From positions 300,548-364,244 of the forward strand of contig KL197743.1 of assembly GCA_000697665.1 (NCBI GenBank): a stretch of DNA of 63,697 nucleotides, written 5' to 3'. The notes under the pieces are model-generated. The model ran no database searches and was not told the origin of the DNA. It saw only the letters and a program-made list of their open reading frames with translations. Position 1 is the stretch's first letter. Each line of letters begins with the position of its first letter. The DNA is from Jaapia argillacea MUCL 33604 (Eukaryota; Basidiomycota; Agaricomycetes; Jaapiales; Jaapiaceae). The translations under genes and the position numbers were made by a program. Of this stretch, positions 1 through 63,697 are shown piece by piece.

Positions 1-164
1 GTTGAGGTCTGAATGTCAAACGTCGCATGGACATACAAGATCAGTTGATGCTCAATTGATTTGCGCTAGGTACGTCAAAACGAGCTCAATCAATGCCAAG
101 GTGACCTCGAGTACAAGACCGTTGTCGTGCCTCTGAATTGACCTCTGGAAAACATCCCCCCGGT

Positions 165-2170
165 ATGGTGGTGTATGAGGAGATGGATCACGATGCCCTT
201 GTTGCCATTACCTTGTCTCTTCGGGCTGACAACGACCAGCTCAGAACGGAGCTACAACGTTCGCGGTTGCTGAATGAACGTTTCGCCAAATTACTTGCAG
301 AGGATGAAAGCGAGTCGAAGGTGAAAACAGCCTGTTCCCGAATGGTTCATCGCTAACTGAAATGGATAGCTTCATCCAGGCCCGTTGCAGGAACATCACC
401 AACCACCTACCCCGAAGGTAAGCCATCGTGTCTCCCTAACCCCCCCTGTGAGAATTGACAGGTTGCTGGGAGGTAGAAGTCACATAGCCCTCAGCTTCAA
501 CCCTCGGGCCTCCCGGAGTCGATTCCGGAGTCGGTACTCGTGAAGAAAGACATATCGTTGCCCCCATATCCTCCCCAACTATCGCCGCCCCGACCCTTTA
601 GTGAGCCCCTATCGGAGCTCACAGACTTCTCTGCGCAAAACGATATGGACCTCCCCCACCAAGCCTACGAAGACGACGCCTCCTTCGGCGATCTCGTCCG
701 TGAATCGACGGCCGGGGACCAGAAGCCATCCATCCCAGTGGCTGTGGGGTCTACACGGGAAATGTCGCACTCAAAAAAGCGTAGACGGCTTATCATGGAC
801 TGTGTGGAGCTAGAAGTGCGCCGTAGTAGTCGGACACCCATTGCCCGGGGTCCTTCCCAGTCTTCTTCGAGCCTTCCTGGCTCGTCTGGTGTCGCTTCTG
901 CATTCCCGCCTATCAAGGCGGAAGGATCGATCAAGCTGGAGAGTTCAGATGCTGCTTTCCGGGGGAAAACCGAGGCGGAACTCGACGATTTCATAGTAAA
1001 GCGCGAGAATGTGAGACCTTGTCACGATTACCTTCGAGACCCGCGTGATCTGACGATTTCCATTTATCCACCATAGTCGGAGATTAGGATTCTGGAACGA
1101 GACCGCGTCTTACCTGAAGGGTCTATTCGCGCCCGTCTTGCACTCGTCAACAACCTGACATACTTTATCGACGATGTACCCGATGACATTCTCAAGGTCA
1201 CCTGCTCGCGCCTTTTCATTGCCAAGACATTTGGCGGCAATACCCAAGATACATCTCCCCGCATGGCTCAGAAGTTCTTGGATAAACATCCCTACCGAGA
1301 TTTTCTATACATCAACATCGAAAAATATCAACCAGAAGGTCCTAAAAATCCGGGAGATGCAGCTTTGTTCTTCTCCGTTGGCGAAGCGGACTCATTTGTT
1401 TGGGGGACTGTCCAACGTGTGTTTATTCGCATAGCCTCAGATGTCTGGCGTTATGTCGGCCAATATTTAATGACTCCCGTACCATCGCTCTCGATTGAGG
1501 AATGGCGTTCTCAAAAGCCTATGGTACGTATCTATCTAAATCCCTGATTTTTTCCCCTCCAATGCTGACATGACACATCGGATCTCATTCAGATGAAGAA
1601 AACATGGGCGAATAAAATCTTGCAGAAAGGGTGGGGCAAGAATACCCGTATTATGCTTACCCTCTGGCGACAATTGGGACGCAAACCCACTCGGGCGGAG
1701 CTGGAAGCTGTTGATCAGGAACAAAAGTACAAAGATTTGACGGTAGAGGAAATAATTGAGGGCTTCGACACCGGAAAAGAAGTATGTTCCCACTTCACCT
1801 TCTCGTACTCTACACCTCATCACCTTCGTCATAGAAGATCGCAGTGTGCTGTATGGAATGTGTGGGCTATGACTCTACCTTCCAGCACGAAATCGCGGAA
1901 AAACTGACAACTTGGGTACCCCCTCCACGCAAACCCCGAAAGGGTAAGAAGAGAGCAGCTCCCGATTCCGACTCGGAGCCCACTCCTGAACCCAGAGTCA
2001 AGAAGGTTCCACGCCCAAAGCACCCTCAGGCGGAAGAGACTGAGGATGAATCCGAGGGGGAGTCGGAACAAGAGGACGAGCTTCACGAGGATCAGAGTGC
2101 TGTCAGTGTAGATCGGGAGTTGATCTACGTTGCCAAAGGCACTCGCAGCCGCCCGAGACCTATCGACTAG
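165..2170 (+). CDS. DUF6697-like nuclear protein, copy A
   Basis: Unknown function; first of five paralogues here. Best model has six exons (165-320, 370-417, 477-1010, 1077-1523, 1593-1781, 1835-2170), all joins in phase, giving 569 aa. Order: a short N-terminal coiled coil (Leu/Arg/Glu rich, residues ~10-45), a disordered acidic and Ser-rich stretch, a basic KKRRR cluster followed by MDCVELEV, the core with FGGN, KHPYRDF and PEGPKNPGD, a helical module with WRQLGRKPTRAEL, a CCMECVGYD motif, and an acidic tail ending GTRSRPRPID. The basic cluster suggests a nuclear protein; that is inference. The last acceptor at 1834 was chosen because copy B has the same junction (GKE then xIAV). A start at 183 is also possible. 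I recall this architecture as the basidiomycete DUF6697 family, but the name needs a profile search. Confidence 0.75.
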
Positions 2171-2388
2171 TCACCACTTTGTTCCGTGGCGTACTTTTCG
2201 AACGATGCCTCATCTCTCTCTACGAATGTACCTGTTTCCTGTCGTTTCGTGCAAGTGGATGGGATGGATCAAGCGTTCCTTCGGGCCATGCCTGTACGAT
2301 CAAACTTTACTACTCTCAAAACGTAAACTCCCTGGGTCGATAAGAACCACAGTAATTTCGGCTATTCAGTAGTCTAAAATCGAGACCG

Positions 2389-4424
2389 ATGGAACGAAGT
2401 CGCTCCCTTCGTCTCGCACCTCCACCACCCTCCATGGACCCAGATCTTTCGGGAGATGAATACGAAAGTCTGAGCCACGATACACTCGTGGAAAAGCTTA
2501 AGTATGTTGGAGCGGAGAATGCTAGTCTCCGGATAAGGCTCGAACGTCTGCAAGTCGAAAATGACCATTTCCGCAAGTTACTTACTGGAGAGGAACGAGA
2601 AAATGATTCAAAGGTGGACAACTATCTTTTGGGAGGGCTATTCAATTCACTAACTTGTTCTATAGCTACCTTTGGCTTCATTTGGACTACTTGCCCATCT
2701 TCCGACTCCCAAGGTACTTATAGGATTCACTTTCGCATTTCAGACCTTCTGACACACCCTGTGCACGCAGAAGTCTGAAACACCTGAATACGATCCCCCG
2801 AGCCGTCTGGAATCCAATCCAGACGCGCTCAAACACGATGCTTCCCCTCCGTCTCACTCGGTCCTTCGGTCACCTCCACAAGTCGCCTTGGACGATCCGG
2901 ACTCGGAACTCGGCAACTTGACTGGTCAAGATGACTTCAGCCTATCCCAGCAAATCTACGAGAACGACGACTCTCGGTCACCTTCCGTCGCGGCCTCGTT
3001 GAACGTTGGCATAAAGCGAGAACTTTTGGACAATGACATCAAACCGCGATCTGCTCTGAAGCGAAGAAGAATGGTCCTGGATTGCGTAGAGATACCTGTC
3101 AGGCGTTCGACTCCACGTACTACCTCACGACCACCTGCACCTTCTCCGAAACTTCGCCGTTCTCCTGTCACTTCCGGATCTGCTCTCGTGAAAGCCGAGG
3201 TTCCTGTCGCTCACGTCCCAGTTGTACGAGTGAAACCTGAACCCTCTACGGAGGAAAAGTTGGATGAGTTCATAAGAGTCAAGCGCGAGAATGTAAGCTT
3301 TAAAGAACCTTTCCTTCGAGAAGGATATAGCCTAACCACTTTCATATGCAGCCTGAGATTAAGATTCGACCCGAGAATCGTGTCCTACCAGAAAGTTCAA
3401 TCCGCGCTCGTTTAGCCCTCGTCAACAACATTTCCTACGTTATAAACGATGTCCCCGAAGAAGTCCAACGCATCACAGTTACACGAGCTTTCTTCTCCAA
3501 GACGTTTGGTGGCAATACTCAAGCAACATTCCCGAGTATTGGGAAGAAGTTCCGGCAGAAACACCCGTACCGCAATTTCATGATGCTGAACTTGGACGAG
3601 TATAACCCTGAAGCCCCGAAGAACCCGGGCGACGCAGGACTTTTCTTCGGTCTCGGCAATTCAGAGGGTAGCGACTGGGGCAGTGATGGTCATATTGTTT
3701 TCGTTCGACTGCGGAGGAATATGTGGCTCCAGGTTGGTATATATACTATGAGTCCGGCGCCATCGCTTACCATTGAGGAGTGGAACTCTCAGAAGGCCGT
3801 AGTATGTGACCATGACATGGTTGACATCAATGCTCCTGGACTTATTGCGATCGATTCTAGGTGAAGACAACTTGGGCCGAAGATGTATGGGAGCAATCAT
3901 GGGGTCGTGATACTCGGGCAATTATTGTCCTCTGGCGAGAATTGGGTCGAAGGCCTACGCAGGACGAGTTGGACGACGCATTGGACACAAACCGAACATT
4001 TCAGAATCTGTCCCTTGAAGAAATTGTCGATGCCTTCTCGACAGGAAAAGAGGTCACCATTTCCCCATTTTCATTCCACGTCGTCTCACATCTTCTGGTA
4101 CAGACCATTGCCGTGTGGTGTATGGAGTGCATCGGTTACGAAGCCGATTTACAGAGGGACATTGTAGAAAATTTGAAAACTTGGGTACCTCCTCCTCCGC
4201 GGCCTAGGAAGTCAAAGAAGAAAGCAACGGGTGGTCGGAAATCCCAAAAAAGTGCCCCTCCGTCCAAACGTCCTCAAAAACTGGAGGAATCTGAGGAGGG
4301 GGAGGGGGAGGAATCTGAGGAAGAATCTAGCGAGGAACCGAACGAACCTGAAGATAATATCGAGGAGTTGCCTTACGTGCACCGAGGCACAGGCAGCCGA
4401 CCGCGACTCGCACTTATTGACTGA
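2389..4424 (+). CDS. DUF6697-like nuclear protein, copy B
   Basis: Tandem sister of copy A, 218 bp downstream in the same direction with the same exon pattern: a coiled-coil exon from ATG 2389, a small exon ending HLPTPK (copy A ends PPTPK), a long disordered exon with LKRRRMVLDCVEIPVRR, a core exon, a helical exon and a tail exon. Key motifs are FGGNTQATFP, KHPYRNFMMLN, YNPEAPKNPGDAGLFFG, LWRELGRRPTQDEL and WCMECIGYE. The C-terminus carries a Lys-rich stretch and a long Glu run before a GTGSRPR-type ending. Shared intron positions and higher mutual similarity than to copies C-E point to local tandem duplication. Function unknown; nuclear location inferred from the basic cluster. Confidence 0.75.
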
Positions 4425-5219
4425 CGACCAACCTGTGTAGTCACAAACCTAGATTTTTTCCGATTCGATACGGGCCTCGATACAGCTCAATGCCCTCGTC
4501 TCTGAGCTGTTGTCACGCACACTTCAGTCGTGGCCTGCAATTAGATCTGATCCATGACGCCCGAAGACAGATAAGCACGGTCAGGCGTGCCGGATGCTCG
4601 CAGCTCTTCTTTGGTTAATACTATCGACCCTGACGTGTAAAGACCTGCTGTGGCCATGTGTCGACAGAATCTATTCCTCTTGGGCTTAGGGTGACCCGCA
4701 GAACTCTGGAATATCTGCCGATGCATCGTGCATGCAACAGCGACGAGGCATCCGCCACCACTTCCTTATACGGATGGTGGTTGTTATAGCTTCCGTTCAT
4801 TTGTTCTCATAGTCACATTTCTCGCTTGGTTCCCTTGCTCCTTAAGTATTGCCTTGTTGTCCTTTTGCCATATCCCATTTGACGCGTTGTCATCGTCAAG
4901 ATTATCTCGCAGCAATGATGGCCATAAAAGACCTTTGACAAATGACTGGGATCAATCGTCTGATAAAAAGGTTCCGGACCGGCGTCTTGCTCCTTGGTTA
5001 GCCTCGAGGCAACCTTCCATACCTGGTGTTGCCGTCCTCATTGACTGCCTGCTGCTCTTGTTCTTCATCTCGTGCCACGCCGCAAACGCGAGCACAAAGA
5101 AGTTGCGTCAGGTATATGCAACCGATTGTTCAAGGGATCAAGCTGGCTCCCACACGATCTCTTTTCTGTCCACCTCTGCGCACTGTATTGAGCTCCTACG
5201 CCGACCGAACGCATTGATT
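4425..5219. other. Intergenic, nothing recognised
   Basis: About 800 bp between copy B and the next gene. Open frames here are short, lack family motifs and are not conserved elsewhere in the window. It presumably holds the 3' end of copy B and the promoter of the downstream gene; I see no clear TATA box or terminator. Confidence 0.5.
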
Positions 5220-8200
5220 ATGACTGAATCGCCACAGCGCAGCAGAAAAGTACAAAGTTATCCTGGGCCACAAGGTATGCACTTCCTTTCATGTAGACAA
5301 TCTAGCTGGTGCTCGAGGGCGTAGAGAAGAGATATGGAGATCTTTGGAGCCGTTGAACTTAAACCATCGTCCCATTCTTCGCTGTGGTGAGAGTGCCACG
5401 TACGCTCCTTGTAATCCCCCTTAATCCCAAGCAGGTGGTGAATGTTGGGATCTGAGGAATGAATCTTCCTGCATCTGGTTTGGGTTTCATTGGATGGCTT
5501 CGGTTCTGATTGTATCTCGCCTTCGTTTTCAGTATCAGGCCAGAATTTACCTGGGCGCGAAGCTACTCCTTCTCCCTCCTTCCGCGAGCGCCAGAGAGCG
5601 GCAAAAGCACAACAAATGTCGTACGTGCCGCCCACACAAGTCTATCAACAACCTAGCCCTCCAAACTCCAACTCTTCGCGGCCTTCGGAGAGATCCCCAC
5701 CTCCTGTTAATCCCAACTCTCGAATATCTCCCCAGGGGAATTCGATCCCTCGTGATATGAACTCCGAGCGCCCGATACCCCCACCCCCACCGATCCATAG
5801 CCTCAGCCAGCCTGACATTCGCCAAACCGTTCCGCCTCCCCCACCTCAACATACCATGAGTCAGCCCGATGTACGTACGATGAACCCGTCCATTGGCTAT
5901 CCTCGACCTAGTCGAGTTGCTCCTGCTCAATTCTTGACGCAGTTTGCATCGATGGAAGGTAATTGGCAGATAACCGAGCAGCTGATGAAAGATATCGAAA
6001 CCGCCGATCTCCAGCAAGCTCAGGCTGCTGGAACTATGGGCGTAGCCTACGCGGGAGGCGCTGTTACTACTGCGGCCATCTTCGCTCAGGGCGAAGTGGG
6101 TTCTCCGCCGAAGGAAGGACTGGCGGACAGGGCTCGACCTTCGGATAGAGTCAGTCCGAAAGACGTGGATGGTGGGCAACCCCCAGCATCTGTCATCAGG
6201 CGCCAAACTTGGGACGGTGCCAGAGATCGAGATAGCCCCAAAGCTTGGGACCGTCCTGGTCAATCCACAGGCTCGATGCCACCACAAGTCCAACCCCGCC
6301 TCCAGGGTCGTTCTCCCGATAGTGGTGATTCTATTCCCTACCATACTCCTACAGCTTCGCCGGGCGAACACCCCTCCACGTACCCTCAATATGATCGGGA
6401 ATACTATCCAGCCCCCGTCACTTCACAGGGCCGTGTCCCCACTCCTCCCAATTCGCGAAAATCATCCAATGCTACCATGCCCGACCCCATGACACATCGC
6501 GTCACTCCACCAGCCGTATCCAAACTGGCAAATCAGACGATGTCAAATCAGGGTGCGAAGAGAATTGCTCCGGACAGATCTCTCCCAGTTCAGGAAGAGG
6601 CGGAAGATGACCTCGGAGTCTCTGCGTCGAATGGTCCTAGGGAGAAGGAGAGACGCGGGACTTTCTCTTCGTCGAACGAATATGGCCGACGGGATCCTGA
6701 GATCGTCGATGGTGGGAGGCGTCTTCAGGGTTCGCCGACTACTCCGTCGTCCGAAATCCACCCGGAAGGTCGAGACTCGAGATATGATTCTCGCGACGAC
6801 CATCCAACCCGGCTCAGTCGCGAACCGTCCAGAGGCGAAGACTCGGAGACTCTTAATGAACACGATGAAGATGAAGATGATCATGGTCGCCCGAGTCAAG
6901 GCTCGAGCCAGGAGTACACTCCTCGTTCTCCAACGGCTGATCTCCCTGATCGTCACTACACCTCTAATGCCGATTATCAACAGAGCATCAGAGCCAAGAC
7001 TCGTGGCGGAGTTACGGACCAGCTCGGTTTACGAGGGTTAGAACAAACCTTCGACTCGATGAAGGAGAAACCCCTCACCAGCCAGATGGGCAAACCACTT
7101 GCACCACCTCAACACCAACAACACCAACAGCAACTACCGCTACAGCAGCAGCTGCCACCGCAACAACCGCAACAACGCCCGGTACCCTCCATGACCCCAT
7201 CAATGCCGCATCCTAGCGATCTTCAGCACTTCTTCGATGACGCCTACCTGCAGGCTTATTTCAGCTCATCTCAGGCCTCCAGGCCGGGTGCTCCTATTCC
7301 TCCCACCCCACAGTCGCACACGGCCGCTCCTTCACCTTCACCTTTGATATCCGCCATGCACAGCGATGTTGGAAGGAGTCCAGCCCCTCCTATCGGCTCT
7401 CCCTATCCTTATCCCTTCTCCCATATCCGTCGCAGCGACGTTTACATGCACCCACCCCAGAATTTATCGAACTATGATCCCAATCATCCTGCGGCTATCC
7501 AAGAGCAAATGGCTCGACAGCTGCAGATGTATGCGCTTAACAATGCTGCTATGTTATCCGATTCGACTCTTTCGCCTTCCTCTACCCCTTACCCTGGACC
7601 TGGATATAATCCGTGGGCATTTTTACCCACGACTAGGATGGGTGGGCGAGCGATCGACTCGGCGATGAGCCACCGCTCCAGCCCAAGTCATGAACCCGTT
7701 GAGTTGGCTCCGCCTCCACCTTTGAGAAGTCGAAGCTTGAGGAAACGTGACAATGCACCGAATTTACGATCTCAGCCACCTCCAAAACCACAGAGGAAGC
7801 CTCCTCCGCGCGTGCAGAGTACGCAACCGAGAGATACTAGCCCGGAGAACTCTTCTGGGGAGGAGACTGCTGGTGAAGACGACAAAGTGATCGACGTCCA
7901 ATACACGAATGAGGAGAATCAGTGGGTTAGGGGTATATCAAACGATGATCCCGGCGATTGGGTTGACGAGGACGAAGAAGGTGATGATGACGATTTACTG
8001 GAGCTGGAGTTCCATCCAACCTATATCAGTAATGCTGAGAAGAAGCGCCGAAGATGGGAACTTCGTTGGGATGACCTTGTTCGAGCTGTGCGTACCTTCT
8101 GATTCTCACCCTCCTCGACGATTCAGGCAAGTTTGGCCCTGCTAACTGGACCTTTTCTTTACAGTTCCAAGCGTTGGATCGTCAGACAGATGCGACTATG

Positions 8201-8629
8201 GTGCTTCTCGCCGCACCTTCTCATTCAACCAAGCAACATTCATTGACCTCACGTTCCGTTCGCCGCGATCCTTCCCTGCTACACTCTCCTGCCCTAGCAT
8301 CGATGCGTTCTGCGTTCACTCATGTCGCCTCTCAACGGAGAACTGCTCGGTCGCGAATGGTTACACTTGCCGACAGACTATCACTCTCAGGGTCGTCCGT
8401 AGACGGATCTGATGCCGGCTCGACAGCCAGAGAAGAGGATCTCAAGAAGGCGCTGGAAGCTGCTTTGGGAAGTCTCGGAGCACTGGGGCATATTTATGAG
8501 CAACGAGAGGCTCGATGGCGTGAAGAGATGCGGAAGTTGAGTGACGATCGCGAGCGGGTCGAGCTGCTGTTGGGGCAAGCTCTTGGACCTGGGATCTCAG
8601 GTCACGGCATGAACGGTGGCGGACGTTGA
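5220..8629 (+). CDS. Large disordered Pro/Ser/Gln-rich protein, C-terminal helix
   Basis: Unknown function. The long open frame has no ATG near its 5' end, so I place a first exon at 5220-5274 (MTESPQRSRK...), an intron 5275-5538 (acceptor at 5532 also fits the frame), exon 2 at 5539-8087, an intron 8088-8164 with a CTAAC branch site, and exon 3 at 8165-8629. Predicted length 1022 aa. Most of it is low complexity: poly-Pro runs (RPIPPPPPIH), a Gln-rich tract near 7100-7180, and acidic runs before the second intron. A more ordered segment near 5935-6100 (FASMEGNWQITEQLMKDIE) and the C-terminal ~100 residues (charged helix with HIYEQREARWREEM) may be structured. It resembles basidiomycete conserved hypothetical proteins; a regulatory or scaffold role would be a guess. 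Confidence 0.65.
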
Positions 8630-8899
8630 GCTCTACTTGTGGACCTCCCATACGGCCCCACGGGCATCGTTGGCATTCAATCCTTTCCTCATGTTTTCAT
8701 TTCGACTGTTCATTCCTACGCATCTCAACACAAGTCGACTTCTGCTCTGATGTTCGGGTTAGGGTTCTGTGGATGTCTCGGGACAACTGTTGGCCATCGT
8801 GTGGTTTCAAAGGGAAGATCGACATGATTGTAACTGAGAAAAAGCCTTCAGCATGTAGCTCCAACACAAGGAGTCGTATTTTCAAGGAATATAATCCCT

Positions 8900-10582
8900 C
8901 TACTTAAGGAAGTAAACGTTATTCTTCTCCTTTCTAATACCTGGCTTTATGCGTGAGTAGATGACTCCGTCCTTTTGGATGTCACGTCCCTGATTTGAGA
9001 CGATGTCGTTCTGGAAATCCTGATCGTAGCCCACGCATTTCATCGACCACGCAGACAGTTGCTTAAATATACCCATGAACATCAATAAGGGGGAGTGGCT
9101 CGTGTATGGCTTACCAGATCTCCGTTCGTGAATGCTCTATCAATGTCCTCGTTTGTGAGGTCGTTGGTTTGTAAATTGTGGCGAAGCTGAACCCGAATGG
9201 GCTCCGCCCATATTTCTTTAACAATACATTTAACCCACCGCCGCTTCACCTGCAAAAAGAACAAAAATTAACTATAACACCGAGAAGAGTGACATACTTA
9301 CGAGATCAGAGAGCGACATCCATTCCTCAACTGACAGAGGGGTGAGGGACTGTGGCTTGTACTGCCCGACATACAACCACATATTTTTTCTCAAACGAAC
9401 TATGACCCGACACTCGACAGATGGGTTGATTTTTTCCAAATCTCCCATACCGAGAAAGATTCCAGGGAGCCCGGGGCGCTTTGGTACCTCAGGATTGAGA
9501 GTGCCAGGGTGCAGAAACATGAACTCGTCATAGGGATGGATGAATTTCGGTCCTAGGCTCGGTCTTCGACTCTGAAAGTTCCCGCCAAATACTTTCGATA
9601 GATACTTGTCTGGAGAGACAGCGACATGCAATTTCGATTCGTCGTAATTGATGGTGTGGGTATGAAATTTGATGGTCTGTAGACGCGCATAAACCATTCG
9701 GCGAGGAAGGCGTCGCCATGGCACATCTGCGAGAGTCTGGGGGATTACGGGGATTGGCGCATCAGAGAAAATACATTCGTAAACGATGACCTGGGCTCAC
9801 ATTTTCCAGGAATTCTAACTTTGCTTTTGCGGTTGCTTCGTCAATCTCCTCGGCTTTCACGTCCATTTTGGGTGAACGAATCTCACTAGAAGTTGCACCA
9901 ATACCCGACTGTGATCGACACCGACGAATCTGGTGAGGAGGGAGGGAAGTGATGAAGACGCTATCCAACACAGTCTTGCGACGTTTTGATGGTGGGGGCT
10001 TCGCGTCGTCGGCATCTTCGGCTTTGAGGAGGTTTGAGGTTATTGTATCACCTCCAGACTCAGTTTTGAAGACGTGATTGATGCCAGTGGAACCAAAGAT
10101 GGAAGCCTGATGGCTGGGCGTGTGCCTTCGCACATCGTCCTGAACATACGCGCCACTATCGTCCTCGACATGGATTGGCGCGCCTGCATCAATATGACGC
10201 GACACCAGAGGCTTGAGTTCGGTAGGCTCAGGTTTGTCCTCCTGTTTTGAAGTAAAGATGCGGTGGTTTCAGGGAGATTTCAGTGACGAACCTTGACTTC
10301 TGCCCCCAGATCGCGACCGGATTGCCCTACGATGACCTCGTTTACTGTAAGATCACCTACATTTGGAAACAACTCACCTCCGCTGGACGATTGGCACAAG
10401 CTCGCGCACTCAGCTTGCAACTTTTCAACCACGACACGTATTTTCACTATGATGTCAATGAGTTCTCTTTGTGACAAGTCTTTGAAGTCTTCGTATCGCA
10501 GCGACTGGGTGGTTTCCATGTTGCTGGAGAATGTAAGAGCGTCTTGCGATGTAGGTGGTGGTGGAGAAGGATAGAAAGCCAA
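8900..10582 (-). CDS. DUF6697-like protein, copy C (diverged, short tail)
   Basis: Fifth-family member on the minus strand, the most diverged of the set. From ATG 10582 it has an N-terminal helix (ELIDIIVKIRVVVEKLQAEC), a basic KRRKTVLDSVFIT motif near 9940-9990, a core with FGGNFQSRRPS, IHPYDEFMFLH and NPEVPKRPG near 9450-9590, an LRKNMWLYVGQY strand, a helical exon near 9110-9250, and a last exon with AWSMKCVGYDQDFQNDI. Two things are unusual: the helical module lacks the WRELGRxPT segment seen in A, B, D and E, and the protein ends soon after the CVGYD motif without the acidic/RPRP tail. It could still be expressed, since the frames join cleanly, but it looks to be losing its C-terminal half. 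Confidence 0.65.
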
Positions 10583-11962
10583 CGAAACCTCGTTTCTTAG
10601 CCGATGGTGACCAAATATTACTAGTAGGTCGAAGTGGTTAAGCTGCTCGTGATGCTGCGAATAGTATACTACTGGAACGTAGGTTCATTTGAAACGCCGT
10701 TGACGCCGACTCGGATATCCACTCTGAAGAAGCGTTATATGCTTTGGACTGGACAGAGTGAGAAGACAAGCACCAAGTGCACTCATCAAAATGTGGCATT
10801 TCCAATCACTGTGGGGGGAATAAGTTATGTAAGACGGCGCATGGGGGATTGGGTGGTGTATCAAATAAGTACTCGATCTAGATCATCATGAACGCCGTTC
10901 CATCGCCTCGAACCCTGGCGAGTTCTTTGGTACCCGGGAAGGCGAGTGGGGAAGTGTTGGGCAGATGAGATAGAACAACAAGACGAGGTCGAGAACAGAA
11001 TAGAGAGGGGAGGAATTCGTTCGACGGTAGAATAGTAAAACCATCGCTTCCGCGGGCGGCATCATCAACACCTCCCGCGACCTTGTAACGGGAGCCGTCG
11101 TGGGATTGGGGCCTCCTAGAATCCAGCTTCATCTTGTAGCGGGGATACTCAGGCTGAAGTCGAGGCACTTATCGCAACAGTGTACTTCATATGAAAGCGC
11201 CCCTAGGCGAAGGCAGCATGAGACCTTGAAACAAAGCAAGAATAGGCGCATATAGGACATTACATCTTGTTATACGTCTTAGGGTGAAAAAGACGTACCC
11301 TACACCTCCATCAGAGAAAAAAGCAGACCAATCGTTTCCTGGAAGGTGACCAGAGTCACCTTGCTCAAATCGGCTGGGAGATTTGTCACGGATATTTCGA
11401 GAGTCCAGAGAGTCAAGCAGTGTTGCGGTACCATTTCCCACCTGTATGCCGTATTTCTAAGGTCAACGCGGTGACGCGACGGAAGAAAAACGAAACCAAG
11501 TGCATACCTCATGCACTCGTGTTCAGAGCCGGTCCGGAGCCTTGACGACGAAGGTACTGCTCGCCACCGGCGAAACCCTCGATGATATCAGAATGTGGAG
11601 CCATGCGAGCAGTACTTACAGTGCATGCGAATGAGACAAGGCTTATCCGTCGCGAAGGCCAAGGTGGGCCAAATCAGGTGGACTTGGGAATTTCAAGTCG
11701 TCAAGCCGAGTCCGACAATCAGCGCTAAATATTGTGCTTGTTCCTGTACACCCCGATAGACGGTACCATGGCCTACTCCCAACATTCCTCAAGTCCTGCG
11801 GCGTTTCTGACTAGCTTGGAATCGACAAGGAAGGTGAGGCCCACTCACAGTGGTGACACCCAACCGAAGGCGTGGCTGATTAAGCGCCGCCCGAAATGGC
11901 ATACATAATGCCGACCCAAATTTTTGCTTGCAATCTGGCAACCTTGCCCACCACCCAAAACG
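10583..11962. other. Intergenic with a possible unresolved minus-strand gene
   Basis: About 1.4 kb between copy C and IMP dehydrogenase, which diverge. On the minus strand 10.88-11.5 kb has splice-like junctions and a stretch reading RNTAYRWEMVPQHCLTLW, which could be exons of a small gene, but I could not assemble a continuous frame or name a family. The right-hand part must contain the IMP dehydrogenase promoter; no clear TATA element is visible. Confidence 0.3.
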
Positions 11963-13938
11963 ATGTCGAAATACCTTGATCCTTCCACTGCTTTCGAACA
12001 CTTGCGCACATACGAGCGTTCCGATGGACTATCTGCTCAAGATCTCATGAATTCGACCGTCCATGGCGGTCTCACGTATAATGACTTTCTGATGCTGCCT
12101 GGAAAAATCGACTTCAGCGCTAGCGATGTCGTTGTGGAGAGCAAGATCACCCGCAATGTCGTGCTCAGGACTCCGTTCATGAGTAGTCCAATGGACACCG
12201 TCACCGAGAGCGATATGGCCATTGTCATGGCGGTGAGCATAGATCCTCATGACCTACACGTGTATGTTGGATTCTATGCTTTCCTTGGGTGTAGCTCCTC
12301 GGCGGTATTGGCGTTATCCACCACAACCAATCCCCCACGGCCCAGGCTGACATGGTCCGGCGCGTGAAACGACACGAAAACGGCTTCATCACCGACCCCA
12401 TTGCCCTTACCCCTAATCACACGGTTTATGACGTGTTGGAGATTAAGGCCCGCCACGGTTTCTCTGGTATCCCCATCACAGGTGCGTTTACGTTCGCTTA
12501 CACGTGTATGCGGATGAGAACTTTATTATAACCTTCGTCCTTCCGAGCAACGCGTTAATCGTGTGATGTGCGGATATCGATTAATATTACTTTTCTGAAC
12601 TTCTACCATTCATCGCAATCTTCAGCGTACTAACTTTCGCCTGTTAGATACTGGCAAGCTGGGCGGAAAGTTACTTGGTATCGTGACAAACCGAGATGTC
12701 CAATTTCAGGACCCATCAACCCCTCTCACCGAGGTTATGACGACTAATCTCGTCACCGCTAATGAAGGTATCACTCTCTCCGAAGCCAACACTATCCTTC
12801 GAGATTCCAAAAAAGGCAAACTCCCTATCGTCGACCGAGAAGGTCGTCTCACTGCTCTCTTGGCCCGATCTGATCTCCTCAAGAACGAGACCTATCCTCT
12901 CGCCTCAAAACTCCCGGAAAGCAAGCAGCTTTACGCCGCTGCCGCCATCGGTACTCGCCCCGCGGACCGAGAACGACTCGCCCTCCTTGTAGACGCGGGT
13001 CTTGATATTGTCATTCTCGATTCCTCGCAAGGAAACTCCATCTTCCAGGTTGACATGATCAAATGGATCAAGTCGACTTTCCCCAAACTCGAGGTCATCG
13101 CCGGCAATGTCGTCACTCGTGAACAAGCGGCATCCCTTATCGCAGCAGGTGCAGATGGTCTTCGAGTTGGTATGGGTTCGGGTTCGATTTGCATCACTCA
13201 AGAAATTATGGCCGTTGGTCGTCCTCAAGCAACTGCTGTATATGCTGTCGCGGAGTTTGCAAGCAAATTCGGGGTGCCGGTCATCGCGGATGGTGGTGTT
13301 GGGAATGTTGGGCACATTGTAAAGGCCTTGGCGCTGGGAGCTGGTGCAGTGATGATGGGTGGGTTGTTGGCTGGAACGACGGAGGCTCCTGGAGAGTATT
13401 TCTACCATGAAGGAAAGCGCGTGAAAGCTTATCGTGGCATGGGTAGTCTGGTGGGTCTCGCCTTGGACATCCCGTCATATGATCATTATTGATTGGTCCT
13501 ACAGGAAGCGATGGAGCAAGGGAAACCCATTCCTCCTTCGGCTTTGAAGGGGCCTGGTTCATCATCGATGAAGCATCCCATGCCACCGAAGGAAACCTCT
13601 CACGAGAATGCCGCTACTACTCGTTACTTCTCGGAATCCTCCGCTGTCAAGGTCGCCCAAGGAGTGTCTGGTGACGTTCAGGATAAGGGTTCGGTGAAAC
13701 AATTCTTACCTTATCTGTACGCTGGCGTGCAGCACAGCTTGCAGGATATCGGCGTGAAGAGCGTTGTGGAGCTGCAGGAAGGTGCGCGATCCGGTAAGGT
13801 TAGGTTTGAGTTGAGGACGGCGAGTGCGCAGGTCGAGGGTGGCGTTCACGGGTTGAATTCGTGAGTCTTGCGCCTATACTGTTGCTTTCGAAAACTAACA
13901 CCCTTGTTTCAAGGTACACCAAGCGTCTGTATGCTTGA
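11963..13938 (+). CDS. Inosine-5'-monophosphate dehydrogenase
   Basis: Catalyses NAD-dependent oxidation of IMP to XMP, the committed step of guanine nucleotide synthesis, in the cytosol. Five exons (11963-12232, 12295-12481, 12648-13450, 13505-13860, 13914-13938) join in phase to 546 aa, the usual fungal length. The N-terminal [11 protein letters not shown] and MDTVTE motifs are followed by two CBS domains (~120-240, with [10 protein letters not shown]), then the barrel with LDSSQGNS, the catalytic loop [10 protein letters not shown] with the active-site Cys, the IADGGV phosphate-binding strand, YRGMGS, and the C-terminal RYFSES...QGVSG flap and FRTASAQ segment. All key residues look intact. 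Reading through the intron at 13451 gives an early stop, so splicing there is needed. Homologous to yeast IMD genes; the start fits the family N-terminus. Confidence 0.97.
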
Positions 13939-14634
13939 GTGAAGCATTGTTTGCTTCCGTCTTTGTTGTCGCACCGATCATGTTTCCTTACTTCGTCAAT
14001 GCACATTCTCTGGTGTCGTCCGCACTCCGAATACGTGAATAAGACACCGGAGATTTACCTCCACATGGTGATCCATAAACGTTGCCTTCGCCAGCGTAGA
14101 TCCGGCTTCCGTATAGTTGAGGAATCGCTGATCCAGGCTCCTTGCCTAACTTTGAGTCGTGTGGATGGCAAATCGTTGTACCACCATGGTGTGATGATGC
14201 CATCACCTGGTGTCGAAGCCGTGGCCTGTGGGTGACTTACAACCTTCAAGCTCGGCTACAGGGGTCAGAAGAGAGGGCGTTTGAGCACGTCGCCTCTTGA
14301 AAGGTGGAGCTAATGGGTGAGTAATGAGCCCATGGTTGCGGACCGAGGTCAGGTGGAGACTCATCAAGTCGCGCGTCAACGAATAACGCCTCAGTAACAA
14401 AGCAACAATCATCGCCTGACATCAAGATATCTGTACAATACAGTGTCCCATAACGGAGTCTGTCCGGCGGGTATATACTTTTGGGTGGTCATAAATCGTC
14501 GGAGATGCAACAGACCCAACACTACGGCGGTTCCGAGCACTTCGCAAGACGATAAGGTGGGTATCCAACTCGAACCCTGAATGCAAATGAGGTGCCAACG
14601 AGCAGGCGAAGAAGCTCAAGGCTAGTCCGTCCTG
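13939..14634. other. Convergent 3' regions, nothing recognised
   Basis: About 700 bp between the stop codons of IMP dehydrogenase (plus) and the DUF6593-like gene (minus). Short open frames on both strands have no recognisable motifs. Presumably it holds both 3' untranslated regions. Confidence 0.4.
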
Positions 14635-15689
14635 TCATAGCCGATGTTCTGCAATGTGTCGCATGATGGTCAACGACGCAAGGATTTCTGGATGGTGAAA
14701 TAGAAATAGACATCGGTGCGTTTCGCGGATCAGACAAAACGGCGGAGATCATACCAATGGCCAGATGAGCAAATTCTTCTCGGATGGTCAACAGGTTTCC
14801 CGAAGAGCCATATGCCAGCTTATCTGCGGGCTTCAAGTCATAGTGGGCGATGATATGGTTATCGGGGCTTAGGCACTGTAATGGGACGGTATAGATGTTA
14901 ACGCGGCTATAACACCTTCTTGGCGAAAGAAGCTCACTGTCCACTCCTGGCTTTGCACAACTCGGTAATCCCACTTATAATCTTGACCATCAGACGCTTT
15001 GAATTTCCTAGAGAGCGAGCTGTAGATAACAGTTATTGGTGGTCACTTCAAGGGGATGGAGGGAACGACTGACCGTCCGAGGAACGAGGACTTTCGTAGG
15101 TATCGAGACATGGGGATGGATAAAGACCCGGAGGCATGAGCAAAGTGTATGGTTCCCAGCGACGCGTCGTGACCAAACTGAAGGACGACAGACGGCTGGT
15201 AGTGATAGTGTCGACGTTCATCAGAACCCGATGCTGATGAACGACGTCCCATGTCGTATATCATGGAGAAAGAAGCGTCTGCAGATTGCTGTGGCGACTG
15301 TGCAATGCGAAGGAATAGACGTTCGTAGATGTCGTCAAAGTCGGTGCGTGTGAGTAACCCTGTGCGATCCTCCAACATATAGGCGAGCCCCATCAGCGTC
15401 ATTGAGAAAGACGGCAGCGAATTTGGGAGTGAACAACAGAGGGGATTCTGAAGAATAAACGGGTTCAGAAAAAAATCGACCGAGGTGGGGCTGAGGGGGC
15501 TTTATAGGACAAGCTTTGTGATGATCCGTAGTAAGGACCGCCCAGTCACGGGTGAAGGGTATGAAGTGAAGGTTGACCTTATAAAATTAGCTGGACGGTA
15601 TTGCACACTTACCACGACCTTTTCTCGAAGCCCAGAACCTTTTTGAGCGGCGACGGATGAGGAGATCAAGAAAGAAGCACCGTGCCTGC
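14635..15689 (-). CDS. DUF6593-like protein (5' end unresolved)
   Basis: A spliced minus-strand gene with exons I can join in phase: 15613-15689, 15359-15447, 15074-15297, 14938-15019, 14755-14875 and 14635-14687. The product reads VFLNDADGARLYVGG, then LGTIHFAHASGS, RYLRKSSFLGR, SRKFKASDGQDYKWDY, HYDLKPADKLAYG, and ends with a helix in MRHIAEHRL and a stop. This order (N-terminal strand, a strand pair, FLRRSGFL-like, FxxxDGxxYKW, terminal hydrophobic helix) is what I recall for the basidiomycete DUF6593 family of small proteins of unknown function. No start codon was found, so the true 5' end lies above 15689. All introns are short (50-70 nt) except the one before 15447 (~165 nt). Confidence 0.6.
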
Positions 15690-18160
15690 CTGGTAATGGT
15701 ATTTTGACAAGAGGCGTCAATGAAACGAAAATTGGAGAAGCGCTGACTGGTAACACGTGTATACCTCAAGGAGGAGAAAACTGTTCTGTAACACAAAAGT
15801 GGAAAGGCCTGTGCAGGCTAGGAAGGGGAAAACACTGCATTGGGTCGGGGGAGTACAAGTTCGCTCCTGTGTGGTGGTGGAGAGTGATGGATCCCGGGAT
15901 AACCGACGTCCTCGCCGGGAGATCTGCTCTGGTGTACCGTAGTATAAAAAGGGCAACTCTTACCCGACCAAGTGGAACACTAGGTACTAATTTGTAACCC
16001 CCATGTGTGGTCCCTGTGATCCTCATCAGTAGCTTCAGCTTCTCTTAGAGACTTACGGAAGTGCCCAGATCTTGATTCAATCGTCATCAATGAAAATACG
16101 AGATTGCGCAGGGCGAAGGACCGTGAGATGACTGAGCCGCGGGGAAGGAAATTGGGCTTGAGAAACTCAGGAGAGCAACAGAAAACGAATTGTATCTCGC
16201 CTCGGAAGTATTTACTGGCCGCCACGACACCAGGGTCTAGGATACCAAGCTACGGCTGCCTTCCCCCCGATATTCGATCCCATGCTCATAACCAAATGCG
16301 TATACAACCTTTACTAGGTTCGTTCCGATTCAGAACCTCCGCACAGCATCGGGCCTCATCGGTCCAAGGGATTCTGCCGTTTCGTGGATAGTTTTGGCAT
16401 ACCCAACCGGTCAGTGCCTGGATAAAAGGGGAGGCAAGGTTGGCAGTTTCGTCAGCGTCTCAGGTAAGATCGGAGAGGATGTAAACCCAGGACTTACAGG
16501 CCGATAGAGCCTACGGAGACTCGGTGGTCCTTTTCAATTGTGACTTGGCGGGTACAATTCTAAGACGGAGGAATGATCAGAAAAGGGCGACCGCGTCGGT
16601 GTAGCTTGACTATTTCCCGGAATTGCGCAGATCCTCCAGTGCTAGGGCTCTATTCAAAACACCGAACAAGACCACAGCATCAGCAGTTACTCGTCAGGCG
16701 ACTTACCGGATTTATGAAGCACAAGGATTCGACTGTGTTTGGAGTCCCATACATACGTCGACATTGATTAGCATCGCCATCTTCATTGTTTCAGCAATCA
16801 TGATCGTCGGACCTAGAGAGCTCCAGGAGCTACCGGAGAATGACACACCAGCCTTGTCCCAGGGATATGGCAAGAGAGGTGTCACCACTAGCACCCACTC
16901 ATATGGACTTCGTGCGCAAGTCAATTTCAAGCTTGGGTGTGGGTCTAAGTGACGCCGACTAGTAAACATGGACTGCTCACCTGAAGTCACCGGACAATGG
17001 CGAAAGCCGTGCCCTGATACGCCTTTCGTTCGAGAGTCACCGTGGTCACCAAAGAACCTCTGTGCGTGTCGCACGCAGAGGCAACCTATTCATTTCCGCG
17101 AATCGATAGTCGGGTACCTCCACAGCAAGGACCTCACATGGGATCCCCATCGGCCGACGCTGATTTGCCCTCTCACACTCCTGATGAGCGCAGATCATCT
17201 AGGGTAACCCAGAACCCCGCGCAATCAATCAGACAATCCAGCTCAACACGTCAGCCAAAATTGAAGCGCCCATCCAAGTCTGAGAAAACCAACAGGCCTT
17301 ATGACTTGGTATAACCGCCTATCCATTCAATCAGGCAGATTCGCTTGATTCTAGCCTTCTAAATCAACCGTTACCCCGTACCCCACACTGGCGAATCGCC
17401 GCGACCCAAAATACCCCTGGAAGTGCTCCAATTTAGGCATGCGATTAGGGTTAGAAATGGGGTTCACGTACGATTCGTCTTGAATAGTTCAGCAGAGCAT
17501 GGGAAAGGTGAGGTTTTCGTATTTACCGTCAGCACTTGGCAACTCCACTGTCCATCGAACCTGGTCCCGACTTTCCGCTTTCTTTGCGTCGAAGTTGCGT
17601 GACTGAGGCGACGACTGTTTCCCGGCTCGACTTCGGACGACAGGTGTTTCGCGGGAAGTCACTCCCCATCTTGACGGTGACCCATGACTTTCGAAATGGC
17701 TTCACTCTCGTAGAAACATCGATCCTCGAGGATACACCACCGACATATAGGGGTAGACTCACCTCAGCCTGAATCGCGGTCCGTAACGCGCTCGGATGAT
17801 ATTGCACCTCGCCGTCCCACGTTGCAAGCAGTCGCACGCGGAGTAAGGTTATGAGAATCCGAGTAACATTGTCTCTGAATTAAGGCTGAGTTATGTCCGT
17901 TGGTGCTCAGGCAGTTCCCGTTGACTTCTAGGACTCGATAGCCATCATGGTTTAGATGGGCGTTGGAGCCAAGATGACGCCAAGAACACACCTACTCACA
18001 CGCTATGATGTCTTTCTCCTCGCTTGGAAGTTAACTAGCCGGTCGTTAGCGGTGCGCATCGGATCCCACGTCACTCTTGAGAACTAGATTTTAATATAAA
18101 TTCCTCCTCGATAACTCACCGACGCGACGAGTGGCAGCAATGGGCACCGGAGTCCGTGGA
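15690..18160. other. Gene-poor stretch, possible unresolved minus-strand exons
   Basis: About 2.5 kb without an assignable gene. Several minus-strand segments look exon-like, for example 15980-16225 (reading AASKYFRGEIQFVFCCSPEF) and 17760-17840, each ending near a consensus donor, but I could not join them into one product or match a family. One of them may be the missing 5' part of the DUF6593-like gene or a separate decayed gene. Confidence 0.3.
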
Positions 18161-18162
18161 AC

Positions 18163-18700
18163 GGTTCACATTCAATAGGGATTAGGCATATCGATGCTCG
18201 AAACTCTGTCGACCCACACGACGGCCGCTATAGGAAGCCTGCAAGTCAAAATTGTCAATTAGTCTAAAATAACAGACAAGATAATAGTAAGACATACCTC
18301 GTACATCGCATCTCAGGACATCACTACCAACGGACACTATCCATCGATGTCATCTCAAAATACAGTTCCAAGCTAAGTCGATATGCTCCTACTTGATTGT
18401 GGGCGCCGCTATTCGAGCAACTAAGAATGTTGCCTCCTTGGTTCACATTCAATAAGGATCAGGCGTATCGATACTTGAAGGAACTCTGTCCACCTACACG
18501 ACGACCGCTATAGAAAGCCTGCAAGTCAAAATTGCCTATGAGTCGAGATAACAGCCAAGGGAATAGTTCGATATACCTTCCACACCACATATCAGGACAT
18601 CACCGCCATCGTAAAGTTACAGTTCCAAAACCAAGTTGATCCACTCCTATTTGACATACGTATCGATGCTCGAACGAAACTCTCCGGTCACCGACTCTAC
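18163..18700. repeat. Degenerate direct repeat, ~277-bp period
   Basis: Two copies are clear: 18163-18398 and 18440-18655, both opening with GGTTCACATTCAATA and sharing CTATAG-AAGCCTGCAAGTCAAAATTG, CAGGACATCAC and ACAGTTCCAA. A third partial copy follows near 18656-18700 (CGTATCGATGCTCGAA). The repeat contains splice-like signals on the minus strand: a GTATRT donor and TTGACTTGCAG acceptor about 55 nt apart. Confidence 0.75.
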
Positions 18701-18889
18701 AGACAATTAGGAGTAAAACGCACGTCATCAGAAACCGCGAGTCGACTCCAACTGGATCTCACTACTTACCACCAAAAGGTCAATTACTCCATCAAGTTAT
18801 CCCAACAGAAGCAAGACAAGATCCCCGTACCTGTATGCCTCCCACATCTCATAAAAAAAGGTTAATTCCGTTATCAATCCCGTCGTGGA

Positions 18890-19450
18890 AGCGATCAAAG
18901 TCAAGCGTCGGAGCGCGTGTCCCTCCCCAGCTGTTAGGGACCCAGTTGGTTCATTCGTTGTCGGCAAAGTGATATGCAGGACGTGTCCAAGACCTATTCT
19001 CGGACCGCGCCAACGTCAGAGGACGCTTCAAATCATCAATAATAACAAAAATTGGAACTCACCTATCCACACTCGGTCCTGAACTCCGTAACGTAGACAC
19101 CTCCACAACACCACATTTCACATCCTTGACAATCTTGTCACCAACAACACTGCGTAGGGTCAATACCTGTCAACCAAAAGTCAATCGGCAGGCAGTATCG
19201 TCAACAATCAATCTTGTCAATTTTCCAAATCTGCCAGTTCGTCCCACTAGGACTCTGAGCACATGTGTTGCCCCAAAATTCTAGTGGCTCCATGTCGGTG
19301 GAATGAAATGCAGGGCGTGCTCGGTACTTTTTCCCGAACCACGGCCAAGTCATATCAGAGAACCTCAAATCAAAGGGTCAACAACTACACCAAACCCACA
19401 AAAAATAAAACTCACCTACCCACCCTCGATCCTGTTCTCCTGTCACTCCA
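18890..19450. repeat. Degenerate direct duplication, ~350-bp spacing
   Basis: The segment 18930-19090 resembles 19270-19450. Shared landmarks in order are GATATGCAGGACGTG versus GAAATGCAGGGCGTG, CAGAG-ACCTTCAAATCA-like text, and AACTCACCTATCCAC-CTCGGTCCTG versus AACTCACCTACCCACCCTCGATCCTG. On the minus strand the last block reads as an exon end plus a GTGAGTT donor in both copies. Divergence is high, so this is an old duplication. Confidence 0.55.
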
Positions 19451-19786
19451 GCGCCCGAAAAAAAAAAAAGCCAGGTCAACCAAAAAGTCTCGTCAATCGT
19501 GTGTGTCATCCTCAACCACGTTCGTTCCAAAATTTCAATCGACCCGAAATGTGGGTAGCTCAAGGTTATACCACATAGTAACGCCGATGCAAACGAATGC
19601 TTTTTTGGGTAGAGTACGCACTGTACCCATACTCGAGTAAGACATGTACGAAACCAAAACGAAATCCTATATTCCCAGTTAGGAGCTTCCAATCATCCAA
19701 CGAATCTTACACATACCTAACATCTCCACCCCAACACCTCTCTAATCTACCCTCTCCACCCCCATCCCCAAGTAAAAACAAGCAAC

Positions 19787-23106
<3,320 letters not shown>

Positions 23107-24191
23107 ATGAGCTCGTCGTCGTCAACAAGTCGACCATACGTCCAATCAGGCGACCCAATCCATGAATTCCTTCGTTCATTCTGGCAAAGACAAGTAGACC
23201 AAGCTGAACAAGAAACTCCTGATTATCGACATCCGCCTTTGCCCCTTGCTAGGATCAAGAAGGTTATGAAGAGTGATCCAGAGGTCAAGGTGTGTGTGGT
23301 TTTCGTGTGGGATGAGGACGCTGAATTGAATGTTGGGAAGATGATAGCAGCTGATGGTTTGTCCTCTTCTCGTTCTCTATACTCTGGCTAACGACGATGT
23401 AGCACCCATCCTATTCTGCAAAGCATGCGAAAGTCCGTCCCCTTCCCTCCCTCTCCCATCCTCCCTCTCCTCCCCTTCATCTTCCTCCCCTCCCACTGCG
23501 AACCCCCCACTAACCCAACCCCCCAGTATTCATCTCAGAAATAACCTCCCGAGCCTTCATAATCGCAGACTCCAACAAACGCCGTACACTCTGCCGCGCA
23601 GACATCGCAAAAGCCCTCTCCAAATCCGACCAATTTGATTTTTTGATTGATATCGTGCCTAGGGATGAAGGGGTTGGTGGCGCCAAGGGTAAGAAGGTGC
23701 GTCGTGCCTGGGGCTTGCTCCTCACTTCGTACACTCCACTAACACCCCCATAGAAACCACCACACACACCATCAGATCTCACGGATGACACACCCGGAGC
23801 TATCGATTTGAGAGGGTTAGGACAGGCTGGGGGTATGACTCCTAGTCAAGGCATGAGCGCTAGTCAGGGTATGAGTTCTGGTCAAGGGATGAGTGGTGGT
23901 CAGGGTATGAGCGGTATGGGAGGACAAGCAAGTGGAATGGGACAAGGGTCCGGTATGGGAGGACAAGGTGGAAGTGGAAGCATGGGAGGAATGGGCAACG
24001 GGATTGGGCCAGATGGGTTGAGTAACTCTGTTGATTTAGATCAGGTATGTGTTCTTCTCCCCTTCCTTCCTTCCTTCCTTCACCTTCTTCCCTTCCCCAC
24101 TCCCTTCCTCCAACCAAACGAACCTAACCCCTCCGCACAGCTCCGCTCGTTACTAACAGCACCTCCAATCGAGAATCGCTCAATATCATGA
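23107..24191 (+). CDS. HAP5: CCAAT-binding factor subunit C (HAP5/NF-YC)
   Basis: Histone-fold subunit of the CCAAT-binding complex; pairs with the NF-YB/HAP3 homologue and recruits NF-YA/HAP2 on promoters in the nucleus. Six exons (23107-23289, 23341-23356, 23403-23432, 23527-23696, 23754-24044, 24141-24191) join in phase to 246 aa. The diagnostic block runs FWQRQV, LPLARIKKVMKSDPEVKMI, AADAPILFCKACEIFI, NKRRTLCRADIAKAL, FDFLIDIVPR. Exons 2 and 3 are only 16 and 30 nt. Downstream of the histone fold is a Gly/Met/Ser/Gln-rich tail with repeated GQGMSG-like units, then SVDLDQLRSLLTAPP. Fungal HAP5 usually has a HAP4/HapX recruitment region flanking the fold; I do not see it clearly here. Head to head with RVB1. 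Confidence 0.94.
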
Positions 24192-25589
24192 TCCCAGCCT
24201 CATCGCCAACCTTCCTCATCCCTCGAGTGTCCAACCCCCATCATTCCGCACTCGAACACCACACGTCCCTCTCCTCCCCGGACTCTTAGATCCCTTTTTC
24301 GCGAGTTGTATAACTACTTTTATTCCTTTATTCCGTTTTTTCGGATCTTGGTGTTTCAGTTGTTTCTGTTATTTCCGTTGTTTAGTTTGATTTCGTGCTT
24401 GCTATGTCTACTCGGTCTGCCCCCTCTGTCCCTCTGTACACTCTAGATATCACTATTTCGTCGGCTTGTCTGATGAGTTCGGCTGAAGCGTAAGGCCAGC
24501 TCAGAACTGGTACGACGGAAGTTGGAACTTCGATGTTCATGTCTTCGATTCATCATCAACGCACCACCGACTACCCTCGAGCTGGGACGAAGGCTCAGGC
24601 TCAGGCTCGAAACGACTGCCGACTCGCCATCAGTGTAAGTTTACCGTCGTACTTGAGTTCCAACTTTCAACACTCTTCAGCTTCACCCCTTGTTTCGTCT
24701 CTCAACGACTCTTCCAAGCCATCTATCTTTCGTCCGACTAGTCTTGCGCCCCAAGGTATTTAATCGTTAGCCCCACCCCCACAGTTAACTTTCCACTCGT
24801 CCAAGCCAAGCCAAGCAAATCGAAGTTGCGGGTTTCGGATTTGGAGAGAGTATGTTGAATTCGATTTTTGGACTCTTTTTTGAAAATCGTGGGCCCAAGC
24901 GCCAAGTGTTCTTTTCGTTTTGTGAGTTGTCAGGTCTTTCGTTTCGGGAGTGAAAGGGTCTTTCGATCTATATGGGGTGTTAGGAAGGGAGGGTGTTATG
25001 GAAGAAGGGGGAACGGGGTGGTCAGTTTTTCTGTATGAAGGAGGGTATGGTGGATTATGGACCTAGGATGAAAATGAGGAGAGGAGCGGCGATCAAAATG
25101 AGAACAGGGAGTGATGAGAATAAGTGAAGGGAGATTTCAAGGTCCTGTCGGTACGCTCTCCTTTCCGACTAGAGATTTTCGTTCCAAGCTTGATCACACC
25201 ATACTTGATCAACAGCGCAATCGAGACATTTGTGCCAGCTTCCCATCTTGGCTTATCGAGCATCCATAACAGGTTATCATCTCAACCCTCTTGGGGACTC
25301 TTTTACGTTTCCATGTTCATCTGGTGTTTAGAAGACCCAGGCGGTCTTGGAAACGTATATATGAATCCCTCAATGGTAAACCGCGTACGACTCTGAGGAA
25401 ATGGCTCTCGTCAAAAGTCAGTCCCCCATATCCTTCATCGCGGTATTTCAAAGCTAAAATGAATAGAACAAAGTCATAGGGTACAATACATGGTGTCAAG
25501 GGTATCATAAACTATGGGTGGAACACATACATTTCTGATGGTACAGATACATCGAGAACAACTACGCCCTCGCTCCAGTCACTCCCTAT
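24192..25589. other. Intergenic, nothing recognised
   Basis: About 1.4 kb between HAP5 and the minus-strand Ser-rich gene (convergent). Open frames are short and featureless. A short GCTCAG triplication occurs near 24593-24606. No RNA gene or mobile element is evident. Confidence 0.5.
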
Positions 25590-26540
25590 TCACGGTTTCC
25601 AAACCGGCCCCTTCCTCTCCCTCACCTCCCCTCTCCGTCGCTTGCCAACGACCCTCCTAGCAACTTTCATCATACTAGCAATCGTCCTCTCCATATACCT
25701 CGGTTTCATTGTCTCGGAAAGGATCAACCCTCGGGGTTCATGGGTGTGCACATCAAACTCACACGGCTCCGGGTCTCCGCAATAGTTGGAGGAGGAGGAC
25801 GAACGTGATGGTGAGGGCGAGGGAGAATGTCGGAGGAAGACGTCGTCGTAGATCGAAGCTGGTGTGGCAGGTGAGGTGGAGAGTGAAGAGCGTGATAGGG
25901 ATGAATACCGGGAGGAAGCTGGGGTTGTTGTTGATGAATGAGGTAGCCAAAGTGCGTCTTCCAAAGATAGTCGTGGTAATGGGACTTCCGATTCACACTC
26001 CTCGTCCTCTTCCAACAGAGGTTGTGATAACCACCTGTTCCTCTCGAACGTTGTTGTAGATTTGGGAGGTGAGGGAGAGAGGTTGGGGGAGGCGGGAGGG
26101 AGGCGGTAGGTCGTCGTACCAGGTTGGATGGGGAGAGTTCGAGTTTTTGATTTGGTGGTGTGCATGAAAATGGTAGGCGGAGTTGATTTGCGAGAGGCTA
26201 GTTCGTCCGCAAACGAACGAGTAGGCGGATCAACAGAATCTTCCAATGACTCTTCCGACTCCGAAACGGTCAAGTCAACGTCGACTCTCCTCTCGCCACA
26301 TCTCCCTCTACCATTCCGAACCCCCCTCTGAACCTTCGAACGACAGTCATCAAACCTCGAAAGTTTCCTATTCGTCTTGGTCTTATCCTCGAAAACTGCG
26401 GCGAGATCGCGTACGCCCCGAGAAGGACGTGTGTCAGATTCGGTTGGGGATGGGGAACGGGATGGAGAGGGCATCGTATTTGCGGTGATGAAGGGGAAGA
26501 GTGGAGTCAAGTGGTGGCACTGAAAGGCTGAAAGGGCCAA
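25590..26540 (-). CDS. Hypothetical Ser/Pro-rich protein
   Basis: Single-exon frame of 316 aa (295 aa if the ATG at 26474 is used). No family recognised. Low-complexity SPSRSPSPTES-type segments dominate, with acidic patches and a YDDVFLRHSPSPSPS region; the last ~35 residues form a basic segment (MMKVARRVVGKRRRGEVRER) that could be a nuclear signal or membrane-contact helix. A TTTATAAA element about 40 bp above the first ATG supports this orientation. Expression and function are unknown. Confidence 0.6.
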   Translation of the reverse strand: MALSAFQCHHLTPLFPFITANTMPSPSRSPSPTESDTRPSRGVRDLAAVFEDKTKTNRKLSRFDDCRSKVQRGVRNGRGRCGERRVDVDLTVSESEESLEDSVDPPTRSFADELASRKSTPPTIFMHTTKSKTRTLPIQPGTTTYRLPPASPNLSPSPPKSTTTFERNRWLSQPLLEEDEECESEVPLPRLSLEDALWLPHSSTTTPASSRYSSLSRSSLSTSPATPASIYDDVFLRHSPSPSPSRSSSSSNYCGDPEPCEFDVHTHEPRGLILSETMKPRYMERTIASMMKVARRVVGKRRRGEVRERKGPVWKP

Positions 26541-26576
26541 AGATTGGGGGGTTGATCCCTTCGCCCCACAAAGTCT

Positions 26577-26584
26577 TTATAAAC
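26577..26584 (-). promoter_or_regulatory. TATA box of the Ser-rich gene
   Basis: TTTATAAA, palindromic, 37 bp above the first ATG at 26540 on the minus strand. Good position for a TATA element with a very short leader, or for use with the ATG at 26474. Confidence 0.5.
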
Positions 26585-26689
26585 GCTCTTTTGCAAGGGA
26601 GGATCGATCAAAGCCACCCAACTTTAAATCTCCTTTGTTCGCGGGCAGAGCCACAGGTGTGGACTCGAGCACATGGGGACAATAGATGG

Positions 26690-26729
26690 CCACTTTGGCT
26701 GTCGATGGTCCATGCGAAGGCCAAAGTGG
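26690..26729. repeat. Perfect 10-bp inverted repeat with 20-nt loop
   Basis: CCACTTTGGC at 26690-26699 and GCCAAAGTGG at 26720-26729. It lies between the TATA box of the Ser-rich gene and the tandem array. It could form a hairpin or be a dyad-symmetric protein site. Confidence 0.6.
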
Positions 26730-26759
26730 TGAGTGCTGAACATCTTGAGTTTTTGATTG

Positions 26760-28276
26760 GTGATCATTGAATCAAAGCGTCGATGATGATCTCGTAGGAG
26801 GGTCCTCCGTCAGACATTTTGGCCTCCCTATGGCTGGTAGCAACACGCCCGTCACTTCTTCTGACGCGTCCCCCACAACGCTGTGGGATTCGTAGGGGAG
26901 TCAAAGAATTTCGAGCAATACACCCATCATTTCGTCGGACATTGTTCCTCCAAAGCTGGGGGTTATGAGAAGTCAACGGCCAACCTCGATCCAGGTAGAC
27001 CCTCCATATGAGTTGAACAGGGTCGATATGGTCAGTCAGATTATACTCCCGTTTCCCCGCATTCCCCACTTAACTAATAACTTGGTTTCAGGCGTGTTTT
27101 TCAATCGACGTGATTGTGGGAGTATGAGAGGTTGATGGGTGATCATGGAACCAAAGGATGGCGTGAAATCCCTGTCTGCACTGCCTGCCCTCTCGATGAA
27201 GGTCCAGATTGAACTTGTGAAGACTGAGCGTTCGATTCCCAATGCGGGACGGATTCACGGGCGCTCAGAGTTCGTCGATGCCGAGGCCAATCCCCTACGC
27301 TTTCCCTCCACTGGGCGGCACAACTACGCCAATCCACGGTTCCCGCCTATCGCCCTCGCTCACTAGACAGGAATATCCAATTCTCCCGGATCAAAGCCAT
27401 GCGATTCTAAGCCAGTCCCTTGAAAGGTCCCGACCGATCCCTCTGGCTGGTAGCAATACACCCGTCACTTCGTTGTTCCTACAAGGCTGTGGGATTTGTA
27501 GGGCTATGAGATGTCAACGGTCAGCCTCGATTGGGGTACACCGTAACCCGCCCGTGTGGATTGAGCTGCGTTCGATATGGTCTGTCATATTGTACTTACG
27601 TTTCCCCGCATTCCCCTACTCAACTTGGTTCCAGGGTAGGTCTGCATATGACGTGATTGTGGGAGTACTGAGAATTTAGACTGTTTGGTGGGTGATCACT
27701 GAACCAAAGCATCAACCATGGGGTCTTAGTCTGCCCCCTCCTTCTGGTTGGTACCAATAAACCCGTCGCTTCATCTGACTCGGACGTTGTTCCTCGAAAG
27801 CTGTGGGATTTTTAGGGTTATGAGAAGTCAACGGCCAACCTCGATTCGGGTACACCGTCACCCTTCCATATGGATTGAACTGCGTTCGATTTGGTCAGTA
27901 ATATTATACCCCGCGTTCCCCCATTTAACTTGGTTTCAGCGTGGTTTTCATATGACGTGATTGTGGGATTGCTGAGAATTTAGAGTGTTTGGTGGGTGAA
28001 CACTGAACCAAAGCATCAACCATGAGGTCCCAGTCTACCCCCCTCCATCTGGTTGGTACCAATAAACCCGTCACTTCATCTGACATTATTCCTCCAAAGC
28101 TGTGGGATTTATTATGAGAAGTCAGGGGCCACCCTCGATTCAAGTAAACCGTAACCCGCCCATGTGGATCGCAAAGTTGCATTCGATTTGGTCAGTAATA
28201 TTGTACTCACGTTTCCCCGCACCCCCCACTTTACTTGGTTTCAGGCGTGGCTTGTACATATGACGTGATTGTGGGC
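26760..28276. repeat. Tandem array of ~305-bp units, four recognisable copies
   Basis: Copies are marked by GAACCAAAG-like text at ~26767, 27149, 27701 and 28005 and by GACGTGATTGTGGG ending at ~27120, 27663, 27967 and 28275. The last two periods are 304 and 308 bp. Other shared blocks are CTGGTTGGTACCAATAAACCCGT, AGCTGTGGGATTT, GTCAACGGCCAACCTCGATT and TTTCCCCGCATTCCCC. Copy 2 is stretched to about 540 bp by unrelated sequence between ~27160 and 27430. Frames are not conserved between copies, so it does not look coding. Confidence 0.85.
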
Positions 28277-28634
28277 TTCTCATCATCCGGTGTAGGTTGG
28301 CACTAACCCAAGTCATATGTACCTTCTTGGCAGCTCCGTCAGGGTTACCGTCGCCACCACTTCCATGGCAGTGGTCAATGCCAAGCCGTCGGCTTTTACA
28401 CGTTGATACTTCTTTCAACCCTCGAACTCTCATGTACGTGGCTTCAAATGTATTCAAAACACTAAAATCGAGTACAAATATGGACATACTCAATTGATAT
28501 AAACTTAAGTCTACAAGCATGGGAACTCGTGTATCGGAGCCAGTACCCACGCCCCTTGGGTCTTGAAGCGCCAACTGGTCCTCTCCGTTCCTCATCGTTA
28601 CCTACATCGTTAATGGTTTGACCTTCAATCGACC

Positions 28635-30313
28635 ATGTCTGGGATCATCGATTTCTTGAACGACAACGCTGGCCTCTTCGTAGGCCCCTTTGTCGTTTCG
28701 ATGATTGCCCAAAGCTTCCAGCTTGGCTTTTTGGTTGATCATTCCATCACTTTTTGGTCTCGGGCTAAGAACGAAAAACCCATCATCAAGATCATGGTCG
28801 CTTTCGTCTCGCTCATAGCTGTGTAAGCTTATAATCACCTCCACGAAAAAGTCATATTCTCGCTAATCAGCTTGAACTGGATTTATGAAGCTTCCAAACA
28901 TCACTCTCGTTTTACTCGGTTTGGAGGATGTGTGTTGTACACCACGCGGATTGGTGGACAATGTTATCCATGCCTTGGTCAGACAAACTCACAAACATGA
29001 TCGTCAGCGCTTTGCTCCCATCTCTCTACCCGCCGAGTCTTGACGAACGATTTAATAGACAATATGGATGGCCTGTCCTGTTCAAGCTTATTTGATCTGG
29101 AGGTGTTGGATGGTGAGCTTCTCCCCCGTATAATGTTGCCTCGGTCAAATTTACTTTACGCTCGACTTAGCTCACGAATAAGAGCTTGTTCACTCTGGTA
29201 CTTTTATCCTCTCTTCGCACTATGATCTTACTGACTCTACATAGCTCCCGCTGAGTGGTCTTCTCCTCGGATACATCGCTATCAGCATCGACTTTACGGA
29301 CACTATCTTCCACTACGACTATGCAATCCCACCTCCACCACCGGGCGAGAGCCCGATGGCGAATTTCTCAGTACCAGTACGTCGTACCTCTGGAAGTCGA
29401 TTCGTATCTAATGAGCGGGATAGATCATACCCTCGTGTGAGTGAAAGGCGACGGTTCCTTGTTTCGATGGTTCGCTGAACCTTCTACAGACGTTATGAGT
29501 TTGATGTTCCCCGCCAGTGAGCAACGCTTTTAACCCTCTCGCTGTCATCGGTAAATGACCAAGTTTCTCTTAGTCCTTGACGTTTGTGTCACGACCATAC
29601 TCCTTATCTTCCTCCTTCGAGCCCAGTCGAGTATCTACACACGAGAGTTTCGCAGGGTACGTCCCCTTCCACGGCCCACCTTGACGTGTCCCCAATTTTG
29701 ACTAATGCAAGGGCAGGTCGTCCGAAGGTTAATCATCATATCATGGGAAGCAGCTCTACCTCCATGTGCTTGTGCACTAGTGACTGTCGTGTTATACATG
29801 CTAGAGGTAGGTCCAAACGTTCCCTACATTGCCCTCGAACTAACTCGATCGATCGAATTCTTTGGAATAGTGTCAATATTCCTACTGGAGTTTTTTCGCT
29901 CAAGGCGTCCTCGGAAAATTATACGTCGTATCCCTGTTCGTCACACTGTACGTACCCTTCTTCTTTTCTTCGCCATTTTCGCTCTCAATCTCGACCTCTT
30001 GGTCCTTTCCGCTATAAAGAAATGGTCGGGCCCGCTTACGTCCCACCGAACAAGACGGATTCATCGTACGTCCCGACTTGCCTCATCATCTCAGTGTAAT
30101 AGGCCTACAATCCTGATTAAAAATCCACAGGTACCCGATCAAGGACTCCAGCCAGTACCAGGCGCACACCTGCCACTACCAAGAGAACACCCGACGCTTC
30201 CTGGTGCCAGTTTACCAGTTGTCGTCGTTGTCAGTGAAAAATCTAATCTGGAAGAACGGTATGTTCATCCAGGATATCCTGAAGATGGAAGTGGCACCTC
30301 GTGGAGCTCTTAA
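28635..30313 (+). CDS. Multi-span membrane protein, DUF6534-like
   Basis: Basidiomycete-type integral membrane protein of unknown function, probably seven helices. Exons I can support: 28635-28822 (GPFVVSMIAQSFQLGFLVDH), 28891-29002 (FQTSLSFYSVWRM, HHADWWTML), 29059-29112 (WMACPVQAYLIWRCW), an exon from ~29245 (LPLSGLLLGYIAISIDFTD), exons near 29530-29657 (VLDVCVTTILLIFLLRAQSS) and 29718-29813 (RLIIISWEAALPPCACALVT), then ~29920-29949 plus 30020-30065 (GKLYVVSLFVTLNGRARLR), and a last exon 30130-30313. The PVQxYLIWR helix, the RLI helix and the KLYxxSLxxTLNxR signature near the C-terminus match my memory of the DUF6534 family. Exon joins near 29245-29530 and 29813-29920 are uncertain and a small exon may be missing. 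The tail is Pro-rich and disordered. Confidence 0.72.
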
Positions 30314-30588
30314 GTCCCGTTTGTATACAGGGAACCACTCACTGCCATCGATGCGTTGACGTTGGCGATGTAATGAATTGATGAACTTTGTCAGTAGACA
30401 AAGGCTGTTTTATATCAGCTTGTAATACCCTTCGACCAAACTATCATGACAGCTGAAGAGAAGCAAAGAAACTTTGATTGATCGATCGATCTGTATGAAC
30501 TGCAAGCAAGGAAACCCCAAGTAAAATACATCTTCATCCCATCCATCCCGACGAACCAAACACCAAACACCAATTCTTTCCCGTTCGC

Positions 30589-32202
30589 TCACTTCCCAAC
30601 TCCACAGCCCATCTTCACTCTCCCCTCCCTCCTCTTTCCTTTCCCTTTCTTCTCCAAACCAAGCGCAGCAAAAGTCCCAAACACATCTTCCTCTTCCTCT
30701 CCTAGCGAATGGCGAACTGGAGTGGGTGACATTTGTTCTGGTGCGTGGGGTGACGGTGAGGTGGGAAAGGAGGGATGGGAGGTGGAGGGATGGGAAGCGG
30801 TAGAGGTAGAGGCGAAAGGATAAGAAGAAGCAGCGAAAGTCTTGAACAACTCTTCCAAAAACTCCTTCGACGGTTCACCCTCTTCCTCTCCCTCCTCCCC
30901 ACACGAGCTCCCATCCATAGCATACGAAGTCGAACTAGAGTTCGTAGGATACGACGACGAACTGGAACCAGTCGAATCGGCGTTCGCACTGTATGAAGAC
31001 GAAGCCGAAGAGTTGACGGTGTGAGGGTACGAGTTGGCGGTGTATGAAGAGCCGGAGGATGATGATGACCCGGACGAGCGATCATGAAACCTGGATAATA
31101 ACCCGAATCCGTCAAATGGTATGCCGCCCAAAACGTTATCGTCCTTATAAACTCCCATGAACCCAAGTCCCAACCTTGGAACTGGTGGGGCGTTACCCGA
31201 ATTGGAACGTGTTGTTGGGTTGCTCGTCCGTGCGCCTGTTGGGAACCCTAGTCCGAGTCCGATAGATGGGTTATTGGTCCCTCCGAGTAATGCGTCGTTC
31301 GTTCCTCCTATCAGAAGTCCAGCGCCGGTGAAATCATTCATCCCAAGTCCAAGCCCGAGTCCAAGTCCGAGTCCTGTATATGTACAGGGCGAAGGTGTAT
31401 TCGGTATATGCCAAGTTTCGAAAGATGACTCCGATTCTGGAGAGAACGTTCCAGAGGCTAGGCGTGGAGAGAACGCATCAGAGGCCGACTCTGAAGAGAA
31501 GGAGAGGAAGAGGGAGGGTTGGTCTTGGGTAGGAGGAGATTGGAGTGTGGACGAAAAGGAAGCTTCGTTTGCGGATGAGAAGGATAAGAAGAGGGATGGA
31601 TTGTCATTTGCTGAGTCGTCTTGCGCGGATGAGAAGGATGGAGGTGAGAAGGGTTGAGAGGGGGACCAAGTTCCTTGATGGAGGAGCGGCGCTGATGGGA
31701 CTTGGATATCGAACTCAGACACTCCTTGGCCGTCAAACTCAGAAGCTCCTTCCGACACCTCAAGGGAGGAAGACGAAGGGGGGATGTAAAAGGCAGACAA
31801 ACTAGGTCTCCCCTCAAAAGGCGACATTCCTAAACCCATAGGTGGGGACCAATATCCATCGGACGACGAGAAGGAGAAGGAAGATTGATCCTGCAGTGCT
31901 GGTGGTGGCGAGAATGAGAAAGAACCTTGAGGTAACTTTGGGGTGGAGGGTAGGAGAGGTGTGAGGCCTGGAGGTGGGTGTGGGATACCGAAAATTTCTG
32001 AGGCGTCGGATGGGATGGAGCTGGATGAGTTTGAGAGGGTTGGTGTGATACCAAAAGAGTCAGAAGCATCGGATGGTGTGGAAGTATTTGACGAGTCCGG
32101 TGAGAGACAAGAGGTATCCGAGGGCTTGGGGTGGGTGCGCTGCGCTGGCTGACCGACACTTGAATCCGAGACGATATTGGCCTTGGTGGCGACAATTTGC
32201 AT
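30589..32202 (-). CDS. Hypothetical Ser/Gly-rich disordered protein
   Basis: Intronless frame of 537 aa from ATG 32202. No domain recognised. It is rich in Ser and Thr with a run of alternating Gly-Leu (about five GL units, 31340-31376 on the plus strand), a YTANSYPHTVNSS-type low-complexity patch, an acidic Glu run (GEEGEEEGEPSKEFLEELF), and a basic C-terminal end (KKGKGKRREGRVKMGCG). The EELFKTFA-type and EEEDVFGTFAALGLEKKGK segments are the only helix-like parts. A TATA element ~195 bp upstream supports the gene. A regulatory role is possible but unsupported. Confidence 0.6.
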   Translation of the reverse strand: MQIVATKANIVSDSSVGQPAQRTHPKPSDTSCLSPDSSNTSTPSDASDSFGITPTLSNSSSSIPSDASEIFGIPHPPPGLTPLLPSTPKLPQGSFSFSPPPALQDQSSFSFSSSDGYWSPPMGLGMSPFEGRPSLSAFYIPPSSSSLEVSEGASEFDGQGVSEFDIQVPSAPLLHQGTWSPSQPFSPPSFSSAQDDSANDNPSLFLSFSSANEASFSSTLQSPPTQDQPSLFLSFSSESASDAFSPRLASGTFSPESESSFETWHIPNTPSPCTYTGLGLGLGLGLGMNDFTGAGLLIGGTNDALLGGTNNPSIGLGLGFPTGARTSNPTTRSNSGNAPPVPRLGLGFMGVYKDDNVLGGIPFDGFGLLSRFHDRSSGSSSSSGSSYTANSYPHTVNSSASSSYSANADSTGSSSSSYPTNSSSTSYAMDGSSCGEEGEEEGEPSKEFLEELFKTFAASSYPFASTSTASHPSTSHPSFPTSPSPHAPEQMSPTPVRHSLGEEEEDVFGTFAALGLEKKGKGKRREGRVKMGCGVGK

Positions 32203-32398
32203 GACGGATTGAGGGTAGTGCTGACGATGATTCTATCGAGCAGGTAGGCAGTCACAGAAAGATTTGATGATAAGAGAAACTTGGTTGAGTGATTGCTTGC
32301 TGGCTAATCGCCGACGAGGAACGTTGCTTGCTTGGTGTAGTCCGACGGAGGAGCAGGCGGATGTGGAGGTAAAGCCAAAGAACGGAGAGGAGGACTGG

Positions 32399-32406
32399 TT
32401 TATATA
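32399..32406 (-). promoter_or_regulatory. TATA box upstream of the Ser/Gly-rich gene
   Basis: TATATAAA on the minus strand, ~195 bp above the ATG at 32202, leaving room for a leader of ~160 nt. The leader region 32203-32390 shows no convincing coding exon. Confidence 0.5.
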
Positions 32407-32780
32407 GGAATAGCCAGCCATGGTGCAACGACGGCTGACAAGGGAAGCAGGGCGGATGACAGTGACCGAAGTAGGCAGGAGACGGTACGGACGGGATGTC
32501 TGGGCTGTGGGATCATCGGTTCCCGGTTTCATAAGTAGTCTGCATTGGAATCGACAGTGTTATTTTTTGGATGTTCGTTGAAGGATAGCATGTGCGGTCA
32601 CTGGGATTCAAGCAACGATGAGTGAGGGAGGTGTGCTGAATTTGTCGAGGCAAGGAACCAGCAAGGAAGAAAATGACCACAAATTCGCTGTGGCGCGACT
32701 CTCGGATTTACAACGCAGCCGTATACATGACCTCCGTGAATCAAACAAGGGAATGTGCATATCAACATAATCTCAGAATA

Positions 32781-33862
32781 TTATACATCGCTCGACCCAA
32801 TGCCAAAGAGAACATGTGGTAAAGTCTCCTCGCAAAGTCCAAGAAATGAGAAATGCCATTCTCCATCACTCTCGCAGTTCTCTTTGTTGAAGACGGCGAC
32901 CTTCCCGCCTCGGTCAGCAATCTCATATGCATATGCCCCAGCTGGCTGCACCTGTAAGTTCTTCCCCAATCAAAAAACCCGTGACAAGTAGCAGGAAAGT
33001 AACGCATCTACTCACCGCTGAGGATGTTCCAATAAGAAGACAAAGATCGGCTTCGTCGACGGCTTTCCAGACTTCTCTGGAATAAAGGGGAAGCTCCTCA
33101 AACCAAACCACACCAGGACGCAATAGCCCACCACATCGGAGGCAGTGAGGCAGATTCTCAACAGGAATCGAGGGGTTCACATTGCCGAGGTCCGACATTG
33201 CGAGAGCAGGGCATAACGGACTAGTGGTGCTGTTCTCGCGATGGCCACAGGACGTACACAACGTATCCAGAACGCGACCATGCACTTCATAGATGGGACT
33301 TAAGTCAGCCTCCGAGCCTTCGGTCAAGTTTCCGAAACTATTCCTATATTTTTGTGTTGTATTTTCCAGAGCGCGTATGCTGAGGCCGTCTATATTCTGT
33401 GTGGCGAGAGTGAATTGAGCTGAGGGAGCTACAGTTGCTCGAAAATGGGGGACACAAAGGAGGGACAGGGCCAAATGTGCCGGGTTTGGAGTGGCTTTGA
33501 GGGCTCTGATGTGTGAAGCGTTTTCAGCAGACTCATCTCGGAGATGAGGTTGATAGATGAGAAACGTACCGTTCGCGCATCGCATGGTAGTGTTGCCAAA
33601 CTAGGCTGGGATTGGCGTTGAACGCCATTGGGGTAGCAAGTGTGGCAGGATCGTATGTTTTCCACACACCTTCTGGGTCTCTCCAGGTTGGGATTCCTTG
33701 GAGACGGATCGAGTAAGTATGGTCTCAGGCTATCCCCCAGTAGCACGCGACTTTACAGGGCTTACCTGAAGCAACAGATAAGCCTGCCCCTGTTACGGCT
33801 ACTATACTCTTGCTTTCATAGAGAACCTTGCGGAAGTCTTCGATGCTCGATGATGGAGGCAT
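32781..33862 (-). CDS. NAD-dependent sirtuin deacylase, SIRT5-like
   Basis: Removes acyl groups from lysine using NAD. Four exons (33766-33862, 33570-33696, 33016-33505, 32781-32951) join in phase to 294 aa, typical for a compact class III sirtuin. Motifs: VAVTGAGLSVASGIPTWRD (NAD-binding GAG...GIP loop), TQNIDGL, the catalytic His in YEVHGRVL, a zinc site with CTSCG and LRCGGLLRP, GVVWFEELP, GTSSAVQPAG and FNKEN. The GVVWFEELP motif and overall pattern fit the SIRT5/bacterial-CobB type better than the Sir2/Hst nuclear type; in SIRT5 a Tyr/Arg pair selects succinyl and malonyl substrates, and HYHAMRER after PSLVWQ may supply it. No clear mitochondrial presequence is visible. Confidence 0.93.
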
Positions 33863-34084
33863 GAGATTGAAGGGGCGAAGTCAAGCGGACCTGAAGCCTG
33901 GAAACGACGCAAGTCACACCGCACATGACATGTCACGCGTCGCGTCGCGTTGAATTGGAAACTACAAGTTCCCCAACACTCTCAACAGATGGTGCCGGTA
34001 GTTTCGCGTCGTTTTATGGATCGATCCATTCCACATCTTATCCCACATCATTGTTTCCTACTCCTACATCCTTCGTAGTCGGAT

Positions 34085-36544
34085 CTACAGCTCCCCAAAC
34101 ACCAATCCCAACTGACCCTCAATGAAATCACACTGCGCAACTCGATAAGCCTCCACACTATCCGGACTCCCAATAAGCACCTCATTATCCCCCGTATACG
34201 GTGGCCAAACCAGAGAAGCTCCAGAATAATTCGGTGTCCCGTTCCTAGCCAAATTTGTCCATCTCTTGATAATTTCTCGAGTGGTCTCCAACTGGAGGGG
34301 CGTCAACGGTTGATACAAACTATCCGTCTCGGCAGTTGCGAAAGCAAAGTAGAGCTCATCAGCGTGACAAACCTAGGAAAGGAAAGTCGACGAGAAAGCA
34401 TCATTAGAATCGTATCAATAAGAAATTTAGTGGAAATTGACGCACTTGACCAACGCAAGTGGCAGGGTTGGGTGTAAGCGGAGACCCAAGCCCAATAGTA
34501 AACTCCACCTTGTACACATTCCCCGGATTCGTAGTGTTCGTCATCAACGAAGCCAAATACGTATTGGGACAATGAACATCATAATCCGTCACAAACTGCG
34601 CCAACTCGAAAAACGCTCCCGAAATCACTCCACCGGCAGGAGGAGCTGCGGTATCATACGGATACAAGGTGGTTTGGTTCGCCACAAGAGCCGCGTCGGT
34701 CGAATTGATGAAGAGCCCGAGGTTATCGGTGAAGACGGTAGCGGATGTGTTCTTGGGGTTGATTGTGGAAGGGAGGAAGTAACAGTACTCGCACTGATTA
34801 CTTGCGAATATCGTGGGTACTCGGCCGTAAGCGCCATCTCGAATGCTGGAGGCGATATCGGCGAGAACGTAATCCCCATCGATGGTAATATCCCATGATA
34901 TCCCGAGATTGTACGACGCTAGAGCAACGTCGGCGGCAGGGAGAGCAGCGACACAGGATGCGATGGTAGAATCAAATGTGGTCGTCGACTCTGGAGTGCA
35001 ATTAAGTGTTTTTGCGAGACCGAGAGAGGTGTTTAGAGCGAGTCTTGGCGAATAGAAAGGGTTGGATGCGCTGAAATCTGATTCCAGGACGGCAGCACCT
35101 AATGACAAGACATAAACACGAACGTATGCCGTTAACGCAAGGAAACAAGACTCACTGAAAAGACCTGCTGTGTACTTGGGGTTCGTCCCGAGTAGATAGC
35201 GAGTCATAGTTCCCCCAGCAGACTCGCCATAAATCAAAACCTTGGTTTTCTGGTCGCGGGCGTCAATCAATTACGACCGTACCTCCTTGAAACGCTGGAA
35301 ATCGACTCACGTCTCCACCAAAAGCCTCGATATTATCTTGAACCCACTCTAAAGCCATCAACGCATCTTTCAAAGCCGCATTACTGGCATTGAACCACCC
35401 AAAGGCCGTCAACCTATAATTGATCGTGACCAATACCACTCCCCCATACGATACCAAATTGGTGCCGTCGTAAATGTTGGAGATGGATGGGCCGACGTAG
35501 CCAGAGGTAGTCATGTTATAAGGGAAGGGACCAGAATCGCCTGTGTTCAGACCTCCTCCATGGACTGATTAGGAATCGAAACAGGTATTCGGATGGTGAG
35601 ATTCGACAGAAACAAACAAGGGGGAAGAGGCTCACTGAAGAACATGACGGGGAGTTTTGGTGCAGTCGGATCGAGTACACTTCCGGTATTGACGACAGGA
35701 GAGAAGACGTTGAGAGTAAGACAATCTTCATTCGTCCACACGAGATGACCATTGTCCGCATCAGGTGGCTATCCTCATGTTCAATTCGATCGCAACGATG
35801 ACATGTAGCAGTGAAACTCACCTGTGCACATATCGGTCCGTAGGCTGTAGTGTTTCTCACCTCTTCCTCACCAACGTTCACAGCAACAGGTGGAGCGAAC
35901 CTCGTGCTCGTCGCATACTTGATACCCAAGAACCTCCAAGAGAACTTATCTCTATAGCCGGTGAGAATGCCTGCTGAAGGTGTGGAGAGGCTGATTTGAC
36001 GGGAGATGTCGGTGGAGGATGAATTTGAGCGAGTCAGGGGAGCGGAATTGGTGCAGAGAGCAGGGAGTTGTTGGTTGAAATCTGAGGCGTTGGACAGGGA
36101 AGCAGATGATGGGGTGAAGATGGAGCAACCAGCTGAGAGGTGGGTGGTTGATAAATATGATGTTTTAAAACGAGATGAAGTTGGATACTGACTTTCTCCC
36201 ATAATCCAGATACTCTGGCCTTCACTGATACCAGCACCATAAATGGGATTCACAAGCGCGCTGCTTATATTCGCATTCGTCAACCCAGTATAATCACTAG
36301 GAGGTGGCAACAAAGTTTCTTGTAACGCCGCACAAGCTGATTCCGCTTCTGCGCATGTGAACGTCGGGCTTTTGAGGTAGAGTGCGCTTGCACGGTTGAT
36401 ATTGGTGGAGTCGAGATCGTTGTTGGAGACGACGACGACGTCAGTGTCTGGGTAGGAGGACCAAGCTTTAGCGATTTGAGCCGTCGCCAGCACAAGAGAG
36501 GCACAGATTGCCCATGAGGGGCTGAAAGTACGTGCTTTCGCCAT
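34085..36544 (-). CDS. Secreted type-B carboxylesterase, copy 1
   Basis: Probable secreted alpha/beta-hydrolase esterase or lipase. From ATG 36544 a signal peptide (WAICASLVLATAQIAKA) is followed by a ~190-aa N-terminal module with paired Cys (FTCAEAESACAAL; CSIF; LCTNSAPLTRSNSS), then the catalytic domain: WRFLGIKYA, NEDCLTLNVFSP, oxyanion HGGG in VHGGGLNTGD, TINYRLTAFGW, the nucleophile elbow YGESAGG, and a late CHADELYF that is a good candidate for the catalytic His. Several short introns interrupt it (for example at ~36207, 35825, 35640, 35270, 35155, 34445). Many N-glycosylation sites fit secretion. Substrate is unknown. It diverges from DUF6697 copy D (634 bp between starts) and has a paralogue at 51.6 kb. 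Confidence 0.88.
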
Positions 36545-36586
36545 CCAAGCGAACGAAGAGCATCCTACTTGCCTATATCGCGAGGT

Positions 36587-36594
36587 TTTATAAT
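36587..36594 (-). promoter_or_regulatory. TATA box of carboxylesterase 1
   Basis: TTATAAAA on the minus strand, ~43 bp upstream of the ATG at 36544. This suggests a leader of only ~15-20 nt and supports the chosen start over the longer frame. Confidence 0.55.
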
Positions 36595-37178
36595 CGATAT
36601 TCACGGGAGAATCGAAGGATAGTCGAAGGAGCGCATTACAACACGATGACCTCCCAATTCATTCGGAGTGCCGCTACTAGTGAATGGAACCGTCTATAAC
36701 CTGCCGGATTTCGTGATCTGACCCAGTGACGACTCACCTGTTCCGCCTCGACACCAAAGGCTGAGGTGGTTATGCCCTCATCCCATCGATTCCCCAGGTA
36801 ATCCTGCGAGTTCTGAAGCAAATATAACTGCGGTGAGCCAGGCGTTCGTCTGAGAAGACATTGTGGAAAAGATATCCAGGCGTTTCTGAAGGCCTCGAGG
36901 AGGGAAGAACCGTTCGAATGCTCGCTGGATACGAAGTGCGGTCCGGGAATGAAGTCATTGAAGAGCCAGATATTTTCTACTCCCGAGATTGGCCGACCAT
37001 CGCCGACGACGCCAAAGCTTTCCGAGACTCGAGCGATGCAAGCTCTGGCAGCACTCCATGGGCTGAGGAGGTGGTGGTGATTTCAGGTGTGTATGGGGGC
37101 GTTCGGGGCCGGGAGCAAGCGGCCGCGTTCTGATACCAGAAACCATATTGTAAGTTCAACTTGAACCAGGGTCCTAGT

Positions 37179-39144
37179 ATGGACTCGGAAAGCAAAAAAG
37201 TACCACTCGAACTGGGCCCGAGCAGTCTCGCCGGGTCGTCTTCAGAGGAACTCATCACATTGATCCTCTCCTTGAAGACAGAAAATGTGGATCTCCTGCA
37301 CGCTGTTCAGATTGAAAAAGACATCCAGGAGAAGTTTAGAAAGGTGATGGGATGGGAGCTCTTTGATGGTAATATGAGTGTCGATACCGCGTCTCGGCCA
37401 AGTGAAGGGTACAGAGAGGTTTGTTTCCTCAGTTCTTGGTCATGTTCTAGCGTCTGACGATCCTTTCCTGGTAGAAATTGGAAGAATCGCAGCAGCATGA
37501 TATACGGCTTGGAACTCCACAGGTCAGTGAATCTGCCTTGGTGTCATTTCATCGTCCTCGTCCTCTCCGTTCATATGCATTCAGCCATCGTTGGGTCCCA
37601 CTTCGTCGATTGTATCATCGCAATCCGTCACGAATGTTGAAGGAACCCTTTGTTCCGAAAAGGAGTCTTCCAATGTCCGCAATGAAGACGCTCAAGAAAC
37701 AAGAATCCCCACTTCGACGCCCTTTTCGCCGATTTCACCTGACGCCTTCTCTGGTCCTGCAGATTTTGATAGCAGCCCTGATTCGACCAATTTACACTCG
37801 GGATTGACCCCTTCACCCACCGTGTCGACAAGCGTAAAGCGCGAAGATGATAATGAGATCCGACCACCCTCTTCCAAGAAACGTAAATTTGTGTTCGACG
37901 GAGTTGTCATCACCAGCCGTCCTCCTAGCACTCGACCTACAAAGAAGCGCTTGTTCTCGATCAAAGACGAGCCTGTCGATGATGAGACTATCGCCTCCAG
38001 ATTAGCCTCGCTCGAAAATGTGAGTCGTCTTGGTCGCGAACTACTCGTATCACTGTCGGTTTCTTATCATCGATATACGGCATTTTCCTACAAGCCTGAT
38101 GTCAAGATCAAGGACGAAATACGCATGGACTCAAACTCCGTTTACGATCGCCTCAAGCTGATCGACTTCTCTACATATCTCGTTGAACTCGACGAGAAGA
38201 TCAAGAACGTTATGGTCCCTCGAGCTTTCATCTCAGATACCTACGGTGGTAACCTCCGCCAAACTCTACCAATGATTAAGGAGGAGAAGCTTCGAATTCA
38301 TGGTTACGATAACTGGATGATGGTGAACTTGGACTTCAACCCCGAGAGCCCTCAGCACCCAGGATACCCAGGGTTGTTCTTTGCTACTAGGGCCTTTGAA
38401 CTCAACAAAGAAATGAGGCTGTTCGTGAAGTATGCTGAAGGGAAATGGAATTACATGGGTCAGTATGTGAATTCTTTGGCGCCTCCGTTGACCGCAGAGG
38501 AATGGAACTGCCAGAGTGAAGTGGTAAGTTTGGTTGTGCGGCTGCTTGAGCAGCTCCTCGGTTGATGGTGTGATATAGGTCAAGCGAACGTGGTCTACGA
38601 GACTTTCTGCGAAATGGGGCAAGTGGGTGCGAGCTAGGATCATACTTCGCCGAGAATTGGGTCGCGAACCTACGGAAGATGAAGTCGATGAAGCTATGGT
38701 CAGTAAGGAAGCCTACGATAACGTGACTGTGCAAGAGATCCGAGACGCGTATGCTTTGGGATATGAGGTACGTCAACCCACATTCCGTCTGCGTAATAGG
38801 ACTCGGAGCTCGGTGTTGATTCTATTTATATGTAGCGTATCGTGGTTTGGTGCATGAAGTGCGTTGGCTATGATGTCGATTTCCAAAAGGAAATCGTTCG
38901 CAAACGAGCTAGTTGGGTGCCGACCCCCAAAACCAAAACCAAAACCAAAACCAAAACCAAAAAGAAGGGTGGAAAGCAGAAGTCGAAGGTGAAGACGAGA
39001 AGTCTTGTTGTGGATGTGGTGCAACCTGAGAGTGAGGAGGACGTCCTGGAGCAACAGTATCTTAGCGACGAGATGGAGGGCCTTGATGAAGAGCCTCAGT
39101 ATACTCCGAGGGGCACTCGAAGTCGTCCACGTCCAGTCAAATAG
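37179..39144 (+). CDS. DUF6697-like nuclear protein, copy D
   Basis: Family member with N-terminal coiled coil (EELITLILSLKTENVDLLHA), disordered middle, SKKRKFVFDGVVITSRPP basic/LDxV-type motif, core with YGGNLRQTLP, IHGYDNWMMVN and NPESPQHPGYPGLFF, helical module RIILRRELGREPTEDEV, VWCMKCVGYDVDF, and a Lys-rich tail ending GTRSRPRPVK. The tail contains a run of alternating Lys-Thr encoded by a CCAAAA hexanucleotide repeat (38926-38964). Closest to copy E (shared DGVVIT, HGYDN, RIILRR). Transcribed away from carboxylesterase 1, an arrangement repeated for copy E and carboxylesterase 2. Confidence 0.75.
38926..38964 (+). repeat. CCAAAA hexanucleotide repeat, in frame
   Basis: About six tandem CCAAAA units in the last exon of copy D. 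Each unit adds a Lys-Thr pair, so length changes stay in frame. Confidence 0.9.
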
Positions 39145-39360
39145 GGCGGATGCCCGCCAGGTCTCCTCGCCAGGCATTAACTCCAACCAATCGATCGCAC
39201 ACTTGGATTGTACCTCGTTGTTGTCCAAATGGCAAAGGAGAGGCGAGTCCACAGGCCGAGCACTCGCTTTCTCTGAGCATCCACTCTCGGAAGGATCAGG
39301 TTCTGTTGAAGAACTACTTCTACTTCTACAGTCTAACAAGTCTATGGCTACATATCACTT

Positions 39361-40667
39361 CTAGCTAAAATACGCAGGCAAAATATAAGCCAACTTCGCT
39401 GTATCTTCGTCAGTTCGTTTCTCACTCCTCGGCATGATTGAGAACTTCATTGACCCAGCCTCTTCCGTCAAGACATCACCGTCCAAAGCAGCGGCGTGAA
39501 GATCCTCCAAGATCGTGGCGGCAACGTGACGTGAGGTAGAAGCGTTGTCGTGCAGCACTTTGAATACTGCCGCAGCTGTCACGGCTTCGGAATGAGGACG
39601 CCACGAGTCGTAATCTGTGGCAGTCGCAATGAGGGCGTAACTAGACCACAAGAAATGAGTGTCAAAGTGTTAGATTTATGAAACGATAGTTTCTCACCCG
39701 ATCTCTGCCTCTCGAGCTAACTTAGCCTCCGGGAGCACGCTCATATTAATGAGATCTCCACCCCACATCCTATACATCAAACTCTCCGCTCTCGTGGAGA
39801 ACTGTGGTCCCTCCATACAAACGATACACTTATCTGTATGAAGCTGAACGCCCCTCCCTTCATCTTCCAATGCCTTCCTGACGGGTCCCTCCAACCATTT
39901 GACAAGCTTCATGCTGAAGGGCTCACCAAACATGGCATGGGCGACCACACTGGTTCCTTCGAAGAAACTGGCGGGGCGAATCCCTTTCGTTCGGTCGATG
40001 ATTTGGGTTGGGAGGATGAAGTGACCTGGGGGGATCTCTTCGCGTAGAGAGCCTACTGCTGAAAAGGCTAGTATTGCTCGCACACCAAGGGATTTGAGAG
40101 CGGCTATGTTTGCACGGGAGGGAACGGCGGAAGGGGAGATGGTGTGACCTGGACCATGACGAGCTAAGAATGCGACGCGAGTACCAGAAGGGAGGGAGCA
40201 GATGGTGATAGGGGACGAAGGGAAACCCCATGGCTGCGAGCTTGATAAGGACACCAGCCGAGTGAACGTAGTTGGGTGCTCACAGTCTCTGGGTTGACAT
40301 GTTTACTAGGGAAATCAATAACAACGGAGTCAAAACAAGAACCCAATGTTGGCAAAGAATATGGGACGTAAGGGATCCTGTGAAGTCGAGAAAAACTTGG
40401 TGCATACGGATTGCCTTTACAACGAAGGGTGTTCGTCGCCAACGCAAATCGTAAAAACGAATATACCTCGGGGCCATGATCCCATTGACGAGTAGCTGTC
40501 CTCAGAGAAACACTCACACATAAGTCAAATTATCAAGGTGGTATAATCCGCTCCCTCCAATCACGCCGACGAGGACTGGACAGGAGTGTAGCAGTCAACA
40601 CTCAGTCTGGTCGGGTGCTTAATCGCTCACCATTCTCCTCGTTTTCAGAGGTGGCGTTGGCAGACAT
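39361..40667 (-). CDS. S-methyl-5'-thioadenosine phosphorylase
   Basis: Phosphorolysis of methylthioadenosine to adenine and methylthioribose-1-phosphate in the methionine salvage pathway. Five exons are needed: [45 protein letters not shown] through [10 protein letters not shown], and [13 protein letters not shown] to the stop. Motifs: IGGSGLY phosphate loop, [53 protein letters not shown] and ATDYDSW, the last with the Asp pair that selects 6-amino purines. The intron before KHVNPET is ~200 nt. The C-terminal end after ATILEDLH is longer than usual by a few residues. Homologous to yeast MEU1. Confidence 0.93.
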
Positions 40668-41152
40668 CCTGGATGAGGGTATGAAAAGAAAGCGAGACGA
40701 TGGTCTGGTTATCGACCTAAGCAACGTTTGTGGCGAAAAACTTGGGTGAAGTTTCGCAATCATCGATGGACGATCTCAGCCACTCCGGGACCTTGGTCCA
40801 CACAGATCCCACGGATGACCCATACATACCTTTTCACTCTAGTCGGTCCAGCAGGGACCTCCCTCGAAATGACCCTGCTTGTCACGATCGAGAGAACATG
40901 CTTCGCCTACAGTGTCTCATATTCTCTTGACTCGACACTGTACGAGGTATGAAGTGAAGCCATGCCTCTTAGAAGACATGCGGCTCCGATCGGCAGAGTC
41001 ACAAAAGGGAGGACAGAAACTCAACGAACAAAGAAGCATCGCGGATCTACCCAAACAATGGCGGTATAAAGTGAGGGCGTTCCAACTTCTGGTATCTGAT
41101 CAACTTCATCCCACTCCTCATTGAACTTTTGCTAACAAGTATTTCTCAGATT

Positions 41153-43139
41153 ATGGGCCAGAGACACCAGATCTTCGCCATAGCCCGTGTTCGAAGGCAC
41201 GGCGTACCACCGGATGCGCCTCCTGCCTATCGTTGTGTAGCAGCTTTCCACCATCAGTGGTCTTATGGCCGCCTTCCCGCACGAGCCATGCATCGTCTAC
41301 TCACTCTTCTCAAACAACCGTTCAACGCGGAAGTCGTCCGAGCGGAACTTCGTGCGATTGACGGTCAATACGGAGGTTGGAGGGAAAGCCCTTCGATCCC
41401 TGATATCCCATGTCCCTTTGTGACTGCGCTGGTTGGGACGGCTTGGTGCGTCGATCTGGAAGATGTCAAACATCCTTATGGAACTGGTAGTCTCTCGGGC
41501 AGTGCCCTATCTGCCGCCATGGGCAGCGCAGAAGGAGGTATGTTGTTCCTTCCTTGCAAATACTTGTACTGATATTGTCTCAGATAATAATGATGGTATA
41601 TCTGTCGTTGACGTCACCGATCCTTTGTCCCCGTCCTACTGCTTTGTAAACATAGGCGGCATGGAATCCGAAGTCGACACTGACCATTGGGTTCCACTCT
41701 CCGCAATGGGATACGTCCGAGCGTACTACCCTGACCCTTCATCCTCTGGTCCTCAATTGGAAGGAGATGAAGCGAAGAGAGCACAGCAACAGGAGCAAAG
41801 CGTTCGGGCGACTATCAATCTACTGGAAGGAGAACCATTAATCGATCTCTCCGCCCTCGCCGAAGCGTGGCCCATGGAATATGCGGACGTGTTTGAGGAA
41901 AGCGAGGCTGATGCTGGATCGGAAAAGGAAGTCCCTCGCGTGGCTGCAGCTATTCCTTCTTTGACAGATATGTCTTTTGGCCCTGCCGTCAAATATGCAC
42001 TCGAAACCGAGGACTTGTCCGAGATCGAGGCCATGATCTGGATGCCTGGCAAGGCCGCCCTCGTGAAGTCCATCCTGAAAGGACACCAACCGTTCCCGGA
42101 CGTTGCACTCTCTATTCTCGCGAAGGTCATGGAATTTGACTCCCGATCCAAGACGGGATGTTGGGATCTCACCGATATTTCTCTCACTTCCGACCAGATA
42201 ACCAGGCTCGTCTTGATGGCCACTCACCCCATCGCCTCTTTGAACATCTCATTCAATCCCCACGTAACGGCTGAGACTGTTCGACAGATTTTATCGTCCT
42301 CCCCGTCTATCCATCGGTTGGTTCTTATGAGCTGCCCCGCGCTCCCTGCCGCCGACCTCAATTCTCTTCTTTCCACCTCCCCTCAACTATTCTCCAACCT
42401 TGAGGCATTGGTTCACCGAGCCTTCCTTTGCATATGGTCAGAGGACGAGGATGACGCAGACACCAGCACCTACCCTGCGGCATTCACATTGGTCAAAAAC
42501 CGTCTCGACAGCCAATCTCTCCAAAGTTGGTCGCTACCCCTCCTTTCGCCCAGTGTTATCGTCCAAAACCTGAACGACTACTTGCAAACCATCGTTGAGG
42601 CCGAGGGCAGTCAGTACGATGATGGGATGGCCCCTCTGGCTGCCATCTCCGGAGGATTAAGGAGGGAAGGCGAACCCTGGGGGAAGAGGAGCATCGTCGG
42701 AGTGCCAGGTGGGTCTTTGGAGTGGGCGAATGGTGAGGGTTGGGTATTCGTGTTTCCGTATGGGGAGAGTTATGGACAGAATCCGGTGCCACAGAGCTGG
42801 GGTTTTGTGAAGTTTAGGAAGGGAGCACTAAACGAAGCCATCGAGCTGAAGGCCACTCAAGCGGAAGCCAAGTCTGATGACGTCGCCACTGGCGAGGATC
42901 CTGCTATTCAGAAGGCTCCGGAAGCGGCCAAACCATCGGGCGAACCTGCGTGCGAGGTTCATGACCTCCGATCCTTTCTCGCCATTGTCTGCAAGGAGAA
43001 GCCACCCCCCTCCGAGGAGTCTATTGCAAAATTAGAGGCGACTCTGTCGAAGTTGACTACTGAGAAAGCAACCCCTCTGATGAGTGCCAGCCATGGAGAT
43101 GCGTTGCTCAAGCTGGCAATGTCCTTTGGCTTCTATTAA
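41153..43139 (+). CDS. MGQRHQ-family protein, copy 1 (LRR-like middle)
   Basis: Two exons (41153-41537, 41584-43139) join in phase to 646 aa. I recognise the N-terminus (MGQRHQIFAIARVRRHG, then AYRCVAAFHHQW and GRLPARAM) from basidiomycete hypothetical proteins, but know no assigned function. After NNDGISVVDVTDP and CFVNIGGME comes an acidic stretch, then a region at ~350-430 with leucine-rich-repeat rhythm (LTDISLTSDQITRL, IASLNISFNPHVTAETV, IHRLVLMSCPAL). The C-terminal part has EVHDLRSFL and a helix. The next gene is a tandem copy with the same intron position. The LRR assignment is tentative. Confidence 0.72.
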
Positions 43140-43456
43140 GATACAATTCATCGCCTGCATGTATGCAGTCAATTCATCAATCATCGTTGCATCGAGCCTT
43201 TATTGGCTGTAGCTTGCCTAGTTGTCTCGCCTTCTAGGATGGCTTTATTACACTGTAACAGTGGGAGCTGTGTCTACCATTGCGGTCCGGCGACAAACAA
43301 CATCGTAAGTACTGAGTACTGAGACTTTGAGGCTGTACAGTCGTGTCCGGACGTTGACCCTCCGGAGCCGTAGAACAAAAGACGGTCGTCAACCAATCTC
43401 AGGAGCGTTCACAACGCTATGTCTATCTTTCCCCCCCGACATTCATACCCCATCTC

Positions 43457-45459
43457 ATGGGTCAAAGACATCAAGTTTTCGCGATAGCTCGCCTTCGCCG
43501 ACACGGTGCGACACCAAACACGCCGCCTGCTTACCGTTGTGTAGCAGCCTACCACCACGAATGGTGTTGTGGGCGTCTCCCAGCCAGAGCTATGCATCGT
43601 TTGATCAATCTGGTGAAACTGCCCTCCAACGCTGAAGTTATTCAAGGGGAGCTTCGTGCGATCGACGGCTTGTATGGAGGATGGGGTGAGGCGCCCATGA
43701 TTCCCGAAAGCCCTTGCCCATTCGTCGCTGCGATCTTAGGTTTGGCTTGGTCTGTTGATCTGGAGGACGTGAAGCAGCCTTATGGGAGTGGAATCGGCCT
43801 TGAGAACGACGTGTTACCAGCTGATATGGGAAGCTCAAACGGACGTTCGTCACTTTCTGTCAAATGTCTATGAATATCCCTCACTTGCACTCCTTTGATA
43901 GTTAATAACGACGGGATATCGGTGATTGACATCACCGACCCTTTGGCACCATCGTATTGCTTCGTGAATATCGGTGGCATGGATTCTGATCGAGACACGC
44001 CCCATTGGGCCCCCCTCACCGCGGAGGAATACGTTCGGGCGTACTACCCACTACCATCACCCCATACTAGCCCATCAGCGATGGAGGAAAGTGTTCAGTC
44101 CACCATCAATTCACTCCAAGGGGAGAAACTGATCGAACTTCGTCACCTTGCTGAGGCTTGGCCCTCAGAGTACGAGGACATTTTGAAGCAGCGCGAGTTT
44201 GACGATCCCGACCTCGTCGGTGAAGAGGAATGGGAAGATGTCGGTGGTAGTGTCATCCCTTCCTTGGTGGAAATGACTCTCGGGCCTGCAGTCAAGCAAT
44301 CTCTGGAGTCCGAAGACATATCTGAGATTGAGAGGATGTCGTGGATGCCTGGGATGCCTTCGTACATCAAGTCTACCCTCAGAGGTAGGCAGCCGTTCCC
44401 AGGTTTTGCATTGTCACTCCTCGGGACTGCCATGAATTCAGATCATCGAGTTGAGCAGGGATGTTGGGACCTCAGTGATATGCACCTCACATCAGACCAG
44501 ATCGTTCACTTGGTGGAGACGGCGGATCGTCCTATAACATCTCTCAACCTTTCGTTCAACCTGAACGTAACAACTTCTACTCTTCGCCAGATCCTAACTA
44601 TTTCCCCATCCATCCACCGTCTCGTCCTACTGGGTTGTCCCTCCCTCCCCGACGCAGATCTCATTTCCCTCCTCACCTCTTCCCCTCACCTCTTCTCGAA
44701 AATCGACGCTCTCCTCCATCCTGCATTCCTCCAAATCAATTCAAGCCCGGACAACCCCATATATCCCAACGCCTTCGCCATAACAATCGATCGCGAGACG
44801 CAATTTCCGAAGACTTGGTCGCTCCCCTATTTCACACCCCACCTCGTCGTTCAAAACCTAACTGATTACCTCCAAACCATCACCGAGAATGAATCACTGT
44901 CTGATACGTATGATGATGGGATAGCGCCTTTAGCTGCCCTTTGTGGTGGCGTTCGGAGAAATGGTGAAGGGTGGGGGAAACGGAGTGTTATTGGAATACC
45001 GGCGAAAGTGACTGGATGGGTTGGGGAGGGGTGGGTGTTTGCGTTTGCGTTTTCCATCCTGGATACGGGCATGTCGGCGAAGGGCATCGTTGGGGATTTT
45101 TGAAGTTTGGGGACGGAGGGAGGGGAACGTCTGTTAATGAGGAGGGGGAAGGTGGAGATGGTCAAGCATCAACTGTGTTTGCTGCCTCCGAAACGGGTGA
45201 GGAATCGGCTGATTCCCGGTTTACGGATCCACTTTGCGAGGTCCACGACCTCCGGTCCTTCCTCGACATCATATCAAAAGATCGAGAACCCGCTCCGGAA
45301 GCAGCCATTGTGAAGCTCGAGATGATACTAGAAAAGCTGGTTAGGGTGAAACATGGCCATTTGATGAGAGAGTCCGATGTGAGAGCGTTGATGAAGAAGA
45401 CCTCGAGAGCTGCGGCGTTGGCTAGACGAGGATATTTAGATTTTGGAGGGGATGAGTAG
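43457..45459 (+). pseudogene. MGQRHQ-family protein, copy 2, apparent frameshift
   Basis: Tandem paralogue 317 bp downstream of copy 1. Exons 43457-43844 and 43902 onward share its intron position and motifs (MGQRHQVFAIARLRRHG, NNDGISVIDITDP, CFVNIGGMD, LTSDQIVHLVE, IHRLVLLGCPSL). The reading frame stops at 45103, but copy 1 homology (WGFLKFG, EVHDLRSFL) continues in the -1 frame to a stop at 45459. The switch lies around 45036-45053, near GTTTGCGTTTGCGTTTTCC. One missing T, or another single-base change, would explain it; a sequencing error or a cryptic intron ending at about 45104 are alternatives. If real, the last ~125 residues are lost. Confidence 0.7.
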
Positions 45460-46913
45460 TTGGATACGAAAGGGATGGGCGGACTGGTTTTCCAAAGGAG
45501 GGTTATACAGGCCAGGGACTGGGTGAAAGTGAATTCGGCCTCGTTTTGGGGTAAACAATCTATCATATCCTGACATAATCTCCACCAAATGGCAACCAGG
45601 ACAAGGACGTGATCGTTCCGAGCGGTATGATGCAGTTGGTCCCCGTACCTCTCGCGGATCAGTTGGCGAGTTACAGGTTTTTGAGTTCTGAGCCTGGCCT
45701 CTCACAATAACCTGGTAGGGATTGCCAGATAACCCGAATATCAGAGTTGGTATTCGGAACAACGAAAGTCCAGAGGAATAACCGGTCAGGAGGTCATACA
45801 GATTGTTCGACAGATGAAAAAGACCCCGAGGCAGAGTAGAGCACTAGAACAACGAGGCGGGTTGGACGAGGGAAGCACCAGAAACGAGAAACAAAAAGCA
45901 GAAAAAACATGAGGCGCGATAGCTGATGATCCGAGGGGTTTTGAGGCCCTTCATCTTCCACTTCATCTTCAGATGATGGCCTTCGAATCTGGATCCGTCG
46001 AGCGTGTCATAGGGCAGCGGCATTCATAGAAGTGGGGATGGCAGATGAGACATGACCTAATGAAACAATGGACAGCGAAACTTCCGATCCGGTTTGGCCG
46101 AGAAGCAGTTCGATAAGGGAACCTCTTGCGAGGAGGTGCATGGGCGCAGAGGGGCCGCCTTGCACACCTTGAATCGCGGCAAGGGGAAAAGATTAAGAAG
46201 TGAGCTCGGATCTTGGGGTCCCAAAAGTGGTAAAAATTCGCCAGAGCTGCGAAGCAGTCGAAGGCGCATACAAGACCCTAGCTTATGCATTGAGAATCAA
46301 TCTATCAACTAGACTCGTTAAGTGAGCCGCTGGAAGGCTTACAAAGGACAGGATGACGGAAATGTGGCGGATTGCGGGTGATTTGGCCGACTGATTCCTC
46401 GCTGCAGATCCTTTGAAGGGGACGGAACGATCAGAAATATCAGAAACGTTTTATCTGGGTAGGAATCCGAGTCAGATAGAGAGGATAGATAGAACGAGGA
46501 AGTTGAGGACCAAGTTCAATCAAGCTCGGGGCGGAGATGAAGATAGCGACGCCACGAAACCAAGCGCAGCCAAACAAGACAACGGCTGTTTCCTTTGCGA
46601 CGAGGCTTGATTTGCTGGACACGCTGTGCAAGACAACAAACGTTTCGTCGGAAAAGGCTTTCGACAAAGGGCGCTAGCTGCAAACGACCCTAAGGGTCCT
46701 TTGATTCATCCTCATATATATTCCCCGCATAACCGCAGAACTAACCTCCACTCCTCCAAATCTACCCTGTCTTGATTTCGATTCTGCTTTTTTATTGCTC
46801 ACTCGCTGGGACGAGAGAGATTACAAAAACAAGTGAATGGTTTCCACAGTCCTGACTTCGTCTTCAAATCCGGATTCTTCGACAGGTGCGTGTTTTCGAA
46901 ACGTGTTTGTATC
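45460..46913. other. Intergenic, promoter of SH3 gene
   Basis: About 1.45 kb. Open frames are short. A TATA-like CATATATA sits near 46713-46720 and is followed by a pyrimidine-rich leader, consistent with a transcript starting near 46750. Nothing else recognised. Confidence 0.45.
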
Positions 46914-48632
46914 ATGGATATCTCACATCTAACTTTGTTTTGCCTCTGCCTGCGCACCGCACCGTATAACCGTGACCACCCGCTTGGTCCATTCTCTGGG
47001 ATGTTGCTCTCAATTCTCTCGAATTTATGGCTATGGCTCGCATCAATCTTACACCGACTCTCAGAAATCCGACGTCTCTCACTCTCAATCGACAGTCCGT
47101 ACGACCCATTCCCATCTCCTTCATCCTCGTTTCTCCCACCTCCTATGCCCGGCGCACACGAGTTCGCCACCAAACCACCGCCAACTGGGAAGTACGGCAA
47201 AAACAGGAAACGGGAAGATTCTTCGCACCATTCGTCACAACAACAACAGCAGCCAATTAACGGCACTGGGAACGGGAAGGGGAATTGTAGTATTAATAGT
47301 GATAAGGAGAACGACCGAGGGAATCAGAGTAACGACAGCATGAATCCGGCATCGATTTTGACTTCGACAAAGTCACTTTTGTCTTCTGCTTCGTCCTCGC
47401 CTGATTCTTCTGCCGCGGCATCCCCAGCGACGCCTACCGCACCCTCTCCTACCCATACGCCTAGCACGCCACCGATGAAGCACATGTCTACCGTGAATCC
47501 GACTACGGCGACAACCCCGACTACCGTTGCCACGACCACTTCGCCTACCATAATACCCTCCACTCCTCCTCAGCATAGCGATACCACTTCTAGCGCCCCT
47601 TCCTCCTCCATTCACTCTTCTCGTCCCGCACCGCCTTCCCCGGCGGTTTCACGCCGGACTTCTGGAGCTACCTCCCTCTCCCGACATTCCTCCAAATCAT
47701 CCTCCGTCCACCCATTTTCGACGTCCCCTCGAAGGTCATCGTCGACCTCCAAGGCTCAGTCACGTTTGAGCCAGGTATCGATCTCACACCAGATGCAGAA
47801 GTTATCGCCCAGTTCTTCACCTTCGTACGCTCAACAAGTTCACATCCCACCTCCCCACGCCCTAGGCGCGTACTCTCCTCCATCATCCCCTTCAAAACCC
47901 ATCTCATTCGTCTCGTCTTCCTCATCCCAACAACCACCCGCACCAACACAAAAACGCCGATCGACGTTCTTTGCCAAGATTCGAGATTTTGCGTTTCCGA
48001 AGGATGATGAGAGACACACGGGTAATGGACCTTTAGCGCCGAAACCGAATAGGTACCCAAAACGGATGTCGACGCTTTCGTATGCTACTTCTTCTGAGGA
48101 GTCGTCGGATGATGATGATGACGATGGGAGGGGTGGATGGGGTGCGATGAGGTGGGGTTTGGGGAATGCTGCTTGGACTTTGGGTGGTGGTGGAAGTAAA
48201 GAGAAGGAGAGGACTGGGAGAGGTCATGAGGGTATGCCCTCACGACATGATTTCGACCTAAACTTTTCAACTCATACCCAACCTGAAGCATCGACTGCTT
48301 CCTCCCCCTCCACCCACCTCTCTCACGGCTTCACCTCCGAACCGGACCAGGAAGAAGGAGATGATGAGTTTGATGAGGAGTTTTCGGAGACTTCGGGGGA
48401 TGGAGAGGAACCTTTGTATCCTGGGTTGTATAAGGCTCTGTATGCGTTTGTGCCGGAGGGAACTGCTGAGATGGCGTTGGAGGAGGATCAGGTTGTTAGG
48501 GTTATTGGGAGGGGTGGGGGAGTTGGATGGGCTGTGGTTGATAGAGAGGGAGGTGGAGGTGGACATGCGCTTGTGCCGGAGAGTTATTTGGAGGTTGTTA
48601 GACTTGATGATGAGGATGGCGAGAGTGAGTAG
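46914..48632 (+). CDS. SH3-domain protein with long disordered N-terminus
   Basis: Open frame to 48632; the first in-frame ATG after the TATA element is 46914 (572 aa), but the ATG at 47145 (MPGAHEFATK, 495 aa) starts the part that looks coding. The middle is Ser/Thr/Pro rich, with KRRSTFFAKIRDFAFPKDDE as a conserved-looking basic/aromatic stretch and an Asp run at ~48105-48125. The C-terminal ~70 residues form an SH3 domain: YKALYAFVPEGTAEMALEED (ALYDF-type start), VVRVIGRGGGVGWAVV and HALVPESYLEVV (the PxxY end). SH3 domains bind proline motifs; similarity to fungal Nbp2/Skb5-type single-SH3 adaptors is possible but not proven. The RT-loop and Trp of the ligand groove are present. Confidence 0.7.
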   Translation: MDISHLTLFCLCLRTAPYNRDHPLGPFSGMLLSILSNLWLWLASILHRLSEIRRLSLSIDSPYDPFPSPSSSFLPPPMPGAHEFATKPPPTGKYGKNRKREDSSHHSSQQQQQPINGTGNGKGNCSINSDKENDRGNQSNDSMNPASILTSTKSLLSSASSSPDSSAAASPATPTAPSPTHTPSTPPMKHMSTVNPTTATTPTTVATTTSPTIIPSTPPQHSDTTSSAPSSSIHSSRPAPPSPAVSRRTSGATSLSRHSSKSSSVHPFSTSPRRSSSTSKAQSRLSQVSISHQMQKLSPSSSPSYAQQVHIPPPHALGAYSPPSSPSKPISFVSSSSSQQPPAPTQKRRSTFFAKIRDFAFPKDDERHTGNGPLAPKPNRYPKRMSTLSYATSSEESSDDDDDDGRGGWGAMRWGLGNAAWTLGGGGSKEKERTGRGHEGMPSRHDFDLNFSTHTQPEASTASSPSTHLSHGFTSEPDQEEGDDEFDEEFSETSGDGEEPLYPGLYKALYAFVPEGTAEMALEEDQVVRVIGRGGGVGWAVVDREGGGGGHALVPESYLEVVRLDDEDGESE

Positions 48633-49337
48633 GACCTTTCGGGGGGAATTGGGGTTGGACTTTTTGTGTGGTGCGTTGCTTTTTTGTCGGTTAGGTGTTA
48701 GATGTTGTACTGATTCGACGCTTTTGTAGGGATTTTTTGTTGTAAAATCGCCTATGTTGTGTTTGTAATATTTTGGTGTTCAGTGTTCACTACTTACGAT
48801 TTACGTTTGAACCAAGGGGGGAAAGAAAGGCTGGTGACTTTCTGGGGGTAGGATACGTGGGCGGCTTTGCACTGTCAGCACATTGTTCTTTTTCGCGCAT
48901 ACAATCATGTAGTTCAGTAGTTCAGATGTTCTTTTATGACTGTTATGTGCTTTCATGTTTTGGTATGTAGTATGGGATGTACGACGTGTAATGACCCTCC
49001 AACGTCCCCACCGAGGATTTGGGGCAAACTAACACCGTAGCTACAGTAAGTTCAAGTTTGAACTCTAAGTCTACTCCCGAGCTTTCCCGAGTACTAGGAC
49101 TGGAATATCGGCAGTGATGGCGCTTGGCTGAACATAAGCTTAACTTCGCGAGGATGACTCAGAGAGGTTATCAAGAGTTGGACGAGTGCGACCAGGAGTG
49201 CGACTCCAAGTATTCGGGTGGGGGATCCTCTACGTAGGGCGATAGGGGAATTCGTGGAAGTCATCAAGGACACTTAGGAAATTAGGGGTATAAACAGTGA
49301 TAACGCATAATTATGGTAAAGACCACGTTTTCGACAT
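48633..49337. other. Convergent 3' regions
   Basis: About 700 bp between the SH3 gene stop and the stop of DUF6697 copy E. T-rich just after the SH3 gene; no coding or RNA feature recognised. Confidence 0.45.
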
Positions 49338-51196
49338 TCAGCGACGAGGCCGACGGCCAGCTGTTGCTCGACGAAGGCGAGAAACATGTGCAGCACCTTT
49401 CGCTTTCTGATCCATCTTTGAATCTTTGCGCTTGGCCCTCTTGACACCTTTCGCCTTCGCAGGTGGAGTCCAGTCGGGAGTGTATGCATCTGCGATCGTC
49501 CTCTGGAAACCCTCGTCATACCCAACGCACTTCAGGGCGTATAGGAAGATTTTCTATAGAATAATCTGTAATCAAGAAAGAGAGATAGATCGCAGAGATT
49601 CGGAGGCTGACCTCCTGGCCTACGACATAGGCGTTCTCGATCTCAGACTCGGTGAGATCCTGATGGGTAAAGCCTGCCTCCATAGCTTTCTCGAACTCTC
49701 TCTTAGTGGGCTCGCGATGGAGACGCCGGCGGAGGATGATGCGGGTTCGGATCTCCCTACCCCACTTATTATCCATAATACCTTTCGCCCAGGTTCGTTT
49801 GAACTATCCTCTTCACAATGAGTGAGGACATGAATAAATCAATAAGGGCGACGCACTGCATTGGATTGTGATGTAAATTCGTCGCTTGTCAAAGAATCCA
49901 CTTCAACGAGCTCATACTGTCCCTTATAACCAAACTCCTTGGGTTTGATACCGACGAAGACACGTTGTTCCGGACGGGTCTCTGCGCGAGGTGAGTAGAA
50001 TAAGCCTGGAGAACCTGGGTATTTTGGGGCCTCAGGATTGTAGTTGCAGTTCAACATCATGAAGTTGTCGTAACCATGTTGTTGGACCCTTTCGGAGGCA
50101 ACTTCTGGGAATGTTTTTTGAGGGTTACCACCGAAGAGGTTGCTCACGAATGCTCGAGGGACTTTGACGTCCTTGATTCCTTCGTCAAGAGTGATGGGGT
50201 ATGGCTCGAAACCGATGGTACGAATTCGTTCGTACACAGTTCCGGCTGAGTCGATCTTCAACCTTGACTTTGACATCGGGCTGGACTCAAGATGAATGAT
50301 AAAAAAGTCGAATTATGATGGGATTCATCGACTCACGTGGTCCAGAGCTGCGACCAGCTTCGCAACCTGCTCATCATCAAAGTCAGGTTCAGACTTGACA
50401 GTGGCAGCCGTTCGACCGATATCTCCTCGAGAACTTTGACGAGATGAATTTGGGTGCGATTGAGAACGAAGATGTGGAGGTGGTGTCGTGATCACTACAC
50501 CATCCAACACTTGGATTTGTCTTCGTCGTTTAGGAGGGGGAGGTTTAACATCGAGATCCTCCTCCACTTTCGCGAGTGTACCTTCAAATGCAAGTGAAGC
50601 CCGACGCTTTGAAGGTGGTGCAGGATGGAGAGTCCCATCAAGGTCGACTGATTCCGAAGAGCCAGGATCAACGTCATCTTCGAGATCTGTTAGATCTGAC
50701 ATTGGGCTGAGTGATCGTTGTTCAACATGGTGAGACGGCGAGGTCCCAACGCCGTCGTCCTGAAATGACTGATCAAAGGGGCCCGGGAGCTCGAAACCAA
50801 GCAAGATTGGTTTGGGACTTGAGAGCTTCTGTGTGGTAAGAACAGTCACGTCATCAGCGAGCTTGAGAGGTGACAACCATAGCCTACTTTACCTTCAAGT
50901 TCGGAACAGACGGGTCGGATGTCTTGTAAACGTGGGAGCTGGTGGTCTGGGTGGAGATTTCAGCGACAGACGGACGACAGGAACGAGTACTCTCTCACCG
51001 GCTTTGCCTTGGTTTCATCCTTGATATCGCGTGCCCGCTGGAGCTGCCTACGAAGTTCCTCCAATCTTGTTACTTCGTCGTACAGGTTGAATATCACTCT
51101 GACAAGTTCTTGGTGTGACTTGTCGCGAAGTTCATCTTCCGACATCCCACCGGAGGGACTCTTAGAGTCCACTTCCTGAGTAAAAGGAGAGTTCAT
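49338..51196 (-). CDS. DUF6697-like nuclear protein, copy E
   Basis: Family member, closest to copy D. From ATG 51196: helix with ELVRVIFNLYDEVTRLEEL, acidic disordered middle, KRRRQIQVLDGVVITTPPP, a core with FGGNPQKTFP, QHGYDNFMMLN and NPEAPKYPGSPGLFY, helical module WGREIRTRIILRRRLHREPT, then ALKCVGYDEGFQRTI and a strongly basic tail ending TAGRRPRR. The tail has lost the acidic part and the GTRSRPRP ending of A and D. Starts further up (51262) are possible. Transcribed away from carboxylesterase 2 with 447 bp between the start codons. Confidence 0.74.
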
Positions 51197-51643
51197 GAGG
51201 GAGTAGCCAGGGATTTTCCTGAAAAGAAAGCAGTGCAAGCTGGTCAAGTCTCCGTTGTTCAAGTTAAACGTTCGGTCAATATTCCACTAGTGGCCGAACC
51301 CGGCGGTCAACTTGTGACTGACGGCGAACTCCCCATACCTCATCGTACCATGGTCGAATCCTACCAATGTACCATACTCTTTGCCATAAATTTAAAGTCG
51401 AGGAATTCGTGCCTGGCACTTTCCTAACTGGAGGCAATCAAGCTGAAGATACGGATGCCGTTGTGGTCTCCGACAAACCACCGACCGAGGAATCACATCT
51501 TTGTTTCCGTCAAGGATCACGATCGCAGCATGGTCTCCGAGACCCATGACTTGACCGACATCACCATCAGAAGTATTATTGCCATCCCATAAAGCCTGGA
51601 GAGTAACCGTTTCAACCGTAGTCGGTGCGTTTCTCCTTCGACA

Positions 51644-54140
51644 ATGATGACGAGGATACGACTCATCACGCTCTGCGCCCTCTTGACGACTCTCCATACA
51701 GTCCCCCAAGCGACCGCATCGTCGTATCCAGACTCTGACATTGTCATCGTATCAAACAATGATCTCGATCCTTCCAACCCCAACCGCGCAAGTGCACTGT
51801 ACCTCACTAGCCCTACCTTCACTTGTGCGGAAGCACAGACGGCGTGCAAGGCTCTCGACGAGACCTTGTTGCCTCTTCCAAGTGATGTCATTGGGTTGAC
51901 GAGAGGGAATTTGAGTGAGGCGCTTTTGAGTGGTTTATATGGTTTCAGCGTCGCTGCAGGACAGGATGTTTGGGTTGGTGGGACAAGTACGTGTTTGACC
52001 AGCTCCGATCGTCTAATTTCGACGAACGCTCATCAAGGCGATCGAACCCTCCCAGCTAGTTGTTCCATCTTCGATCCCTCCACCTCAGCACTCAGCACTC
52101 CAGCAAATCCGATCCATACCCTCCCAGTCCTCTGCACAAACTCCGCCCCTCTAACGCGGTCAAATTCATCCACAACAGATATATCCCGCCAAATGGACCT
52201 CTCTACACCCTCTGCCGGTGCTCTGACGGGTTATCGAGATAAGTTCTCGTGGAGGTTTTTGGGTATCAAATATGCTACTAGCACGAGGTTCGCTCCTCCT
52301 GTCGCTCTATCTGTGAGCGAAGGAGAGCATCGGAATGCAACTCTGTATGGACCGAGGTGTGCTCAAGTGAGTTTTCGGCTTTTTGGTGTCGTGTTGAGGT
52401 TGAACTGAATGGTGAGTGATATCGTAGCCTCCTGATGCGGATAATGGTCATTTGTTGTGGACGAATGAAGATTGTCTGTACCTCAACGTCTATTCTCCCA
52501 TCGTCAATACCGGAACGACACCAAACATAACCTCACCAAAATTACCCGTCATGTTCTTCAGTACGTCCTTCCCTCCTTCCTCCCTATACCCCGTTAATCA
52601 TTGTCCCGCACCAGTCCACGGAGGAGGTCTAAACACCGGTGATTCCGGTCCATTCCCATACAATATGACTACCTCAGGCTACGTCGGCCCATCCATCTCC
52701 AACATATACGATGGAACGAACTTAGTTTCATTCGGTTATGTGGTGCTGGTTACCATCAATTATAGGTTGACGGCCTTTGGATGGTTCAACGCTAGTAACG
52801 CCGCTTTAAAAGATACGTTGATGGCGCTGGAATGGGTGCAAGAGAATATTGAGGCTTTTGGTGGGGATGTCAGTACCCTTCGTTCTGTGGAAGGGTTTTG
52901 GGGTGGTGGCTAATGGTTTTTCTTTGCGAGCAGAAATCGAAAGTGTTGGTGTTTGGAGAGTCGGCTGGGGCGATCATGAGTCGGTACTTGATCGGTACCA
53001 ACCCGAAATATACAACAGGTTTATTCAGTACGTCCCACTCCTCTCCTTCTCTTACACTGTATGAAACCGACTCCGATTGTGAGATTGTGAACTTACTCGT
53101 CCATCCATCAGGTTCCATAATCCTCGAATCAGATTTCTCCACTCTAGACCCATTCGTCTCCCCTACAATCGCTCAAACAATCACCTCCCTCCCCCTCGCA
53201 AAAGCACTCAACTGCACCCCAACCAACTCCACGACTTTCACACCTGCAGCAGCCGAATGCGTAGCTGCGCTCCCAGCAGGAGACGTCGCGCTCGCTTCGT
53301 ATGATTTGGGGATATCGTGGGATATAACGATTGATGGGGATTATATCTTGACTGATATAGCGACTAGTATTGAAGAAGGGGTATATGCGAAGGTGCCCAC
53401 GATCTGGGCCTCAAACGCCTGCGAATATTGTTATTTCTTAGGTCCTCCCGCTATAAACCCAACAAACACATCATCAGCTCTCTTCCCCGCATACCTATCC
53501 ACCATCTTAAACGCCACTGCTGTGGCTTTGATATCGAACGCAACGACACTGTGGCCGTATGAGACGGAGCCACCGCCTGTGAGAGGTGTGATTTCGGGGG
53601 TGGTGGAGGAGTTGGGGATGTTTGTGACGGATTATGCTGTTAGGTGTCCGATGGGGTATTTGGCTGGGTTGATGGATGGTGGGGTTGGGGGAGGGGGGGC
53701 GTATAAAGTGGAGTTTGGGATTGGGCTTGGGTCGCCGCTTACGCCTAACCCTGCTGTTTGTGTTGGTCAGGTCCGCCATTCCTCCTCCCTCACTATTTTG
53801 TTCGTCGAATAACGTTTTCGATTGGCAACAGGTGTGTCATGCAGACGAACTCTATTTCGTATTCGCGACGGCAGAAACAGATAATCTGTACCAACCACTC
53901 ACGACTACACAATTGGATACTACTAGGGAAGTTATAAAGAGGTGGGCGAGTCTGGCGAGGAGTGGGACTCCGAATTATTGGGGGGCGCAGGTGGTTTGGC
54001 AACCTTATACTATGGGTGGTGGTGCAGGGGAGAATGTAGTTGTTATTGGGAGTGGAGGAATACAGAATGGGGGAGCGTATAGGGCTGCGCAGTGTGAGTT
54101 TATTGTGAGTCAGTTGGGGTTGGTTTTTGGGTATGACTAG
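51644..54140 (+). CDS. Secreted type-B carboxylesterase, copy 2
   Basis: Paralogue of the esterase at 34.1-36.5 kb with the same domain order: signal peptide (ITLCALLTTLHTVPQATA), N-terminal Cys module (FTCAEAQTACKAL, SCSIF, LCTNSAPLTRSNSS), WRFLGIKYA, NEDCLYLNVYSP, HGGGLNTGD across an intron at ~52561-52613, TINYRLTAFGW, nucleophile FGESAGA, and CHADELYF after an intron at ~53770-53831. Introns sit at the same places as in copy 1. Catalytic residues look intact. It diverges from DUF6697 copy E, mirroring the copy 1/copy D pair. Several alternative reading stretches at introns mean exact joins need transcript data. Confidence 0.88.
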
Positions 54141-54208
54141 CGTTGGGGGAAGGGGTGGTATGCGATTTGGCTTAGCCCTGGTGGAATTGAGGCCAGGCTG
54201 GAGACTTG

Positions 54209-54451
54209 CAGCTAGTTTCATGTCGATAGACCGACTGCGTTTTTTCGTGCTTAGGGTCATCCAATATCCCGAGACATTTTGAGCCAATTTCGGTATTGAC
54301 ATGAGTTCCAGCTCAGGTCTCTATCCATATTGGTCGAGCTTGAGCTGGATTTCCTTGAGACCATCAAGATTTGTGCCCTGATAAAGTAGTCTTCTGAAAG
54401 TCCGACTGAGTGGAATAAAATCCCAGTGGTCTATCGACATGAAACTAGCTG
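54209..54451. repeat. 24-bp perfect inverted repeat flanking 195 bp
   Basis: CAGCTAGTTTCATGTCGATA plus GACC at 54209-54232 recurs in reverse complement at 54428-54451. The enclosed ~195 bp has no open frame. It may be a small non-autonomous element (ends CAG...CTG), but no target-site duplication is visible. Confidence 0.6.
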
Positions 54452-55413
54452 TGATGCGATCGTCTTGAGCCCAGGTCGGGTTTGACATGAAATAAGCGCT
54501 GCTTGGTAGGAGGGCTGTGTAAGACCACCTCGCCGGACATTAGTTTACGTGTCTTGGAAGGTAGTGATCGGGTCTCGTCATTCAACTTTGTGCTTTACGC
54601 TTGTCGACGCGATGGTGAAGACGTCAGGCTTGAGTGTAAATTAGTTGCATGAGGGCGGGTTGTCAGATTTGCAGGCGCCAGGTGAAATTGGTGGAGGCCT
54701 CGAAGGGGGAGATAATTACGCATGGTCGAGGAAACGAACGTATTTGTGACCGTCATTTAACGAGACCTGCGCGCAGAAAATCTACATTTTCAGGGAGAGG
54801 ACCAAGACGACGAGCTCTTTTGAAGATGGTGGTGAGGTCGCTCCGTCCCGATTGAGGTGATACATGGAGGAGCGCCAATGTCGGCTGAGTCGGGCGGATG
54901 GAGAAATCCATTACAGTATCATGCGGAAAGTTGGAACTGAAGATGGGTACGGAGGCAGTGCGAAATTCAATCTTGCATTAGGGTTGGGCAGATGATGGCC
55001 GGTCTAAGGGAAGAGCGGATACGCACTGAAGGAGTATATCCGGCTGAGGAACACCCCCACAAGACTCGCAAAGGGTAAAGTCTGTAAAGTCAGACAGACA
55101 ACTCGATATTGGCATCACGGCGACCCAGCAAAAAACCTTTACCCTCCCAAACCTTTCTCCTCCTCTCAAACTATTTGAACTCTCTCCTTTCTCTTCGTTT
55201 GTGTTGAGAACTACGTCGCCAGAAGGTCTTTGAGGTTCACCACAGAATATTCGCCAAAGGACGAGATAAAGGTTCGAGGTAATTTCAAAAAGCCAAATAG
55301 CCGTTTCGATTGCCCCTTTCGTACCAAGATCTACCTGTAGTCTGCAGGTTCTCGCCAACGTCCTCCTGCTTTCTCTTCTCCCATATCTTTGTTCCTCGAC
55401 GAGGGTATTATCG
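54452..55413. other. Intergenic, leader of the coiled-coil gene
   Basis: About 960 bp with only short open frames. The final part (55130-55413) is CT-rich, as expected for a promoter and 5' leader of the downstream gene. Nothing else recognised. Confidence 0.4.
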
Positions 55414-58400
55414 ATGTCCTCGAATGCCCCTACGACCAATCACTTCAGACAGCCTCTGACTGTGAACACGGCCGCACCTGTTGGTCAAGCCAGGACAGGA
55501 ATCCTCCCTTCTCCCTCGAGTGCCGTTAATGGCCAGAGTCTATTATCAGGTGGTTATCAGCAGCAGCAGAGTCAGAACCTCCATTCGACGGGTACAGGGC
55601 ATGTGGGGTTTCAGAGTCTCTCAGACATGAGGAGTCAAGGTGGACAGTCAATTCCTCGAGGTTATCATGTGCCTGTCACCCATCAACCAGCCCAATCCCA
55701 CGTTCCAGCATCTATTTCTCATAGCCAACATCAACCGAACGCCAACAGCCCTACGGCATCCTCGAACCAATTTCACCCCCCGTCCATGCCCCAGCCTCAT
55801 CAACATGCCCATCACCAACAACAAAGGCAATCCATCCCTTTATTCGACAACCGACCTCGAGTTCCACAATTCACACAAGGACTGTCGCATAATGGCCATC
55901 CGATCATGCCCGCACAGAATGGCGGGTATATCTACTATCCACAGCCTAGTCCAACGAGCCAGCAACCCAACAATACACCCTTTGCACAACCTACTCTGAA
56001 TCAGATTGGATTGATCCAACAGGGTCATTTTCCACCTCCTCAGCGTAGGGCTTCACATCCAGATGCAAATCATGGGCCAAATGCGTCTATCCCTCGACAA
56101 TCGACACTTCCTCCAGTCTGGCATCCGCAGAGTCAACCTAGCTCACTTCCACCTCCACCTCTCCACCCGCCGGCTAAATACCTCCCATTCCCTGCATCGT
56201 CCCCATCAACAAATCAGCAGCCTGCCAATGGCGGCGCAATTCATCCGCGCTCATCTCAATCATTCGTTCCTATAGCACCCGCGCCCAATCCTACCTCGAG
56301 ACCTCCATCCACCTCCACTTCTGCTACATCTCCCTCTCCAAATCTCAATTCCACGCCGGCGCCAGTACCTTCATCTTCGTCTTCATCGTCCCATTCCCGG
56401 CCGCCTACGAGCGCGAACTCGAACTCGAGCCCCAGTGAACCTCCTACACCATCAACCCCAAACCCCGATTCCGACAAGGCATCTTCAGCCTCCCGACCAG
56501 ATCCAATTGTGTTGACGATCGAGAAGCACGTCCAAGGAGTCCTCGCTCCAGGCAAAGCCCTCCTGGAACGTTCTTGGCATGCAATCCTCGAAGGTATCAC
56601 AACCGACTACCTCCGTACATTCCAAGACCACGTCTTCCTCCAAGAAAAGTACGGGAAACTCCTCGTCGGTTCACGACAACTTTTCGATCGATATAACAAA
56701 CTCGAATCCGAACGAGATTCTTTAAAGGCGGAGTTGGTGAAATCGAAGGATGAGGAAGGGAGGTTGAAAACGGAGAATGAGAGGTTGGATGAGGAGGTTA
56801 GTAAGCAGAAGTGGGAGAATGAGAATTTGAGGTTGTATATTGGGAATCAGACGAAGGAGATTTTGGGGTTGAAGGATGTTATTTCGACGTCTATGCCGAA
56901 AGGCGATTCTGGGAAGCCAGCTGTAGGAGGAGGAGGAGGAGGGCAGAATGGCGATGGTCAACCGGGTGATAGACCGTCGAATCAGGATGGTGAAGCCCCG
57001 GATCCAGCGTCTCCCACGAAAGCTCCAGATTACCCTCCCGAGTTGGTGGAAGCCATTCGGAAACAAGTTAGCCTTGGTGTCGAAGTCCAAGTGGCCACTA
57101 GTATGTGGTTGCTTCCCCATTTTTACGCGTCACCGTCGTTCACTGAGGATTTCTGAGTAGTCTTGGCTGATGCCCATGCCCAGCGCGCTGCTAGGGTGGA
57201 TGCCGAGAAGAAACTTGAAGTTATTCAGAAACAGCTGCAGATGGTATGTCGCTACCTCCCCTTGATCTGAGCGCTTAACCCTAACCCTTGCAAATCGTAC
57301 TCCCTTGTGTTTAGATGACCGCCTCCTTCAATGGTGCCCAAGCATCTCCCATCTCTCCATCTATTTGCAGCGAAACTCCCCAGCCTAACCCGGCGGCACA
57401 ATCCCATCCACCCTCATCACCCTTAGTGGCCCACTCAGGTCCTTCCTCGCCCATACCGCCCTCAGTACGACCTCGCAGCCGCTCCCACACAGCCGATACA
57501 ACTACCGTAGTCGGTTCCCCTCCGCCCACCTCCACTTCACCTTCGTCCTCCAAAATAGTCTCCCTTCCTCCTACCTCCCCACCAGTCGCTTCAGCGATAA
57601 ATCCACACCCAGAAGCTCACACTCAGATTCCACCAAGTTCCAGCACGTCGATCAAGCGTGAGGAAGTGGAGCTGTGTTTGGGCCCAGAGGTTATGGCCGA
57701 TCTTAGGAGGCGTGATTCTGGAGCTGAGAATGAGGTGATCGATTTGACGGATTTGTTGGATTCGCCCCCTCCATCGAGGCTTGCGCTACCTCCGGAACGA
57801 CGTGTCGAGGTCCAGCCTCCTCAGCTGCCGGTCACAGTGAGCGGGAGGATTGGTGGGATTGTTGGTCAGGAGAGTCTTCGACGGCCAAGGGAGGAGGAGA
57901 TTGAAGAACCCTCCCCCAGAAAACGAAGGCGAACCTCACCACTCCCATTAACGCCTCCTCTCACCGAGGAAGATACTTTCGGTGACCCCGGTATCCTGTT
58001 GAACGAGGCGCGTTCCTCGTCATCAGCAACTGCTACATCCAACAACTCCGAGGCGCCTCCGGATCAAGAGAGTCGTGAGGGAGCACAAGAGGACGTCCCC
58101 ATGAAGAGTGAAACTCTGGAACCGGAACCCCCAGATCCTCTGCACCAACTTTCTGCGTCGAAGCCGAAATTGGGTTTCAAGCACATCGATTTGGTTTATC
58201 ATCAAGGGAAGGATCGAATGATCTGCAGGCTGTGCATGTATGTCCCTCCTCGCCTTGCCCTGCACATGGTTCTTCCTAGAGCTAAACTCTTTTGGATAGA
58301 TTACGTCGTAAAACCGAACCCACTGCGCCAACCACTTGGTTCCCTCTCACTGCGTCTTACGATCGGCTCATTGAGCATTGCGAGACGGAACATCCACCGT

Positions 58401-58480
58401 TTTGCGAAGCCGTGTATCCGATGAGTAGTGCGCAGCTAGGGGAGCTGCGGCAGCAATTGCTGGCGTATGAACCCAAGTAA
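55414..58480 (+). CDS. Coiled-coil protein with C-terminal zinc-finger-like motif
   Basis: Four exons (55414-57100, 57158-57243, 57315-58237, 58300-58480) join in phase to ~958 aa. Residues 1-350 are Gln/Pro/Ser rich and disordered. A helical block follows (IEKHVQGVLAPGKALLERSW, FLQEKYGKLLVGSRQLFDRY), then a coiled coil (LESERDSLKAELVKSKDEEG...). Exon 2 continues the coil (AEKKLEVIQKQLQM). Exon 3 is disordered with a basic PRKRRRTSPLP signal. The C-terminus has CRLC, then LIEHCETEHPPFCEAV; the Cys and His spacing suggests a single zinc finger split by the last intron. Looks nuclear; a transcription or chromatin role is inference. No family name recalled. Confidence 0.72.
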
Positions 58481-58999
58481 TCGTTTATTTTTTTCGTCGA
58501 TTTGTTCATCTTTTTGAACTGGGTTTGGCCGTTTGGACGAGGTTTATCCTGCTTTCTCCCATAATCCCCGCCGCGCGAGGATCTTGGCAGGGAGCGATGG
58601 AGTTGAAGATTTAATGATGTGTGCATCTGTGTATCTATCTCGTTTGCACGTCGTTTGTGATAGGGGGGTTGACATTGTATTTGTTTTTTCTCTCATCACC
58701 GTCCCGTTCGCGTGTGTAACGCAATCCACCCCGATTCCAGCTGGAGAAACCCCACAAGTCATGCGGGTAAGATGAAGAACCGACAAGATGCCGACCTTGT
58801 TCAACGTTTTGTTACTCTTTCTTATCCAATGACTTTACTCGGTCATTTCGGACTACATTTTTTATAACCGTGGGAAGGCTGACGTGGTAAGCTCAGAGCG
58901 CGAGACCTCCTTTGGGCAACAAAAGTTGAACTTGGAACAGCCATCAGCGCTTTCTCTTCTCTCCTTCCTTCATCTCGGCGAGATTTTCACTTGGCTGCG
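58481..58999. other. Intergenic, promoter of the DnaJ gene
   Basis: About 520 bp. TTTTTTATAACC near 58858-58869 could be a TATA element for the DnaJ gene. Open frames are short and unsupported. Confidence 0.4.
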
Positions 59000-61060
59000 A
59001 TGCGGATAGCAGCGCTTGCGGCTACACTTATTCTAGGCTTCTGCCATGTCGCCTTCGCCGACCCTGCTGGTGGAGGCTCAGCGTTGTACCCACCAGGACT
59101 ACTACCCTTGATCAATAGGGCCAATGCTTACCTCTCTGCTGGGCAGTTTAACGACGCTGCTAGAACTTATTCTGAAGCTATAGGTAGGTTGCTTCTACCC
59201 CCTGAACGCACTGAGTTGGCCTACACCAGCTTCGTACAGACCAATCCCCCGCGGACTACTTGTTGTACTACAAACGCGCCACTGCGTATCTCTCGCTATC
59301 GAGGCACTCCCTTGCCCTCTCCGACCTAGACAAGGTCCTCCAGCTTACCTCGAACACGTTTGACAAGGCACATCTGATCAAAGCTCGAACGTTCGCGTTG
59401 GCGGGCCAGTGGTCAGAGGCGAGGGCGTCTTTGTCGCAATACACGAAGGGGAAGAAGAAGGATGATCCCGAGGCTATGGAAGTTATGTTTGGTGTGAGTG
59501 AGAGTGAACAAGCAGAGAAGAAGGCCAGACAGGCAAAGAGGGCATCGCTGTGGACGTTGTGTGAGGAAGAGGCAAGTACAGCCCTGAGGACCGCGATGCA
59601 TTCGGTTGAGTTGAGACATTTGCGGGTCGATTGCTCTCTTCGGGCTGGTGACGTTGAAGGAGCCGTCGGTGACTTGACGTGAGTTTTCTCTGCCCCATTT
59701 CATTTCGACACATTGACCCCTGACCAACTCCTTTAGGCGCTTGACCCATTTAACATCACCATCAACGTCCCTACTGATGCGAATCTTCCGTCTTACATAT
59801 TTTCTTGTCCCACCATCGCCATCATCCTCCTCGTCGCAGCAACCTTTCGCGGCTGCGTCATCCTCAGACGACCAAGCCCTCACGACCCTCAAACAATGCC
59901 TCTACTACGACCCCGACTCTAAGCCCTGTTTCTCAACTCGCCGAATGGTCAAGTCTTTTGCCAAGTTATTCGATCGCCTGGCTCATCATGAAGTAGACGG
60001 CAACTGGAGAACCGTCATTGAGTTGGTCGTGGGGCTTAAGGGTGGCAGTGGGGGATTGATCAAACAATTCGAGGATGCAATAAAGGATCATTTTGAAGAC
60101 GAGGGATCGTTGGAGGAGATTTTACACCCTACGAAGAGTTCGCCACGGCTAATTGACCTGTACCGGGTAGCTTGCAGAGCGCATACGAAGATGGGTAAGG
60201 CGAGGGATGGGGAAACTTGGTGTGATGCATTACTAAGTTTGTTTGTTCACTTTTCCTTTTTCCTTTCGCTCATTGTTTGGGTGTCTAGGCATGAAGGGTA
60301 GTGGCGAGGATGTCACTGGTCTTCTCGGGAAGGCGGAAGCATTGACAGTGAAGGAGGAGTGGGAGGAGGCAGTGAGAGTATTGGAGAGAGCCTTCGAGGC
60401 TGGTGGGAGGAGCGACCGAGACGTGAGTTATATTCTCGTTTACTCTTCAAGCCCGTAGATTTGATGCTTTTCCTCGACTTCAGGTTCATCAACGGCTGCA
60501 ACGTGCCCAGAAGCTCCTCAAGCAGTCGAAACAGAAAGATTATTACAAAGTCTTGGGTGTGGCTAGGGATGCCGATGAGAAAACCATCAAGAAAGCCTAG
60601 TGCGTATCAGCTTATTCTCAACACCTAACCCTATGTCCTGCTCACTTGCTACTTCGGTTCCTCCAGCCGAAAAGCGACTATGAAGGCACATCCCGACAAG
60701 GGTGGTAGTGAAACCAAGCAGGCAGCGGTCAACGAGGCCTACGAGGTCCTGTCCAAGCCAGGTTCGATATTTCTTTTCGTTCCGTCCTATCCAATATATT
60801 GACACCAACTTTGCCTAGAACTTCGTGCACGCTTCGACGCAGGCGACGATCCGATGGACCCAATGTCACAACAAGGCGGCCATCCCTTCCAACAAGGTGG
60901 TTCACCCTTCGGTTTCCACCCGGGAGGGGGGTCGGGAGGCTTCATGTTCGAAGGTCATCCTTTTGCGCAATTCTTCCAAGGTGGTGGTGGTGGAGGTGGA
61001 GGGTCGTATCAGTTTAATTTTGGTGGACAGGGAAGTGGACAGAGGAGAGGTGGACGTTGA
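59000..61060 (+). CDS. TPR-DnaJ co-chaperone, DNAJC3/P58IPK-like
   Basis: Seven exons (59000-59183, 59240-59678, 59737-60236, 60289-60422, 60484-60599, 60667-60761, 60819-61060) join in phase to 569 aa. A signal peptide (MRIAALAATLILGFCHVAFA) is followed by TPR repeats (LINRANAYLSAGQFNDAART, YYKRATAYLSLSRHSLALSD, KAHLIKARTFALAGQWSEAR) and a J domain: KDYYKVLGVARDADEKTIKK, the HPD motif in KAHPDKGGS, and NEAYEVLSKP. It ends with a Gly/Phe-rich segment. This order is that of ER-lumenal P58IPK, which hands substrates to the Hsp70 BiP and stimulates its ATPase. No HDEL-type retention signal is present at the C-terminus (ends QRRGGR). Exon 3 carries a Ser-rich insert (PSPSSSSSQQPF) between TPRs. 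Confidence 0.92.
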
Positions 61061-61599
61061 GTGTTGGTATGGTAGTGTTATGGGGGTTGGCAACCGGATG
61101 GACTCGATTTATTGCTCATATTGCTTGTTGTCATAACAGCAGTCTGGGTGACCGTGTATACATACCAATGCATTGTTTTGCTGAATTAGCGGCTACTGGT
61201 GAGTCCGTCTCGGAACTCGGACTGGCAGGAGGTCAATACAGGGCTCCGATAGTACAGTATACGGGAACGGGCAGTACAGAGACGGCCGTGAATTCTGACG
61301 GGCGGTATAAAAACGGTTGAAGTACGGCTCCACCCGTACAATGTACCGACCGTATCTCTCCATAGCCGTATTTACTGCCGTGTATGCGGTAAGAAAGACT
61401 AGCATCGGAACCGCATCAGCTTTCCCACAAATCACTGGAGGAGCTGTCACAGACAATTTCAGACGATCTCAGCGAATCTCAGGCAGTTCTTGGGCAGTTC
61501 CAGGTAATCAGTCTCCAGACAAAAAGCCAGGTTCGAATCTCGGCCAGAACGGAAATTTCAATGATTCAAAACTCGTGAGATCCTCATTCACAGATCACC
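61061..61599. other. Intergenic, tRNA-like fragment near the element
   Basis: About 540 bp between the DnaJ stop and the fold-back element. It includes GGTTCGAATCT at 61530-61540, a B-box-like word, but no tRNA fold could be made from it (see rejected items). No gene recognised. Confidence 0.4.
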
Positions 61600-62373
61600 C
61601 TCAGTAAAAACGAAAGTCAGAGGACAGTCGAAAAAGAGGTCATATAGTCAATAAAAGTCAAGAATTTTTGATGGATTGATACCCGGTCTGTTTCGTTGAC
61701 TAAGTAGTCAAAGAAAGTCGAAATACAGTCTGTCGGGCGGCAGCCCGAAAAGCCAAAAAAAGAAAATACCAAAAGAAACACCGAGCGGGAATCAAACCGA
61801 AAGCATAGAGAAAGAAACACAAACAACGAGAAAACACAGCAAGAGAAGCAGCGATAATAACCACTGAGCAAGAAAGCCATGTAGATCTGACGCAACGGCG
61901 GCTAATTGAGGCTGTTGGCTTGCTACCCGGCTGCCACACCACCCCATCACCACCCCCCCAGAGCCTGGCTGAGGAGCAATATTCCGACAAGTAGGAATCT
62001 CCAATACTATGGATGGGATATGAGCGGGGGGTGGTGTGGCCGCCGGGTAGCCAGCTAACAGCCTCAATTAGCCGCTGTTGCATTAGATCTACATGGCTTT
62101 CTTGCTCAGTGGTGATTATTGCTGCTTCTCTTGCTGTGTTTTCTTGTTGTTTGTGCTTCTTTCTCTATGCTTTCGGTTCGATTCCCGCTTGGTGTTTCTT
62201 TTGGTATTTTCCTTTTTTGGCTTTTCGGGCTGCCGCCCAACAGACTGTATTTCGACTTTCTTTGACTACTTAGTCAATGAAACAGATCAGGTATCAATCC
62301 ATCAAAAATTCTTGACTTTTATTGACTATATGACCTCTTTTTCAACTATCCTCTGACTTTTGTTTTTACTGAG
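61600..62373. mobile_element. Fold-back element with 7-bp target duplication
   Basis: A 774-bp near-palindrome. Arms of ~355 bp (about 61600-61960 and 62022-62373) are inverted copies separated by ~60 bp. Both ends are CTCAGTAAAAAC in inverted orientation and the element is flanked by direct GATCACC (61593-61599 and 62374-62380), which supports insertion by transposition. Each arm reads outward through an A-box-like TTGCTCAGTGG (right arm 62103-62113) and a B-box GGTTCGATTCC (62175-62185; left arm has one mismatch), the parts of an RNA polymerase III promoter. No transposase is encoded. The ~87-aa frames in the two arms are mirror images of the same sequence and probably not coding. Confidence 0.8.
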
Positions 62374-62622
62374 GATCACCAGAGCTCCAGACTACAGAGC
62401 TTGGGTCAAAAAGGTTGAATATATCGAGGAGCATGTACAATGTAGACACGAGCAACAAGCAATCATAATTGAATACCGTGATTTGACTACAAAGTAACAT
62501 CATTGGGATTAGAATGAGCGGACAGGGAAAAGGGGCCTGAGTTGAATCGAGTGCGGCAGGGATATTCTTGTAGAGATACGGAATGGATCAAAACACTCAT
62601 TGCATCAGAGAGGAAACTCTAC

Positions 62623-63697
62623 TCACTCATAATCTGAATCATCATCAACTTGTGGAATTGGGCTGCTGGGTATGTATAAGGCATGACACTCATGAGATGG
62701 CATGAGCTCATCCGAGGTGGGAGTTGAGGACCCATTGAGCGAGATTCCACCTACTTGGTGACATCTTTCTCGTATCTCCTGCCACTGCTGAGGAGTGAGG
62801 TTGTGGGTATTGATGAGATGGTCATTGACCATAGCTGAAGTATACTGCTGGGAAAATTTTTGCGGAGGCAGGACAAACTTCCCAGTGAAATAAGTTGTGA
62901 ATGCACGCTCAACCTGATCACCAGGTCAACAAAGAAGTCATTCCAGTTCAAATGACAGTCAACTCACAGCTATGGCAATCATGGCAAGCGCTCCAACTGG
63001 ATTGCGATGCAGCTTGACGGTACCATCGGGATTGAGTTCCTGCGACTTGACATAGCCGCAGGTAGTCTTCAGGAAGGCTGCGAGAGATTGTATGATGAAG
63101 TTGGAATAATACAAATCAGTTGGGGCCTGACAAAAAAATTGAGCAAGCGAGTGAAATCAACGCAGCAGCTTGACATACAATATATCCTTTGGACCCTGTC
63201 TTTACACCTTGCTTCGTGGGAGTACCATAAAGTGCTGGACCACCAGCAACAGCATACTGTGCGTATGCAGCGATCTCAGTGGCTGACTTGGTTTGGTTGT
63301 TGTCGCCATTAGAGAAATCCTGGACAAGCGTAATCACATATTTACCGATTTGAGAGCGTTGGTTATAAAGGCAATCCTTAGCCTAAGTTTCATGTTCAAG
63401 TTAGTCATACACGAAAGATATATGAGAAAATCGCATACCACAGCGAAAATGGGACAACCTGTTAAGATCGTTACTTCAACGAAGTATACGATGAAAGACT
63501 TGATACTTCTCTGATGATACCTAGGCTACAGCCACAGAGTAGAACGACGAGAGGATGAGAAACTATCAGAGGTTTCCAGACAGATGATCAGACAGGGATC
63601 AAGTTGGGACAATGTGAATAGAGATAACAATCTATATTGACAAAGTGAACAAGATGGGGAATACTAGCGAATACAGGGAAGTATATATACTAAGATG
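62623..63697 (-). CDS. DUF6532-like protein, partial at right edge
   Basis: Spliced minus-strand gene whose 5' end may lie beyond the window. Exons join as: an exon near 63180-63330 (VITLVQDFSNGD, YAQYAVAGGPALYG, KGYI), then APTDLYYSNFIIQSLAAFLK, LNPDGTVKLHRNPVGALAM and IAIA (about 62968-63130), then VERAFTTYFTGKFVLP and QYTSAMVNDHLI through to a Ser/Asp-rich end (62623-62912). The pattern of a KGY, a hydrophobic helix, and the AxxxERAxxxYFTGK helix is what I recall from the basidiomycete DUF6532 family (unknown function). Further upstream exons near 63370-63480 (GCPIFAVV) are likely but unclear. Similar genes often sit in repeat-rich regions. Confidence 0.5.

Follow-up and report, generated by a model that had tools for sequence, protein, structure and literature searches.

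Five DUF6697 genes with SUMO-type sequence motifs, and a relic sixth copy, at the end of a fungal contig

The description of PF20411 in Pfam assigns DUF6697 no function, and its model covers only the C-terminal part of the proteins considered here; the coiled coil, SUMO-type sites, basic cluster and tail fall outside it. A name search for DUF6697 or PF20411 gave no match in the literature searched, and none of the titles and abstract openings returned by broader searches concerned the family. For the N-terminal part, the closest described systems are SUMO-regulated transcription factors of the NDSM and synergy-control type. These likewise carry [VI]KxE with acidic residues or proline in a linker next to a basic cluster; unlike them, the five proteins yielded no known DNA-binding domain in a Pfam search. 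The NDSM and [IVL]KxE definitions were taken from the abstracts of PMC5727262 and PMC3395311, and IKDEPVDDE of copy D and VKSEPDFDDE of copy E resemble the acidic extended SUMO motif in the abstract of PMC5727262.

The window, that is, the whole stretch of DNA analysed, is the final 63.7 kb of contig C35 in an assembly of 43.7 Mb. The short GT-AG introns, the presence of DUF6697, and the many TET/JBP matches suggest that the fungus is a basidiomycete. An earlier note on this DNA had listed five gene copies sharing motif order and intron positions, and spliced models confirmed them as genes A to E, with open frames and GT-AG phase-0 introns. Copy A (165-2170, plus strand) encodes 569 amino acids in exons 165-320, 370-417, 477-1010, 1077-1523, 1593-1781, and 1835-2170. 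Copy B (2389-4424, plus strand) encodes 585 amino acids in exons 2389-2613, 2666-2713, 2771-3292, 3352-3801, 3861-4052, and 4104-4424. Copy C (8900-10519, minus strand; 466 amino acids) has five exons and a short tail. Copies D (37179-39144, plus strand; 549 amino acids) and E (49338-51196, minus strand; 520 amino acids) have six exons each and are transcribed divergently from an esterase gene and a second esterase-like gene, respectively. Pairwise identity among the five is 24-46%.

The claim that intron positions match held completely for introns 3, 4, and 5, which occupy the same alignment columns in all five copies, all in phase 0. Introns 1 and 2 match nearly in A, B, D, and E (columns 92-99 and 116-120, a few gapped columns apart), whereas copy C reads through the intron 1 site, its next intron falling at column 110. 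The intron-3 acceptor of copy E differs, as the site aligned with the other copies breaks the frame; three of the seven AG acceptors tested gave a stop-free gene, and the idea that E is a pseudogene was dropped because these alternatives preserve the frame. The inner exon boundaries of copy B were recovered by a profile-guided spliced aligner, a consistency check only, since the profile included B. With a second profile, to which three paralogs were added, six shuffled or reversed controls scored 29-36 and the eight accepted paralog loci 61-319, three of these eight being in that profile.

Membership in DUF6697, which the earlier note had suggested, was established by a Pfam profile search: all five translations matched PF20411 (E up to 1 counted), with a best E of 1.2e-58. 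Copy A matched at 6e-53, profile positions 2-177 of 177 corresponding to A residues 295-481, and all five loci exceeded the curated cut-off of 23.9 bits in a genome search made exon by exon. The domain runs at full length from the FGGN side to C-V-G-Y-D, the core alignment spanning FGGN to CVGY in every copy. The FGGN and HPY/HGY core is kept in A-E as had been described, with Y replacing F in D. The WxLGRxPT motif stands as written in A and B but not in D (R-R-E-L-G-R-E-P-T) or E (R-R-L-H-R-E-P-T), and copy C has lost about 15 internal residues that include most of this helix.

The profile search placed DUF6697 at 20 positions genome-wide, which we grouped into 16 loci, a lower bound: five on C35, four on C14, and seven single. 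The alignment and tree took 13 of these; L012, L013, and L017, which scored under 60 in spliced alignment, were left out. On the unrooted tree, A-E formed one group apart from the eight other paralogs with an ultrafast bootstrap of 99, and in this sense the proposed local expansion was supported. Models of L014, L015, L016, and L018 are without the first part of the core and that of L011 is unreliable there (an empty exon); therefore, the N-terminal half of the core was compared in few paralogs. In L005, L009, and L010, whose models span that part, FGGN and HPY/HGY are not kept. The second cluster lies at 58-153 kb of contig C14 and comprises L005 and L009-L011; upstream of some of its loci lie long open frames that look like coiled coils, and downstream of L005 there is a strongly acidic stretch. 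DUF6697 was detected in 0 of 14 control genomes, and no confirmed relative emerged when viral contigs were scanned with two peptide patterns and prokaryote genome contigs with one. A wider alignment offered no stretch of sufficient conservation to scan.

The pattern recurring across the 13 aligned paralogs is PG-x-x-GL-x-F, W-x-Y-x-G-x-Y, L[ST]-x-E-E-[FW], and C-V-G-Y-D. Invariance is confined to three columns, G51, G83, and L93, with C176 and D180 coming close, and this does not resemble a catalytic residue set, in an alignment that is gappy, with several partial rows, and in which apparent loss of catalytic residues could be misalignment. Two fold predictions for the core were both too poor to name any fold; because these models were unusable, the term binding domain is based on conservation alone. 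In PDB searches with A1, A4, A5, and D exon 5, the best E was 0.18. L-G-R-x-P-T-x-x-E of DUF6697 is like the helix cap in the helix pairs of calmodulin and sigma factors (LG-x-x-PT-x-x-E; best E 0.35 and 0.22), but such relatives were rejected, as the matches rest on one helix-cap phrase.

The core might instead be an SRA/PUA-like beta-barrel, making DUF6697 a nucleic-acid reader (of modified cytosine, for example) that reads marks made or removed by TET/JBP enzymes. We counted for it the PG-x-x-GL-x-F and W-x-Y-x-G-x-Y hairpin pattern, which we take to recall SRA/DUF3427-type strands, the basic cluster in the N-terminal part, and the presence in the genome of one SRA place and 25 listed TET/JBP places, 17 of them over the cut-off. 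However, hmmscan of nine segments with E up to 10, under filters that drop most weak matches, returned no SRA, EVE, ASCH, or similar domain; TET/JBP and DUF6697 places share only contig C36, where they are some 230 kb apart, and the core models were unusable. We regard it as unlikely.

The earlier note had also placed C-x-x-C-[VI]-G-Y in all five copies and suggested a metal role. C-x-x-C is indeed carried by A, B, and D, as a metal-binding or zinc-ribbon-like family would require, but its first position is Ser in C and Ala in E. The first Cys occurs in only 3 of the 16 loci and in none of the 11 outside A-E, and the second is lost in L015 and L017 (the positions in L012, L013, and L017 were read by eye). 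On these alignments, the metal-binding reading of C-x-x-C appears largely refuted, and such a family is scarcely credible.

The 1242 residues that make up the N-terminal parts of A-E contain 12 [VI]KxE motifs, where shuffling gives a mean of 0.67; none of 2000 shuffles reached 12, and the reversed motif occurs once. The wider form [VILF]KxE occurs 15 times, with 1.49 expected by shuffling and 3 occurrences reversed. There are two [VI]KxE motifs in the 1447 residues of core and tail, and one in the 5392 residues of 12 further open frames that we chose elsewhere in the window. Every copy has one site within columns 303-305 (A at 303, B-E at 305), a Psi-K-x-E consensus at a conserved place, as in the sequence of a SUMO substrate, where conjugation may occur. 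By the exon map, A has two sites, IKAE and IKLE, within 912-941 (plus strand), and the common site is VKPE in B (3230-3241, plus), VKAE followed by acidic residues in C (9849-9860, minus), IKDE followed by PVDDE in D (37960-37971, plus), and VKSE followed by PDFDDE in E (50388-50399, minus). A and B share a further site at column 326, and B and D one at column 230; the column-230 site of C is LKAE and was counted in the wider set only. As A-E are related, the conserved sites are non-independent events, and their weight comes from retention within an otherwise fast-changing stretch. The [VI]KxE sites are also similar to the synergy-control motif.

All five copies have a basic cluster with [LFM]D-x-V-x-[IL] near the SUMO-type sites, and the nuclear-looking anatomy suggested for the family appears strengthened by these sites. 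Among eight paralog loci, each scanned over one stretch, [VI]KxE was present only in L015 and in L010 of the C14 cluster, the latter with VKPE and LKLE. L013 has VKVE, read by eye, and upstream of a paralog on C23 we read a similar arrangement, VKVEDEP followed by KRRRR. The N-terminal coiled coil claimed for all copies was only partly upheld by a home-made heptad score, which was reached by 3 of 200 shuffles for A and by 0 for B and E; copy C is borderline (11 of 200), and D lacks the signal (54 of 200). The N-terminal open frame of L011 also beats shuffles, whereas the C14 piece L005N does not (23 of 200), and L010 and L011 have below-cut-off matches to coiled-coil families; these paralog frames were taken singly, apart from the cores.

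On the observed family membership, exon structure, motif enrichment, and copy history, dead copy included, we build a tentative reading with a probability of roughly 0.42: the intact-looking, old DUF6697 paralogs A-E would encode oligomeric, SUMO-regulated nuclear adaptors or regulators with a non-enzymatic C-terminal binding domain. The short N-terminal coiled coil would oligomerise the protein, and a presumably disordered linker would bear a basic signal for nuclear import, with SUMO acceptor sites flanking it. The C-terminal DUF6697, composed of a hairpin-like part, a helical module, and a segment ending in C-V-G-Y-D, would bind a partner without catalysis, and SUMO on the linker may switch assembly on chromatin or with repressors. 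A conserved SUMO-type site beside a basic cluster gives this anonymous family a simple first test, namely localisation and a SUMO adduct. More speculatively, mushroom-forming fungi could have in DUF6697 a new chromatin-binding domain without enzymatic activity, found in oligomeric, SUMO-switched regulators undergoing cluster birth and death like animal KRAB/PML-type nuclear factors and possibly tied to a TET/JBP-rich epigenome; we think this broader version improbable.

For exon 4, pS and pN were 0.68 and 0.28 between A and B and 0.66 and 0.39 between D and E. With exon-4 pS at 0.66-0.68 and pN well below, the copies are old and their core is under purifying constraint. The claim of fast-evolving tails was borne out, pN being higher there than in the core in all four pairs computed, and the N-terminal parts behaved likewise. 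The dN/dS comparison proposed for A-B and D-E was run, but many pairs and segments show a dS that is high or at saturation, and the ratios are rough. Given this synonymous change and one relic copy, the word expansion should read old birth-and-death cluster.

An esterase-type gene stands head to head with each of copies D and E, the two pairs being in mirror order. The carboxylesterase-type gene beside D (34088-36658, minus strand) is known from open frames only, with COesterase over the cut-off in 34407-35270. The gene beside E (51593-54137, plus strand) is inverted relative to the first and named by its 61-89% identity to it, the two open frames scanned in it having given no Pfam match. The identity was measured in four pieces, with dS 1.35-1.72 and dN 0.06-0.33, and the DNA of the esterase part aligns over 2.4 kb at 67%. 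Between D and E, exon 4 has a dS of 1.57 and exon 5 one of 2.27, exon 3 being saturated, and dN is 0.53-0.60 over the three exons. In the simplest reading, D and E were probably copied together with the esterase as one inverted block, after which DUF6697 changed faster; the date is loose because of dS saturation, although exon-4 dS fits. The linked esterase thereby serves as an internal yardstick, which DUF6697 seems to outpace over apparently equal time. The intergenic stretches of the two divergent pairs showed no significant similarity (best E 0.36), and a promoter common to both pairs was rejected on that value.

When the five proteins were searched against the window, the sole match outside their genes, found through D, was at 54481-54678 (minus strand), which has 75% DNA identity to exon 3 of D over 158 bases and contains a stop and gaps. 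Judged by these features, it is a dead sixth copy. Further upstream of it, near 54.8 kb, an exon-1-like stretch was recognised by eye only.

This copy history also bears on two other explanations. The genes could belong to a fast-evolving conflict or allorecognition family, acting in self/non-self recognition or defence and kept by birth and death, with the nuclear features incidental. Such a role fits the two clusters, the relic, and a D/E dN (0.55 for exon 4 and 0.53 for exon 5) that exceeds the values for the linked esterase. It is opposed by the purifying constraint on the core, with pN well below pS, and by the translated pieces scanned, whose matches include no NLR, HET, or toxin domain. 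We see a minor but real chance for this explanation. A mobile-element gene, whether domesticated or still mobile, that spreads copies by transposition might likewise leave many scattered loci, a relic, and fast change. However, the five copies have introns in common, the block that D and E share with the esterase points to segmental duplication, and 20 open frames scanned gave no transposase match, which makes a mobile element very unlikely.

Several other features were observed in the window. A tandem duplicated gene occupies 41075-43139 and 43358-45459, with 55-70% identity in the best pieces; those of its open frames that were scanned matched nothing in Pfam. The open reading frame at 57315-58424 contains VIDLTD, which is SUMO-interaction-like by eye, one IKRE site, and a CRLC stretch; its PriA zinc-ribbon match (E 0.076) falls short of the cut-off. 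At about 20.3-20.9 kb, a run of N lies within purine-rich repeats, the window holding 529 N in total. Finally, 61599-61945 and 62028-62374 form an inverted repeat with 347-base arms that are 94% complementary and an 82-base spacer, giving it a foldback or MITE-like look.
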